Assembly: GCF_002733955.1 (NCBI RefSeq)
Contig: NZ_NVXQ01000006.1
Location: 1 to 54,329, forward strand
Length of the DNA: 54,329 nt
Reading direction: 5' to 3'
Origin: Hoeflea sp.
GTDB taxonomy: Bacteria; Pseudomonadota; Alphaproteobacteria; Rhizobiales; Rhizobiaceae
A program made the translations under genes and the position numbers. Shown in pieces: positions 1-54,329 of this stretch; position 1 is the stretch's first letter; every line of letters begins with the position of its first letter. The notes under the pieces were generated by a model. That model did no database searches and was not told where the DNA came from. It was given only the letters and a program-made list of their open reading frames with translations.

Positions 1-2
1 AA

Positions 3-65
3 CGGAAGCACGTCAGGAACGGGATGCTGTCACCCGTCGAGTTCGAACGGCAGCAGGAAATGTAA
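3..65 (+). pseudogene. C-terminal end of an IS3-family transposase (OrfB), cut by window edge
   Basis: Frame 3 from the left edge reads a run of 20 residues ending in TAA at 63-65. It contains the motif N-G-x-L-S-P-V-E-F-E near its end, which is the usual C-terminus of the DDE transposase OrfB of IS3-family elements (integrase-core proteins ending in a variant of Y-x-S-P-x-x-F-E). The rest lies outside the window, so it cannot be told whether the copy is intact. A separate short stretch resembling the start of an IS3 OrfA lies at 8043-8063. Confidence 0.65.
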
Positions 66-278
66 CCCGAGGGTGTCCACGAAACTCGGGGCTATTCACC
101 GTATCCAAGCGTCGAGCAGGATGCGATGTGCATAACTGAGTGAACAAATTACCATCACCAGCCCAGAATTGGCCTACACCATGGGTTTTGTGCGTCGTAC
201 ACAAACCCAAACACGACTACCTCAAAAGGAAATTGTATTGCTTCATCGCAGAACTCACCTTCTTGGATATTTTTCATC

Positions 279-1538
279 ATGATGACGATTTACGATTTGA
301 TTGCAGTGTTCCTTGTGCTGACGGCAACGTTCGCTTGGATCAATCACCGCCTCATTCGTCTGCCGCACACGATCGGCCTGCTCGTCATGGGACTGGTAGC
401 GTCGCTCGGTCTAATTTGTGTCGAACTCATTTTTCCCGGAGTGCTTCCATACGAAAATCTCGCAGGGATCATCCGGCAAATCGACTTTCAGAAAACGGTG
501 CTGGACGGCATGCTAGCATTTCTGTTGTTTGCGGGCGCTTTGCATGTCGATCTCGGTCAGCTGCGTGACCGTGCCTGGGTTGTTGGCTCGATGGCAACGG
601 TGGGGGTCTTGGTCTCCACAGGGATTATCGGTGTCGGCTTCTGGTTTGCAGCAGGGGCGCTTGGCGTTCCCGTTGCCCTTTCGTGGGCCTTGGTGTTTGG
701 CGCACTTATCAGTCCAACCGATCCGGTGGCGGTCCTGTCAACTCTTAAGACAGTTCGTGTTCCCGAGATACTCAAGGCAGAAATGATCGGCGAATCGCTG
801 TTCAACGATGGAGTCGGAGTCGTAATATTTACCGTCCTCATGGCGACCGCAATCGGAGCCGCCGGCGGCGGTGTCGATGTCATTGAGATCAGCGAACTTT
901 TCTTCATCGAGGCATTGGGAGGCGCTGTGCTCGGGCTTGCCACCGGCTACATTGCCTACAGGGCAATGCGTGCGATCGACGATTATCCGATCGAAGTCCT
1001 GATCTCGCTTGCGCTGGTAGCCGGCACTTATACACTTGCGGCCAAACTTCAAATGAGCGGTCCCATTGCAGTCGTCGTGGCCGGTGTCCTTATTGGCAAT
1101 CGCGGCCCACAAGATGCGATGAGCGACCAGACAGAGCAGTATCTCTTTGGGTTCTGGACGCTCATCGATGAGATACTCAATTCGGTGCTTTTTCTTCTTA
1201 TCGGCCTTGAAGTGCTCGTTCTCCGCCTCGACCCGTCTTTCAGTTGGTTGGTCGCGTTGGCGGTACCACTCGTCCTGTGTGCTCGCCTGCTAGCCGTAGC
1301 CATTCCGGTGATTGCATTGAGTGCGAACTATACTTTCATACGGGGTACAATTCCTGTTCTGACGTGGGGAGGGTTGCGGGGTGGCATTTCCATTGCACTC
1401 GCGCTTTCAATTCCGGAGGTCGCCGAAAAATCCGTCATTCTCGCCGCCACATATGCACTCGTTCTCTTTACCGTCGTCATTCAAGGCTTGAGCCTACGCG
1501 CTGTTGTCGAGCGCGTCGTAAAATCACTAGGCGTTTGA
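279..1538 (+). CDS. CPA1-family Na+(K+)/H+ antiporter (NhaP-type)
   Basis: A 419-residue inner-membrane protein with about a dozen hydrophobic segments. The family signatures are clear: L-L-F-A-G-A-L around residues 82-88, S-P-T-D-P-V-A at 145-151 and E-S-L-F-N-D-G at 172-178, the last two carrying the ion-binding acidic residues of CPA1 exchangers. It should swap external protons for internal Na+ or K+ and so serve pH and salt homeostasis. It lacks the long cytoplasmic tail of some NhaP proteins, ending right after the last membrane segment. The start is one of two adjacent ATGs (279 or 282), preceded by a weak GGA. It stands alone between an IS3 end and an IS481 remnant, so it is probably monocistronic. 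Family certain, ion specificity unknown. Confidence 0.9.
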   Translation: MMTIYDLIAVFLVLTATFAWINHRLIRLPHTIGLLVMGLVASLGLICVELIFPGVLPYENLAGIIRQIDFQKTVLDGMLAFLLFAGALHVDLGQLRDRAWVVGSMATVGVLVSTGIIGVGFWFAAGALGVPVALSWALVFGALISPTDPVAVLSTLKTVRVPEILKAEMIGESLFNDGVGVVIFTVLMATAIGAAGGGVDVIEISELFFIEALGGAVLGLATGYIAYRAMRAIDDYPIEVLISLALVAGTYTLAAKLQMSGPIAVVVAGVLIGNRGPQDAMSDQTEQYLFGFWTLIDEILNSVLFLLIGLEVLVLRLDPSFSWLVALAVPLVLCARLLAVAIPVIALSANYTFIRGTIPVLTWGGLRGGISIALALSIPEVAEKSVILAATYALVLFTVVIQGLSLRAVVERVVKSLGV

Positions 1539-1587
1539 TCCCATGGTTTGATGGTGCGATCCTTTCGAAGGAATGGAAGGAAGCGTT

Positions 1588-2055
1588 ATGTGACAAGTTC
1601 GTCACGGGAGCGCCACGACCACGCACGCCGTCAGAGCTGCAATACAGCGATCGCAAACTTCGCGCGCTCAGCTGAGCCGGGAGCTGGGGATTAACCCCAA
1701 GACCGTTGCGAAATGGCGGAAGCGGACGACGATTGAGGATATGAAGACTGGCCCGAAAGAACCTCGCTCAACGGTCCTGACCGAAGCCGAAGAAGCGGCA
1801 ATCGTGGCGTTCCGTCGCCAAACGCTGTTACCGCTGGACGATTGTTATTACGCCCTGTAGTCGTCGATCCCGCATCTGACGCGATCGGCGCTGCATCCAT
1901 GGCCCGGCAGGCAAGTGTAGCGCCGCCGAGAGGGGCTGCCTGCAGCGGCATGGCATCTCTCGCCTGCCTGAAATCGAGGGGGACAAGCCGAAGCGCCAGA
2001 AGTTTAAGCGCTACCCCATCGGCTTCTTTCACATTGATACTGCTGAAGTCCAAAA
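1588..2055 (+). pseudogene. IS481-family transposase remnant
   Basis: The frame starting at ATG 1588 has a stop as second codon (TGA 1591), then reads an IS481-type N-terminus: helix-turn-helix with L-G-I-N-P-K-T-V-A-K-W, followed by T-E-A-E-E-A-A-I-V-A-F-R-R, until a TAG at 1858-1860. Translation in a shifted frame then gives R-H-G-I-S-R-L-P and Y-P-I-G-F-F-H-I-D, the start of the catalytic domain, where it ends. So there are two stops, a frame disruption near 1890-1930 and loss of most of the DDE domain. The break at about 2056 is joined directly to copA-like sequence on the other strand. Confidence 0.75.
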
Positions 2056-2376
2056 AAGATTTTGACGGATGTTGCGCATGCTGCGGTCGGAAATCTCAAA
2101 GGCATTTACCACGCCACACAGGTCACCAGACATCAGGACGACGTCGGCTGGTTCGATCGCAACGTCTGTACCTGTACCGATGACGAAGCCCACGTCCGCA
2201 TGGGACAATACCGGTGCATCGTTGATACCGTCCCCGACAAAGGTAACCCGCATCTTGGCGCCGCCTAGCTCGTCTAACGTTTCCACCTTGCCGTCGGGCA
2301 ACACCCCCGGCGATTACGCGGTCTCACGCTTGTCCCCGGTTATCATGGCGACTTTCACAGCCAGTTTGTGCAGGTT
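2056..2376 (-). pseudogene. Fragment of a second copA (copper P-type ATPase)
   Basis: This stretch matches 5247-5590, inside the intact copA, at roughly 90% by eye. It encodes the same hinge region with G-D-G-I-N-D-A-P, then ends a few codons after R-Q-N-L-F-W. Relative to copA it lacks about 41 bases near 2320 and has an extra C in the run before it, so the frame is broken. Several residues differ from the intact copy (for example S-H-A-D for A-H-A-D), so the copy has drifted and is not a recent assembly duplicate. It sits between the IS481 remnant and the stop codon of the Grx-MauE gene, suggesting an older copA copy downstream of that gene that was mostly deleted. Confidence 0.8.
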
Positions 2377-2386
2377 GACTACAAAG

Positions 2387-3151
2387 TTACTGCCAGCCAA
2401 GCAAAAATGTCTTGAACGGCATCCAGACTCCCATCAACATCATCATAAGATTTTCGGTCAGCGATACGAAGCCTAGCGGCACATTGCTGCTCCCTCCTAC
2501 ACAGGCACATTTGAGTTCACGCCGGTCGAAATAGACCGCTTTGATGACAGATACTGCGCCAACTGTTCCGATAAACAACGCCGCAGGAGCTGACAGCCAG
2601 ATTAGGGTACCGGCTAGCATCAGAATTCCGGCAACTGCTTCTACGAATGGATAGATGTACCCGTACCGGACCCAGCGACGAGCGAGCAGGTCGTAGTTGA
2701 GGAACATCGTTGAGAAGCTTTCGACATCCTGCAGTTTCTGGATTGCTAGGAGGCACATCGAGATCGCGAGGAACCATTCCAGTGCACGCAATGTCAGTAT
2801 CGAACCGAACATGGCCCAACTCAGACCAAGCGCCATCAGGAAGGCCACCGAAAAGATTGCGATAACAGGTCGGTAACTGGTCTCGTCTTGGTCTGTCCGC
2901 CCCTTCCCGAAGTATTCACGCAGGTCGTCGTATCCGCCAATCCGCTGATTCTCGATCCATGTCTGGGGGGTCGTCCCGACGCCTTCCTTATTCAAGAACG
3001 CATCGGTTTCGTCGCGGGTGGTCAGATGATGGTCCGCTACTCTATATCCTTTTCGCTCCAACAGGTCCTTCGATTTGAGACCGTAGGGGCAGATATGCCC
3101 GGGCATTACCATGCGGTAAAGAACTGCCGTCTCCGCTGTAGTGTAGGCCAT
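2387..3151 (-). CDS. Glutaredoxin-MauE/DoxX-like membrane fusion protein
   Basis: A 254-residue two-domain protein. Residues 10-80 are a glutaredoxin fold with a monothiol-type C-P-Y-G site at 21-24, a T-T-P-Q cis-proline segment and I-G-G-Y-D-D-L at the end. Residues 95-250 form four hydrophobic helices of MauE/DoxX type, with a C-x-C-V-G-G-x-S-N-V-P-L-G motif near residue 213. Known relatives pair thiol chemistry with quinone-linked membrane segments. The neighbours (DUF305, CueR, CopA) suggest a role in periplasmic copper or thiol homeostasis, which is inference. It is the downstream gene of a minus-strand unit after the DUF305 gene, 24 bases apart, so it is probably under the same CueR-type operator at 4094-4113. 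Its stop abuts the copA fragment. Confidence 0.8.
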   Translation of the reverse strand: MAYTTAETAVLYRMVMPGHICPYGLKSKDLLERKGYRVADHHLTTRDETDAFLNKEGVGTTPQTWIENQRIGGYDDLREYFGKGRTDQDETSYRPVIAIFSVAFLMALGLSWAMFGSILTLRALEWFLAISMCLLAIQKLQDVESFSTMFLNYDLLARRWVRYGYIYPFVEAVAGILMLAGTLIWLSAPAALFIGTVGAVSVIKAVYFDRRELKCACVGGSSNVPLGFVSLTENLMMMLMGVWMPFKTFLLGWQ

Positions 3152-3175
3152 ATCTCACGCCTCCTTCGATGTCGA

Positions 3176-4048
3176 TTATTTATCGCAACTGTAGAAGCCA
3201 CGGTAGCCTGCGGTCAGACCGGTTTCGAGTTCCAGAGACATGTCAGCTTCGGCAGGCTCCGCTCCAATAGAGCCGAGTGGGGCCGGGTTGTCTCCAGCGG
3301 CGTCGATGCGAATCGCCATACCTTCCATACTGAACTCAGTGGGTGAAGCTGCGTCTATGCTGACCAGATCACCGCTGAGCTTAACTAGGCCGACGGTTTG
3401 TCCATCTACTTCCCCTATGGCAAACGCAGGCGGGCTTCCGGTAGTGTAATTGAATGTGCAAGCTGGTCCGTTCGGGAACAATGCCGCAATCTCGGTATCG
3501 AACAGGAAACCGGGATCGATCACCGCGACATCTGCTGTTGAAAGCGCCCGTTCAAGGCTGACAAGTTGAGCGCGTGACTGCTGCTCCTGTTCAGGAACAT
3601 CGCCAGATGTCTCAATACTGTTGATCAGATAGCGCATCTCCGCGATTTCTTTGTCCTGCGCATAAATAATTTCGTCAGCGAGCTTGCGAACACGTGAATC
3701 AGAGATGTTTGCGCGGCTCGAAGTCATGATCGCGATCGAGTGGTGAGGGATCATTGCGCGCATATAGCTGGTATCGCCAACCGTCACCTGGCTACGAACC
3801 AGCCATAGAGAGGCGGAGAACGCGATGACCGCAGCACCGAAGATTGCGGCATTGATCACTTTTCTGGAGTACATCGACAGCATGAAACCCAGCATGATGA
3901 TCGCCATTGCCGCGCCCATCAAAAGCGCCATGTAGGCGCGGGTCTCTGACCAGAAAATGTGGGAGACAAGGTATGTGTTGAGGTACATTAATCCGAACAT
4001 CACGACCGTCGAGGTCGCGATCATCGCGGCGAATCTCCAATATGACAT
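3176..4048 (-). CDS. Membrane DUF305-domain protein with C-terminal extension
   Basis: A 290-residue protein with three hydrophobic segments in the first 90 residues. A DUF305 core follows, recognisable from Y-M-R-A-M-I-P-H-H-S-I-A-I-M and the later Q-D-K-E-I-A-E-M. DUF305 is a ferritin-like helical bundle, rich in Met and His, often found beside copper genes. The last ~110 residues form a separate, probably extracytoplasmic beta-rich domain with two cysteines. A perfect CueR-type palindrome lies 46 bases upstream of the start, and GAAGGAG precedes the ATG, so copper induction is likely. Function in this family is not settled; copper binding or a periplasmic redox role are the main options. 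Confidence 0.8.
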   Translation of the reverse strand: MSYWRFAAMIATSTVVMFGLMYLNTYLVSHIFWSETRAYMALLMGAAMAIIMLGFMLSMYSRKVINAAIFGAAVIAFSASLWLVRSQVTVGDTSYMRAMIPHHSIAIMTSSRANISDSRVRKLADEIIYAQDKEIAEMRYLINSIETSGDVPEQEQQSRAQLVSLERALSTADVAVIDPGFLFDTEIAALFPNGPACTFNYTTGSPPAFAIGEVDGQTVGLVKLSGDLVSIDAASPTEFSMEGMAIRIDAAGDNPAPLGSIGAEPAEADMSLELETGLTAGYRGFYSCDK

Positions 4049-4093
4049 AGCTCACTCCTTCAACTAGGTTGTCAAAAAGGTAGTGAATAAACG

Positions 4094-4113
4094 ACCTTCC
4101 AGCGCTGGAAGGT
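4094..4113 (-). promoter_or_regulatory. CueR-type operator for the DUF305/Grx-MauE unit
   Basis: A perfect 20-bp palindrome, ACCTTCCAGCGCTGGAAGGT. Read on the minus strand it lies between a weak -35 (GGAACC) and a -10-like TTTATT with a 19-bp spacer, the overlong spacing typical of MerR-family activated promoters. The half-site CTTCC/GGAAG is the same as in the two operators at 7564-7633. The binding site and spacing are visible; copper response is inferred from the adjacent cueR. Confidence 0.75.
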
Positions 4114-4143
4114 TCCAAAAAAAAGCCAACAAACGTTGCCTTC

Positions 4144-4560
4144 TTAATCTGCATCTCTCGTGACGACGTGAAAGATGGTGGAAGCCGAGCAACTAATCAG
4201 CAGGAAGCCGTTCAGTGCTTCAATGCCTGCAAGAAAACGCAAATGACCCGTGGGATAAATATCTCCAAGCCCCAATGACGAGTAATTGACAACGGAGAAA
4301 TAGAAGACATCCATAAAAGAACCGACATTCCCTTGAGCAAAACCACCGATGCCTATGATCTCGCCCAAGTTGAACCCAACAGCGTAGAGTCCTGCTTCAA
4401 GGATGTGGGCAGTCGCCAGAGAATATAGGGCAAATAGAAGATTGCCAGACCGCGAAAGAGAGATTTGTTTGGTGACCGCCATCACGAGGCTCATAGCGCG
4501 AACATGGACGAGCCCGCTCAATCCGAATAGCAGTACTGCGAAAACGACAACCCAAGCCAA
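4144..4560 (-). CDS. Small two-helix potassium-channel-like membrane protein
   Basis: A 138-residue protein with hydrophobic segments near both ends and a pore-loop-like region (S-S-L-G-L-G-D-I-Y-P) around residues 95-105, followed by a final helix. This is the arrangement of Ion_trans_2 channels, although the filter reads L-G-L-G-D rather than the canonical T-V-G-Y-G. It lacks a regulatory TrkA-N domain. It lies between cueR and the DUF305 gene in the same direction. It may be a genuine cation channel or a relative that has lost K+ selectivity; the altered filter makes the second possible. Confidence 0.65.
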   Translation of the reverse strand: MAWVVVFAVLLFGLSGLVHVRAMSLVMAVTKQISLSRSGNLLFALYSLATAHILEAGLYAVGFNLGEIIGIGGFAQGNVGSFMDVFYFSVVNYSSLGLGDIYPTGHLRFLAGIEALNGFLLISCSASTIFHVVTRDAD

Positions 4561-4581
4561 CTTTGCTGACCCCTTTTAAGC

Positions 4582-4995
4582 TTATTGGTTTGGTTGTTCC
4601 TCGTCGCTTTGTTTCATAGCCAGGTCGGCTAGTATTGGACAATCCGGACGATGATCACCCGTGCAGGCGTCAACAAGAAACGAAAGCGTCACCCGCATTT
4701 CCGTCAGTTCTGCGATCTTTTTGTCGATCCGTTGGAGATGCTGCTCGGCGATCTCCTTGACCTCGGCACTGGCGCGTTTCTCATCTCCATAAAGTGCGAG
4801 CAAACTACGGCAATCTTCTATACTGAATCCAAGCGCACGCGCGCGGCCCAGGAAGGCCAACCTGTGTGCATCTCTTTCGCAGAAGGTGCGATAGCCGTTC
4901 GAACTGCGCAAGGGCTTCACGAGACCTATATCCTCGTAATAGCGGATCGTCTTGGCAGGCAGCCCCGACAGGATAGCGACATCTCCGATATTCAT
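4582..4995 (-). CDS. cueR: CueR-like MerR-family copper-responsive regulator
   Basis: 137 residues. The N-terminus has the MerR winged helix-turn-helix ([19 protein letters not shown]), then the dimerisation helix. The metal loop contains two cysteines in [12 protein letters not shown] (spacing C-x7-C), the layout of CueR-type sensors of monovalent copper, silver or gold. It starts by overlapping the copA stop (ATGA-type overlap at 4992-4995), so it is co-transcribed with copA and probably forms an autoregulatory circuit with the copA, copZ and DUF305 promoters. Metal identity is inferred from the loop and neighbours. Confidence 0.9.
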
Positions 4996-7529
4996 TGCAC
5001 CTTTCCTCCGTATTCAGCGACAACGAGGGTAGCGGGGACAGCCCTCTCAACACCTGAATCTACTAAATTGGATTCATCCATTGCCGGCCTGACCCAACGC
5101 AAGCGCAGAGCGTTCGTCAGCACGAAGATCGAGCTGAGAGCCATCGCCCCGGCAGCCAGCACCGGCGACAGCATCAAGCCAAAGACGGGAAATAGCGCTC
5201 CTGCTGCTAAGGGAATGAGGGCAACATTGTATCCAAAAGCCCAAAACAGATTCTGACGGATGTTGCGCATGGTGCGGTCGGAAATCTCAAAGGCATTGAC
5301 CACGCCACGCAGGTCACCTGACATCAGGACGACGTCGGCTGACTCGATCGCAACGTCTGTACCTGTACCGATGGCGATGCCCACGTCCGCATGGGCCAAT
5401 GCCGGCGCATCGTTGATACCGTCCCCGACAAAGGCAATCCGCATCTTGGCGCCGCGTAGCTCGTCCAACGCTTCCACCTTGCCGTCGGGCAACACCCCGG
5501 CGATTACGTGATCGATGCCAGTCTCGCGGGCAATGACTTCTGCTGTCTCGCGCTTGTCACCGGTTATCATGGCGACTTTCAGGCCCAGATTGTGGAGGGC
5601 GGCGACTGCTGCACGGCTGGCCGGTTTAACAGGGTCCGCAACTCCGATCACGGCGGCGACCAGCCCGTCCACCGCGACGTACAGTGCCGTTCGCCCACTA
5701 ACGGCAAGGCGCGTTTCGGCATCCGCGAGTGCGCCAACGGAAAGCCCCTCCCGGGTCATCAGCCGATCCGCACCGACCAGAATCTCCCGACCGGCAACAC
5801 GTGCCCGCACACCATAGCCCGTGATGGACTCGAAGCCTTGGACGTCCTGCGAAACAGACCCTTCGGCACGCCCAGCGCGTACGATCGCTTCAGCGATAGG
5901 ATGTTCCGAGCGTGCCTCGACCGCCGCGACCAACGCCAACACCTCTCCGTGTTCGAAGCCATCGGCCAACACGAGGTCGGTCAATTCCGGGCGGCCCTCG
6001 GTCACCGTGCCGGTCTTGTCGAGCGCGACCACGTCCACGCCGGTCAATTGTTGCAATGCATCGCCCTTGCGGAACAGCACTCCCATTTCCGCCGCGCGGC
6101 CGGTTCCAACCATGATCGAGGTTGGCGTGGCCAGGCCCATCGCGCAGGGACAGGCGATGATCAGCACAGACACGCCTGCCACCAGTGCGTAGGAAAGTGC
6201 GGGCGAGGGCCCGACGACCATCCAGACCAGCACCGTGAACGCTGCGAGCGCCATCACCGCAGGTACGAACCAAAGTGTGATCCGATCCACCATGCCCTGA
6301 ATCGGCAGTTTGGCCCCCTGGGCCTCCTCGACCATTCGAATGATCTGCGCCAGCGTCGTGTCGGCACCAACGCGTGTGGCGCGGAACTGAAAGCTGCCGG
6401 CACCGTTGACTGTTCCACCAGTGACGGGATCGCCGGGTACTTTGCTTGCAGGAACCGGCTCCCCGGTGATCATGCTTTCATCCACATGGGCACTGCCTTG
6501 GGTCACCTCGCCGTCCACTGCGATGCGTTCACCGGGGCGCACCACAAGAATGTCACCGGTTCGAATCCTCTCGATGGGCACGTCCTGCGGTTCGCCGTCC
6601 ACAAGAGCCCGCGCTGTCCGTGCCTGCAACCCCATTAGCTTCTGGATGGCAGCACCGGTTCGGCCCTTGGCGCGCGCCTCCATCCATCGTCCCAGTAGGA
6701 TCAGCACCACTATCACCGCTGCCGCCTCAAAATAGACGGCCCGCGTGCCATCGGGCAGCAAAGAGGGGGCAAAGAGTGCGACGATGGAATAGAGATAGGC
6801 TGCCCCAGTTCCCATTGCGACGAGGCTGTTCATGTCTGGTGCGCCCTTCAGGAGGGCTGGAAAACCTGCTGTGTAGAAATGGCGGCCAGGCCATGCAAGT
6901 ACGATAGTAGTCAGAACGAATTGGATCATCCAGCTGGTTTGATGCCCGATCGTTCGCCCGATAAGTTCGTGCATGCCCGGCACAATATGCGCACCCATTT
7001 CCAGCAAGAAGACGGGAAGCGCGATTGCCGCAGCGAACGCTGTCCTTTTGGCAAACTCCCGCGCCTCGCTTTCCTTGCGGGTGCTGCGGTCCTCGATCAC
7101 CGAGTCGTCTGCGCTCTGGGCAGGGTAGCCTGCATCTGCGGCCGCCTTCAGCAAGTCTGACAATTCGACCACACCCTCTGCAACGGTCACTTTCGCGGTC
7201 TCCGTCGCGAGATTGACGTTTACGTTGAGCACACCAGACACTGCCGCAAGTGCTTGGTCCACACGTCCCACGCACGACGCGCAGGACATGGACGACACAT
7301 TCAGGCGGATGCTCCGGGTCCGGGCGGGATAACCAGCTCGTTCCAGCGCCTCGACAACATCTGGGATGACCGCGGAAGAACCAAGCCGGATCAGTGCAGT
7401 CTCGGTCGCCAGGTTCACATCAACCTCTTCAACACCGGGGATAGCCAATAGCGTGCGCTCGACTCGCCCGACGCAGGATGCGCATGACATGTTCTGGACA
7501 GAAAGCCGCAGATTTTGTGTAGCGGGCAT
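4992..7529 (-). CDS. copA: Copper-exporting P1B-type ATPase (CopA) with two HMA domains
   Basis: 845 residues from the ATG at 7527-7529, which has AAGGAG 6 bases upstream; longer in-frame starts reach into the promoter and are unlikely. Two heavy-metal-binding domains come first (C-A-S-C at residues 16-19 and 83-86). Then come eight membrane segments, the actuator motif T-G-E-P, the C-P-C transmembrane metal site near residue 459, D-K-T-G with the phosphorylated Asp near 502, the S-E-H-P site and G-D-G-I-N-D-A-P near 700. It should pump Cu+ from cytoplasm to periplasm. A CueR operator precedes it and cueR overlaps its end. A decayed partial copy lies at 2056-2376. Confidence 0.95.
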
Positions 7530-7554
7530 GAAGATCTCCTTATAGCTCGCAACA

Positions 7555-7585
7555 TAGCTAGAGCTTCCACTCGCTGGAAGGTCAA
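7555..7585 (-). promoter_or_regulatory. copA promoter with CueR-type operator
   Basis: On the minus strand TTGACC (7580-7585) serves as -35. It overlaps the dyad CTTCCA-n5-TGGAAG (7564-7580), and TAGCTA (7555-7560) lies 19 bp downstream as -10. The TTGACCTTCC start and 19-bp spacer match the known design of CueR-activated copA promoters. The copA ATG follows about 25 bases after the -10. Confidence 0.75.
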
Positions 7586-7612
7586 GCCTGTCAGATTGTT
7601 TTTGTTTGGCCC

Positions 7613-7643
7613 TTGACCTTCCCGTATTGGAAGCCCTCATGTG
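7613..7643 (+). promoter_or_regulatory. copZ promoter with CueR-type operator
   Basis: TTGACC at 7613-7618 overlaps the dyad CTTCC-n6-GGAAG (7618-7633). A weak -10 (CATGTG, 7638-7643) lies 19 bp further on. The site mirrors the divergent copA promoter 30 bases to the left, so one regulator can control both directions. Confidence 0.65.
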
Positions 7644-7667
7644 AAGGGTTGAATGAGGGAGAAAGAC

Positions 7668-7874
7668 ATGACGAGCTATTATATCCCAAGCATGAGTTGT
7701 GGACACTGCACTGCAGCAATCGAAAATGCGATAAAGGCAATTGACCCAACAGCAAGCGTTTTGTGCGAGGTGGCTTCGCACACTGTTTCGGTAGAAAGCT
7801 TTCTAACCGACCGTGCGATCTCGGTGGCGATCCGCGATGCGGGTTATGAAGTTGTCGCCCCTCCGCCTTCCTGA
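7668..7874 (+). CDS. copZ: Small heavy-metal-associated (CopZ-like) protein
   Basis: A 68-residue HMA domain. It has a metal loop [10 protein letters not shown] near residue 10 and the beta-alpha-beta pattern ending in D-A-G-Y-E-V. It is expected to be a cytoplasmic copper chaperone handing Cu+ to CopA, although C-G-H-C is also seen in mercury- and silver-binding relatives. The ATG at 7668 is preferred over 7653 because GAGGGA at 7655-7660 is correctly spaced in front of it. Divergent from copA with its own CueR-type operator. Confidence 0.8.
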
Positions 7875-7990
7875 CGTAGAAACAGCATCGGTCGAACACG
7901 GGTCTATAATAGTGGGCTGTGCCAGTCCGCCTATCCTACCGTTCAACCTGTCTATCAATAGATGACGTAGCCCTGCCGAATCCGACTAAT

Positions 7991-8063
7991 TGTGGCTAGA
8001 AATTTCCATTTATGATCCCGTGAACGGGAGAAGGAGAACTCCATCAAAGCATCGAAGTTCAGC
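7991..8063 (+). pseudogene. Possible left-end remnant of an IS3-family element (start of OrfA)
   Basis: After the ribosome-binding stretch AAGGAGAACT (8031-8040) the frame at 8043 reads I-K-A-S-K-F-S, close to the common IS3 OrfA start M-K-A-S-K-F-S, with ATC in place of ATG. The match then stops and the frame ends within 20 codons. The preceding bases with the hairpin CCCGTGAACGGG look like an IS leader. Only seven codons support this, so it is tentative. The fragment may have supplied promoter sequence to the sigma gene downstream. Confidence 0.4.
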
Positions 8064-8177
8064 AAGGTGCCTGTTGCGTTTGACTTGGGTCATTGTGTGT
8101 AACCGTCATGTGCAATCATATTTCGCGGTGTAAATCGGACTCGTAACAAGCCTCAAAATACGAAAGACGGGATTGTA

Positions 8178-8825
8178 ATGGTCAAAAAGGAAAAAGCCAA
8201 GACATTGAACCTGGATGCAGGACCTGAGCATTCTTTGCTGGAAGGGCGGAGTGCATTCTTCGGTTTTTTGATGAAACGTCTCGGCAATCGGGCCGATGCG
8301 GAGGACGTGTTGCAAGAGTTTTCCATTCGGGTGCTCACTCGCAAAGATCAACTGCGCGAAGCAGACCGTATGGATGCTTGGCTCTATGCCATTTTGCGCT
8401 CGACCCTGAACGATCACTACCGGAGGTCGAAACGGCTGAACCGCTTGACCGACGCTGTCGCCCGCGAGCCCGCGGCGTGGATACAAGAGGCCCCCGAACA
8501 ATTGGGCAAACTTTGCACTTGCCCGGGTGGATTGATCTCGGATCTCCGCCCCACCGATGCCCAATTGATCCAGCGGGTCGACTTTGGTGAGGATGATCGC
8601 ATTGCTGTCGCTGCAGATTTGAAGATTAGCCGTAACGCGCTGGGCGTGCGCTTGCACCGGGCCCGTATGGCGCTACGCGAAGCACTCGTCGTACATTGCG
8701 GCACGTGTTGCGAAACTTCCCGCAACGACTGTTATTGCGCGCCAGAAGGCTGCGAGAACGAAGAACACGGCTCGAGTTGCGTTACAGAAATCAAGCCGTC
8801 CGACCATATCCGCCCAACCGTGTAA
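8178..8825 (+). CDS. CorE-like ECF sigma factor with CxC linker and cysteine-rich tail
   Basis: 215 residues. Region 2 spans about 22-85 (A-E-D-V-L-Q-E-F and D-A-W-L-Y-A-I-L-R). The linker holds C113-T-C115. Region 4 with its helix-turn-helix spans about 125-170. The tail carries C174-x2-C177-x7-C185-x-C187 plus C178, C192 and C201. A CxC motif in the linker and a C-terminal cysteine-rich domain are hallmarks of the CorE group of ECF sigma factors, which are controlled directly by metal binding instead of by an anti-sigma factor. Consistent with this, no anti-sigma gene is adjacent. The paralogue at 45729-46388 has the same cysteine spacing. Located just after the copper module; metal and targets are inferred. 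Confidence 0.85.
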   Translation: MVKKEKAKTLNLDAGPEHSLLEGRSAFFGFLMKRLGNRADAEDVLQEFSIRVLTRKDQLREADRMDAWLYAILRSTLNDHYRRSKRLNRLTDAVAREPAAWIQEAPEQLGKLCTCPGGLISDLRPTDAQLIQRVDFGEDDRIAVAADLKISRNALGVRLHRARMALREALVVHCGTCCETSRNDCYCAPEGCENEEHGSSCVTEIKPSDHIRPTV

Positions 8826-8891
8826 GAATAGTCGCTCTGCGACGTCTCCCTATGTGAACCTGCCCTTTGGGTGACAACGCAGGAGTATTCG

Positions 8892-9218
8892 ATGGGACAG
8901 AAGACAGAGGCTCGGATTCGGCAACGAGGCAGTTTGCGTGCGACCGATGCGGAACTATCTGCGCTTGTAAGCCAGATGGCGTGCCGATGTGCGAAATGCA
9001 CGAATTATGACGATGCACCCCTGGCACGGGCAATGTTTCAAAGCGTTGAGGAACGCGGCCAGACCTTGGACGCCGCTGCCGGATCGCTTGGGATCGATGT
9101 GGGGGACGGTGCCTATTTGCTGGCTGGTTTGCGCCAAGACGTTGCGGTCGATTTCGCGTTGACACTACTGACTGGTCGAAAACCGGACCTTCTGAACCGG
9201 CAGGAGGAGCCTGTCTGA
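8892..9218 (+). CDS. Small unknown protein with CxCxxC motif
   Basis: 108 residues from ATG 8892, preceded by AGGAG at 8881-8885. No family recognised. The only striking feature is C31-R-C33-A-K-C36, a possible metal or thiol site; the rest is mostly helical and soluble, with no signal peptide or membrane segment. It follows the CorE-like sigma factor by 66 bases in the same direction and so may be in its operon or be its target. It could be a metal sequestering protein or a modulator of the sigma factor; the sequence does not decide. Confidence 0.6.
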   Translation: MGQKTEARIRQRGSLRATDAELSALVSQMACRCAKCTNYDDAPLARAMFQSVEERGQTLDAAAGSLGIDVGDGAYLLAGLRQDVAVDFALTLLTGRKPDLLNRQEEPV

Positions 9219-9435
9219 TGTGCGCTCGAAACTCTCCCGCTAGAAGGCGCCTTCAAGGATGCTTCGGGCGCATGACGGCTTGTCCTTAAAGCTACAAGAG
9301 ACATTTTGGACCGCAATCGTCGCGGAGCGCCCCAAAAAGTAACGAAGTCCGGCTCGGATGCAGTGTGCCCTGTCCCCGCCCGCGCTGATAACGGTGGGGA
9401 AAACCACCGCCGCGAACTTGAAAAGGAAATTCCAC

Positions 9436-10134
9436 ATGCTCGCAAAAGACATCATGACAACGACGGTGATCTCGCTCTCATCCAATGAAACTGTTGAGGA
9501 GGCAGTGCATCTGATGCTCGCTCATCACGTCAGCGCCTTACCTGTGCTGGATGCTGAGGGAGAGGTGATCGGCCTCATTAGCGAGGGGGATCTGATGCGA
9601 AGGGTCCGCAATACGGGCGACGTACGCCGATCGTGGTGGCTCGAGATTTTCGCTCGAGCGTCTGAAAACGTCGAGGAATTCGTCAAACTGCGTAGTCAAC
9701 ACGTCGCGGACGTCATGACGCGAAAAGTCTTATCGGTAGATGAAGAAACGTCAGTCAGTGAGATTGCGAAACTCCTTGAGACACATCGAATCAAGCGCGT
9801 CCCGGTGTTGCGTGGAGGCCTGCTGGTCGGAATAGTGAGCCGCGCAAATCTGCTCCACGCCCTGTCCAGGGCTGACCAACGCGGACTTCCTGAGCCGTCA
9901 GACGATGATCGTGAATTGCGTATCAGAATTGACGCTGCGCTGAAGGAAGTGCCAGTCGCGTGGTCCAATCTCATTAACTATTCGGTTGAAAACGGAAAAG
10001 TATCCGTGAGTGGCTTGGTAGACAGTCGGGCAGAAGAAAACGCGATCCGTGTTGCCATCGAGAATGTGCAGGGAGTGCAAAATGTGCACCTGCAGTTGGG
10101 GCTTGCACCTACCTGGGCTTATTATGGGATCTGA
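9436..10134 (+). CDS. CBS-pair protein with C-terminal BON domain
   Basis: 232 residues from ATG 9436, with AAGGAAA upstream. Two CBS motifs cover residues 1-65 and about 93-150 (each with the A-L-P-V-L / R-V-P-V-L and G-x-I-S / G-I-V-S pattern). A BON domain fills 160-225 (E-L-R-I-R-I-D-A-A-L, then V-S-V-S-G-L-V). CBS pairs bind adenosine nucleotides as energy sensors; BON domains are small lipid- or ligand-binding folds. Such fusions are common in low-oxygen or stress clusters of alphaproteobacteria. No promoter motif was recognised in the 217 bases before it. Confidence 0.85.
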   Translation: MLAKDIMTTTVISLSSNETVEEAVHLMLAHHVSALPVLDAEGEVIGLISEGDLMRRVRNTGDVRRSWWLEIFARASENVEEFVKLRSQHVADVMTRKVLSVDEETSVSEIAKLLETHRIKRVPVLRGGLLVGIVSRANLLHALSRADQRGLPEPSDDDRELRIRIDAALKEVPVAWSNLINYSVENGKVSVSGLVDSRAEENAIRVAIENVQGVQNVHLQLGLAPTWAYYGI

Positions 10135-10232
10135 GAACGGGCCGTGTGCCGGCGCCAACTACAATCGAAGACGGGTGGGAGCTACAACCCGGTCCTGAAG
10201 ACGTCGGCGGTGTTTTTCTAAGGAGTGCCCAA

Positions 10233-10246
10233 TTGACCTGGATCAC
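10233..10246 (+). promoter_or_regulatory. Possible FNR/FixK-type box (one mismatch)
   Basis: TTGACCTGGATCAC resembles the TTGAT-n4-ATCAA consensus of FNR/Anr/FixK regulators, with the last base C instead of A. No gene begins nearby, the next being the Rieske gene a kilobase away, so it may be a relic or chance. A better match occurs at 46865-46878. Confidence 0.3.
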
Positions 10247-10795
10247 AAGAACGATCCTGCCTGAATTGTTTGCATGAAGAGACAGAAAAGGCGTCTCCTG
10301 TCGAAAGCTTGTCTGAACAATATTGCCTTTTTGTCACGGGCATGTTCGCTCTGGCACCGCAGTGCTGATGTTTGTGCTTTCGGCGGAATTCGACTTTCGT
10401 TTGAAAGATGGCGTCCCGTACCACAAGCTCTTGGGATTGTGCAGACTGGTGAGGCCGGTATTGCGGCGGTCAGTTCCGACCAAGACTGGGTCAATCATTG
10501 CCAGTCAATTCCTGGCCGCCATACTGCGCTTTTGCCGGTATGGGAAACGGTTCTTTGGGTTTGCATCATTGAATGAACCGTTTGAAATAGCCCCTGACTG
10601 GTTTGCGTCATCCGAACGTCTGGTTTGCTCCGTCCCCGCGCAAACCGCCTGTCGCAGGCCTAGCCGCTTTCAGAGGTCGGCAGCATTCCCCTTGTTACCG
10701 CTCTGAGAGCGGGCCAACGAACGATTGCGGTCAATCTGTAATGGTTTGCCACCAGCAACGTCTAAAGCGTGAAACCCACAGCAAAGGAGGTCATC

Positions 10796-10819
10796 ATGGA
10801 TCTGAAACCTGCGAACTAA
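10796..10819 (+). other. Eight-codon frame behind a strong ribosome-binding site
   Basis: AAAGGAGGT, nearly the full anti-Shine-Dalgarno complement, stands just before ATG 10796. The frame then stops after seven residues (TAA 10817-10819). It may be a leader peptide, or the beginning of a gene destroyed by mutation; the following bases keep no recognisable protein in any frame. Confidence 0.35.
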
Positions 10820-11289
10820 ACCGAACACGGTTCCAAGGAAAAATTGGACGGACCTTGCAACAGCACAGGCCGATCACAGCCAAGGTGCGCAGTAGCAGAC
10901 ATCAACGGATCGTCAGCAGAAGGCCAATTAGGTTTGAGGAGCGATGATTCAAACGAAACAATGGGTGATGACGGGAACCAAATTATAAGCGGCTAAACTC
11001 GACCTTTGGCCAGCACCTATCCAAAATGGACAGACAATCATTAGGGCCTTGTCGATTAGATTTTGCAGTAATTAAAATATTATTGCCCTTTTTTCGACGA
11101 TTCTTCGCGATGAATCATGAATATTACATATTACAAATACGGCATACAATATTATATAAATATTTCAACAATTTAATATTGAGATAATTATAGTCAAAGA
11201 CTACATAATAACTCTAACAGAATTTGCGAAATTGTTTGATTCTTCGCATTTTTAACAGTGAGTATAGTTAAAGAAAGAGGAAAACGGGC

Positions 11290-11829
11290 ATGTCCACAAT
11301 TTGGGACGACAAAGCAAAATCGAGCAGACGTGATTTTCTCTATGTGGCGACCGGAACTGCGGGTGTAGTTGGTGTAGTTGCGGCGATGTGGCCATTTATC
11401 GATAGCCTAAACCCATCGGCCGACGTCTTAGGGCAAGCTAGTATTGAAGTATCGCTAGGGTCTATCGAGGTGGGACAGCGCGTGACTGTCAAATGGCGCG
11501 GCCAACCAATTTTTATCGACCGACGTACACCTTCCCAGATTGCTTCCGCCGTTGCAGATGATTCAGCTGAATTGCGCGACCCGCAAACGGACAGCGAAAG
11601 GGTCCAAGACGCTGAATGGTTAATCGTTGTTGGTATTTGCACGCATTTGGGGTGTGTGCCTTTAGGGCAACGGAAGGGTGATCCGCAAGGTCAGTGGGGT
11701 GGTTGGTTTTGTCCCTGTCACGGGTCTCATTATGATACATCCGGACGCATTCGAAAGGGTCCAGCGCCAAAAAACCTGGTTGTCCCGCCCTATCGATTGG
11801 CGTCATCCGGCACGGTTATCATTGGGTAG
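11290..11829 (+). CDS. petA: Orphan Rieske iron-sulfur protein (cytochrome bc1 PetA-type)
   Basis: 179 residues. S-R-R-D-F-L near residue 13 is a twin-arginine export motif followed by a single hydrophobic anchor. The Rieske cluster ligands are C117-T-H-L-G-C and C-P-C-H-G-S-H-Y-D near 141, as in ubiquinol-cytochrome c reductase iron-sulfur subunits (2Fe-2S, Cys2His2). The cytochrome b and c1 genes that normally follow are absent; an MBL-fold gene starts 23 bases downstream. It is thus a second, stand-alone Rieske protein, which might replace the housekeeping subunit under particular conditions or feed the cytochrome c genes downstream. The 250 bases before it are very AT-rich. Confidence 0.9.
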   Translation: MSTIWDDKAKSSRRDFLYVATGTAGVVGVVAAMWPFIDSLNPSADVLGQASIEVSLGSIEVGQRVTVKWRGQPIFIDRRTPSQIASAVADDSAELRDPQTDSERVQDAEWLIVVGICTHLGCVPLGQRKGDPQGQWGGWFCPCHGSHYDTSGRIRKGPAPKNLVVPPYRLASSGTVIIG

Positions 11830-11851
11830 CGTTGCATCGAAGAGGACCAAG

Positions 11852-13240
11852 ATGATGTCAGCAAACTATAAGAAATCGCTTCGTTTCCTCGGTGCTGCAG
11901 GGACCGTCACTGGCTCGCGGTATCTGGTCGAAGCGGGGAAGCGCCGCATTCTTGTCGATTGCGGATTGTTTCAAGGCTTCAAGTCTCTTCGAGATCGCAA
12001 TCGCAAACCGTTTCCGGTACGTCCCGCGTCGATCGACACCGTTCTTCTCACTCATGCTCATCTGGATCATTCCGGCTATCTTCCAGCACTTGTTCGTGCT
12101 GGCTTTTCCGGAAAGGTTCATTGTACTCAGGCTACCGAAGACCTGTGCGGTCTGATCCTGCCTGACAGCGGACATATCCAGGAAGAAGAGGCGCGCTACG
12201 CGAAACGCAAAGGATACGCCAAACATAAAAACCCGACCCCTCTTTATGCGCTGAACGATGCTAAAGCCGCACTCAAAAGACTGACCCCGCACCCTTTCGG
12301 ACGGCGGATCGATCTTGGTGACGGCATCACTGCCACTTTTATCCCTGCTGGCCATCTGCTTGGTGCCGCACAGATCCGGTTGGAACTTGGAGACAGAATT
12401 GTGCACTTCAGTGGCGACCTTGGTCGCCAAGCCGATCCGATGATGGCCCCCCCCGAGCCTTTTCACGGTGCAGATGTACTGGTTTGCGAGTCAACTTATG
12501 GCAACCGGGCTCACGCGAAAATCGACGCGGAAGCCGAACTCGCCCCATTTCTAAAGCGCACTTTTGCCCGCGGAGGTACGGTGCTGATTCCCGCTTTCGC
12601 TGTCGGACGCGCTCAGGGAATTCTCTATCATGTAGCCCGGCTGATGAAACGCGGTGAAATCCCCCACGTTCCGGTCTTCCTGAATAGTCCGATGTCGGTT
12701 AACGCCACTGCCATCTACCACCGTCACCACGAAGAGCATCATGTCACATGGGAAGATTGCAAGGCGATGTTCGATATCGCCGAGCGAGTTAACTCGGTCG
12801 AGCAATCAAAGGAACTGAACACCCGCCAGGGACCAATGATCATCGTTTCTGCCAGCGGAATGCTGACTGGAGGGCGCATTTTGCATCATATCGCAAGCTT
12901 CGGCGGCGACCGGCGCAACGCAATCTTGCTCTCAGGCTTTCAAGCGGGCGGTACGCGTGGCGCTGCGCTAGCCGAGGGTGCCAAGACGCTTAAAATGTTT
13001 GGGCGTGAATTCGCTATTGAAGCTGAAGTGGTTCAGTTAACTGCGTTCTCAGGCCACGCTGATGTAGGTGAAATACTTGACTGGATGCGCCACGCTGACC
13101 GTCCGCCTCAAATGACCTATCTGACGCACGGGGAACCATCCGCGTCGGATACCTTGCGATCGCGCGTTCAAGACGAACTGAGCTGGAAAGTGCGTGCCCC
13201 GGAACACCTAGAAACCGTCAATCTGGATCGACCCCGATGA
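11852..13240 (+). CDS. MBL-fold RNA-processing-type hydrolase (beta-CASP family)
   Basis: 462 residues from ATG 11852 with AGAGGA upstream; the longer open frame overlaps the Rieske gene and is not credible. The N-terminus begins F-L-G-A-A-G-T-V-T-G-S. The metal-binding signature T-H-A-H-L-D-H-S-G lies near residue 66, later V-C-E-S-T-Y-G-N-R and a beta-CASP insert, then S-A-S-G-M-L-T-G-G-R and F-S-G-H-A-D. This is the YSH1/CPSF-73-like group of zinc-dependent RNases. It overlaps the next gene by four bases (ATGA), as do the two after it, so the three are translationally coupled. An RNA-degrading role feeding nucleotide salvage is a context inference. Confidence 0.88.
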   Translation: MMSANYKKSLRFLGAAGTVTGSRYLVEAGKRRILVDCGLFQGFKSLRDRNRKPFPVRPASIDTVLLTHAHLDHSGYLPALVRAGFSGKVHCTQATEDLCGLILPDSGHIQEEEARYAKRKGYAKHKNPTPLYALNDAKAALKRLTPHPFGRRIDLGDGITATFIPAGHLLGAAQIRLELGDRIVHFSGDLGRQADPMMAPPEPFHGADVLVCESTYGNRAHAKIDAEAELAPFLKRTFARGGTVLIPAFAVGRAQGILYHVARLMKRGEIPHVPVFLNSPMSVNATAIYHRHHEEHHVTWEDCKAMFDIAERVNSVEQSKELNTRQGPMIIVSASGMLTGGRILHHIASFGGDRRNAILLSGFQAGGTRGAALAEGAKTLKMFGREFAIEAEVVQLTAFSGHADVGEILDWMRHADRPPQMTYLTHGEPSASDTLRSRVQDELSWKVRAPEHLETVNLDRPR

Positions 13241-14745
13241 CCAACACCCTGTCACTCATCCCATCGGGTATTGATACGTATCGTCAGGCAGTCGTTTACA
13301 TGAACGAGGATTGCCATATTTGCCGTGCGGAGGGCTTCTCAGCCCAAGCACGTATTCGTATTGATCTGAGTAACCGCTGGATAATCGCGACGTTGAATGT
13401 GGTGGCGCGAGGCGGGTGGTTGGCGGTCGACGAGGCTGGGCTCTCAACTTCGGGCTGGGAGGCGCTGGGCGCGCAGCTGGGTGCCCGCGGGCATTTTTCC
13501 CATGCCGACGTGCCTTTTTCTGCCTCGTCCATACGCGCCAAGGCTTACGGCCGCCGTCTTGATCAGAACAGCTTTTCTGCCATCATCCAAGACACACTCG
13601 ACAATCGGCTTTCGGATCTTCACCTTGCCGCTTTCATCACCTCTTGTGCAGGTGACCGCCTGAGTGAGAGCGAGACAGTAGCTTTGACCCGTGCCATGCA
13701 GACTGCAGGCGAAACGCTTGACTGGGGCGGAGCAGTGGTTCTTGATAAGCATTGCGTGGGCGGCCTGCCAGGAAATCGGACGACGCCCATTGTCGTTGCC
13801 ATAATAGCCGCAGCAGGGCAGCTTATTCCAAAAACCTCGAGCCGTGCGATTACGTCACCTGCCGGAACCGCAGATACGATGGAGGTAATGGCGCCCGTGG
13901 CGCTCGACGCCGACGCTTTGCGAAAGGTAGTAGAGCTCGAAGGTGGATGCATCGTATGGGGGGGCGGGTTGAACCTCAGTCCTGCCGATGATCATTTCAT
14001 TCGCATCGAACGGCCACTCGATTTCGATAGCACCGGACAAATGGTTGCGAGTGTGTTGTCCAAAAAGGCGGCAGTCGGCGCAACGCACGTGCTTATCGAC
14101 ATGCCGGTGGGTCCAACAGCCAAGGTCCGCTCAACCGAGGCCGCCGCGGCGCTGGGCGTAAGACTGAAATTGGTGGGAGCGGCAATCGGCCTCAATGTTA
14201 CGCTACATCAAAGTGACGGCTCCTCCCCGGTTGGACGTGGCATCGGCCCTTCGCTCGAGGCACGGGACGTGTTGGCTGTACTCAGGCGCGCGCAGGAAGC
14301 GCCGCTGGATTTGCGCGGACGCGCGCTAGATTTGGCAGGCAAACTCCTCGATCTAGCACCCGGTGCCCGCGCCGGGCGGGGCCGCAGAGAGGCAGAAGCG
14401 CTTCTTGATAGCGGGGCCGCAGAAGCTAAGTTCTTGGCTATCTGTACCGCGCAAGGTGGATTCCGCGAACCTGACGCTGCAGCGCATCGCATCGAAATAA
14501 CCGCAGGGGTATCGGGGCAACTTATCGCTATCGACAACCGCCTGATTGCCCGGATCGCAAAACTGGCCGGCGCACCCCGCCAAAAGAGCGCTGGTGTTCG
14601 GTTGCTTGCACGAACTGGCGACCAGGTCATCAAGGGGCAACCGCTCTATGAAATCCATGCCGAGACACCCGGCGAACTTGCTTATTCGGCCGGCTATGCG
14701 GAAAGCCACTCCAATGTCCTGACGCTTTCGGAGGCGGCAAAATGA
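13237..14745 (+). CDS. AMP/NMP phosphorylase-type member of the thymidine phosphorylase family
   Basis: 502 residues, longer than ordinary bacterial thymidine phosphorylase (about 440) and equal to archaeal AMP phosphorylase because of an extra ~85-residue N-terminal domain. The phosphate-binding loop reads K-H-C-V-G-G-L-P-G-N near residue 171, whereas nucleoside phosphorylases have K-H-S-T-G-G-V-G-D; the P-G-N form is the one seen in nucleoside-monophosphate phosphorylases. The likely reaction is NMP plus phosphate to base plus ribose 1,5-bisphosphate. Catalogues usually call it putative thymidine phosphorylase. Coupled by ATGA overlaps to the MBL hydrolase before it and the PRPP-synthetase-like gene after it. 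Confidence 0.85.
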   Translation: MTNTLSLIPSGIDTYRQAVVYMNEDCHICRAEGFSAQARIRIDLSNRWIIATLNVVARGGWLAVDEAGLSTSGWEALGAQLGARGHFSHADVPFSASSIRAKAYGRRLDQNSFSAIIQDTLDNRLSDLHLAAFITSCAGDRLSESETVALTRAMQTAGETLDWGGAVVLDKHCVGGLPGNRTTPIVVAIIAAAGQLIPKTSSRAITSPAGTADTMEVMAPVALDADALRKVVELEGGCIVWGGGLNLSPADDHFIRIERPLDFDSTGQMVASVLSKKAAVGATHVLIDMPVGPTAKVRSTEAAAALGVRLKLVGAAIGLNVTLHQSDGSSPVGRGIGPSLEARDVLAVLRRAQEAPLDLRGRALDLAGKLLDLAPGARAGRGRREAEALLDSGAAEAKFLAICTAQGGFREPDAAAHRIEITAGVSGQLIAIDNRLIARIAKLAGAPRQKSAGVRLLARTGDQVIKGQPLYEIHAETPGELAYSAGYAESHSNVLTLSEAAK

Positions 14746-15647
14746 TCCTGATCCCCTTCCCTGAGATGTTGTCGCTCGCGCAAGCGCTTGCACCAGAACT
14801 TGGCGGCGAGTTACGTCATCTCGACTGGCACCGTTTCCCCGATGGCGAGAGCCTCTTGACCCTGCCAGGTGATCTGGATGGAAGCGATATTGCGCTGCTC
14901 GCCACCCTCCGCGACCCTGACCGGTTGGCATTACCGCTGCGCTTTGCCGCGACAACAGCGCGGGAAATGGGCGCACGTCGTGTCGGGCTAATCGCGCCCT
15001 ATCTCGGTTACATGCGTCAGGATCGCCGATTTCAAGTTGGTCAAGCAGTCAGTGCGCAACTCTTCGCAAAGTTTCTCGGCGAAAGTTTCGATTGGCTGAT
15101 GACAGTCGATCCGCATCTACATCGTATCGCTCGGCTCGACGAAGTGTTTCCGATGCCAACGGTCCGTGTGGCCTCAGCTCCACTGCTCGCAGACTGGATC
15201 AGGGCGAACCTGCCTGACGCCGTTCTTTTAGGCCCCGATAGTGAAAGCCAGCAATGGGTGGCTGAGGTGGCGAGGCTGGCCGATCGGCCCTACGAAGTCT
15301 TGCGCAAGACTCGAACGGGCGACAAGAGTGTTGAAGTCAGTGTGCCGAGGAGTATCACGCTGAATCAGGGTACACCGGTTATCCTGGACGATATTGCCTC
15401 TTCGGGCCGGACCATTGTGCGCGCCATCGAACGGCTTGCTGCTACAGGCACCCGCCCACCGGTTTGCATCATCATTCACGCGGTATTTGCAGGCAGCGCA
15501 TATGAAGACATTCTTGCTGCGGGTGCCGCCCAAGTGGTTACTACCGACACCATACCGCACCCGTCAAACGGTGTATCGGTCGCAACATTAGTGGCGCACG
15601 AGATGCAATCGATACTTAGCACATCTATAACGGAGCAGAACTCTTGA
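14742..15647 (+). CDS. Ribose-phosphate pyrophosphokinase-like protein
   Basis: 301 residues, close to the usual ~315 for PRPP synthetase. The PRPP loop D-D-I-A-S-S-G-R-T lies near residue 216, the N-terminal G-E-L and F-P-D-G-E-S are present, and a K-T-R-T-G-D-K flexible-loop equivalent follows residue 190. The canonical D-x-H-x-x-Q-I-Q-G-F-F ribose-phosphate signature is replaced by D-P-H-L-H-R-I-A-R-L, so this is a divergent paralogue, not the housekeeping enzyme. Working behind an NMP phosphorylase it may rebuild PRPP from the released sugar phosphate; substrate unproven. Overlaps both neighbours by four bases. Confidence 0.85.
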   Translation: MILIPFPEMLSLAQALAPELGGELRHLDWHRFPDGESLLTLPGDLDGSDIALLATLRDPDRLALPLRFAATTAREMGARRVGLIAPYLGYMRQDRRFQVGQAVSAQLFAKFLGESFDWLMTVDPHLHRIARLDEVFPMPTVRVASAPLLADWIRANLPDAVLLGPDSESQQWVAEVARLADRPYEVLRKTRTGDKSVEVSVPRSITLNQGTPVILDDIASSGRTIVRAIERLAATGTRPPVCIIIHAVFAGSAYEDILAAGAAQVVTTDTIPHPSNGVSVATLVAHEMQSILSTSITEQNS

Positions 15648-16087
15648 AGAAATCAAGCAATATGGCGAGAAACCTGGTTCTCGGGTTCTTCGGTATCGCC
15701 GCAGTGGTCGGGCTATACAAGACATTCGCGCCGTCAAGTGCCCCTATGTCTGGATCGATTGCCAGTCAATTTGTCGAGCCAACGTTGTCAGCGGCCGCGC
15801 AGGAAGGGGAGGCCCTGTTCAACAAAACCTGCGCCGCCTGTCATGGGCAAAACGCCCTTGGTACCGAAAAAGGGCCACCCTTTATTCATGACATATATAA
15901 TCCAGGCCACCATTCCGACGACGCTTTTTTCTTTGCGGTCCAAAACGGGGTGCGTCAGCATCATTGGCCCTATGGCGATATGCCCGCCCAGGCGCAAGTC
16001 AGTCGGGATGATGTCGCGAAAATCGTAACATATGTCCGGGAACTGCAGTCCGCTAACGGTATCGCTTACCGTCAACACAAAATGTAG
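15644..16087 (+). CDS. Membrane-anchored class I cytochrome c
   Basis: 147 residues. An N-terminal hydrophobic anchor (about 8-28) is followed by one haem-binding C-A-A-C-H near residue 64 and a likely axial Met in Y-G-D-M-P near 110. The TTG start at 15644 overlaps the preceding stop (TTGA) with GGAG at 15632-15635; an ATG at 15662 is an alternative. It is translationally linked to the salvage operon and lies just before a copper ATPase. Probably a periplasmic electron carrier, perhaps partner of the upstream orphan Rieske protein or of a copper redox step. Confidence 0.85.
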
Positions 16088-16095
16088 GTGCTTCC

Positions 16096-18486
16096 ATGCC
16101 AGATCATCATCCCACCGCTGCGGCCGCCGCCCATTCTTCACCTGCAGGCTCTCCGAAGTGGTTCGTCTGCCCGATGCATCCTGAAGTCAGGCAGGCAGGC
16201 CCCGGCGACTGCCCGAAATGCGGCATGCACCTTGTGCCAGAGGAGGAGGTTGCGGGGTCTTCCGGCCATCATCATAATCACATTGATCAACATTCCCAGC
16301 ACGCGCATACGCACCGCCCTGCCGCCATGAACGGGAAGTATGACACAGTGCCTGCGAACCATTCTGGCGCGGTCTATACATGTCCCATGCACGCACAGGT
16401 ACGTCAAACCCGTCCCGGCTCGTGCCCGATTTGCGGTATGGGACTGGAATTGGAAACTGCGGCGATGGCCGAGGACGGGCCTAACCCTGAGCTGGTGGAT
16501 TTCACTCGTCGGTTCTGGGTTGGTACCGTTTTGACGATCCCGTTGCTGGTTTTTACGATGGGACCCTATCTGGGGTTCGGCAGCGTGCGCGACATCTTTG
16601 GCGAGCGCATGACACTGTGGATCGAGCTAGTGCTCGGGACGCCAGTTGTCCTGTGGTGCGGCTGGCCCTTCCTGGTGCGCGGTTGGAATTCCTTCCGCCA
16701 CATGAACCTCAATATGTTCTCGCTAATCAGCATGGGAGTGCTCGCGGCCTGGCTTTTCAGCATCGTGGCAGTGCTGTTCCCTTCCATTTTCCCCGAGGGG
16801 TTCCGAGACAGCGAAGACCATGTTGGAGTCTATTTCGAGGCGGCGGCAGTAATCGTCACACTCGTATTGCTAGGTCAGATAATGGAGCTCCGTGCGCGTG
16901 AGGGCACCGGCAAAGCAATCCGTGCTCTTCTGGATATGGCAGCGAAGACTGCGAGGGTGATCCGCAAGGACGGATCTGAAGAGGAGATACCACTTGAAGA
17001 TGTGCAAGTTGGAGACCGCTTGCGCGTTAGGCCCGGCGACAAAGTACCTGTGGACGGTGTCGTTGTGGATGGGCGCTCGTCGGTTGATGAAAGCATGATT
17101 TCCGGGGAACCGGTACCGGTGGAAAAAACACTCGGCGATATGCTGACCGGAGCCACGATTAATGGCACTGGCAGCATGATCATGGAGGCCAAACGTGTCG
17201 GTTCAGATACTATGCTCAGCCAGATCGTCCAAATGGTCTCAAATGCACAACGTTCGCACGCGCCAATACAAAAATATGCAGACCAAGTAGCGGGCTTCTT
17301 CGTCCCGGTGGTCATTGGCATCGCTGTTCTGTCATTTATCGCCTGGGCGATCTGGGGACCCGCGCCGGCATTGTCCTACGCGCTGATCGCGGCTGTGGCA
17401 GTACTGATCATTGCATGCCCCTGTGCGCTAGGCCTCGCCACGCCCATGTCCATTATGACTGCGACGGGGCGCGGCGCTCAGGCGGGTGTCCTAATCAAGA
17501 ATGCTGAGGCGCTGGAGCTGTTTGAAAAGGTGGACACGCTCATCGTCGACAAGACGGGGACGCTAACAGAGGGTAAGCCGAAGCTGGTCGCAGTCCTGCC
17601 GGAAGTCGGCCACGATGAAGCGGAAGTGCTCAGACTTGCGGCATCGCTCGAACGGGGTTCAGAACATCCGCTTGCCGAGGCTATCGTTCGCGGTGCCGTG
17701 GAACGAAATGTTAACATGACCGATGCGACCGACTTTGAGGCGGTGACGGGCAAGGGTGTAAAGGGAAAGGTTGACGGCAGGTCTGTTGCCCTGGGCAACC
17801 TCGCCCTGATTTCCGACATGGGGTTGGACGGCGGTGACCTTGCAGTAAAGGCCAATGCCCGTAGAGACGCAGGTGAAACAGTTATGTTTGTGGTGCTGGA
17901 CGATGCAGTCGCCGGACTTGTCAGCGTCGCCGATCCAGTCAAGGAGACGACCCGAGAGGCGCTCAAAGCGTTGCGTATGCTCGGATTTCGCATCATCATG
18001 GCGACCGGCGACAACGAGCGGACCGCGAAAGCAATCGGAGCGCAGCTCGGAATTGACGAAATACGCGCCGATGTACTTCCCGAGGACAAGGCGCGAATCA
18101 TAAAAGAGTTGCAGGCTCAGGGTCGTAAAGTCGCCATGGCTGGCGACGGCGTGAACGATGCGCCGGCACTCGCACAGGCGGATGTCGGGATAGCGATGGG
18201 CACAGGCGCTGATGTCGCTATAGAGAGTGCCGGCATCACCTTGGTCAAGGGTAATCTCGATGGTATCGTGCGTGCCCGCCGCCTCGCACGCGCCACTATG
18301 GGAAATATCCGCCAGAATCTCTTCTTCGCGCTCGTCTACAACGCTTCCGGGGTCCCTGTAGCAGCCGGTCTGTTGTTTCCATTTTTCGGCATTTTGATCA
18401 GCCCGATGTTTGCGGCCTTTGCAATGAGCGCTTCATCAATTTCGGTAGTGCTTAATGCGCTCAGACTACGTAGTGCAAAAATCTGA
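16096..18486 (+). CDS. Copper-type P1B ATPase with two N-terminal CPMH/CPxCGM metal-binding domains
   Basis: 796 residues. Instead of HMA domains it begins with two copies of a short motif C-P-M-H-x-x-V-R-x-x-x-P-G-x-C-P-x-C-G-M (residues about 25-48 and 94-118), separated by a His-rich stretch. The ATPase core has S-G-E-P, C-P-C near residue 440, D-K-T-G near 485, S-E-H-P and G-D-G-V-N-D-A-P near 684. The layout matches SilP/CopF-like Cu+/Ag+ exporters. It begins 8 bases after the cytochrome c gene and ends with a typical C-terminal helix pair. Direction of pumping out of the cytoplasm is established for the family; exact metal is inferred. Confidence 0.92.
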
Positions 18487-18663
18487 AGGAGCGATTCACA
18501 AAATGAAATGTATCTGAGGACATTAGATGGCCGATACCCGTAATCGCTTCGGAGATACTGGGGACTGTCGCGCCCATCGAGTGCCCGCTTTCCTGCAGGC
18601 CATGAGACGTTAGATGCATCCGGTTTATTCAGACTCAAACTAAACCAAAATGGAGGCAACCCA

Positions 18664-19133
18664 ATGAAACTTGCAACTCTACTGATGATCACGGCTACTG
18701 TATTGGCAGGTATGTCGACGGCCAATGCACAGCAAGCTGAACGGGACATGTCGATGATGTCCGGCGGACTGCTCTTGCCCCGGATGGACGCACCGGGCGC
18801 AAACTGTTTGCTTCCAAAGGCTGCGTTGTCTGCCACTCGGTCAACGGCGTGGGCGGCGAAGACGCCGCAGCACTGGATGCCGAATTCATGGAATTGCCGA
18901 TGAACCCCTTTGATTTTGTTGCCAGAATGTGGCTCGGCGCCCCAGCGATGATTGAAGCGCAGCGGAATGAGCTCGGTGAGCAGATCGTGTTTACCGGCGA
19001 GGAACTGGCCAACATCATCGCTTTCGTTCACGATTCCGAGGAGCAGCGCCTGTTCTCAAAGGACGATGTTCCCAAACAGATCGCCGAGATAATGGAACAT
19101 ATGGGAGCAGAAGGTGATGCCCATTCCAAATGA
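18664..19133 (+). pseudogene. Frameshifted periplasmic cytochrome c
   Basis: The start at 18664 gives a clear signal peptide (K-L-A-T-L-L-M... ending A-N-A-Q). Near 18792, after M-D-A-P, the frame must shift by one base to continue as G-R-K-L-F-A-S-K-G-C-V-V-C-H-S-V-N-G-V-G-G, a class I cytochrome c haem site, then to a full C-terminus ending at 19133. Without the shift the protein stops after 79 residues. One missing or extra base in the run CACCGGGCG explains it. It may be a true pseudogene, an assembly error or, less likely, recoding. Its end overlaps the next start. Confidence 0.75.
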
Positions 19134-20244
19134 GCCACAAATTACACCAAAGGGGCAAAGAAGGGCTGGCCCTGAAATCTGGCTAATTGGGGGAGCGGGT
19201 GATGTTGGCAGCCGTCTGACCTCGCTCCTTTTGGACCGTACGAAGGCTGCAATTACTATCATCTCCCGCTCGGATAGAAATTCCGATGGTCAGAATCCGG
19301 ATCGCCTTTGCTTTCGTACTGTCGATATCCGAACCAAAGGTGCGGCAAGGATGATCCCTCCCAAAGCGCTGGTGGTTAACCTTACGGAGGCAACACCGCC
19401 GGAACTTGTGGCCGAAATGGTCGCAAATGGCTGTACATTTCTCGAGACTTCGGCCTCTCCTGCTTATGTAAACGCCCTCCGCGACGGTATTCGAGGCCGC
19501 GATGTCGGCGGCGTTTTGATTACCTGCGTTGGCATGGCGCCGGGCCTGATCGACTTGATGGCTGAGTTTATTGCGCGGAACGAACATATTAACGCCGTTG
19601 ATATCGGAATCGAGATGGGATTGGGCCGGCATTATGGAGCGGCGGCGACAGAGTGGTTTCTAGCAACCGCGGGCACGAATTATTTGCTTTTCCACAATGG
19701 AAGCCTGGTGCAGACGCCTGCGGGAGCCTTGCAACGGCTCTTCGTCTTTGATGCTTCTGAAAGTGGGCGCCTTGCCCTTGGTTTCGGTTTCGCCGGACGG
19801 GAGATATTGACGGGAAAACCAGCGGGTGCCTTATCAGGTAGGAGGTATTTTGTGGCTATTGACCCACCTCTTGTTACCCGTTCGCTGAGTTGGGCACTTA
19901 GCCTCGGGCTTGGGCCTTGGATTGCCCGCAATGCTCAATGGCTATCCCGGCAATTGTCACGGTTTCCAGGAATTGGGCAAATCCGCACGCGTATGATTGT
20001 GGAAGGTTTGTGTGACGATGGAATGCCAACTGCGTATGCGCGCGTGACGACTGGCGATCAGGCTGACGCAACGGCGACAATGATTCTGGCTACCCTCAAC
20101 ACAATCATGAGTGGCAACGTATCGCGAGTCGGTCTAGCAACAATTATAGACTATCTGACGCTGGCGGACTCTATTGCCGCTCTTAAAGAAATATTGCCGG
20201 AAACCCGTATGGACATTTCCGGCATTGAGGCCAAAGCATCGTGA
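19117..20244 (+). CDS. Saccharopine dehydrogenase-like NAD(P)-binding protein
   Basis: About 375 residues, starting at ATG 19117 (or GTG 19114) inside the end of the cytochrome gene, with AGAAGG upstream. A Rossmann motif (I-G-G-A-G-D-V-G-S-R-L) stands near residue 24. The following segments (L-V-V-N-L-T-E-A, F-L-E-T-S-A-S, C-V-G-M-A-P-G-L-I-D-L) match the saccharopine dehydrogenase NADP-binding family, which acts on diverse amino- or keto-acid substrates. The C-terminal half is generic. Substrate unknown; coupling to a cytochrome c gene hints at a redox role but does not define one. Confidence 0.75.
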   Translation: MPIPNEPQITPKGQRRAGPEIWLIGGAGDVGSRLTSLLLDRTKAAITIISRSDRNSDGQNPDRLCFRTVDIRTKGAARMIPPKALVVNLTEATPPELVAEMVANGCTFLETSASPAYVNALRDGIRGRDVGGVLITCVGMAPGLIDLMAEFIARNEHINAVDIGIEMGLGRHYGAAATEWFLATAGTNYLLFHNGSLVQTPAGALQRLFVFDASESGRLALGFGFAGREILTGKPAGALSGRRYFVAIDPPLVTRSLSWALSLGLGPWIARNAQWLSRQLSRFPGIGQIRTRMIVEGLCDDGMPTAYARVTTGDQADATATMILATLNTIMSGNVSRVGLATIIDYLTLADSIAALKEILPETRMDISGIEAKAS

Positions 20245-20315
20245 CTGATCTTGTCCTCGATTTTCTGTTGGGTCTTTGGAGAAGTCCGGCGCGGGCTATT
20301 GTATGGAACAGTTCA

Positions 20316-20900
20316 TCACATTCCGTGCAGGCCATGAAATCCGCCAGTCACAACGATCGGTACGAGGAATATAGCCGAAATTGCCAGGGTCAACGCCTTT
20401 TCCCACAGGCGTCGCAATCGAAATACCAGCATTATTGTCAAGACGAAAACGAGCAGCGCCTCGAGCGGCGCAACAATACTTCCAAAATATGCCGGATCCC
20501 AATATGAAAATGGGCTCGCAAATTTCCAGTCGGTGAAGGGCCACAATTGCTGTCGCGCATCGTCGTGGTGGGTCAGAAAATCCACAGCCGCATGCGCAAG
20601 TCCCGATCCGGCAAAGGCGGTCAGTGTAAACACGCGAAGCAGATACCCGGCAGCCAAGACAAGTCCCCAAACCAAGAAGCTGTGATCGATGGCAAATACT
20701 CGTTGCCACCCATCAGAGAAATAAAGGATACCGTACACGTCCTGTTCCGGCACTCCCGTCACTTTGGTCGCAAAGAGTACCATGGCGATCATGGGCAGGT
20801 CGGGGGCAAGGCCTCCTGCAAAAGCAGCGATCAGCGATCCTGGCCGATCTTGTTTTGCCCAAAGTGCACTGCCTATGATCATATGAGTTGGCGTATTCAT
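20316..20900 (-). CDS. DUF457/YbcI-like integral membrane protein
   Basis: 194 residues. It begins M-N-T-P-T-H-M-I-I-G-S-A-L and contains G-G-L-A-P-D-L-P, D-H-S-F and A-H-A-A-V-D-F-L-T-H-H-D-D, the conserved His/Asp pattern of the membrane-bound metal-dependent hydrolase family (YdjM/YbcI). Four or five hydrophobic segments. It runs against the saccharopine-dehydrogenase-like gene. The 70 bases between could hold the first ~20 codons of a lost plus-strand gene (GTG overlapping the stop at 20242-20244), but nothing further supports that. Confidence 0.75.
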   Translation of the reverse strand: MNTPTHMIIGSALWAKQDRPGSLIAAFAGGLAPDLPMIAMVLFATKVTGVPEQDVYGILYFSDGWQRVFAIDHSFLVWGLVLAAGYLLRVFTLTAFAGSGLAHAAVDFLTHHDDARQQLWPFTDWKFASPFSYWDPAYFGSIVAPLEALLVFVLTIMLVFRLRRLWEKALTLAISAIFLVPIVVTGGFHGLHGM

Positions 20901-21100
20901 CTCGCGGGACTTTTATTTTCCTCAGATATCTCGTGTCTCAATCATAACCAAGTCTAAATAGGTGGCAATTGAGATGACCATTTTCTCAGGCACCGCTCGA
21001 CTCGTAGAAATCCTAACATCTTTGCTCCGGGAAATAAGCGCCTTTGGCACTATGCCCCCTTTAATCGATGATCATCGCGCTGCGGAACCGTTCGCGCGAG

Positions 21101-21106
21101 AACACG
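21101..21106. repeat. Left copy of 6-bp IS21 target-site duplication
   Basis: AACACG immediately left of the element; the same six bases follow its right end at 23679-23684. Confidence 0.8.
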
Positions 21107-23678
21107 TGCGTATTCCGAGGTGATGCGCCCACCGCTTCCGATTTGATGCGCCCACCCATTCCGATTTCATCCGCCCACCGATTCCGGGGTATCCGCCCAC
21201 CCCTGTGACGTGCTGCTGCGAGGCAATCTGTAACCGGCTACCTTCCGTTCTTTTGGCGCGAAGGAAGCCCGATGAAGAGATTGCCGATGCGGAAGATACG
21301 AGATGTTTTGCGACTGTCAGCCGAGGGTCTGTCGACCCGCCAGATCGCGGCGAGCCTGGCGATTGGACGCACAACCCTTCGGGGCTACATTGATCGCGCT
21401 ACTGAGTTGGGTCTGAGCTGGCCGCTGCCGCCCGAGATGTCGGATACGGACCTTGAGCATCGTCTGTTTGACCGTGGCTATCACAACCCCCAACGGATCG
21501 CGGCCCAGCCTGACTGGGCCTGTATCCACCGCGAACTGCGTCGCAAGGGCGTGACACTTTCGCTGCTGTGGGAGGAATATCGCGCCGACCACCCAGAGGG
21601 CTACGGCTACTCTCGGTTCTGCGAGCTTTACACGCGGTGGGAAGGCAAGCTGTCGCCAGTAATGCGGCAGCGGCATCCGGCGGGCGAGCGGCTGTTTGTC
21701 GATTACGCGGGGCACACGATCGATGTGATTGACCCCAAGACTGGCGAGGTGCGCACGGCACAGCTGTTCGTCGCGGCTCTCGGGGCCTCAAGCTATACCT
21801 TCGCGGAGGCGACCTGGACGCAATCACTGCCAGATTGGATTGCGAGCCATGTGCGTGCCTTTGGCTTCTTTGGCGGTGTGACGGCGCAGATCGTGTCCGA
21901 CAATCTGAAGGCCGGGGTCACGAAGGCCTGCTTCTACGACCCTGCGATCAACCGGACCTATGCGGACCTGGCCACGCATTACGACACGGCCGTGGTGCCG
22001 GCGCGACCGCGCAAACCTAAGGACAAAGCAAAAGTCGAGGGCGCGGTTTTGCTGGTTGAGCGTTGGATTCTGGCGCGGTTGCGCAATCGTCAATTCTTCA
22101 GCCTTGAAGAGGTGAATGCCGCAATCCGCCCGCTGTTCGGCCAGCTCAATGACAAGGCCTCGCGACATCTCGGCACCAGCCGACGGCAGCTGTTTGTGCA
22201 GTTGGACAAGCCGGCCCTGAAGCCGCTGCCGTTGGCACCCTACGTTTATGCTGAATGGAAGAAGTGCCGCGCCGGGCTCGATTACCACATTGCAATCGAC
22301 AAGCATTATTACTCGGTGCCCTTTCAGTTGCTGAAGAAAGAGCTGTGGGCCCGCATCACCTCCCGCACGATCGAAGTCTTTCATGTTGGGCAGCGTGTCG
22401 CCTCCCATGTGCGCACTTCCGGCAACGGGCAGCACTCCACACAGCACGACCACATGCCAGCACACCACAGGTTCCGCGAGGACTGGACACCGCAACGCAT
22501 CCAGGCGCAAGCCGCTCGTGTCGGACCGAACGTCGCGATCTTCGCCGAGGTAGTGATGCGTGAACGCAGGCACCCTGAACAGGGCTATCGCACCTGTCTC
22601 GGCGTGATCCGGTTGGCCGACAAGTTTGGGGCAGCCCGACTTGATGCAGCTTGCCGGCGCGCGCTTGAGATCAACGCCCGGTCCTACTCATCGCTCCAAT
22701 CCATTCTGAAGAATGGGCTGGAAAGCAAGCACCGCACCCGCAACACGGAGGAGCCTGCCATCAACCACCCCAACATCCGTGGTGCCGATTACTTCCATTG
22801 AAAGGAAACTCTATGCTCGACCACCCAACGCTTGATCGCCTGAAAGCCCTGCGGCTGGACGGTATGGCCGAAGCCCTTGCCGAACTACAGGCTCAGGATG
22901 CCGTTGCCGATCTCAGCCACGTTGAATGGCTTGGCCTGCTGGTTGACCGTGAGGTTGCCAGCCGAGAGACCAAGCGGTTTGAGGCCCGCATGCGCTCCGC
23001 CAGGCTGCGCCACGTGGGTGCTTGCCCGGAGGATGTCGATTACCGCGTGCGGCGCGGCCTCGACAAAGCGCTGTTCCAGAGCCTGCTCACGGGCAAATGG
23101 ATCACCGACAAGCGCAATCTGATCATCACCGGCCCTTGTGGGGTCGGCAAGACCTGGCTTGGCTGCGCCCTGGCGCAAGCGGCCTGCCGTGATGGCGTCA
23201 CCGTGGTTTACAAGCGGATGCCGCGCCTCTTCGAAGAGCTGGAACTGGCCCATGGCGACGGGCGCTTCCCCCGTTTGTTCCGCAGCATCACGAAAGCACA
23301 GCTGCTGATCCTGGATGATTGGGGGCCTGACCGATTGACGGCCACGCAGCGCCGCGACCTGATGGAGGTCGTCGAAGAACGGTATGGCCGCGCCGCGACC
23401 ATGATTACCAGCCAATTGCCCATCAAGGCGTGGCATGACGTCATCGGCGAACCGACCTTCGCAGATGCTATCCTCGATCGCATCGTCCATAACGCTTACC
23501 GCCTCGAACTCGAAGGGCAGTCATTGCGCAAAACCGTCGCCAAAATGGATGACGAAACGCCCCAAGCCCGATATCTGAAAAACGCTGCCTCACGGCAACA
23601 CGTCACAGGTGGGCGAATGCTCCGGAATAAGTGGGCGCATGTTGTCGGAATGAGTGGGCGGATGCTCCGGAATACGCA
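21107..23678 (+). mobile_element. Complete IS21-family insertion sequence (2572 bp)
   Basis: The ends are TGCGTATTCCG at 21107 and its inverse CGGAATACGCA ending at 23678. Inside each end are repeated blocks of the type TCCGCCCAC/GCGCCCAC (three or four left, three right), the multiple binding sites usual in IS21 elements. The inner TGTGACGTG block is also inverted on both sides. A 6-bp direct repeat AACACG flanks it, so the insertion is likely recent. It carries overlapping istA and istB. The target is an open frame that continues into an MFS-type remnant. Confidence 0.9.
21272..22801 (+). CDS. istA: IS21-family transposase IstA
   Basis: 509 residues. An N-terminal helix-turn-helix (L-S-T-R-Q-I-A-A-S-L-A-I-G-R-T-T-L) precedes a DDE integrase core with F-V-D-Y-A-G-H-T near 147 and S-D-N-L-K near 210, then K-A-K-V-E-G with the catalytic Glu. 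Preceded by GAAGGA. Overlaps istB by four bases (ATGA). Confidence 0.93.
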   Translation: MKRLPMRKIRDVLRLSAEGLSTRQIAASLAIGRTTLRGYIDRATELGLSWPLPPEMSDTDLEHRLFDRGYHNPQRIAAQPDWACIHRELRRKGVTLSLLWEEYRADHPEGYGYSRFCELYTRWEGKLSPVMRQRHPAGERLFVDYAGHTIDVIDPKTGEVRTAQLFVAALGASSYTFAEATWTQSLPDWIASHVRAFGFFGGVTAQIVSDNLKAGVTKACFYDPAINRTYADLATHYDTAVVPARPRKPKDKAKVEGAVLLVERWILARLRNRQFFSLEEVNAAIRPLFGQLNDKASRHLGTSRRQLFVQLDKPALKPLPLAPYVYAEWKKCRAGLDYHIAIDKHYYSVPFQLLKKELWARITSRTIEVFHVGQRVASHVRTSGNGQHSTQHDHMPAHHRFREDWTPQRIQAQAARVGPNVAIFAEVVMRERRHPEQGYRTCLGVIRLADKFGAARLDAACRRALEINARSYSSLQSILKNGLESKHRTRNTEEPAINHPNIRGADYFH

Positions 23679-23763
23679 AACACGTGACACTCGAACCCGT
23701 TATTACCAAATTCGGCCAGGTCATAAACACCCGGCGGGGTCTTTTTGCCGCGACATTTTTTGA
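22798..23763 (+). CDS. istB: IS21-family helper ATPase IstB, reading through the element's end
   Basis: An AAA+ ATPase with Walker A G-P-C-G-V-G-K-T-W near residue 118 and Walker B L-L-I-L-D-D-W-G. Typical IstB proteins have about 245-260 residues; here the frame lacks a stop, runs through the right terminal repeats and crosses the boundary at 23678, giving 321 residues with the last 28 encoded by host DNA. The real stop may have been lost by mutation, or the family member normally extends into the end repeats. ATPase motifs are intact, so it may still function. Confidence 0.88.
   Translation: MKGNSMLDHPTLDRLKALRLDGMAEALAELQAQDAVADLSHVEWLGLLVDREVASRETKRFEARMRSARLRHVGACPEDVDYRVRRGLDKALFQSLLTGKWITDKRNLIITGPCGVGKTWLGCALAQAACRDGVTVVYKRMPRLFEELELAHGDGRFPRLFRSITKAQLLILDDWGPDRLTATQRRDLMEVVEERYGRAATMITSQLPIKAWHDVIGEPTFADAILDRIVHNAYRLELEGQSLRKTVAKMDDETPQARYLKNAASRQHVTGGRMLRNKWAHVVGMSGRMLRNTQTRDTRTRYYQIRPGHKHPAGSFCRDIF
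23679..23684. repeat. Right copy of 6-bp IS21 target-site duplication
   Basis: AACACG directly after the element's right end, matching 21101-21106. Confidence 0.8.
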
Positions 23764-23890
23764 TCTACAAGCTGCATCGGCCGCGTTCACACCCGGATTT
23801 CAAGCTATCATTCCTGACATTCTGAATCATGAGAATGATTACACCAACGCCTAGTCGCTGTCGCGATTGGCTTATGATCTTGAAGCCTGA
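23685..23890 (+). pseudogene. MFS transporter fragment interrupted by IS21
   Basis: If IS21 and one AACACG are removed, an open frame from about 20962 continues across the joint into this segment. It reads R-R-G-L-F-A-A-T-F-F-D-L-Q-A-A-S-A-A-F-T-P, then I-P-D-I-L, stops at TAG 23852-23854, and continues in the same frame as S-L-S-R-L-A-Y-D-L-E. This resembles an internal segment of an MFS efflux protein (F-F-T-P-x-F-Q-A-x-I-P-D-I-L...A-L-S-L-S-R-L-A-Y-D-L-E). Both ends of the gene are missing and the internal TAG shows it was already decayed. The left part (20962-21106) has no clear family. Confidence 0.55.
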
Positions 23891-24112
23891 TAAGCCCAGC
23901 TCTTGCAAGCCTTCTCCCGACCTTCATCAGTTATCATCGGCTGTTCGGCAGCACATTGTTTAGGTTTGTTGCTTCAGCCACAGTTGTCTCGCTCGTAAAG
24001 CACCGATTGATGCCGTGATCCAGCGCCAATCCCAGTTAAGGATAAAACATCATTGAGTTTGAACAGTGGGCAATGAGCGGGCATCTTCGGCATTGAACAT
24101 CGGAGACTGCAC

Positions 24113-25810
24113 ATGACGCCGGCACACAGGCAAGCGCTGACCAACACGATTTCTGCACTGGTTCTAAATCCACTGACAGCGATTGCAGGCACACTGTGCT
24201 GTGCCGTGTTTCTTTACATGCTTGAACGGTCGATTGATCACATGCCGTTCGTTATGCTCTCTGTCCTGGGCATCGCCACAGTGCTTTTCCTGTTGACCCG
24301 CCGTATCTACTTTTCGATCTACGCCGCCTTTACGGCCACGGTGATTATATCAATTGCCTCTGTGTTAAAATACCGGACCAAAGGTTTTGATCTGCACATC
24401 TACGACTTCATTTTCACCGGAACGGATCCAAAAGCCTTCGCCTTTCTCATGAGCGGGTTCGCGACCTATATTGTACCGATTGCGGCCCTCATGCTCTGCG
24501 CCTTCATAGCACTTTCTGTTGTGTTCATTTGGGACAGGAAACGCCGGATGAACGTTCTGAGACGAAGCGGACTGGTAGCGATCACCTTTGCGCTGATTCC
24601 GATCAGTTACCCACTAAGAGCAGATGAACCGCGATTTTTTCACTACCTTGGCGGCTTCAATGCGTCTGCATTTTTCGTGTCCCTCCTCGATGTCAGGGAC
24701 GCAGCCATCGGAGAAGGTATCGCAGACCGCCTGTCAAATATGCCGCCTGTCGCTCCATTCAGCGCCGACGGACCTTGTGAAACGACGGGGCCGAAGCCAG
24801 ATCTTTTTGTTGTCTTGAGCGAAAGCCAGACCGATCTCAGCCAATTTGGGCAATACGGCCTCGACCAGCAATTCTCCAAACGTTTCAAGTCAGCGGATGG
24901 AAAACGTCGCACCCTTCACGTGGAGACCTTTGGTGGTGGCACGTGGATTTCCAATTTCTCGCTGATGACAGGACTATCCAGTCTCGATTTCGGATGGCGC
25001 GCGCCCTATCTCACTACATCGATGGAAGGAAGAATTCACCAGTCGCTGGCGACCGAATTGGCACGCTGCGGCTACAAAACTGCGGTTCTCATGCCGATGG
25101 ATCATGGTTTCGTCAACGAAGGGCCATTTCTCGAATCTATCGGCTTCGATGAAGTTCTCGACTATAACCGTATTGGTGCTAGCGAATACGCCCATCGTGA
25201 TCGCTTCTACTTCGAAGCCGCCCGGGCATTTATCGAGGAGCACAGGAAAACCGATGGCAGACCGCTGTTCCTGCAAGTGCAAACCATGTTCGCTCATTCG
25301 CCCTATACCGACCAGTTGGCGGAATCCGAGCCGGACAGCTTCAGTGAAAGCGGCATCTTTGAACTTGACGAGTATGTGCGGCGGGTAACCAAATCCCAAA
25401 AGGATTTCGAATGGTATCTCGGCCAGGCCAGGGCTGATAGCGAAGAGTATCCATCAATTGTGCTTGAATTTGGCGATCACCAATCATTCGCCACCCTCGG
25501 GGTCTTCAAGCATCTCTATCCGGACTTCGCAATCAACAAGCTCGAATCTTCGGCATACCAGACCTATTTCACCGTTCACGGCATGGGAATGGATTTGGAT
25601 ATGCGCCCATTTGAATTCGCCAGCTTGGATATCGGATATCTCGGCGTATCGCTGCTTGAAGCTGCTGGAATGGCAAAATCTCCCATGTTTGCTGATCTGG
25701 CGGCGCTCAGGGACCGGTGCGAAGGCCGACTCTACTTCTGCGCCGACCGCGCTGCGGTAGACCTGCATCTGCAAAAACGTATTGCATCAGGATATCTGAC
25801 TGTCGAATAG
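24113..25810 (+). CDS. LTA synthase-type membrane sulfatase/phosphoglycerol transferase
   Basis: 565 residues. Four or five membrane segments occupy the first ~190, then a periplasmic sulfatase-fold domain. Motifs are D-L-F-V-V-L-S-E-S (metal binding) near 226, the nucleophile region G-G-G-T-W-I-S-N-F near 282, and F-G-D-H-Q near 454, as in LtaS/OpgB/EptA-like enzymes. These move phosphoglycerol or phosphoethanolamine headgroups from phospholipid to glycans or lipids; which one applies cannot be read here. It stands alone after the IS21/MFS remnant, with 300 bases of no recognisable gene before it. The ATG is the first in frame. Confidence 0.82.
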   Translation: MTPAHRQALTNTISALVLNPLTAIAGTLCCAVFLYMLERSIDHMPFVMLSVLGIATVLFLLTRRIYFSIYAAFTATVIISIASVLKYRTKGFDLHIYDFIFTGTDPKAFAFLMSGFATYIVPIAALMLCAFIALSVVFIWDRKRRMNVLRRSGLVAITFALIPISYPLRADEPRFFHYLGGFNASAFFVSLLDVRDAAIGEGIADRLSNMPPVAPFSADGPCETTGPKPDLFVVLSESQTDLSQFGQYGLDQQFSKRFKSADGKRRTLHVETFGGGTWISNFSLMTGLSSLDFGWRAPYLTTSMEGRIHQSLATELARCGYKTAVLMPMDHGFVNEGPFLESIGFDEVLDYNRIGASEYAHRDRFYFEAARAFIEEHRKTDGRPLFLQVQTMFAHSPYTDQLAESEPDSFSESGIFELDEYVRRVTKSQKDFEWYLGQARADSEEYPSIVLEFGDHQSFATLGVFKHLYPDFAINKLESSAYQTYFTVHGMGMDLDMRPFEFASLDIGYLGVSLLEAAGMAKSPMFADLAALRDRCEGRLYFCADRAAVDLHLQKRIASGYLTVE

Positions 25811-26199
25811 GCTGCAGACGATGAATGGGGTCACCTGATAGCAACCCATTCTGAATATATTTTCGAACAGTTGACAATTCGACCTATTGAGAGAGAACTC
25901 CGTCGGCAATATTATCCAATTCTTTGGGAGTCGAGTCACGTAGACGAGGGGCATCCTTGTTTGAGTGGCTCAAAGATAATGCTAAATGTTCGAGCCAGAA
26001 GCCGGAATCCCCTCATTAAGAAGGTCAATTCGTGCGAAATCAGCTGCAAATGTCAACACCGGAGAGAAAGTGCCCCACTCGGGCAGAATGCATGAGGGCA
26101 GGTCGCGACCGGCCCTCATGCATTCTGCGGCGTCGTTTGGCGGGGGCTATTACGGTTGAACTGCTTCCGGCGGTTGTGGTCGACTTTGATGCGTCCGTC
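25811..26199 (+). other. 390 bases without a gene, holding a large palindrome
   Basis: No protein family recognised in any frame. At 26051-26080 the sequence TGTCAACACCGG followed by GAAAGTGCCCCAC resembles the subterminal repeat type of some IS21 elements, so this may be an IS end relic. It is followed directly by the palindrome at 26084-26127. Confidence 0.35.
26084..26127. repeat. 44-bp near-perfect palindrome
   Basis: Arms CAGAATGCATGAGGGC (26084-26099) and its exact inverse (26112-26127) flank A-GGTCGCGACC-G, whose centre is itself palindromic. Only the A/G pair at the inner edge fails. It would form a cruciform or a 20-bp RNA hairpin. No T-run follows, so it is not a standard terminator. 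Possible origins are abutted IS ends or a binding site for a dimeric protein. Confidence 0.85.
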
Positions 26200-26601
26200 G
26201 ATCGGAAAAAATTGGAACCTGAAAGGGAGAACAATCGGCGTCCAGGGGTCGACGAACGCTGAAGCCTTTGTCCAGGAATACTTCGGCGAAGGGGTAGAGA
26301 TCCGCATCTATGACAAGCAGAACAGCCCCAATCTCAACCTTGTAGCGGAACGGATTGATGAGGGGTGGCAGACTTCTCCGTCTGGAAGGCATTTCTCGGG
26401 TCGAAAGACGCCGCCTCTGCGAAGCTTTGTGTACCTCGGATTTCCGGCGGCCTGTTCGGCACAGGCGTGGGTATCGGTTTGCAAAAGGAGGACACAGCTC
26501 TGGCCACCAAATTTGGTGACGCAATCAAGACCATCAAAACGGACGGTACGTTGACGACCATAACCTTCAAATGGTTCGGCGCGGACATGGTCACACAATA
26601 G
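26200..26601 (+). pseudogene. Amino-acid ABC transporter substrate-binding protein fragment
   Basis: One frame gives L-K-G-R-T-I-G-V-Q-G-S-T then A-E-A-F-V-Q-E-Y-F-G, typical of the second lobe of HisJ/ArtJ-like binding proteins. Near 26360 the match moves to another frame and continues through G-T-G-V-G-I-G-L-Q-K-E-D, the helix A-T-K-F-G-D-A-I-K, and D-G-T-L-T-T-I-T-F-K-W-F-G, ending at TAG 26599-26601. The first ~110 residues, signal peptide and partner permease/ATPase genes are absent. A decayed remnant; ligand probably a basic or polar amino acid. Confidence 0.7.
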
Positions 26602-27641
26602 ATCAACAACCAGAATCAGACCGCCACCCGTCTTCCATGAATGTTTGCGGCCTGAGTGGTGCCGAACAGAACAGGAAAACCGGAACCGACAGCCCGGACA
26701 CTCGCGGTCCGCTTTCGAAATCGGTGTCTGCCACCGTGACATCCTCGATCGTTGGTTATTGAGCGTCTTGACGTGAATCGAATCCATGGCTGCTTGCTAA
26801 CTGAAGCTCGATGGCTCAAGTTTGGTCAATAGTGTGAAGCCGCTCGCGGATACTACCCACATGGGCACCACTCGCTCATTGCAAACAAATCCAACAGGCA
26901 TGGATGGCGGCGCAAGTTGGTCCAGCTCCCGTGCCAGTGCCAAGACCAGATCTCTATTGCCTTATCCGACGGGATACCCGCAGGCGCTATAAATCACTTG
27001 AAGCCAACGCACCTCAGTCGTTCATCCCTATTCGTGATTTTGAGAGCCATGCGAACCGAGCTAAAACCTCTCGTTCTTGGTTCTGCAATCGTTAGCGCTC
27101 CCATGGATTGGGAAAGAACACAGCAATACAGCCGCTGCAAATTGCGAAATGCGGCTTGCGCTGCCCACAGCTTGCTCTGGCTACAGGGCCGCCTCCGTAT
27201 TCATGACCTATCAATTCTCGTTATCAAAAACTCCTGATCAGTGCACCAAAAGATCGGCCTCCTTGTCCAGCCGGGAAAAACGAGCCGTGAACGGCGCCCC
27301 GACGGTGAGGGCGGACCGGATATCTTTATCTTTGGATTAGACGTCTGCCGAGCTCAAAGACTACCGCCATGATTGGCCAATCAGCTGCCTCTGCTGCACG
27401 CATGAGTGCCAGCATGTACATGTTCCTCAGCTACCCGGATGAAATTCGACAGACGAATCCCTGCACGTCATGTGAGATGTAGAGCGGTCCAAACCACCGA
27501 AGAGCTCGTGAGCCGTTGGTGTCGAAGGCATTCTATCTTCGGGGAGACCTATCGCCCCCGAATTGTAATGCTTACCGGCACTGCGCGTCTACAGAGGCAG
27601 AAAACGCCCAAAAAGCCGAGACGAAAACTGGAGGTCAAATC
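26602..27641 (+). other. 1-kb region without a recognisable gene
   Basis: Short overlapping frames on both strands, none with a credible start, codon pattern or family resemblance. Probably decayed coding DNA next to the binding-protein remnant. The last part holds the leader of the DUF5676 gene with GGAGGT at 27631-27636. No FNR-type or sigma-54 site was seen. Confidence 0.5.
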
Positions 27642-27944
27642 ATGCCGCAAGATCATGAATTTACCGGTACGATAGCGACCACCTCGGGTCGCCTGTCGAT
27701 CTATGCCGTTGGGATGAGCGCAGGGATATTCCTCGCAATATCCTTCGTCTTGTGCGTCGGGTTCGGCCTGATCTTTCCCACGATGACGATGTATCAAGCC
27801 TGGCTCCCACTTCTTCCCGGCTTTGATTGGATCAGCCTGTCGAGCTTTTTCATCGGATTGGTCGAGGCCTTCGCCTATGGCTGGTTTATCGCAATCCTCT
27901 TTGTACCGCTGTTCAACTATTTCGCCGAAAGGGCCGCCAAATGA
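27642..27944 (+). CDS. DUF5676-like small membrane protein
   Basis: 100 residues from ATG 27642 behind GGAGGT. Two long hydrophobic helices (about 18-48 and 62-95) with L-P-G-F-D-W-I-S-L-S-S-F between and G-L-V-E-A-F-A-Y-G-W near the second, a pattern I associate with DUF5676 membrane proteins. Overlaps the DUF3141 gene by four bases (ATGA), so it heads the operon. Function unknown. Confidence 0.75.
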   Translation: MPQDHEFTGTIATTSGRLSIYAVGMSAGIFLAISFVLCVGFGLIFPTMTMYQAWLPLLPGFDWISLSSFFIGLVEAFAYGWFIAILFVPLFNYFAERAAK

Positions 27945-29767
27945 ATGACGTTCACCATATCCATGCTGCGAAACCGAATGCGTTGAACATAAATAAACTA
28001 CCTGCCGTCTCTCCAACAGCGCCGGTGGCTTCGCCAGTTTTCTACCAACAGGATCTCTGGGAACGTTCCGTCCTTTTCTTTGACACGCTGCGACAGCGCG
28101 CCAACAACATGCGCGACCATGAACGGGCCGGAATGCCACCGTTGCTGGATTTCAAGTATGAGACTGTGCTGGATGTGCGCCGGTTTGACACTCCGGCGAA
28201 CTATGCCCTGCTGAAGATCACCGAGATCGATGACGACTGTCTTGTCGATTGTCTCGACCCCGAAAAACCGCCGGTAATCATCATTGATCCGCGCGCTGGG
28301 CATGGCCCCGGCATAGGCGGGTTCAAACGCGACAGCGAGGTAGGCATGGCGATGCACGAGGGCCATCCGGTCTATTTCGTGGTGTTCTTTCCCGAACCGA
28401 TGCCCGGCCAGACGCTGGCGGACGTGTTGCACGCGTCGCGCCGCTTCGTTGAGGAAGTCGCCAAGCTTCACCCTGGAAAGCCGCCTGTACTCTACGGCAA
28501 CTGTCAGGCGGGCTGGGCGGTAACACTGCTGGCCGCCGATTGCGAAGGCTTGGCGGGACCGGTGGTTCTGAACGGCTCGCCGCTGTCCTATTGGGCAGGA
28601 GAAGATGGCGTGAACCCGATGCGCATATCCGGTGGCCTGCTGGGCGGGGTCTGGCTGACGCACCTGATGGGCGATCTGGGCGATGGAAGGTTCGATGGCG
28701 CCTGGCTGGCGCAGAATTTCGAAAGCCTGAAGCCGGAAAAAGCGATCTGGGAAAAACACGCCAATCTTTTGACCAATATCGACACCGAAGCCGAACGCTT
28801 TCTGGATTTCGAACGCTGGTGGGGTGGCTATTACACGCTGAGTAGCCCGGAAATGATGTCGATTGTCAAAAACCTGTTCATCGGCAACAAGCTGGAGCGG
28901 GGTACGATGGAAATCTGCGACGGCTGCACCGTGGATTTGCGGCAGATCACCAGCCCTATCATCGTCTTTGCGTCTTACGGCGACAATATTACTCCACCGG
29001 CGCAAGCGCTGGGATGGGTTGCCGAAGTTTATGTCGATACCGCCGACCTGATCGCGGCGGGACAGCGAATCGTCTATCTGACCAACCCCCATGTCGGGCA
29101 TCTGGGCATATTCGTCTCGGCCAGCGTGGCAAAGCTGGAGCATCGGGCCATCCTGGAAAGTCTGGACGAGATCGAGGCGCTGGCGCCGGGCCTTTACGAA
29201 ATGAAGATCGAAAACCCCACAGGCGATCCCGACTGCCACAAGTCCGATCTGATCGTGACCTATGAGCCGCGCGAAGTGTCTGGTCTGAAGGCGGCTTATC
29301 CGCACGAAGCGTTCGAAAAGGTAGCCGAAGTCTCGACGACGCTTGACAGCTTCTACAGCGCCTTCGTCAGCCCCTGGGTGCTGGCGATGACCACGCCGGC
29401 CAGTGCCGACTTGCTGAAATCACTGCATCCAATGCGGACAAGCCGGTACATGTTTTCCGAGGCGTATAATCCATGGATGCGCGGTGTGCGGATGATGGCG
29501 GATTCCCTGCGCGACACCCGCCAGCCATTGCCCGCCGATCATCCAGGGATCGTCGCGGAACGCAAGGTGATGTCCAATGTGGGGCAGATGATTAAAGGCG
29601 CACGCGAACGCCGTGACGCAACCTACGAACAAGTCTTCCGGCTGCTCTATGGTGGCGGCTCCAAACCTGCCCAAACGCCGCCGACTGTGTCTGGTGCAGT
29701 CAAATCAAAGGCCAGCCCGAATAACTCCAAACCTGGCAAAGAAAAACGCCATGCTGTCGGGAAGTGA
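27941..29767 (+). CDS. DUF3141 protein, alpha/beta-hydrolase fold related to PHA synthase
   Basis: 608 residues from the coupled ATG 27941. A lipase-like box G-N-C-Q-A-G with cysteine in the nucleophile position lies near residue 186. PHA (polyhydroxyalkanoate) synthases also use a cysteine here. Later I-I-V-F-A-S-Y-G-D-N-I-T-P-P, containing the Asp, and H-V-G-H-L-G, containing the His, complete a Cys-Asp-His triad. The last ~35 residues are basic and low in complexity. DUF3141 genes usually stand beside phosphotransacetylase, acetate kinase and FabI, as here. A role in storage-polymer or acyl-thioester metabolism is plausible, unproven. Confidence 0.82.
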   Translation: MNDVHHIHAAKPNALNINKLPAVSPTAPVASPVFYQQDLWERSVLFFDTLRQRANNMRDHERAGMPPLLDFKYETVLDVRRFDTPANYALLKITEIDDDCLVDCLDPEKPPVIIIDPRAGHGPGIGGFKRDSEVGMAMHEGHPVYFVVFFPEPMPGQTLADVLHASRRFVEEVAKLHPGKPPVLYGNCQAGWAVTLLAADCEGLAGPVVLNGSPLSYWAGEDGVNPMRISGGLLGGVWLTHLMGDLGDGRFDGAWLAQNFESLKPEKAIWEKHANLLTNIDTEAERFLDFERWWGGYYTLSSPEMMSIVKNLFIGNKLERGTMEICDGCTVDLRQITSPIIVFASYGDNITPPAQALGWVAEVYVDTADLIAAGQRIVYLTNPHVGHLGIFVSASVAKLEHRAILESLDEIEALAPGLYEMKIENPTGDPDCHKSDLIVTYEPREVSGLKAAYPHEAFEKVAEVSTTLDSFYSAFVSPWVLAMTTPASADLLKSLHPMRTSRYMFSEAYNPWMRGVRMMADSLRDTRQPLPADHPGIVAERKVMSNVGQMIKGARERRDATYEQVFRLLYGGGSKPAQTPPTVSGAVKSKASPNNSKPGKEKRHAVGK

Positions 29768-29889
29768 GGTTGTGTTGAGCGTCTTCATCGGCAGTCGCTT
29801 GCCGGCCATGTCGCTGTTCTCGCGTCTGCGCAAATACCCAACCGTTCTGGCTTTCGGGACGCCCGTGATCAATCAGAAAGTTTGCCCGG

Positions 29890-30445
29890 ATGTCAGATAG
29901 CGCCGTCCTGACACTCAACGCCGGCTCATCCAGTCTGAAGTTCGCGATCTTTAGCAATGTCGAACGGCCTCGCCGGCTCTGGTCGGGCGCGATTGAGCGC
30001 ATCGGACTGCCGGGCGCCCGGTTTCGACTTTCGGATGCCCGAGGCGCGGTTTTTCGGGAAGAGACCGGAACCATCGCCGACCATGATACCGCTCTGAAAC
30101 GGCTGCTCCTCGCCATTGAACATGAGGCAAGCGGAGTCAAACTGGTTGCCGTCGGTCACCGGATTGCCCATGGCGGACCTGACTGCGACCTTGGGTGGGG
30201 TCGACCGTTTGGTGTTTACCGGCGGCATAGGTGCCAATGCGCCGCGGGTTCGGGCCGGGATTTGCGACCGCCTCGGCTATCTCGGCATTGAGCTGAACAA
30301 ATCCGCAAATCTTCGCGGCGATCTGGTGATTTCGACCGGGTCAGTGGGTGTTACGGTCGAGATTCGTCAGATTGATGAGGAAGCAATAATCGCTGGCCAT
30401 GCCCACCAATTCATGGCCAGCCAACCGATGGCGCGGGAGGCATGA
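29890..30445 (+). pseudogene. ackA: Acetate kinase with large internal deletion
   Basis: Residues 1-100 match the AckA N-terminus (V-L-T-L-N-A-G-S-S-S-L-K-F near the start, G-H-R-I-A-H-G-G-P-D near 98). At about 30180 the frame is lost and another frame continues from L-G-G-V-D-R-L-V-F-T-G-G-I-G-A-N-A to the normal C-terminus at 30445. Only ~185 of about 390 codons remain; the central catalytic domain is gone and the two parts are out of frame. The upstream DUF3141 and downstream phosphotransacetylase are intact, so the loss is specific to the acetyl-phosphate-to-acetate step. Confidence 0.88.
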
Positions 30446-30448
30446 GCA

Positions 30449-31513
30449 ATGAAAGATAACTTCGAACCGTTTGAAGCCCTGGCCACGGCGGCGTGCAAGG
30501 CAGGCCCGGTCCGCGTTGCGGTTGCCGATGCCGCTCAGACAGTGGTGCTGGAAACGCTGCGCGATGCCGAACGTGCCGGTCTGGTTACGCCGCTCTTGGT
30601 CGGCGACCCGAATGCCATCCGCACAATCGCCGCAGATCTGGGCTGGACGGTTGCGGAGGACGCGATTATCGCTGTGGCCGACGATGCTGAGGCGGCGGCC
30701 CGTGTGGTCGCTCTGGTGCATGAGGGCCGAGCAGACGTGGTGATGAAGGGCAACCTGCATACCGATATCTTCATGCGCGCGCTTCTCGACAAGACCCTCG
30801 GACTGCGACTTCCGGGACGACGCGTCAGCCATGTCTTTGTAGTGGCGCTGCCCAGTCATGACCGACTGCTCGGTATCACCGACGCAGCAATCAACATTGC
30901 GCCCGAACTCACCGCCAAGGCGCAGATTTGCCAGAATGCGGTCGATCTGTTCCGTATGTTGGGGGTGGTGAGGCCAAAGGTTGCAGTGCTGTCGGCAGTA
31001 GAGACCGTGACGGTCGATATCGCCTCGACGCTGGATGCCGCCTCTCTCATTCTAATGTCCCGACGCGGCCAGATCACTGGGGCCGAGATGGATGGGCCGC
31101 TGGCGCTCGACAATGCCATCTCGGCGCGCACTGCAACCGAGAAAGGTGTTTTGTCTGACGTCGCAGGCTCTGCCGATATCTTGCTGGTGCCAGATCTTGT
31201 CTCGGGCAATATTCTGGCCAAGACGCTGGAATATTTTGCCGGGGGCGTTGCGGCGGGGATTGCGATCGGGTTGGCAGCGCCAGTGGTACTGACTTCGCGC
31301 GCTGACCCGGCACCGGCGAGACTGGCGGCCCTGGCGATTGCTGCCCTGATGTACCACAGCAGACCGCAGGTTGAACCGCGACCGGGTCCCGCTGAAAGCA
31401 GCATTGCCACCGCACCGCAACTGGAAGATGCCTGCTGTCCCCTTCCCGTCGTGTTAAACCTGCAACCAGTTTCGGTCGGCACCCAGCCACAATTCGAGGT
31501 AGCCGCGCAATGA
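30449..31513 (+). CDS. pta: Phosphate acetyl/butyryltransferase
   Basis: 354 residues of the PTA_PTB fold. Visible family segments are D-V-V-M-K-G-N-L-H-T near 95, the H-V-F-V/L-G-I-T-D-A-A-I-N region near 130-150, then D-G-P-L-A-L-D-N-A and L-L-V-P-D-L-V-S-G-N. Catalyses acyl-phosphate plus CoA to acyl-CoA plus phosphate. The last ~45 residues are a non-conserved tail with two cysteines. GGGAGG precedes the ATG; its stop overlaps the fabI start (ATGA). With ackA broken it should mainly turn acetyl-phosphate from phosphoketolase into acetyl-CoA. Confidence 0.9.
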   Translation: MKDNFEPFEALATAACKAGPVRVAVADAAQTVVLETLRDAERAGLVTPLLVGDPNAIRTIAADLGWTVAEDAIIAVADDAEAAARVVALVHEGRADVVMKGNLHTDIFMRALLDKTLGLRLPGRRVSHVFVVALPSHDRLLGITDAAINIAPELTAKAQICQNAVDLFRMLGVVRPKVAVLSAVETVTVDIASTLDAASLILMSRRGQITGAEMDGPLALDNAISARTATEKGVLSDVAGSADILLVPDLVSGNILAKTLEYFAGGVAAGIAIGLAAPVVLTSRADPAPARLAALAIAALMYHSRPQVEPRPGPAESSIATAPQLEDACCPLPVVLNLQPVSVGTQPQFEVAAQ

Positions 31514-32322
31514 CCATTTCCGTCAGACCGATCAATCCGGCTGAAGCGCTCGACCTTTCAGCAAAGAAGCGTCTTGTCGTGGGCATCGCCAATGAACACA
31601 GCCTCGCCTGGGCCGCCGCACAGAATTTCCACGCTGCCGGCGCTGACCTGGCCCTGACCTACTTCAACAACAAGGCCCTGGCCTATGTCGAACCTCTGGC
31701 AAAGTGTGTCGCCGCGCCGATTTTCATGCCCTGTGATGTAACGCAGGAGGGTTCATTGGAAGCGGTTTTCGCAACCATAGAGAAAACATGGGGCCGTCTT
31801 GATTTCCTCCTGCACTCGATCGCTTGGGCACCGGCAGAGGATCTGCACGGTCGATTGACGGACAGTTCAAGCGCAGGGTTCGCCCAATCAATGCTGGTCT
31901 CGTGCCATTCATTCATCCGGATGGCCAAATTGGCCGAGCCGCTTATGACCAAAGGCGGCAGTCTGATAACGCTCAGCTTTCTAGGTGCCGAAAAGGTTGT
32001 GGACCACTACAACGTCATGGGGCCGGTCAAAGCAGCCCTTGAATCATCAGTGCGTTATCTTGCGCACGAACTTGGCCCAAAAGCGATCCGGGTCAACGCT
32101 ATTTCTGCTGGCGCCATACGGACGCGGGCGTCATCTGGAATCGAACATTTCGACGAACTGATCGACGAAACCATCAAAAAAGCTCCCTTGCGGCGAACAG
32201 TGACACCGGATGAGGTTGGCCGCGCAGCCCTGCTACTGGCCAGCGACTACACGACGGGCACGACAGGCGAAGTTATGCATGTTGACGCAGGATTCCACGT
32301 TGCCAGCATGGTGTTTCATTAG
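31510..32322 (+). CDS. fabI: FabI-like enoyl-ACP reductase (NADH)
   Basis: 270 residues, SDR fold. Motifs: G-I-A-N-E-H-S-L-A-W near 27, the L-D-F-L-L-H-S-I-A-W segment, then Y-N-V-M-G-P-V-K (catalytic Tyr and Lys, Y-x6-K). The earlier conserved Tyr of S-Y-L-G is Phe here (S-F-L-G-A-E). It should reduce enoyl-acyl carrier proteins in fatty-acid synthesis. As a linked accessory copy in a phosphotransacetylase operon it may serve a special lipid or be a biocide-tolerant form, which is speculation. Coupled to pta by a four-base overlap. Confidence 0.88.
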   Translation: MTISVRPINPAEALDLSAKKRLVVGIANEHSLAWAAAQNFHAAGADLALTYFNNKALAYVEPLAKCVAAPIFMPCDVTQEGSLEAVFATIEKTWGRLDFLLHSIAWAPAEDLHGRLTDSSSAGFAQSMLVSCHSFIRMAKLAEPLMTKGGSLITLSFLGAEKVVDHYNVMGPVKAALESSVRYLAHELGPKAIRVNAISAGAIRTRASSGIEHFDELIDETIKKAPLRRTVTPDEVGRAALLLASDYTTGTTGEVMHVDAGFHVASMVFH

Positions 32323-32684
32323 GCATCCCAACAAGGAAACTCTATTAACTGCAGAAGTGACATCTTAATCACAAAGCTGCGCTTGAATACAATGTTGCGT
32401 TCGGAGCAGACCGACAGACGGCACTCGGGAGCAATCCGACGACACCGGGAGGTCAGTATTCGGAACTGCGAGCCAATATCTGTAATATCCGAAGCGGACC
32501 TGCGTCTAGATCCCTGCAACACGTCTCCAAGGGAATTGGCAAGCATCAGGTGCCAGCGTTGAATTCCTTGGCTCCTGCAGTCCGCGATTACTGAAAATCA
32601 AAGCTCTAGATGTCGGCTGTAGAGGCCGAAACACCATTGACGAGATAGCCAAACGCCCAAGGTCGAAGACCGCCAAAGGAACAG
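32323..32684 (+). other. 360-base intergenic region
   Basis: No gene recognised. It separates fabI from the CPH-type ATPase and presumably holds the latter's promoter; no CueR dyad or FNR-like site was found. AAAGGAACAG before 32685 is the ribosome-binding site. Confidence 0.4.
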
Positions 32685-35114
32685 ATGATGAAAACAAGCG
32701 TGATCAAAGTTGATGACATGTTGTCGGTATGGAGCCTTGATGAAGTGGAGCGTCGGATCGGCGAAGTACCCGGCGTTGAAAGCGTTACGGTGAATTTCGC
32801 CGCGAAGAACGCCACCGTCCGCTATGACGAAACCCGGGTTGCGCTTTCCGATATCAAATCAACCGTGCACGAGCTTGGATTGCAATCCAACAGACCCGCT
32901 GAGGATGCACCTCCTGAGGTAGCAGCCACCAAGGATCATGAAGACCACCTAGACGACAGCGAACCGGCAGCCGCCCTCTTATCTGCCACACAGAAATCAG
33001 GGGTGGAAACACCTGCCGCCACGCATGACGCGCATGCAGGACATGAAAAACACGACGGCACGGTGCCGGATGCGTCGAAGTCCTCATCTGGCAGTCAGAC
33101 CGACACGCCGGAACCCTCATCCGACCATGCGGGCCACAATAGCCATGACAAACATCAGGGCCATTCTCCCGAGAAGTTCCGGGACCGGTTCTGGCTGTCG
33201 CTCGCTGTCACCGTTCCGGTTGTCATCTGGTCGGCCCCCATCCAGGATTTGCTTGGCTACCAGGCTCCGGCGTTCCCCGGATCGGATTGGATGGCGCCTG
33301 TGCTCTCTACTGTCGTCTTCCTCTACGGCGGCCTGGTTTTCCTACAAGGCGCGTGGCGCGAGCTCAGAGACCGGCTGCCGGGGATGATGACCCTCATCTC
33401 ACTCGCCATCACGGTCGCATTCATCTTCTCCTGGGTGGTTCAGCTTGGGTTGATCGACTCGATGCCACTGTGGTGGGAGCTGGCAACGCTGGTCGCGATC
33501 ATGCTGCTCGGCCACTGGATAGAAATGCGGTCCATCAATCAGGCTCAGGGTGCTTTGAAGGAACTGGCGAAGCTTTTGCCAGACACGGCAACGCGGATCA
33601 CCGATACGGGTGAGGAAACGGTCGACATCAGCGCCTTGCGCAATGGCGACCTGTTGCTGGTGCGCCCTGGTGAAAGCGTTCCTGCGGACGGCGTCGTGCG
33701 CAAGGGCATGAGCGCCATTGACGAGGCGATGATCACCGGTGAATCGCGACCCGTGAAAAAGGGCGAAGGCGATGAAGTGATTGCCGCCACGATCAACGGA
33801 GAAGGATCCCTGCGCATTGAGGTCACCGGAACGGGCGACAAGACCAAGCTGTCCGGCATCATGCGGCTGGTGGCCGATGCGCAGACCTCCAAATCGAGAT
33901 CTCAGCACCTGGCGGATCGCGCAGCCCGGATGCTTACCGTCGCAGCGATTGGCGCGGCGGTGCTAACATTTGTGGCGTGGCAATTGCTTGGCGCTGAGCT
34001 GGATTTTGCCGTGGTGCGAATGGTGACGGTTCTGGTGATCGCCTGCCCTCATGCCCTCGGGCTGGCGGTGCCGCTGGTGGTGGCCATCTCCACGACTCTG
34101 GGCGCTCGTAACGGCCTTCTTGTCCGGGACCGCCGTGGGCTCGAGGAGGCCCGCAATCTTGACACCGTAATTTTCGACAAGACCGGAACATTGACGCTGG
34201 GCGAGTTCCGGATCGTTGCAAGTTCCGTCGCGGAAGGCCTGCAGGAGGACGAGGCCCTTCGCATCGCGTCTGGTATTGAAGCTGAATCCCAGCATCCTAT
34301 CGCCCGGGGGATCGTCAAAACTGCGGAAGACAAAGGCATCGCGGTCCCATCAGCCGACGGATTCCGCGCGATCACCGGCAAGGGCGTTGCAGCCACAATT
34401 GACGGGGTCGAGTACCATATGGGAGGGCCGGCGCTGCTCAAGGCGGAAAACGTCGATGTTCCACCAGCGCTTCAGGCTGCCTCCGAAGCCGCAGCCGGCA
34501 ATGGCCAAGCAGCGATCTATCTCGTCCAGGCGGGCAAGGCGCTGGCTGTCTATGCCGTGGCGGATGCGATACGCGAGGAAAGCCGTGAAGCCATCGCGGC
34601 GCTGCATGAACGGGGCATTGAGGTTGCCATGTTGACGGGCGACGCACAGGCGGTGGCCGATGCGGTTGCGAAAGAGCTTGGCATCGATACAGTTTTCGCT
34701 GAAGTGCTGCCCGATGACAAAGCGTCCAAGGTCCGCGAGTTGCAGGCCCAAGGCAAGAAGGTGGCCATGATCGGAGATGGGGTGAATGACGCACCCGCCC
34801 TTGCCACCGCAGACATCGGGATTGCGATTGGCGCCGGAGCCGACGTGGCCGTCGAGGCAGGGCATATCGTGTTAGTGCGATCGGACCCCCGCGACATCCC
34901 CCGCATCATCACGCTGAGCCGGGTCACATATCGCAAGATGAAACAGAACCTCTGGCTGGCGGCAGGCTACAACATCTTTGCCATTCCGCTTGCCGCAGGA
35001 GTGCTTGCGCCTTGGGGTATCCTCCTCACGCCCGCCGTGGGCGCAATACTCATGTCGGCGAGCACGGTCGTGGTGGCGATCAACGCGCAACTCTTGAAGC
35101 GAGTAAAACTTTGA
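32685..35114 (+). CDS. CPH-type (CopB-like) heavy-metal P1B ATPase with His-rich linker
   Basis: 809 residues. The N-terminal ~65 residues fold like an HMA domain but the metal loop reads D-D-M-L-S-V-W-S, with no cysteine. A 90-residue linker rich in His (H-A-G-H-E-K-H, H-A-G-H-N-S-H-D-K-H-Q-G-H) follows. The core has T-G-E-S, the metal site C-P-H near residue 452, D-K-T-G near 497, Q-H-P-I and [11 protein letters not shown] instead of CPC marks the P1B-3 group, exporters of Cu2+ or Ag+. Its C-terminal ~20 codons are echoed by the fragment at 40069-40140. Confidence 0.9.
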   Translation: MMKTSVIKVDDMLSVWSLDEVERRIGEVPGVESVTVNFAAKNATVRYDETRVALSDIKSTVHELGLQSNRPAEDAPPEVAATKDHEDHLDDSEPAAALLSATQKSGVETPAATHDAHAGHEKHDGTVPDASKSSSGSQTDTPEPSSDHAGHNSHDKHQGHSPEKFRDRFWLSLAVTVPVVIWSAPIQDLLGYQAPAFPGSDWMAPVLSTVVFLYGGLVFLQGAWRELRDRLPGMMTLISLAITVAFIFSWVVQLGLIDSMPLWWELATLVAIMLLGHWIEMRSINQAQGALKELAKLLPDTATRITDTGEETVDISALRNGDLLLVRPGESVPADGVVRKGMSAIDEAMITGESRPVKKGEGDEVIAATINGEGSLRIEVTGTGDKTKLSGIMRLVADAQTSKSRSQHLADRAARMLTVAAIGAAVLTFVAWQLLGAELDFAVVRMVTVLVIACPHALGLAVPLVVAISTTLGARNGLLVRDRRGLEEARNLDTVIFDKTGTLTLGEFRIVASSVAEGLQEDEALRIASGIEAESQHPIARGIVKTAEDKGIAVPSADGFRAITGKGVAATIDGVEYHMGGPALLKAENVDVPPALQAASEAAAGNGQAAIYLVQAGKALAVYAVADAIREESREAIAALHERGIEVAMLTGDAQAVADAVAKELGIDTVFAEVLPDDKASKVRELQAQGKKVAMIGDGVNDAPALATADIGIAIGAGADVAVEAGHIVLVRSDPRDIPRIITLSRVTYRKMKQNLWLAAGYNIFAIPLAAGVLAPWGILLTPAVGAILMSASTVVVAINAQLLKRVKL

Positions 35115-35253
35115 ATGTGTCAGCGGCCAGTCGCATCGCCTCCTGCGGCGCAATCGTCTGTCTTGTCAGGAACAGCCCGATCCTCCGCGGTGTCTTTCGG
35201 GGTCTAGATGCGCGACCTGCGCCTCATGAATTGAAAGGGTTTGGGTGCCTGCA

Positions 35254-36042
35254 ATGAGCAAGAAAACGAAAAGGAAGGCCGCACCGCAGCCCGAAGGCTA
35301 CAAGCAAACCCTCCACAGCCTTCAGGTTGAGCTGGTGAAACTGCAGCGACACCTGATCAAAAACGATCTCCGCATCCTGATCCTGCTCGAAGGTCGTGAT
35401 GCTTCAGGAAAGGACGGCGTGATCAAGCGCCTTACCGCGCATCTCAGCCCGCGCGACACCCGGGTCGTTGCGCTCGGCAAACCCTCCGACCGCGACCACA
35501 ACAGCTGGTACTTCAAGCGCTATGTCGCCAGCCTGCCTGCCAGCCAAGAAATGGTCGTCATGAACCGCAGCTGGTACAACCGGGCCGGCGTCGAAAAGGT
35601 GATGGGGTTCTGCACGGATGCAGAACACGAGGAGTTCATGCGCTCCGTTTTGCCATTCGAGCGCATGCTCACTGGCTCCGGAACGCAGCTTTTCAAGTAT
35701 TATCTCGACATATCGAAATCCGAACAGAAGAAAAGACTGGCAGATCGGCGGATTGATCCGCTCAAGCAATGGAAGATCAGCCCCATTGACAAGAGCGCGC
35801 TGCGGCGCTGGGACGATTACAGCGACGCGCGCAACGAAATGCTCACTCGGACCCATAGCGAAGACCTGCCCTGGCACGTCGTGCGGGCCGATGACAAGAA
35901 GCAGGCCCGGCTCAATGTCATCCGCCACCTCATGGCCCGCGTCGACTGCCCGGACAAGGATGCACACCTGGCCCAACCGGATCCGGATATCGTGTTCGAC
36001 TTTGCAGAGGAGCAAATCCAAAGCGGCAGGATCGCACCATGA
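35254..36042 (+). CDS. ppk2: Polyphosphate kinase 2 (PPK2)
   Basis: 262 residues from ATG 35254 (a GTG nine bases earlier is possible). Walker A G-R-D-A-S-G-K-D-G at about 47-55, Walker B V-V-M-N-R-S-W-Y-N-R-A-G-V-E near 108 and the lid K-K-R-L-A-D-R define a single-domain PPK2. It moves phosphate between polyphosphate and nucleoside diphosphates; short members often run toward ATP or GTP formation. Placed between a metal ATPase and phosphoketolase, consistent with an energy-reserve role. Confidence 0.92.
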   Translation: MSKKTKRKAAPQPEGYKQTLHSLQVELVKLQRHLIKNDLRILILLEGRDASGKDGVIKRLTAHLSPRDTRVVALGKPSDRDHNSWYFKRYVASLPASQEMVVMNRSWYNRAGVEKVMGFCTDAEHEEFMRSVLPFERMLTGSGTQLFKYYLDISKSEQKKRLADRRIDPLKQWKISPIDKSALRRWDDYSDARNEMLTRTHSEDLPWHVVRADDKKQARLNVIRHLMARVDCPDKDAHLAQPDPDIVFDFAEEQIQSGRIAP

Positions 36043-36087
36043 GTTCCAAGCTTGAAGCAGCGTTTACACCCCCTGCAGGACACTTCG

Positions 36088-38478
36088 ATGAATAGGCCTG
36101 TGAACAGCCCGCTTTCGCTCGACCTCATCCAGAAGATGGACGCCTATTGGCGTGCAGCCAACTATCTCTCGGTTGGCCAGATCTATCTGTATGATAACCC
36201 GTTGCTCAAAATTCCCTTGAGTCTTGAGCACGTGAAGCCACGACTGCTCGGCCACTGGGGTACCACGCCGGGGTTGAACTTCATCTATGTCCATTTGAAC
36301 CGCATTATCAACGAGCATGACCTGAACATGATGTATGTCACCGGCCCCGGGCACGGCGGCCCGGGTCTCGTGGCCAACACCTATCTCGAAGGCAGCTATA
36401 GCGAGCTCTATCCGGACATCTCGCAGGACGAACTGGGTATGAAAAAGCTGTTTACGCAGTTTTCATTTCCCGGCGGCATTCCCAGTCACGTGGCGGCGGA
36501 GACCCCGGGCTCCATCAATGAAGGCGGTGAACTCGGCTATTGCCTGTCGCACGCCTACGGTGCCGCCTTCGACAATCCCGACCTCCTGGTCGCCTGCGTC
36601 GTGGGCGACGGCGAGGCGGAAACCGGTCCACTCGCCACCAGCTGGCATTCCAACAAATTTCTCAATCCGGTGCACGACGGCGCGGTCCTGCCGATCCTGC
36701 ATCTGAACGGCTACAAGATAGCAGGCCCCACCGTGCTTGCCCGCATTCCCCGTGACGAGCTCGAATCGCTGTTTCGCGGCTACGGCTACACGCCTCACTT
36801 CGTCGAGGGCGACGATCCGATGGAGATGCATCAGCTCATGGCTGAGACGCTGGATACCGTGGTCGAAAGCATCCGCCACATCCAGCAAGATGCCCGCGCC
36901 AACGGATTCAAGAAGCGTCCGCTCTGGCCCATGATTATCCTGCGCTCGCCGAAGGGCTGGACAGGGCCGAAGGAGGTAGACGGCAAACAGACGGAGGGAA
37001 CATATCGCTCGCACCAGGTTCCAATGGGCGACATGAGCCATCCCGGGTACGTAAAGGTTCTGGAAGAGTGGCTGGAGAGCTATCGCCCGCGAGAACTGTT
37101 CGACGAGACCGGCAGGCTACGGCCCGAACTCGCTGAACTGGCCCCGTGCGGCCCGCGGCGGATGGGCGCCAATCTGCATGCCAATGGCGGCCTGCTATTG
37201 CGCGACTTGCACCTTCCGGATTTCCGAGACTACGCGGTGAAGATTCCGAAACCCGGTAGCGTGAGTGCGGAAGCTACGCGCGTCCAAGGCGAACTGATCC
37301 GCGACGTGATCAAACTGAACCCCGAAACCTTCCGCGTTTTCAGTCCGGACGAAACGGCGTCGAACCGCTGGGGTGCGGTATTCGAGGTGACCAACCGTTG
37401 TTCGACCGCGGAAATAGTTCCCGGCGACGACCATGTTGCGCCGGACGGCCGGGTGATGGAGGTCTTGAGCGAGCACCAGTGCGAAGGATGGCTCGAAGGA
37501 TATCTGCTCACGGGCAGACATGGCTTTTTCTCCTGCTACGAAGCCTTCATCCACATCATCGATTCGATGTTCAACCAACATGCCAAGTGGCTCGACGTTG
37601 CAAACCACATTCCATGGCGGCGGCCGGTTGCTTCCCTGAACTACCTGCTTTCATCACACGTGTGGCGCCAGGACCACAACGGTTTCAGCCATCAGGATCC
37701 CGGCTTCATCGATCATGTCATGAGCAAGAAGGCGGAGGTCATCCGCGTCTACCTGCCACCCGACGCCAATACCCTGCTCTCCGTTACCGATCATTGCCTG
37801 CGCAGCCGAAACTACGTCAACGTCATTGTCGCAGGCAAACAACCGTCACCGCAGTGGCTCGATATGGACGCAGCCATCAGGCACTGCACCGCCGGGCTGG
37901 GTATCTGGGAATGGGCCAGCAATGACGACGGCAGCGAGCCTGACTTGGTGATGGCCTGCGCCGGCGACGTCCCGACCATGGAAACGCTGGCCGCGGTGGA
38001 GTTGCTTCGGCAGCATTTCCCGGCACTGAAGATCCGGGTCGTCAACGTGGTCGATCTGATGACTTTGCAGTCACAGAACCAGCATCCGCACGGCCTAAGC
38101 GACGAGGACTTCGATGCGCTGTTCACCAGGGACAAACCCATCATCTTTGCCTATCACGGGTATCCCCTGCTGATTCACAAGCTGACCTATCGTCGAGCCA
38201 ACCATCACAATCTGCACGTTCACGGGTTCAAGGAAGAGGGAACGACGACGACACCATTCGACATGGTCGTGCTCAACGAGCTTGATCGGTTCCATCTGGC
38301 TAAAGCCGTTGTTGAGCGGGTGCCGCGATTGGGTCCGGAAGCGGCAGCCTTCGCTCAATTCATCGGCGCCAAACTCTCCGCTCACGGATCCTACATCCGA
38401 CAGCACGGCGAGGACATGCCAGAAATCCGAAACTGGCAATGGGCCGCAAATGGAGGGCATTCCAATACTTCCAGATAA
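36088..38478 (+). CDS. xfp: Xylulose-5-phosphate/fructose-6-phosphate phosphoketolase
   Basis: 796 residues from ATG 36088 (an upstream in-frame TTG is less likely; GCAGGA precedes this ATG). Thiamine-diphosphate enzyme with both phosphoketolase signatures: [14 protein letters not shown] near 151 and the cofactor-binding G-D-G-E-A-E-T-G-P near 178. Also T-G-P-G-H-G-G-P near the N-terminus. Splits xylulose 5-phosphate or fructose 6-phosphate with phosphate, giving acetyl-phosphate plus glyceraldehyde 3-phosphate or erythrose 4-phosphate. Acetyl-phosphate can be passed to the phosphotransacetylase at 30449-31513. Confidence 0.95.
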
Positions 38479-38516
38479 GCATGAGAAAACCGCCCTACCG
38501 GGGAAATGAGCAAGCC

Positions 38517-39313
38517 ATGAGCGAGCACGACGATGCAATCGAGAAAAGCGGCTTTCACTGGCGCATCATGCGCTGGATCCTGTGGCGCTTTATCTGCAAC
38601 GCAGCTGAGCGCGTTCTCATCGACAGAAGCCTGAGGAACAAGACGGGCGGTGAAATTCGCTGGTTGCAGAACGACATCGATTTGTTCCTGAGCCAGGTCT
38701 CAACGAGGACGGCGCTCCTGCGCCCGGTGGCGCAGCTTGACGCATTGCCAAATTTCGGCAGTCGCCTCATGGTCGAGCTTGCGATCTATACCTTTGCGGC
38801 CGACCGGACGCTGCGTGACCGAGATCTTGATCCCCAAAGCGCGCGGGACGCCTTGGCGGACATCGGTTGGTCCGTCTATCACAGGCAGCTTGCCCTCTCG
38901 TCCCTGCCCGCTCGCCTCGTCACCCGCGACCCGGGAAAGCGATTGCGCTGGAGCATCCGCGGGCTGCTCGTTTTCCCCTTCCGGCCCGTGGGTGCCCCGG
39001 CTACGCCGCCGAAGTCTTTCGAAAAGGCGAGGACATCCACACGCACTTCACGCACTGTCCCCCGCAAAGCTTTGCCCGGCGCATTGCCGACGAGACGGGC
39101 GATCCTGAAGCACTGGCCGGCTTCGCAAACAGCTGGTGCAAATATGACTGGCCTGGCGCCGATCTGATCGCCGCCGACGGACATCGGGGACACTATATCC
39201 GGCGGCAAACACTCTCGGCCGGGGATCCGGTCTGCGACATGTGCTGGCTGCGCGGGCACCCCGCGAGACCAGCGAAAACAACAATGAAGAGGGCAAATGA
39301 GGCCGGAGCGTGA
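38517..39313 (+). pseudogene. Frameshifted ATC-hydrolase-like protein
   Basis: The start at 38517 reads about 160 residues (C-N-A-A-E-R-V-L-I-D-R, W-S-V-Y-H-R-Q-L). Near 38995 the frame must move by one to continue as Y-A-A-E-V-F-R-K-G-E-D-I-H, T-H-C-P, W-C-K-Y-D-W and G-D-P-V-C-D-M-C, ending at 39313. The cysteine pattern of the second part fits the L-2-amino-thiazoline-4-carboxylate hydrolase family (PF14196), whose members often have unknown substrates. A G/C-rich run (GTGGGTGCCCCGG) lies at the break, so a sequencing indel is possible. Confidence 0.6.
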
Positions 39314-39405
39314 AAGATCCAGAAATCGCTCTGCGGAGATGAAAGTATGAGAAACGCGACGATCGATGCGCCGACCAGCGATCCCAAGAAGAACAGGCGG
39401 GCCTT

Positions 39406-39972
39406 ATGATGCAGCGGCAATCGCAGGTGAAACGGCCCCACCCCGGAGAAACGAGGCTGGATGCGTTACAGCGGCATCCCTTCGATTACTTCCTGAACGA
39501 AACCAATCTCGCCAATGGCCTCGTAGCCAACAAATCGCAGCCGGGCGCGCCCGCGAGCGACGGGCCAGGCTGGACGACGCGGCGCGTCAACGGCATCGAG
39601 TGCGCGTTCTTCGACTATGCCGCCCGCGGCGTTCCGTACGGCCCTGACGACGGGACGGTCGCGCCGTGGGCCGTGGTGGCATCGTTGCCGTTCGCACCGG
39701 AAATCGTGATGCCGACGATTGCGCATTTTCAGGACGTATATCCGCAAGTCACAGGCGCATATTGCTTTCGGTGCAGCTTCAATCTGAGCTTTCAGGACGA
39801 GGCGGACGCCGATGCCGGCTGGACGTCGCCCTATCACTTCGGGATCAACCTCGGTCCCGTGGTGCTGATGTGCGAGAATTTCCGAACGGATCTGCTTTGG
39901 CGCCTTATGCGCGCATGCCCCTACGTGGTCACAGGGCTGCGGCGGGGGGGATTCACCGGCGGTTGGCTGTGA
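39406..39972 (+). pseudogene. Glucoamylase-family (PF10091) protein with in-frame internal deletion
   Basis: 188 residues. Residues 25-50 (F-L-N-E-T-N...G-L-V-A-N-K-S-Q-P-G-A-P-A-S) match the beginning of the glycoamylase domain, and residues ~65-188 match its end (A-A-R-G-V-P-Y-G-P-D-D-G-T, S-L-P-F-A-P-E-I-V, G-I-N-L-G-P, L-R-R-G-G-F-T-G-G-W-L). Around 250-300 central residues, with the catalytic core, are missing, yet the frame is kept. Full-length relatives have about 430-480 residues. Expected activity on glucan is therefore lost. Confidence 0.75.
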
Positions 39973-40068
39973 CGGCCACGGAGGCGTGCAAATCATGAAG
40001 GCCATATCGATCGTCGGTAGGGCGAACGGACAGCTGTATGCGCCTTTGATGAGCTGGAACGACAAGCT

Positions 40069-40140
40069 GTGGGCGCTATTCTGATGTCGGCAAGCACGGT
40101 CGCGATCAACGCGCAACTATTGAAACGGGTCAAACGATAA
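40069..40140 (+). pseudogene. 3' tip of a second CPH-type ATPase gene
   Basis: Reads V-G-A-I-L-M-S-A-S-T-V-A-I-N-A-Q-L-L-K-R-V-K-R then TAA, nearly the same as the last 25 codons of the ATPase ending at 35114 but with drifted codons and two residues missing. Nothing of the rest of that gene is present, so a duplicate was removed leaving only its end. A small hairpin GCCCAT-n5-ATGGGC (40141-40157) follows and may be its old terminator. Confidence 0.75.
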
Positions 40141-40293
40141 GCCCATCAACAATGGGCCCGACAGACCACAGAGGAGACATGGCGTAAGGCAAAAGACCAG
40201 ATTTTGGCGGAGAATCCTGTCAAGACCAGGAAAGCAGCATATCCAAGACACGGTTTCTGTAAGCGCCCTGACCGTGGGACGGATCGTGCTTTC

Positions 40294-41169
40294 CTATGTA
40301 CCTCGATTGAGCAACGTTCTGATTTGATCACCGGACCGGCGCACTGCCATGGTGCCTGACGCAATGCATTGCCGCTTGTAGCGGAACTCCAGTGTTCCTA
40401 TGGTATTTCTAAACTTTGGCCTGATGACCATATCGGCCTGACCGAAACGCAGCCGGGCATGCTCGTTCTGACAGATCTCGATTGATCTTAGCATCGCTTG
40501 TACTCCGTTGCGGGGAGCTATCCCGGTTTCGGGTTGGCTTGGATCAACAGCGATCACTACATCGACACCGGTGCTTCGCGCCACATCTATAGGCGCGATG
40601 TCCGCATAGGCACCATCCATCAGGACGTGAGATCCGTCAATCAGCGGTGGTAGGATACCTGCGAGCGCAGCACTGGCATAAACGTAGTTAGCAGCTGACC
40701 CTCGGTTGTGGACAACACGTTCCCCCGACAGCACATCCGTCGTGCAGACAAGGACAGGGATGGATCCATCCTCCAAGTTTTTGCCCTTGGTCAAGGCGGC
40801 AAGGACACCCCGCCCCCAGCTCTCGGTGCGCGCTCCGGCGCCCCAGCCAAAATACATGTCACGTGCCGCAAGCAGCGCAATCGCCAGGCCCCTCACTCTT
40901 TCGGCAATGCTTCGGCCTCGAAAGTTCGGCGTTGACGGGAACCCGCTGGTGTCCATTTCAACAAGATCTCGATACCAGTTTGGGTTCAGCGAATAAGTTG
41001 CGCCAACCACCGCGCCCATTGACACACCGACAATTGCACTGGGGAAATAACCCAAACTGATCAGGGCTCTCAAAACTCCCACATGCGAAAGACCTCTTGC
41101 GCCACCACCACTAAGGACAAGGGCGAAGGACTTGTGTTGGCTGGTCATCAGAGTATTCGCGCCCATCAT
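40294..41169 (-). CDS. Patatin-like phospholipase (RssA/NTE-like)
   Basis: About 291 residues from the ATG at 41167-41169, chosen because GAAGGG precedes it; the open frame extends to 41265. Oxyanion motif G-G-G-A-R-G-L-S-H, nucleophile elbow G-V-S-M-G-A and the D-G-A dyad motif are all present, so the Ser-Asp catalytic pair is intact. Cytoplasmic lipid acyl hydrolase of unknown substrate. Minus-strand neighbour of a DMT transporter; 150 bases to its right belong to the ATPase tip and no terminator with T-run was seen. Confidence 0.85.
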   Translation of the reverse strand: MMGANTLMTSQHKSFALVLSGGGARGLSHVGVLRALISLGYFPSAIVGVSMGAVVGATYSLNPNWYRDLVEMDTSGFPSTPNFRGRSIAERVRGLAIALLAARDMYFGWGAGARTESWGRGVLAALTKGKNLEDGSIPVLVCTTDVLSGERVVHNRGSAANYVYASAALAGILPPLIDGSHVLMDGAYADIAPIDVARSTGVDVVIAVDPSQPETGIAPRNGVQAMLRSIEICQNEHARLRFGQADMVIRPKFRNTIGTLEFRYKRQCIASGTMAVRRSGDQIRTLLNRGT

Positions 41170-41307
41170 ACGCCGCCCTTCAGTGCGCCTATCGGTTACA
41201 ACAATCGTGGTGCATACAGCAACGTCCAGAAAACTGAACTCTGCCAGAGTCCCATCGCCGAACATCAGGACCTTCGGTCAACACCTCGGTGAGTATTACT
41301 CCAAGCA

Positions 41308-42255
41308 TTACGCTGAAACGCCAAAAAGTGTCGGCGGTGCAATGCCCTTTCGAATGACCATCATGACGCCGGCAAGGGAAAGAGACGTGCCAATCAATTC
41401 CGGCCAGCCCAGGGACTCGCCATAGTAGAGCAAACCCATTGTCAGCCCGAATATCGGCACAAGAAAGCTGAACGCATTGGCCTTGCTCAGCGGCACTTCT
41501 GCAAGAACCGACATCCAGATGACATATACCAGCGCGGAGCCAAAGACCGCTAAGCCAACCAGCGCAAACAGAAATCCGGGAGACCACTCGATCACAGTGA
41601 AGTCTTCAGTCAAGACGGCAATCATCGCCAGCGGGATACTGCCGATCAACAATTGGACACTGATGGCCATCAGTGGATCGACCGTATCCGCAATCCGTTT
41701 CAGCATCACATTGCTGATAGTGATGCCAAGAGCCGCCAGAATGATATACGTGATGCCGATAAGGTAGCTCTCCTGACCACCTCCGAACAATCGTGGTGCA
41801 GCGATGACGACGATTCCCAGAAACCCCAGAACAAGACCCGATTTACCCCAGGCCGTCAGCCGCTCTCCCAAGACGACACCCGCGAGGGCGGCAGCCATTA
41901 AGGGCTGGGTGTTTGTGATAACTGTCGCAATCCCAGGCGACACGAATTCGGCCGCATGAAACATGCCAAAATACCCCAGGCTGGTGGCCCCAAACCCGAT
42001 TGCTGCAAGGGTGATCCACGTCTTCCAACTGCGCGGAAAAGGGCGGCGCAAAGCCAGCGCGATCGCCAACAGGGTAACGCCTGCGATCACTGCCCGCAAG
42101 GTTGCAAACGACAGGTGCGGGGCATAGGCGATGCCAATCGTTATCAACGGATAACAACTCGCCCAGAGAAACATCGCGAAAATGATCTTTGCGGCGGTCA
42201 GTATTTTCACGAGTTCATCAATCCATTGTCCTTTTGGCTCCTGGTGAGCGGCCAT
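41308..42255 (-). CDS. DMT-superfamily transporter (EamA domains)
   Basis: 315 residues with ten hydrophobic segments arranged as two EamA repeats (about 22-150 and 165-300). The first has A-T-L-R-A and the T-Q-P-L helix followed by L-G-E-R; the second has L-V-P-I-F-G and Y-G-E-S. Predicted exporter of amino acids or other small metabolites. Upstream sequence holds a TTGATCAA palindrome of unknown meaning but no strong ribosome-binding site. Confidence 0.85.
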   Translation of the reverse strand: MAAHQEPKGQWIDELVKILTAAKIIFAMFLWASCYPLITIGIAYAPHLSFATLRAVIAGVTLLAIALALRRPFPRSWKTWITLAAIGFGATSLGYFGMFHAAEFVSPGIATVITNTQPLMAAALAGVVLGERLTAWGKSGLVLGFLGIVVIAAPRLFGGGQESYLIGITYIILAALGITISNVMLKRIADTVDPLMAISVQLLIGSIPLAMIAVLTEDFTVIEWSPGFLFALVGLAVFGSALVYVIWMSVLAEVPLSKANAFSFLVPIFGLTMGLLYYGESLGWPELIGTSLSLAGVMMVIRKGIAPPTLFGVSA

Positions 42256-42645
42256 TTAATTCTTGATCAATAAAGAACCATGGCGACGCATCATTGAGTG
42301 GTGCTGGTCCAAATTCTCCAACGGCCTGAGTATCAAAATGACAAAGCGATACATATGATTGCGCTTCGCAACTGCGCCTCCACCGTCAGATATAGTTTGC
42401 CCGATCTCCTGCATTGGTCGCCATGGCAATTCACTCATATTGCCAGCGCTCGTGAGCGTATATCAGCGGCCTGCATATCGGAAAAACCCAGCGGGGCTGT
42501 AGTCATTCGCCGATGAACTCGAACCACCCAAACCCCCAATTTCTCTTGTTCAGTCCGACACGACAGGTGCTGCGCATCTTCAAAGTCGCTATGTCTGCAA
42601 ATCGTCAATTTTTCTCACACATGTCTCCGCCGTTCACGTGCGCGG
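42256..42645 (-). other. 390-base intergenic region
   Basis: No gene or RNA recognised between the APC permease end and the DMT transporter start. Short frames only; composition similar to neighbours. Confidence 0.4.
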
Positions 42646-43971
42646 TCAGTTTTTCGCTACTGCCTCCAGCGCCGTCCAGCGCTTCAGGTATATCCGTTCG
42701 TAGATGAACACCGCTGAAATCGCGGCACCTGCATATAGAACGATCATAGGATCGGATCCCAATTTCATTGTCGTGAATGCTGCCAGAACAAATCCGTCGA
42801 AGGCAATCGCACAAAGCAGTACAGCCCCATGCGCGCCAATCTCGTGGCGCAAATGCCGAAACACGCCCCAATGCACCAGCATGTCCATTATCAAGTAAAA
42901 GAATGCCCCTAGCGATGCGATCCGGCTCAGATCAAAAAACACCGCAAGCGCCGAAGCAAGAACGACCGTGTAGACCAGAGTGTGGCTGCGGATCGGGCCC
43001 GACATACCAAAATGGCTGTGAGGTATCATTTTCATATCCGTCAGCATTGCGAGCATGCGCGACACCGCAAATACACTCGCCAACACGCCTGACGCGGTGG
43101 CGACAGCTGCCAAGACGACTGTCAAGTAAAAGCCAGACTGGCCCAATGCCGGCGATGCGGCTTCGGCAAGTGAGTAATCCTTGGCGGCAACAATTTGATC
43201 AATCGACAGATTGGACCCGACCGCAAAAGCGACAAGCAGATACACTACCGTGCAAATGGCAATCGATATCATGATGGTGCGGCCTACATTGCGATGCGGG
43301 TCGGTGATTTCTGCACCACTGTTGGTGATAGTTGTGAAGCCTTTGAAGGCCAGTATCGACAGGGCTACAGACGCAATGAACCCGGTCAAATTAAAGCCGC
43401 TATTGGTACTGCTTGCAGCTGCGAACGTGAAGCCGCCCGACCAAAGCGCGACGATGCCAAAGAGCGCAATTCCTCCGATCTTGATGACCGCCATGATGAT
43501 CGACAAAAGACCGACAGACCGGTTGCCCGAAGCATTCACGATAAAGGCAAACAGGATGACTCCGACCGCCAATACTGGCACCAGCGGGCCCCCTGCGATA
43601 TCAAAGGGTCGCAATACATAGGTTGCAAATGTCCGCGCCACGAGGCTTTCCGAAATGACCATGGACAGCGCCATCAACAATGCCGCAGCTGCGGCGATGG
43701 CGCCTGGCCCGTAGGCTTTCTGCAAGATCATCGCAATCCCGCCAGAGGACGGCCAGGCATTCGACATCTTGATGTAACTGTACGCGCTGAAGGACGTCAC
43801 GATGGCACCAAATACGAAAGACAGAGCAAAATAGGGTCCGGCCAATTGCGCAATTTGCCCCGTCAGCGCAAAAATACCCGCGCCGATCATCACGCCGGTT
43901 CCCATCCCAACGGCACCGGCCAAACTGATTGAGCCCTTGTTCAGGGTGTCATCACCATGTGAATGTTTCAA
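42646..43971 (-). CDS. APC-family amino acid/polyamine permease
   Basis: 441 residues and twelve hydrophobic segments. The helix-1 motif G-M-I-G-A-G-I-F-type loop is seen as G-V-M-I-G-A-G-I-F-A-L near 26, and the family helix F-K-G-F-T-T-I-T-N-S-G-A-E near 215. TTG start at 43971 (no in-frame ATG close by), with AGAAAGAG upstream. Imports an amino acid or amine by proton or sodium coupling; specificity cannot be read. Confidence 0.85.
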   Translation of the reverse strand: MKHSHGDDTLNKGSISLAGAVGMGTGVMIGAGIFALTGQIAQLAGPYFALSFVFGAIVTSFSAYSYIKMSNAWPSSGGIAMILQKAYGPGAIAAAAALLMALSMVISESLVARTFATYVLRPFDIAGGPLVPVLAVGVILFAFIVNASGNRSVGLLSIIMAVIKIGGIALFGIVALWSGGFTFAAASSTNSGFNLTGFIASVALSILAFKGFTTITNSGAEITDPHRNVGRTIMISIAICTVVYLLVAFAVGSNLSIDQIVAAKDYSLAEAASPALGQSGFYLTVVLAAVATASGVLASVFAVSRMLAMLTDMKMIPHSHFGMSGPIRSHTLVYTVVLASALAVFFDLSRIASLGAFFYLIMDMLVHWGVFRHLRHEIGAHGAVLLCAIAFDGFVLAAFTTMKLGSDPMIVLYAGAAISAVFIYERIYLKRWTALEAVAKN

Positions 43972-44088
43972 AACTTTGTCTCTTTCTCAATAGCTTGAAC
44001 GATGCTCAACGGATCAGCAGCAGTGGACCACAAAGACAGCGTGCCAAACGGGGGCAGAAACGTTCTCTTGCGGCCTCCGAGGAACGGG

Positions 44089-44823
44089 TCAAGGCAGCGC
44101 CACCATCTTGTGCCCCTGACCTTCTATCACGAATTCTCCTTTGGCCATTATCACCGCCTCATCAATGATCCGTATCTTTGGCTCGGCACCGGTAGAAACG
44201 AAGAGCGTGCCGGTGCCACGAATTTTGGTCAACTGGAAGTGTTCCAAGGACAGTTCAGAGACCTGGATCTCAACATCGGCAAGGTTGATCGCCGCGATCT
44301 TGCCGTCACCGCTACCCGCGATAAAATTTTACGGTCACCCGATAGATCTATCGCGTGCAACTCGACTGCAACGGCAAAGCTCCGCATACACCGTCGGCGT
44401 AAAACTCATCAGGTCGATTACGGATGTTCCATTGCCCGAGCGATGGATCGCGACAGCACAGCGCTCATCGGAGGAAATGGCGGTTTGATGCACTGCTCCG
44501 GGGACTTCAATCCGCCACACAATCCCGCCAGATGTCGCATCCGGAACGCTGAGAATGCTGATGCCCGCATCCGAGGGTCCGATCGGTTTATCCTCGGCCA
44601 GTGAATTGTGAGCAGCATGCTCTATCTCGGACACACTCTCGGTTTTGGTCGGTTCCTGAATCGCCTCAAGTCCGATGATCCGCTTTCCTGCTTCGCCGCC
44701 TTCGGCATTGACCATGAGCACCGAAAAGGCGCTATTTTCCGGTGCAATCACGACAGGCTGAGCTGTCGTGATTGCAATCGAAAGCATCAACGCCGCCAAT
44801 ATGGCGACATTCAATACTATCAA
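44089..44823 (-). pseudogene. YncE/YVTN-type beta-propeller protein, frameshifted
   Basis: ATG 44823 gives a signal-peptide-like helix, a linker, then a propeller blade (G-I-S-I-L-S-V-P...I-E-V-P-G-A-V-H-Q-T-A-I-S-S-D-E-R and S-V-I-D-L). Around 44340 the meaningful reading moves to another frame and continues G-S-G-D-G-K-I-A-A-I-N, then E-P-K-I-R-I-I-D-E-A-V, to TGA at 44089-44091. About 245 codons remain against some 320 or more in relatives, so part is also missing. It is the last gene of the sigma-factor operon, with start overlapping the 49-residue membrane peptide (ATGA). Confidence 0.6.
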
Positions 44824-44969
44824 GAGGAAATTCCCTCCGATGTTCTCCGTAAATCATGGACTGCGCTTTCATCGGCGTCCAACGCGACTAATTCGGAGCG
44901 CTGCCGGATCACTGAGGCCGCGAATATCAGCAGCATGCCGGATGCAAGCCCTACCAGGATGAGTGTCAT
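44820..44969 (-). CDS. 49-residue single-span membrane peptide
   Basis: Starts at ATG 44967-44969 behind AGGAGAAAC. One hydrophobic helix (L-I-L-V-G-L-A-S-G-M-L-L-I-F-A-A) and a charged tail. Stop overlaps the propeller gene start. No family recognised; small size and coupling suggest an accessory membrane component. Confidence 0.6.
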   Translation of the reverse strand: MTLILVGLASGMLLIFAASVIRQRSELVALDADESAVHDLRRTSEGISS

Positions 44970-45022
44970 TTTGTTTCTCCTCATAAGACGAAATTCTGCA
45001 ACATACACCGGGATGTGGCGGA

Positions 45023-45220
45023 TCAGCTCGCGCCGCAGCATCCGCCGGTTTTGGTGCCTGTGCCATGGTCAACCTTTACGACTGCAGGCGGGTCCATACT
45101 TGGCACAGCAACATTGGCCTCTTGAGTTTTGGACGTAGACCCGCAGCAGCAGCCTTTCGGTGATTGATCGGGCGTTACGCCGGTCGGGATGATCTTTGTT
45201 TGCATTTTGGTTTTCTCCAT
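45023..45220 (-). CDS. Small cysteine-rich, metallothionein-like protein
   Basis: 65 residues (59 if the ATG at 45205 is used). Soluble, low in aromatic residues, with two cysteine clusters: G-C-C-C-G-S near the middle and G-G-C-C-G-A-S at the very end, and one histidine between. Such spacing suits binding of soft metals such as Cu+ or Ag+. It lies in the operon of the CorE-like sigma factor, after the region-4-only protein. GGAG precedes the start. No family recognised; metal storage or delivery is inferred. Confidence 0.6.
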   Translation of the reverse strand: MEKTKMQTKIIPTGVTPDQSPKGCCCGSTSKTQEANVAVPSMDPPAVVKVDHGTGTKTGGCCGAS

Positions 45221-45285
45221 GAAAAATTGTCTCCTGCAAGTATAGACGCCTGCGCCGCGCCGGCGTTACGCAGTCCCAGACACCC

Positions 45286-45594
45286 TCAGAGGTCTGCCCA
45301 GTTCGACAGAGTGCAATCGCAGCCTGACAGGCCATGCTTTGGGCAGATCCGGGTCATCTCTGCGAACCTCTCCTTCAGAGCCTGTCTTCCACATCCAAGT
45401 CGATCGTCTATCGTACTCTCGCTGAGCCCCAAGCTGTGCGCGACGCCCTCCCTCCGCTCTCCATCGACATCGATGCGCCGAACAATATTGGCCTGTTCAA
45501 GCGGAAGCGTGGACAGGAGCATGTCGATGCAGTCACGTATCAGCTCGTCGAGTTCAGTGTCACTTGTCGGATCAGAACTAGGCTGACGTTTCAC
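45286..45594 (-). CDS. Region-4-only sigma-like DNA-binding protein with cysteine tail
   Basis: 102 residues from GTG 45594 with AAGGA 7 bases before it. Aligns with the second half of the CorE-like sigma factors: C22 takes the place of the second cysteine of the linker CTC, then a sigma-4 helix-turn-helix (G-V-A-H-S-L-G-L-S-E-S-T-I) and a tail C84-P-K-H87-G-L-S-G-C92-D-C94. So the tail keeps C-x7-C-x-C but has His in place of one Cys. It lacks region 2 and cannot bind core polymerase or -10 DNA alone, so it may be a metal-dependent modulator or competitor of the full sigma upstream. Lies 134 bases after that gene. Confidence 0.7.
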   Translation of the reverse strand: MKRQPSSDPTSDTELDELIRDCIDMLLSTLPLEQANIVRRIDVDGERREGVAHSLGLSESTIDDRLGCGRQALKERFAEMTRICPKHGLSGCDCTLSNWADL

Positions 45595-45728
45595 ATGCTC
45601 ATTCCTTGATACGCTTTTCAGAGTTGTACACGTCGACACTCCTGATTGAGCTCCGCCGATTACCAGGTGGAGTTTCCAGTTATCTGTGGCTTAGGCCTGT
45701 CATTCGACCTCCCAAGCATGCCCACCCT

Positions 45729-46388
45729 CTAGATGAGAAGACGCGCAACGGGGTTGGACATTACACTCGGTGGGGCATCGAACTGGCGAGGTGTCGACGA
45801 TGGCCGATCGCCCCGAGAGTGATCGCAGTCACAAATCATGAAGCCGCCTTCCCCACAAACTTTGCAGACCTCGGCTATTTTTTTCCTCAACGCTGTTCTC
45901 GCGCGATGGACCCGAACTCCCAAAGAGTTCGAGTTCAGCCCCAGTTCAGTTGCGACAGCCGTGCGCGGCTCGTCTCGTAGATCAATCCGAGCCAACAATT
46001 CTGCCTGAGAGGGCTGAAGCATCTTCATCGCCGCCGCGATGCAGGTACACGCGGGCTCCGCAACATCGATGTCCTCCTGCTGGGTCACCTTGGTCTCGAT
46101 CGCATAGGCCTCTGCGCCGCGATTTCGCGCCGCTTGCCGCCGGTAGTGATCCGTCAAGGTGTGTTTCAGGGTGACGCCGAGCCAGGCATCCAGCCTCTCA
46201 TCGTCCTCAATCTGGGCATGGTGGCGCAGTACCTTTACGCAGAAATCTTGAAAGACATCCTCGGCATCCTGTGGCCTGCTCAATCGCCGGCGAAGAAAGC
46301 CGAGGAACCGGTTGCGGGATTCGACGAGTTTTGCCTCAACGACTCGGCGCGAGATCGTTGTTGCACTGTTGTTTTGTTCAGCAAACAT
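45729..46388 (-). CDS. CorE-like ECF sigma factor, second copy
   Basis: 219 residues from ATG 46388, with AAAGGAACAGGA immediately upstream (an earlier GTG is possible). Region 2 at about 25-88 (A-E-D-V-F-Q-D-F, D-A-W-L-G-V-T-L-K-H), linker C114-T-C116, region 4 at about 125-170, and tail C175-x2-C178-x7-C186-x-C188. The tail spacing equals that of the factor at 8178-8825. No anti-sigma gene is adjacent. CorE-type factors are switched by metal binding to these cysteines; copper is the likely ligand given the neighbours. Second gene of a minus-strand operon. Confidence 0.85.
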   Translation of the reverse strand: MFAEQNNSATTISRRVVEAKLVESRNRFLGFLRRRLSRPQDAEDVFQDFCVKVLRHHAQIEDDERLDAWLGVTLKHTLTDHYRRQAARNRGAEAYAIETKVTQQEDIDVAEPACTCIAAAMKMLQPSQAELLARIDLRDEPRTAVATELGLNSNSLGVRVHRARTALRKKIAEVCKVCGEGGFMICDCDHSRGDRPSSTPRQFDAPPSVMSNPVARLLI

Positions 46389-46439
46389 TCCTGTTCCTTT
46401 CACATGACTTTGTGCAGCACCGACATGCGATGCTGGCAG

Positions 46440-46811
46440 TTAGACCTGTGAAAGGAGTCGTGGTGGTTGAAAGATCAGGTACCTCACTTCACGCAGCGTG
46501 AAGTGCGGATCAAACTGGCGCTCTGATGAACCTACCCAGCCCACCGGCACCAGGCTGCTCTTCGGAAGAATTCCTGCTAGGCAGTGAAGCCCGAGGTGGC
46601 AATTTACGCCGGGAACAGCTTTCTCCGCACCATCGCTGACACCCGCAACATGGGTGACCAATTCGTTGGTGGACTGCGTCGACGGATTGTGATGATCAAA
46701 CTCAGGGGCAACAGCCAGAGCAGAATAAAGCAAAGCCGCGACTACCGCGATGATAGTCACCACACGCAACCTAATCGAGCGTTTTGCAATCTTCAATCTG
46801 AGCGTGCGCAT
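46440..46811 (-). CDS. Small exported or membrane protein with CHLGLHC motif
   Basis: 123 residues. An Arg/Lys-rich start and a hydrophobic segment (V-V-T-I-I-A-V-V-A-A-L-L-Y-S-A-L-A-V-A) form an anchor or signal. The middle holds C-H-L-G-L-H-C, a likely metal- or haem-binding pattern though not a C-x-x-C-H site. Lies 51 bases before the CorE-like sigma factor in the same direction and 54 bases after an FNR-type box. No family recognised with confidence; it might be the operon's periplasmic metal-binding component. Confidence 0.6.
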   Translation of the reverse strand: MRTLRLKIAKRSIRLRVVTIIAVVAALLYSALAVAPEFDHHNPSTQSTNELVTHVAGVSDGAEKAVPGVNCHLGLHCLAGILPKSSLVPVGWVGSSERQFDPHFTLREVRYLIFQPPRLLSQV

Positions 46812-46864
46812 AATTTTTCCCAGACTCTACCCATCTTGTCTAGAGCTTCGTCGCACTGCTCGCC

Positions 46865-46878
46865 TTGACTTGGATCAA
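46865..46878. promoter_or_regulatory. FNR/Anr/FixK-type binding site
   Basis: TTGACTTGGATCAA fits TTGA(T/C)-n4-ATCAA with two full half-sites. It lies 54 bases before the minus-strand CHLGLHC gene and 254 bases before lgt, so control of the sigma-factor operon is more likely. It implies induction at low oxygen; actual use is untested. Confidence 0.6.
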
Positions 46879-47131
46879 GCGCCGAGGTCCCGCCGGGCGG
46901 CGTTTACAGAACCGGGATAGACCTTCTTTGCGTCCTGATGTTAGCCTGGCCTTAATAGTTGCTGCAGCATTTGGCGGCATGGGGCCAAACACACCAACCG
47001 ACGTTGCGACGCCCCGCCATAAGTGTCATCGGTTTCACGTTACGAATAGACCCATCTGTGGATGCCGGTTGAAACCATATCTGTAATAGTCGGAGCCGTG
47101 GCAGAGCTAGACCGACAGGAAGGAATGCGCA

Positions 47132-47965
47132 TTGGAGTATACCGCAACGCTGTTGTCGCTCATGGCCTTCCCGGACATTGATCCGGTCATCTTCGCCATC
47201 GGCCCGGTTCAGGTGCGCTGGTATGGTCTTGCCTATGTCATCGGCATCCTACTGGGCTGGCGGTACGCCCGCAAGCTCGTCGAGAACGAAAAGCTCTGGC
47301 CAGCCAGCGGTCCGCGTATGACAGCGCTCGACATCGATGACTTCCTGCTTTGGGCCACTGTCGGCATCGTTGCAGGCGGGCGCATCGGCTACATCCTGTT
47401 TTATGACTTTGCAGCCGTGTCGGCCAATCCTGTCCGCGCTCTGGAGATCTGGAATGGCGGAATGTCGTTCCACGGCGGCTTGCTCGGCACGCTCGTTGCC
47501 ATGCTCCTGTTTGCCCACAAACGAAGCATCCCGGTCTTTAACCTGTTTGATGTAGTTTGCGCGGTCGTGCCTGTGGGCCTGTTGTTCGGCCGACTGGCCA
47601 ATTTCATCAACTCCGAACTCTGGGGCAAGCTGACGGATGTACCCTGGGCATTCGTGTTCCCCACCGGTGGCCCTTTCCCGCGTCACCCGACCCAGCTGTA
47701 TGAAGCCGCACTCGAAGGCCTGCTGCTGCTCTCGGTGCTGGCATGGCTGATCTACCGCCGCCAGGCTCTCAAACATCGCGGCCTCGTCGCCGGCAGTTTT
47801 GTGACCGGCTATGCACTGTCGCGGATATTCGTCGAGTTCTTCAGGGAACCTGACATCCAGATCGGGTATCTCGCAGGCGGCTGGCTGACCATGGGTATGG
47901 TGCTGTCGCTGCCGATGCTGGCTGTCGGCCTCTGGGCCGTCGCCACCGCCAAATCGCGCGCCTGA
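47132..47965 (+). CDS. lgt: Prolipoprotein diacylglyceryl transferase
   Basis: 277 residues from TTG 47132, which has GGAAGGA seven bases upstream; an ATG further in (47162) is the alternative. Six or seven membrane helices. Motifs [10 protein letters not shown] near 90, F-H-G-G-L-L-G with the essential His, and [13 protein letters not shown] near 155. Transfers diacylglycerol from phosphatidylglycerol to the lipobox cysteine of prolipoproteins. A housekeeping copy presumably exists elsewhere; accessory lgt copies near metal genes may serve lipoproteins of the same island, which is inference. Confidence 0.93.
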
Positions 47966-48083
47966 GCAAGACCGGGAAGGTTTCCGCGCCCGGCCTTGCT
48001 TTGCCTGAACTCGTGATTGAGCTGTGCCGCGGACGGCACTGTAACGTTACCCGAGAAACGATGAAAATATGGGAACTGGCGGC

Positions 48084-48800
48084 ATGACCAGATCTGCATG
48101 TGATCCTCTCTATCGTCGCCATCGTTTTCTAGGGGAAGTGATTGCCCATGCCGTATGGCTCTATTTCCGGTTTCCGCTCAGCCTGCGCATAGTCGAGGAT
48201 ATTTTGGCAGCTCGAGGTATCATCGTCTCTCACCAGACTGTGAGACTGTGGGCGGAGAAATTCGGCAGGCAGTTCGCAAATGATATTCGGAGGCGATCAG
48301 CCGGCAGGCTCGGAGGCAAATGGTACCTCGACGAGGTCGTCATCACCATTGGCGGGAAGAAACACTGGTTGTGGCGTGCCGTCGATCAGCGTGGCTTCGT
48401 CCTCGACGTTCTGGTCCAAAACCACCGCGATGCCAGAGCTGCCAAGCGGTTAATGCGCAAGCTTCTGAAAGGCCAAGGTTCTGCCCCGCGCGTTATGATC
48501 ACCGACAAGCTTCGATCCTATGGTGCGGCGAAGCGGGAGATCATGCCCGGCGTCGAGCATCGTTCGCACAAGGGCCTGAACAATCGGGCGGAGAATTCTC
48601 ATCAACCTATCCGGCGACGGGCGAGGATCATGAAGCGGCCCAAGTCACCGCGCCAACTTCAGCGCTTCGTCTCAATCCACGACCCGATCGCCAACCTCTT
48701 CCAAATTCCTCGCCACGACATGCTATCTCACCATTATCGACAGCTGCGAGGGGCCGCGATGAAGATGTGGAGCGAGATCGCCCATCTTCAGGTAGTCTGA
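48084..48800 (+). CDS. IS6-family transposase
   Basis: 238 residues from ATG 48084. Short helix-turn-helix N-terminus (G-I-I-V-S-H-Q-T-V-R-L-W), then a DDE core with W-Y-L-D-E-V near 90, T-D-K-L-R-S-Y and N-N-R-A-E-N-S-H-Q-P, the Glu being catalytic. Reading frame intact; the IS4 insertion lies 27 bases after its stop, within the element's tail, so the transposase may still be made, although the right end is now 1.3 kb further away. Confidence 0.92.
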   Translation: MTRSACDPLYRRHRFLGEVIAHAVWLYFRFPLSLRIVEDILAARGIIVSHQTVRLWAEKFGRQFANDIRRRSAGRLGGKWYLDEVVITIGGKKHWLWRAVDQRGFVLDVLVQNHRDARAAKRLMRKLLKGQGSAPRVMITDKLRSYGAAKREIMPGVEHRSHKGLNNRAENSHQPIRRRARIMKRPKSPRQLQRFVSIHDPIANLFQIPRHDMLSHHYRQLRGAAMKMWSEIAHLQVV

Positions 48801-48818
48801 TCGCAGACGTCATGCCCT

Positions 48819-48827
48819 ACCTTGACC
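48819..48827. repeat. Left copy of 9-bp IS4 target-site duplication
   Basis: ACCTTGACC just left of the IS4 element, repeated at 50103-50111. If one terminal C is counted as target, the repeat is 10 bp. Confidence 0.85.
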
Positions 48828-50102
48828 CACTGCTGTCCGGTTTAAATTGCTGGACTGAGCGCATGACTTTAATTCTACTCGCATTCAGGCGTTTCGCGAC
48901 GGTCTGGACACGAACAGGAGATCAATGTCATGCGGCACCACAATAGCGTCTTTCATCAGATTCAAAAGCATGTTCCCTGGGGCGTGTTCGACAGGCTTGT
49001 GGACGAGTACAAGGCCGATTACCGGGTTCGCAAACTGACCACCAAGAGCCAGTTTCTGGCGCTGTTGTTTGGCCAGCTTGCCGGCGCGGTCAGCCTGCGC
49101 GAAATCGAGGCGGGGCTTTCGAGCCAGCAGTCGCGGCTTTACCATGCGGGCGGGCGCTGCGTCGCCCGCACCACGCTGGCCGAGGCCAATGCCCGGAGGC
49201 CGGCGGCGGTGTTTTCAGGCCTGTTTGCCCATATCGCAGCAACCGCCAGCCGCCGCACCCGCCGTCATATCAGCGAAGCAGTGCGCATACTCGACGCCAC
49301 CCGTGTCGAGCTCTCGTCGTTGCGCTCGGGATGGGCCGACATGGTCAGCGGCCACCGGGCGATCAAGCTGCATGTGAGCTACGATCCCCATGCCGATGCC
49401 CCTCTCGGGGCCACTGTCACCGGCCAGAAGACCAACGACATCACCCCGGCCAAAACCATCCAGATCGAACCTGGCATGACCTATGTCTTTGATCTGGCTT
49501 ACTATGATTTTGGCTGGTGGGCTGAACTCGACGCCAAGGGCTGCCGCTTCGTCACAAGGCTGAAGACCCACACCAGACTTGAAGTGACGCACGTGCGGCC
49601 GCTTTCGGCAGACAATGACGCCATTCTCTCTGACCGCATCGGACTGCTGCCGCAGCGCATGGCCCGGTCGCGCAAGAACCCAATGGCCGACCCGGTGCGC
49701 GAGATTACTGTCAGCATCTCCACCGGCAAGACCATCCGCATCCTGACCAATGATCTCGACGCCCCCGCCAGCGAGATCGCCGAGCTCTACAAGCAGCGCT
49801 GGCAGATCGAGCTGTTCTTCAAATGGATCAAGCAGAACCTCAAGATCCGCCATTTCCTCGGAACCTCGGAGAATGCCGTGCGCATCCAGATCTTCGTGGC
49901 GCTGATTGCCTATCTGCTGCTGCGCATGGCGCAGGCCTGCCAGGACAAAGTCAGCCAACCTCTGGCATTTGCCCGACTGGTGCGGCTCAATCTCATGCAC
50001 AGGCGCCACATCGGCGAGCTCAGCCAACTCCAACGAAGACCCGTCACAAACCAAGATCAGATGCTGCTGATATGAACGCCGGGGCTAAACCGGACAGCAG
50101 TG
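48828..50102 (+). mobile_element. Complete IS4-family insertion sequence (1275 bp) inside IS6
   Basis: Perfect terminal inverted repeats of 17 bp: CACTGCTGTCCGGTTTA at 48828 and its inverse ending at 50102. Flanked by the direct repeat ACCTTGACC. One transposase gene fills the element. Confidence 0.92.
48930..50075 (+). CDS. IS4-family transposase
   Basis: 381 residues. N-terminal DUF4372-like domain (L-T-T-K-S-Q-F-L-A-L-L-F-G-Q-L near 38), then the DDE core: D-A-T-R-V near 121, D-L-A-Y-Y-D-F near 190 and the Y-K-Q-R-W-Q-I-E-L-F-F-K-W-I-K signature near 290 with the catalytic Glu. Intact from start to stop. Confidence 0.93.
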   Translation: MRHHNSVFHQIQKHVPWGVFDRLVDEYKADYRVRKLTTKSQFLALLFGQLAGAVSLREIEAGLSSQQSRLYHAGGRCVARTTLAEANARRPAAVFSGLFAHIAATASRRTRRHISEAVRILDATRVELSSLRSGWADMVSGHRAIKLHVSYDPHADAPLGATVTGQKTNDITPAKTIQIEPGMTYVFDLAYYDFGWWAELDAKGCRFVTRLKTHTRLEVTHVRPLSADNDAILSDRIGLLPQRMARSRKNPMADPVREITVSISTGKTIRILTNDLDAPASEIAELYKQRWQIELFFKWIKQNLKIRHFLGTSENAVRIQIFVALIAYLLLRMAQACQDKVSQPLAFARLVRLNLMHRRHIGELSQLQRRPVTNQDQMLLI

Positions 50103-50111
50103 ACCTTGACC
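50103..50111. repeat. Right copy of 9-bp IS4 target-site duplication
   Basis: ACCTTGACC following the IS4 right end, same as 48819-48827. Confidence 0.85.
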
Positions 50112-50135
50112 CGAGGCCGATAAGTTTACAGTGCC

Positions 50136-50736
50136 CATAGACCTCATACCAACCGGTATCAAGCCATTGAATTTACTTTTTTATTAGCGCCTTGTTAGTT
50201 TCCGATACCATCAAAGCGAGTTCCATGATGCAGACATGACTACAGAAAGTTGTCCTTTCTGTGGCTCTCTCTAAAGCCAAGAGACAACAAGTCCTCGCGG
50301 CGCTCGGCATCGTGCTCTACTACGCCGTAGTAGCACTTGAGCGAATTTTCGCATGTTGTGCCGACCGCCCGCAGGGTTGACGCTTGGCCTCAATGCGGGC
50401 CGGTATGTGGCCGGATCGCGGACGCCGGTGAGGCCGGAAAAGCCCGGCGGCTGGCCGCATGGCGACCCGGCCCCGGCTTCCGCAGCCATTCAATCCATTG
50501 AGCCCCTCGCCTCGCTCCGCAACCTGCCAGAGACTCTCAGGCGCGGCGCGCATCCGGCGTTTCCGCACCCGAGGCGGCACGGCGATTCACCAAGCCCCAG
50601 ACACATTAGTATTAATGAATGTTTTTCGGATTAAGAAAACATACAGGGCTCCCCGGTTAAGTATAATTCGGCAATGAATTTGCATTTCGCTCAGGAGATG
50701 CGTTTCCTGTTGCACATCGAGACATGGGAGCGGATG
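50136..50736 (+). other. 600-base region upstream of the AMP-ligase gene
   Basis: No gene recognised. The part next to IS6 is AT-rich; 50340-50580 is strongly GC-rich with short frames on both strands. An AT-rich patch before the ligase holds TATAAT at 50662-50667, a possible -10 box, without a good -35. GGAG at 50727-50730 is the ribosome-binding site for the next gene. Confidence 0.4.
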
Positions 50737-52314
50737 ATGAACTGGAACGTCGTGAAACGATTTGCAAATGCTGCTTCGACCTATCCTGACAGGCCAGCGC
50801 TGGTCGCCGGTACGACCAGGCTAAGCTACAACAGCCTTCAGCAATTGGCACAGGGCGTTTCCGCACAACTCCGACCGGCCTTGCGCCAAGGTCGCGTTGG
50901 CGTCCTCGGCACAAGGAGCATCGAAGTCTGTGCGGCGTTCCTTGGAACCGCGTGGGCCGGAGGCACCTATGTTCCGCTCGGCCTCAACCATCCCGATGCA
51001 AGAATGATTTCCTTGTTCGAGCTTCTGGAACTGGACGCTTTGATTGTCGATCGCGCCGGCTTCATGCGCCTCTCACCTGAAATCCGCCGCGCCGCACCAC
51101 CGCTGATCCTCGTGCCCGAGGACGAACCCGGCACGTTTGCGCCATTGGAAGAGGGATCGCCCGCCGCCGGGCAAGACACATCCGGCAGCCCGGCAGTCGT
51201 TGGCCCCGCAGTCGTCGGCCCCGATCACCTCGCCTACATCATCTTCACCTCTGGCACGACCGGCATGCCAAAGGGTGTGATGGTCAATTCACGCTCCATC
51301 GGACTTTATCTCGACGCCATTCATCCCTGGTACGAGCTCGGGCCGGAGGACCGCGCGGCGGAAACCTGCGAGGCTAATTTTGATCTCTCGATCCACAACA
51401 TGCTGACCGCATGGTCCGGCGGCGCCGCGCTCCATATCATGCGCCCTCTGGACATGGTTTCCGCCGCGCGGTTCATTCGCGCCAACGAGATCACGACATG
51501 GCTGTCGGTTCCCTCGGTCGTTGCCCTGATGCGCCAGGCGGGAGGACTTGCGGCCGGCAGCCTGCCGTCGCTTCGCCTGACATGGTTCTGCGGGGAGCCG
51601 CTGTCCGTGCAGGCGGTGCGCGACTGGTCGGCTGCAGCGCCCAACAGCGTGATCGAGAATTTCTACGGACCGACCGAGATCACCGTCGCAGTCCTCCGGC
51701 AGCGCTGGGACGGCGAAGGGCCGGTCACAAGAGAGCGCGGCATTGTCGCCATCGGCCAGCCGATTGACGGGGTTTCCGCGACGATCGTCGATACAGCCGG
51801 CAATCCGGTTCCCGACGGGATTCCCGGGGAAATCGCTCTGGCGGCCGAGCAATGTTCGCAAGGATACTTCAAGCTGCCCGACCTGACGGCAGAAAAATTC
51901 CGCACCTTCGGCGGCACGCCCGGCTATCTGACCGGCGACCGCGGCTACAAGGATCCCGACGGCGTCTTCCACCACCTCGGGCGGCTCGACAACCAGATCA
52001 AGTTCAAGGGCCACCGGATCGAGCTTGAGGAGATCGATGCCCGCCTGCGCGAAGCCGCGGAAGCGGAACTGGTGGGAACGGTGACCTGGCCGATGACCGG
52101 CGATGTGGTGGGCGGCCTGGCTGCCTTCTACAAGGCCGGAACGGTTGAGCCGGAGCAGGTAAGGGCAAGACTGCGCCAGTTGCTGCCCGCCTACATGGTG
52201 CCCGATCATCTCGAGGGCATTGCCGACATGCCGCTCAGCAGCAACGGCAAGGTCGACCGCAAGGCGCTTGTGGCGATGCTCGACGACCGTGATCAGGCGA
52301 GGGTTGCAAGCTAA
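50737..52314 (+). CDS. AMP-forming amino acid/acyl-carrier-protein ligase (DltA-like)
   Basis: 525 residues from the second of two tandem ATGs (50734/50737), six bases after GGAG; a longer frame to 50674 is unlikely. ANL-superfamily motifs in order: I-I-F-T-S-G-T-T-G-M-P-K-G near 173, Y-G-P-T-E near 310, Y-L-T-G-D, and G-R-L-D-N-Q-I-K-F-K-G-H-R-I-E-L-E-E-I near 412, ending with the catalytic Lys in S-N-G-K-V-D-R-K-A-L. This fits DltA or a stand-alone NRPS adenylation domain, which loads an amino acid on a carrier protein. Its stop overlaps the next start by one base (TAATG). Confidence 0.9.
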   Translation: MNWNVVKRFANAASTYPDRPALVAGTTRLSYNSLQQLAQGVSAQLRPALRQGRVGVLGTRSIEVCAAFLGTAWAGGTYVPLGLNHPDARMISLFELLELDALIVDRAGFMRLSPEIRRAAPPLILVPEDEPGTFAPLEEGSPAAGQDTSGSPAVVGPAVVGPDHLAYIIFTSGTTGMPKGVMVNSRSIGLYLDAIHPWYELGPEDRAAETCEANFDLSIHNMLTAWSGGAALHIMRPLDMVSAARFIRANEITTWLSVPSVVALMRQAGGLAAGSLPSLRLTWFCGEPLSVQAVRDWSAAAPNSVIENFYGPTEITVAVLRQRWDGEGPVTRERGIVAIGQPIDGVSATIVDTAGNPVPDGIPGEIALAAEQCSQGYFKLPDLTAEKFRTFGGTPGYLTGDRGYKDPDGVFHHLGRLDNQIKFKGHRIELEEIDARLREAAEAELVGTVTWPMTGDVVGGLAAFYKAGTVEPEQVRARLRQLLPAYMVPDHLEGIADMPLSSNGKVDRKALVAMLDDRDQARVAS

Positions 52315-53810
52315 TGACTTCGCTGTCCACTGCCATCCCTGGGCACCGCCAGGCTTCCCGGTTCAACCCACTTGAATGGCGCCGCTGGTGGCTGGAAATC
52401 GACAGGAACGATGCGGCAATTGCCTGGGCGCAGACCTTGCCCGGCCAGGCGGCTCTGCATGCAGTGCTGCTGGCATCGCTCCTGCTGATTCCGATCCTCC
52501 GGACCAGCCACGTCGCGCTGATGACCGTCGCGCTCGCCCTGTGCTGGGCGTTGCCGCAACGCAGGCTCGTCGTGCTGACCGTCACCGGGCTCACCTATTT
52601 CCTGCTGCGGCCCTTCAAGATGGGCCCGCATTACGACTATTTCGAACAGGTTGCGGCTCCGCTGATCCCCTTGCTTCCGGCTGCCCTGATCTCGGTGCCG
52701 TTCGGGGTGCTGTTTCTGGTCTTCGCCGTCGCCATGGTGCGAAATCAAGACCGCAAGCTTCTGGTTTTTGCCAGCAACCGCCCGCTCCTGTTCATGTTCC
52801 TGATCGGCTGCGGTCTTGCAGCCGCCACCCTCCTCCTGCCGCGCGAGCATGGACTGTTCGCCCCGGTCTGGATCGCTCTGGCCTATTTGACGTCGAGCTT
52901 CTTCTTTCTCGGCTACGTGCTGCTCGATAACCGCTCGAAGACCAAGGTCCCGGTCCACGCCCAACTGGGCTTCATGCGCCCGTTCTGGGCCGGCTTCGCG
53001 CCGCCGATGAAAGGACCGGCCTTCATCCTCAAGGCGGAAGCGAAGTCGGACGCCGACCTGGCCGTCTCCCGGCTCAAGGGCGTGAAGCTGGCGGTCTGGG
53101 CGCTCATCCTGTTCCTTGTCTGGGAATGGGTGTTCAATCGCCTGATCCATGCACAGTGGGCATTCCCGCGCCTTGATGATCTGATTGCCGCTTCGGCAGC
53201 GGGCGCACAGGCGCCGCTTGCCATGCGCTGGGGCGCGGTCGCGGTCGAGTTCATGGCAATGGTGATCTACATGGGCGCCGCCATTCATGCGCTTGTTGCG
53301 GTGGTCCGCGTTGCCGGTTTCTGCATTCCGCGCGGCATGGTCCGCCCGCTCAGCTCGCGCACGATTGCCGAGTTCTGGGGCCGCTACCTGTTCTATTTCA
53401 AGGAAATTCTGGTCGATTTCTTCTTCTATCCGACATTCCGCCGCTATTTCAAGAATCACCCCCGTCTCCGCATGGCGTTCGCGACCTTCGCCGCGGCCTT
53501 CGTCGGCAACGTGCTGTTCGATTTCATGCACACCATCCCCTCGGTCGCCTTCGAGGGATCGGAGCGCTACCTGAACGGCCTTATCAGCTACTGTGTCTAT
53601 GCCGGCGTTCTGACCGCAGGCATCATCTGGTCGCAACTGGCCCAATCAGCGCCTCGCAAGGAAGATGGATTTGTCCGCTACAGCCTCCTTCCCCGCGCTC
53701 AGGTCATCTTGTTTTTCGCCCTGCTGCAGGTGATCGACGATTCAAGCGCAACCGTGCTGATCGGCGACCGCCTGAGCTATCTGACCGGACTATTCGGAGT
53801 GAGCATATGA
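52314..53810 (+). CDS. Multi-pass membrane protein, divergent MBOAT-like acyltransferase
   Basis: 498 residues with about ten hydrophobic segments. There is no close match to DltB by eye, but the second half has E-F-W-G-R-Y near 360 followed ~55 residues later by F-D-F-M-H, resembling the F-W-x-R-W and catalytic-His regions of MBOAT acyltransferases. Sitting between the adenylating enzyme and the carrier protein, it takes the place of DltB, which passes the acyl group across the membrane. It overlaps the carrier-protein start by four bases (ATGA). Function inferred from position plus weak motif. Confidence 0.7.
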   Translation: MTSLSTAIPGHRQASRFNPLEWRRWWLEIDRNDAAIAWAQTLPGQAALHAVLLASLLLIPILRTSHVALMTVALALCWALPQRRLVVLTVTGLTYFLLRPFKMGPHYDYFEQVAAPLIPLLPAALISVPFGVLFLVFAVAMVRNQDRKLLVFASNRPLLFMFLIGCGLAAATLLLPREHGLFAPVWIALAYLTSSFFFLGYVLLDNRSKTKVPVHAQLGFMRPFWAGFAPPMKGPAFILKAEAKSDADLAVSRLKGVKLAVWALILFLVWEWVFNRLIHAQWAFPRLDDLIAASAAGAQAPLAMRWGAVAVEFMAMVIYMGAAIHALVAVVRVAGFCIPRGMVRPLSSRTIAEFWGRYLFYFKEILVDFFFYPTFRRYFKNHPRLRMAFATFAAAFVGNVLFDFMHTIPSVAFEGSERYLNGLISYCVYAGVLTAGIIWSQLAQSAPRKEDGFVRYSLLPRAQVILFFALLQVIDDSSATVLIGDRLSYLTGLFGVSI

Positions 53811-54055
53811 ACAACGAGAAACTCGACAGCCTTCGGCAAAACATTAGTGACATGCTCGTAAGGCGCGGCCAGCCGCCGCATTTCGCCGATGACGAATCCC
53901 TGTTTGACAGCGGCCGCCTGGATTCCGCCTCCGCAGTCAATCTACTGCTTGAGCTGGAAACGATCTTCGGCGTGGATCTCGCCGACCCGGACTTCGACAT
54001 TTCGCAGATCGACAGCTTTGCAGAGATTACAAGGCTCGCTCAAAGCCAAGGCTAG
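53807..54055 (+). CDS. Acyl carrier protein (DltC-like)
   Basis: 82 residues. Phosphopantetheine site L-F-D-S-G-R-L-D-S-A-S, with the attachment serine in D-S-A-S at about 45, and helices on each side with acidic surface (D-D-E-S, L-E-L-E-T-I). It is the third member of a coupled operon with the AMP ligase and the membrane acyltransferase. A DltD- or SGNH-type partner expected next is missing; an IS21-type element starts 157 bases later. Confidence 0.9.
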   Translation: MNNEKLDSLRQNISDMLVRRGQPPHFADDESLFDSGRLDSASAVNLLLELETIFGVDLADPDFDISQIDSFAEITRLAQSQG

Positions 54056-54211
54056 ATGTTTGTTCCCAGCATTTGATGGGTCGGATCAAGGATGAACCTT
54101 TCGGGTTCAATTGTCCACCGTTTGTGACATCGCCCACAGTCAGCCCGTTTATTGTATAGATAAGGCATCGAAGAAACCAATCTCCCATTGCGGTCAGAGT
54201 GAGAGCGGCGG
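54056..54211 (+). terminator. Region after the carrier-protein gene with a short hairpin
   Basis: TGAACC-n4-GGTTCA (54092-54107) can form a small stem but is not followed by a T-run, so it is at best a weak terminator. The rest has no recognised gene and may be remnant of whatever followed the Dlt-like trio. Confidence 0.3.
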
Positions 54212-54329
54212 TGCAAAAGTCGGCCATGGTAGCGGCGGAATAGTCCGGCCGCGGGCGGAGTAAAATCCGGCCACCTATTTTCCTTCTGCGACGAATGCAG
54301 GAGGGCTTGGGGATCTACACCGTGGAACT
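54212..54329 (+). mobile_element. Left end of an IS21-type element with start of istA, cut by window edge
   Basis: From TGCAAAAG at 54212 the sequence shows repeated blocks GTCGGCCA/GTCCGGCC/TCCGGCCACC with GCGG spacers, the multiple end repeats typical of IS21. AGGAGGGC is followed by TTG 54307, reading M-G-I-Y-T-V-E-L, a usual start of IstA. The rest is outside the window. It differs from the IS21 element at 21107. Confidence 0.7.

Follow-up and report, generated by a model that had tools for sequence, protein, structure and literature searches.

Described relatives of the island factors

The closest described systems are CorE and CorE2 from Myxococcus xanthus (once classed as ECF44 and today part of ECF238), which are the only experimentally studied members of their class according to the part of a review that was consulted, and whose switching-off is attributed, in the consulted portion of the literature, to the state of the metal alone. 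The CorE paper found the four tail cysteines, residues 181, 184, 192, and 194 of CorE, to be invariant in 21 of 21 factors. A further reference point is OrbS from Burkholderia cenocepacia, likewise an ECF sigma factor carrying its own metal sensor, a set of C-terminal cysteines; according to the consulted excerpt of PMC9023288, it differs from the factors treated here in being an iron-starvation sigma inhibited by iron, with another spacing of its cysteines.

The DNA under study is a stretch of 54,329 nucleotides from Hoeflea sp. (the window), which encodes two ECF sigma factors, here sigma1 and sigma2 (Table 1; "region sigma2" and "region sigma4" denote the conserved domains). Both resemble CorE and CorE2 in the CxC of the linker, the spacing of the four tail cysteines, the apparent absence of a classical anti-sigma factor, and the promoter geometry from AAC to the −10 G; they differ in having no Cys at the place of Cys189 and, for sigma1, in a tail extended to seven cysteines (compared by residue position). 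Neither a neighbour such as the small protein P4 (P0004), nor Fnr boxes, nor an island promoter shared between factors is described for CorE or CorE2 in the portions of the literature consulted. The promoter class, the Fnr/FixK-type boxes ahead of both sigma units, and P4 behind sigma1 are reported here as new.

Class I and zinc anti-sigma factors are small proteins encoded near a sigma gene that limit the sigma factor, and P4 would resemble them in this respect; unlike them, it gives no match to an anti-sigma domain, it is a homologue of region sigma4, and at most loci its gene is preceded by a sigma-type promoter. The low-oxygen control proposed here for a large stress-gene island has a parallel in the lxa (low-oxygen-activated) locus of Burkholderia cenocepacia, from which the present island differs by including CorE-like sigmas and Cu-ATPases (compared by description only).

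Table 1. Coordinates of the features discussed, numbered along the window
Feature	Position	Strand	Remarks
Fnr/FixK-type box, TTGACTTGGGTCAT	8080-8093	+	1 mismatch; centre 91 bp ahead of sigma1
sigma1, clade A ECF sigma factor	8178-8825	+	open frame spans exactly these coordinates
Degenerate promoter, GTAAGA-N15-CGTC	8822-8846	+	2 mismatches; between sigma1 and P0004
P4 (P0004), CxC and sigma4-like protein	8892-9218	+	108 residues; directly 3' of sigma1
Promoter, GTAATG-N15-CGTC	10738-10762	+	next recognised gene, Rieske at 11290, >500 bp off
Promoter, GTAATG-N15-CGTC	27565-27589	+	ahead of ORF with 46% identity to a DUF5676 protein
Promoter-like, GTAATA-N15-CGTC	32482-32506	+	weight-matrix score 18.4; ahead of Cu P-type ATPase (32685)
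Cys-rich ORF, CCC ... CC	45023-45220	-	65 aa; predicted sigma target
Promoter, GTAACG-N15-CGTC	45245-45269	-	25 bp ahead of Cys-rich ORF
P0003, region sigma4 and 3-Cys tail	45286-45594	-	without region sigma2; probable clade-B sigma relic
sigma2, clade B2 ECF sigma factor	45729-46388	-	+ strand frame interrupted by stop
Promoter-like, GTAATG-N15-CGTC	45740-45764	-	ahead of P0003
ORF ahead of sigma2, same strand	46440-46811	-	123 aa; conserved in Hoeflea IMCC20628 (L005)
Fnr/FixK-type box, palindromic	46865-46878	-	0 mismatches; ahead of sigma2 transcription unit

The two sigma factors and their island

The original prediction, two factors that combine CxC in the linker with a CxxC-x7-CxC tail, was confirmed, with sigma2 on the minus strand and its reading on the plus strand rejected (Table 1). 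The linker contains C113-T-C115 in sigma1 and C114-T-C116 in sigma2, and the tails read C174-x2-C177-x7-C185-x-C187 and C175-x2-C178-x7-C186-x-C188, respectively; elsewhere the proteins are diverged, as had been noticed, with 42% identity over the 171 residues compared. The tail of sigma1 has seven cysteines in all (174, 177, 178, 185, 187, 192, 201), and that of sigma2 only four (175, 178, 186, 188), without counterparts of Cys 178, 192, and 201 of sigma1. Regarding class membership, Pfam Sigma70_r2 and the ECF superfamily model TIGR02937 score above cut-off in both proteins, the Pfam match for region sigma4 being weak (22 bits against a cut-off of 25.7 in sigma2, none listed for sigma1); both have the ECF regions sigma2 and sigma4, the intervening CxC of the former ECF44, and four tail cysteines spaced as in CorE, all features of the CorE type.

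The CxxC-x7-CxC motif is present in 106 of 108 factors extracted from the fetched loci, both window factors counted, a set that was chosen by similarity to the window factors and holds many near-identical members; since these cysteines are also invariant in the 21 factors of the CorE paper, they are homologous and not shared by chance. Identical tail spacing was accordingly rejected as the mark of a special pair, being the family signature. Sigma1 and sigma2 are members of different old clades with different tails, and their metal response may differ for this reason. Relatives occur in organisms from the 2011 list, namely R. litoralis, P. zucineum, and Roseovarius sp. 217 (matched by organism). 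Sigma2 is 89% identical to its counterpart in Hoeflea IMCC20628 and differs at 5 of 219 positions from that of the sister genome G386. The structure model of sigma1 has a poor tail (mean pLDDT 67), which ruled out metal placement. V157, R158, H160, R161, and R163, which we take to be residues of the recognition helix, are invariant in all 35 aligned sigma rows, a chosen set with three B members and sigma2 as the sole B2 member.

As for the island, the proposed metal character was borne out and is of the copper type: three P-type ATPases of the window exceed the Cu-ATPase cut-off TIGR01511, and they are accompanied by Rieske/cytochrome, phosphoketolase/acetate, and PPK2 genes. The metal sensed would be copper, judging from this gene content. 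A point against the overall reading is that in D. shibae, the 102-kb plasmid leaves Cu, Co, and Zn resistance unchanged and makes only Ag resistance slightly higher, according to the consulted part of a study. Novelty of the pair itself finds no support: in 22 of 67 contigs an island has two or three of these factors, and the 2011 list already holds pairs and triples from Roseovarius, so that two Cys-sensor sigma factors on a copper-resistance island are usual. Less usual are the private promoter that both sigmas seem to have in common, the apparent low-oxygen switches ahead of them, and the sigma4-like small gene behind one.

Island promoter and Fnr/FixK-type boxes

GTAAYG-N15-CGTCT has five exact copies in the 4.86-Mb genome, four of them inside the window, and GTAACG-N15-CGTC has 96 exact copies over 86 sequences (the window and loci L005-L089, 1.36 Mb, many near-identical), against 0-3 for each of the other spacings between 12 and 19. 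With 17 nt from AAC to the −10 G, the promoter agrees with the 16-18 nt given in the consulted part of the CorE paper. A reversed control pattern occurs 6 times versus 5 for the promoter in the same genome, 61 times versus 65 in 13 genomes with P4, and 84 times versus 20 in 20 genomes without it (promoter sites in both groups counted by eye); in five Rhizobiaceae found through sigma2, promoter totals are 0, 1, 2, 3, and 5. Because the reversed control is equally frequent, it is the clustering and position of the sites, rather than their totals, that speak for the promoter: 51 of the 65 sites in the P4-bearing genomes are no more than 45 kb away from a P4 gene (also by eye), and an exact GTAAYG site is found at most 190 nt upstream of 38 of 51 distinct P4 genes, against 0.55 expected from random stretches. 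The promoter also precedes 20 of 21 clade-B sigma genes, and an exact site precedes none of the 87 non-B sigma genes (0/87), which argues against autoregulation of clade A by this route; a MAFFT alignment of clade-A sigma upstream regions contained no promoter.

In the window, the Rieske gene is followed by MBL, NMP phosphorylase-like, PRPP synthase-like, cytochrome c, and Cu-ATPase genes, the DUF5676-like ORF by DUF3141, the N-part of AckA, PTA-like, and FabI-like genes, and the Cu P-type ATPase at 32685 by PPK2 and phosphoketolase. Among the sites that make up the weight matrix used for scoring is the counterpart of the 10738 site in the sister strain. The GTAAGA variant recurs in L073, L077, and a D. 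shibae plasmid; the site ahead of the Cys-rich ORF is kept in a GTAATG form in Hoeflea IMCC20628 and G386, and the one ahead of P0003 is present in G386 and not conserved in Hoeflea IMCC20628.

The Fnr/FixK-type box ahead of the sigma2 unit is exact in Hoeflea IMCC20628 too, as it is in 3 of 5 further loci. With at most one mismatch, the box is found in 19 of 42 non-redundant clade-A upstream regions, against 1.56 in shuffles, the other 23 having none at this threshold; over the whole window, the eight boxes are not above shuffles (mean 6.1).

P4 and the other small proteins

P4 has no match in Pfam, NCBIfam, or PHROGs. It is a homologue of the linker-CxC and region sigma4 part of these factors, without region sigma2 and without tail: the profile match to linker and region sigma4 covers 69 columns with the CxC in register (E 4e-6). 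The trimmed-domain P4 profile reaches sigma factors weakly (best 7e-5) and found none among PDB sequences, and Foldseek gave ECF sigma4 domains as top matches with weak E values (best 0.046, none < 0.001). As a sigma factor, P4 would be missing region sigma2 for core and −10 binding, and as a classical anti-sigma factor, it has no known anti-sigma domain in Pfam or NCBIfam. Its mean helix charge is −0.9 versus +3.9 in the sigmas, the positive DNA-contact charge being gone, and its median dN/dS is 0.30 over 334 pairs; both analyses used one sigma per multi-sigma locus, not always the P4-adjacent one.

The P4 gene stands behind 59 of 67 full-length clade-A sigmas, 12 of 13 copies in the family sample adjoin a sigma gene (by eye), and the CxC is kept in 47 of 51 distinct P4 proteins and missing from 4. 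Among 385 genomes of the class, with the best 12 candidates per genome scored, P4 was found only in its own genome; the family-level searches scored the best 16 and best 10 candidates. Profile, model, and comparison are based on the alignment A2, which contains 29 of the 34 distinct P4 proteins. L080, L045, L026, and L076 were omitted for odd starts, truncation, or degeneration, and L007 for the sake of the structure model, so that conservation in A2 is somewhat flattered.

In the scanned ORFs of the window, no Pfam anti-sigma family scores above cut-off, in line with the predicted lack of anti-sigma genes; this prediction is nevertheless incomplete, as the conserved, sigma4-like P4 follows sigma1 and a sigma4-tail relic follows sigma2. 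One weak exception to this absence is a sub-threshold Sigma_reg_N match in the ORF ahead of sigma2 (13.5 bits versus a cut-off of 26.3, E 0.09). The relic, P0003, has 102 aa from its likely GTG start, with the frame open from 45639; located 3' of sigma2, it is probably the decaying remnant of a tandem clade-B sigma, and its ortholog in Hoeflea IMCC20628 is broken by a frameshift and a stop. In G968 and G855, a sigma2-like and a clade-B sigma stand intact in tandem, and Croceicoccus has two CorE-like sigmas in tandem (classes by eye); a mini-partner of the same kind for both window sigmas was rejected on these grounds.

Proposed regulation and alternatives

The overall explanation that we consider likely is that metal-sensing sigmas act on one promoter class under an Fnr/FixK gate, with P4 as a brake. 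Sigma1 and sigma2 would sense metal with their own cysteine tails and activate the island-specific class T-GTAAYG-N15-CGTC-T; as their units lie behind Fnr/FixK-type boxes, low oxygen would lead to their synthesis and metal (presumably copper) to their activation, the two signals forming an AND gate for the island. In clade A, P4 would be a first gene behind the island promoter and a feedback regulator, a competitor for either the metal-loaded tail or RNA polymerase. A single regulon served by two sensors would fit better than two regulons, since the residues of the recognition helix do not vary and all three sigma clades are accompanied by one promoter type. A graded or dual-metal response, first suggested for this pair, would give the two sensors separate metals or thresholds; it agrees with their different clades and tails and with the Cys of sigma1 right after the second tail Cys, a position setting Cd/Zn specificity in CorE2 (consulted part of PMC9023288), sigma2 having only the four invariant cysteines. 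It nevertheless seems unlikely, with neither factor having a Cys at the place of Cys189, on which activation of CorE by Cu mainly depends, with Cu-type ATPases in the island, and with one promoter class common to all clades. That the sigmas came with different island segments, sigma1 working and sigma2 decaying along with broken neighbours, is improbable: P0003 and its broken ortholog, a YncE-like gene near sigma2 split over two frames, and the IS elements of the window speak for such a mosaic, but sigma2 is intact and closely conserved in Hoeflea IMCC20628 and G386, and its Fnr box and the promoter of the Cys-rich ORF are kept.

As for P4, it may tentatively be seen as a sigma regulator of a new kind: a separate protein that copies the linker-CxC and region sigma4 half of a metal-sensing sigma but does not bind DNA, it would be made from the promoter of that sigma and would end the response by swapping with the sigma linker at the metal-loaded tail or by blocking the RNA polymerase flap. 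Its conserved CxC and tight linkage would fit metal delivery equally well; however, a co-activator or metal chaperone is doubtful, because P4 looks like a first sigma target and is sigma4-shaped with its DNA-contact charge lost, which suggests competition. P0003 shows that relics occur here, and a stop splits P4 in L074 and L075; a truncated, neutrally drifting pseudogene is nonetheless very improbable for a gene with such linkage to clade-A sigmas, a promoter ahead of it, and the dN/dS given above.

Significance

If P4 acts as the proposed brake, it would be a dedicated feedback partner for CorE-type factors, where none was believed to exist. A conserved partner resembling region sigma4, together with a promoter that is defined and probable gating by oxygen, makes the mechanism directly testable in the plasmids of marine Rhodobacterales, and the same features suggest a coupling of copper defence with energy metabolism at low oxygen in these plasmids.

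The two sigma factors and their relatives

As originally predicted, sigma1 and sigma2 are genuine ECF sigma factors and carry the cysteines assigned to them. Within the 4.86 Mb genome to which the window belongs (G000:C39:1-54329), a query with sigma1 returned sigma1, sigma2 and two weak matches (30% and 35% identity); the nearest named relatives found were from Hoeflea sp. BAL378 for sigma1 (99%) and from a plasmid of Hoeflea sp. IMCC20628 for sigma2 (89%). A tree of 95 proteins, midpoint rooted and obtained with a long-branch warning from the program, split them between two distinct, supported clades: sigma1 belongs to A (72 rows) and sigma2 to B2 (7), B (16) being the third; judged from their sequences, the two are not recent twins.

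The traits for which the pair had been singled out proved to be ordinary. Two or three distinct CorE-like ORFs occur on 22 of 67 contigs (retrieved stretches, best 80 of 223 confirmed genome-contig loci), and in the list excerpted from PMC3107203 Roseovarius sp. TM1035 appears with two factors and Roseovarius sp. 217 with three, their gene numbers lying close together, so that a pair in one island is not unusual. As for the identical tail spacing, it is a family signature: CxxC-x7-CxC corresponds to CorE cysteines 181, 184, 192 and 194, the four that in that excerpt are invariant across the tails of 21 factors, and is present in 106 of the 108 factors extracted from the retrieved loci, the window's two included, a set picked by similarity with many near-identical members. 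The same excerpt describes CorE-type factors as lacking a linked anti-sigma gene. The small ORF before sigma2, kept in the IMCC20628 locus (L005), has a sub-threshold match (13.5 bits, cut-off 26.3) to Sigma_reg_N, an anti-sigma-type N-terminal domain.

Clade-A-type tails (n = 84) have 7 Cys in 65 cases, 5 in 13, and 6, 8 or 9 in the remainder; the sigma2 tail has 4. An excerpt of PMC9023288 attributes metal specificity to CorE2 Cys174, which directly follows another Cys and is missing in CorE; this place is Cys in sigma1 and not in sigma2, and neither has Cys at the place of CorE Cys189. Considering the Cys in sigma1 alone and the differing tails, sigma1 and sigma2 may possibly differ in their metal response.

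Features of the window
Feature	Position	Strand	Remark
MerR-type regulator, Cu-ATPase	4582-7781	minus	two HMA domains in the ATPase
sigma1	8178-8825	plus	clade A
P4	8892-9218		108 residues, next gene after sigma1
MBL/beta-CASP RNase-, NMP/thymidine phosphorylase- and PRPP synthase-like row	11678-15647	plus	
IS21-type pair, two more transposase genes	21272-23763, 48069-48800, 48930-50075		
Acetate kinase ORF	29890-30291	plus	
YncE-like gene	44000-44824	minus	split over two frames
P0003	45286-45594	minus	102 aa, frame open from 45639
sigma2	45729-46388	minus	clade B2
Small ORF before sigma2	46440-46811	minus	
Low-oxygen box	46865-46878		exact
Promoter site	10738		weight matrix
Promoter site	27565		weight matrix
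Promoter site	32482		weight matrix
Promoter site	45245	minus	weight matrix
Promoter site	45740	minus	weight matrix

P4 and P0003, two sigma4-like proteins

The window's P4 has no match in Pfam, NCBIfam or PHROG. A clean P4 profile recovered 66 non-sigma ORFs in 86 sequences, and in 65 of them the domain begins 88-187 bp after a same-strand CorE-like sigma frame. Among the genome-contig loci (best 80 of 223), P4 follows 59 of 67 full-length clade-A sigmas with downstream room, and is absent after short-tail A (0/12) and B (0/17) sigmas; in other sources it follows A in 4/4, short A in 0/1, B in 0/3 and B2 in 0/2. A survey of 295 genomes from a single family, with 10-16 candidates scored in each, found P4 in 10. 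All ten belong to the 15 genomes that have a sigma match at E 1e-20; the five others had weaker sigma matches, and 12 of 13 P4 copies, by our own count, adjoin a sigma match.

Profile-profile comparison aligned P4 with the linker CxC and sigma4 over 69 gap-free columns with E 4e-6 and a probability of 87, the cysteines of both falling in register, and 47 of the 51 distinct members have the CxC. In the AlphaFold model the mean pLDDT is 80, and residues 41-90 exceed 90; its top PDB matches were ECF sigma4 domains, with weak E-values (0.046 and up) and probability near 1. The last 25 domain residues carry a mean charge of -0.9, where sigma4 from the same loci averages +3.9; the median dN/dS is 0.30 versus 0.13 (50 loci, 334 pairs). 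An exact sigma-type promoter lies within 190 nt upstream of 38 of 51 distinct P4 genes (0.55 expected); the window's P4 is among the other 13, its sites carrying two mismatches, and the one at 8822 has a GTAAGA form also found in two other loci (L073, L077) and a D. shibae plasmid.

With this promoter in front and homology to linker and sigma4, P4 looks like a sigma target that resembles half of a sigma, and it may exert feedback inhibition on the sigma, or else act as a chaperone or co-activator. P0003 aligns best with sigma4 plus tail of clade-B factors; it retains a single linker Cys along with three of the four tail Cys, and lacks a sigma2 region. In two genomes (G968, G855) a sigma2-like factor and a clade-B sigma stand in tandem, both intact, and the ortholog in L005 has a frameshift and a stop, and we read P0003 as a probable decaying third sigma factor. 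In the sister genome (G386) the frame is open, both linker Cys are kept and 7 of 102 residues differ from the window, versus 5 of 219 in sigma2; a functional sigma4-tail protein is still a conceivable reading of P0003 in the window.

The island promoter

GTAACG-N15-CGTC precedes 20 of 21 clade-B sigma genes, and the GTAAYG form stands directly upstream of none of the 87 other (non-B) sigma genes. The exact motif occurs 96 times at spacing 15 in 86 sequences, which total 1.36 Mb and include many near-duplicates; the remaining spacings between 12 and 19 give 0 to 3 occurrences each. Leaving aside the window and L005, 191 GTAAYG sites reduce to 77 distinct ones, with a preceding T in 67 and a following T in 60. 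Residues V157, R158, H160, R161 and R163, located in the recognition part of sigma4, are invariant in 35 of 35 aligned factors, in line with one promoter class common to the sigmas. The distance from AAC to the -10 G is 17 nt, versus 16-18 nt in the CorE motif excerpted from PMC3107203. In the window, five weight-matrix sites score 26.6 to 18.4 and the next 9.1.

Of the five copies of GTAAYG-N15-CGTCT in the own genome, four lie inside the window, which makes up 1.1% of it; the reversed control has six copies genome-wide. In a 38-genome comparison tallied by eye, 13 P4-bearing genomes have 65 sites, 51 of them no more than 45 kb from a P4 gene, 20 P4-less genomes have 20, and five Rhizobiaceae retrieved via sigma2 have 11. 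Because the reversed pattern reaches 61 and 84 in the P4-bearing and P4-less genomes, the totals prove nothing and the argument rests on clustering; for the same reason the overall explanation is held slightly less firmly, as fairly probable. Among 196 site occurrences in redundant loci, the genes that come next include DUF5676 (43), P4 (42), CFA synthase (21), clade-B sigma (20), P-type ATPase (8) and patatin (6); in 28 cases there was no reference match.

Putative low-oxygen boxes

Fnr/FixK-type proteins bind boxes of the form TTGAYNNNNRTCAA. Allowing at most one mismatch, 19 of 42 non-redundant clade-A genes have the box upstream, where shuffles predict 1.56; in 16 of these 19 it sits 83-102 bp ahead of the start. 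Directly upstream of the single short-tail A gene, the seven B genes and the two B2 genes in the scan there was none. The exact box ahead of the first small gene in the sigma2 unit recurs exactly in L005 and in three of five further Rhizobiaceae loci. Since the number of boxes across the window is not above chance (8 versus 6.1), weight is placed on position and conservation. In Croceicoccus, two tandem CorE-like sigmas are followed by a gene for a cyclic-nucleotide-binding-domain protein.

Other genes and the role of the island

Alongside the sigma system, the MerR-type regulator and Cu-ATPase genes, which point away from sigma1, provide another metal switch, this one of classical type. The acetate kinase gene, which adjoins PTA-like and FabI-like genes, looks truncated, its match being limited to profile positions 2-95 of 392. 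Between CorE-like sigma genes of Roseovarius mucosus pSMR3-1 (L006, 5340-10386) lie the arginine deiminase pathway and a type II GAPDH, energy metabolism in an island once more. The MBL/phosphorylase/PRPP synthase-like row, part of a copper island and found also on Roseovarius and Paracoccus plasmids (L006, L007), might possibly serve RNA-to-PRPP salvage. The split YncE-like gene has a 352-aa counterpart in IMCC20628, and on a Phenylobacterium zucineum plasmid (L088, 3353-9364) universal stress protein genes, not copper genes, surround a clade-B sigma.

The 102-kb plasmid of Dinoroseobacter shibae has, according to an excerpt of PMC9426580, a "sigma 70 factor" named as potential regulator; with it, Cu, Co and Zn resistance was unchanged and Ag resistance slightly increased, and the excerpt makes no mention of anoxic metal tests. 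The similar plasmid pDFL36-06 carries a CorE-like sigma followed by P4, with no box at up to one mismatch within 330 bp before the sigma. Because Cu resistance is the same with or without the 102-kb plasmid, these data do not support a simple copper-resistance role.

In the open-access literature searched, no publication on the nameless P4 or on the island promoter was found. In conclusion, the sigma pair is of an already known kind, and what is new lies in P4, in the promoter of the island and in the putative low-oxygen boxes.
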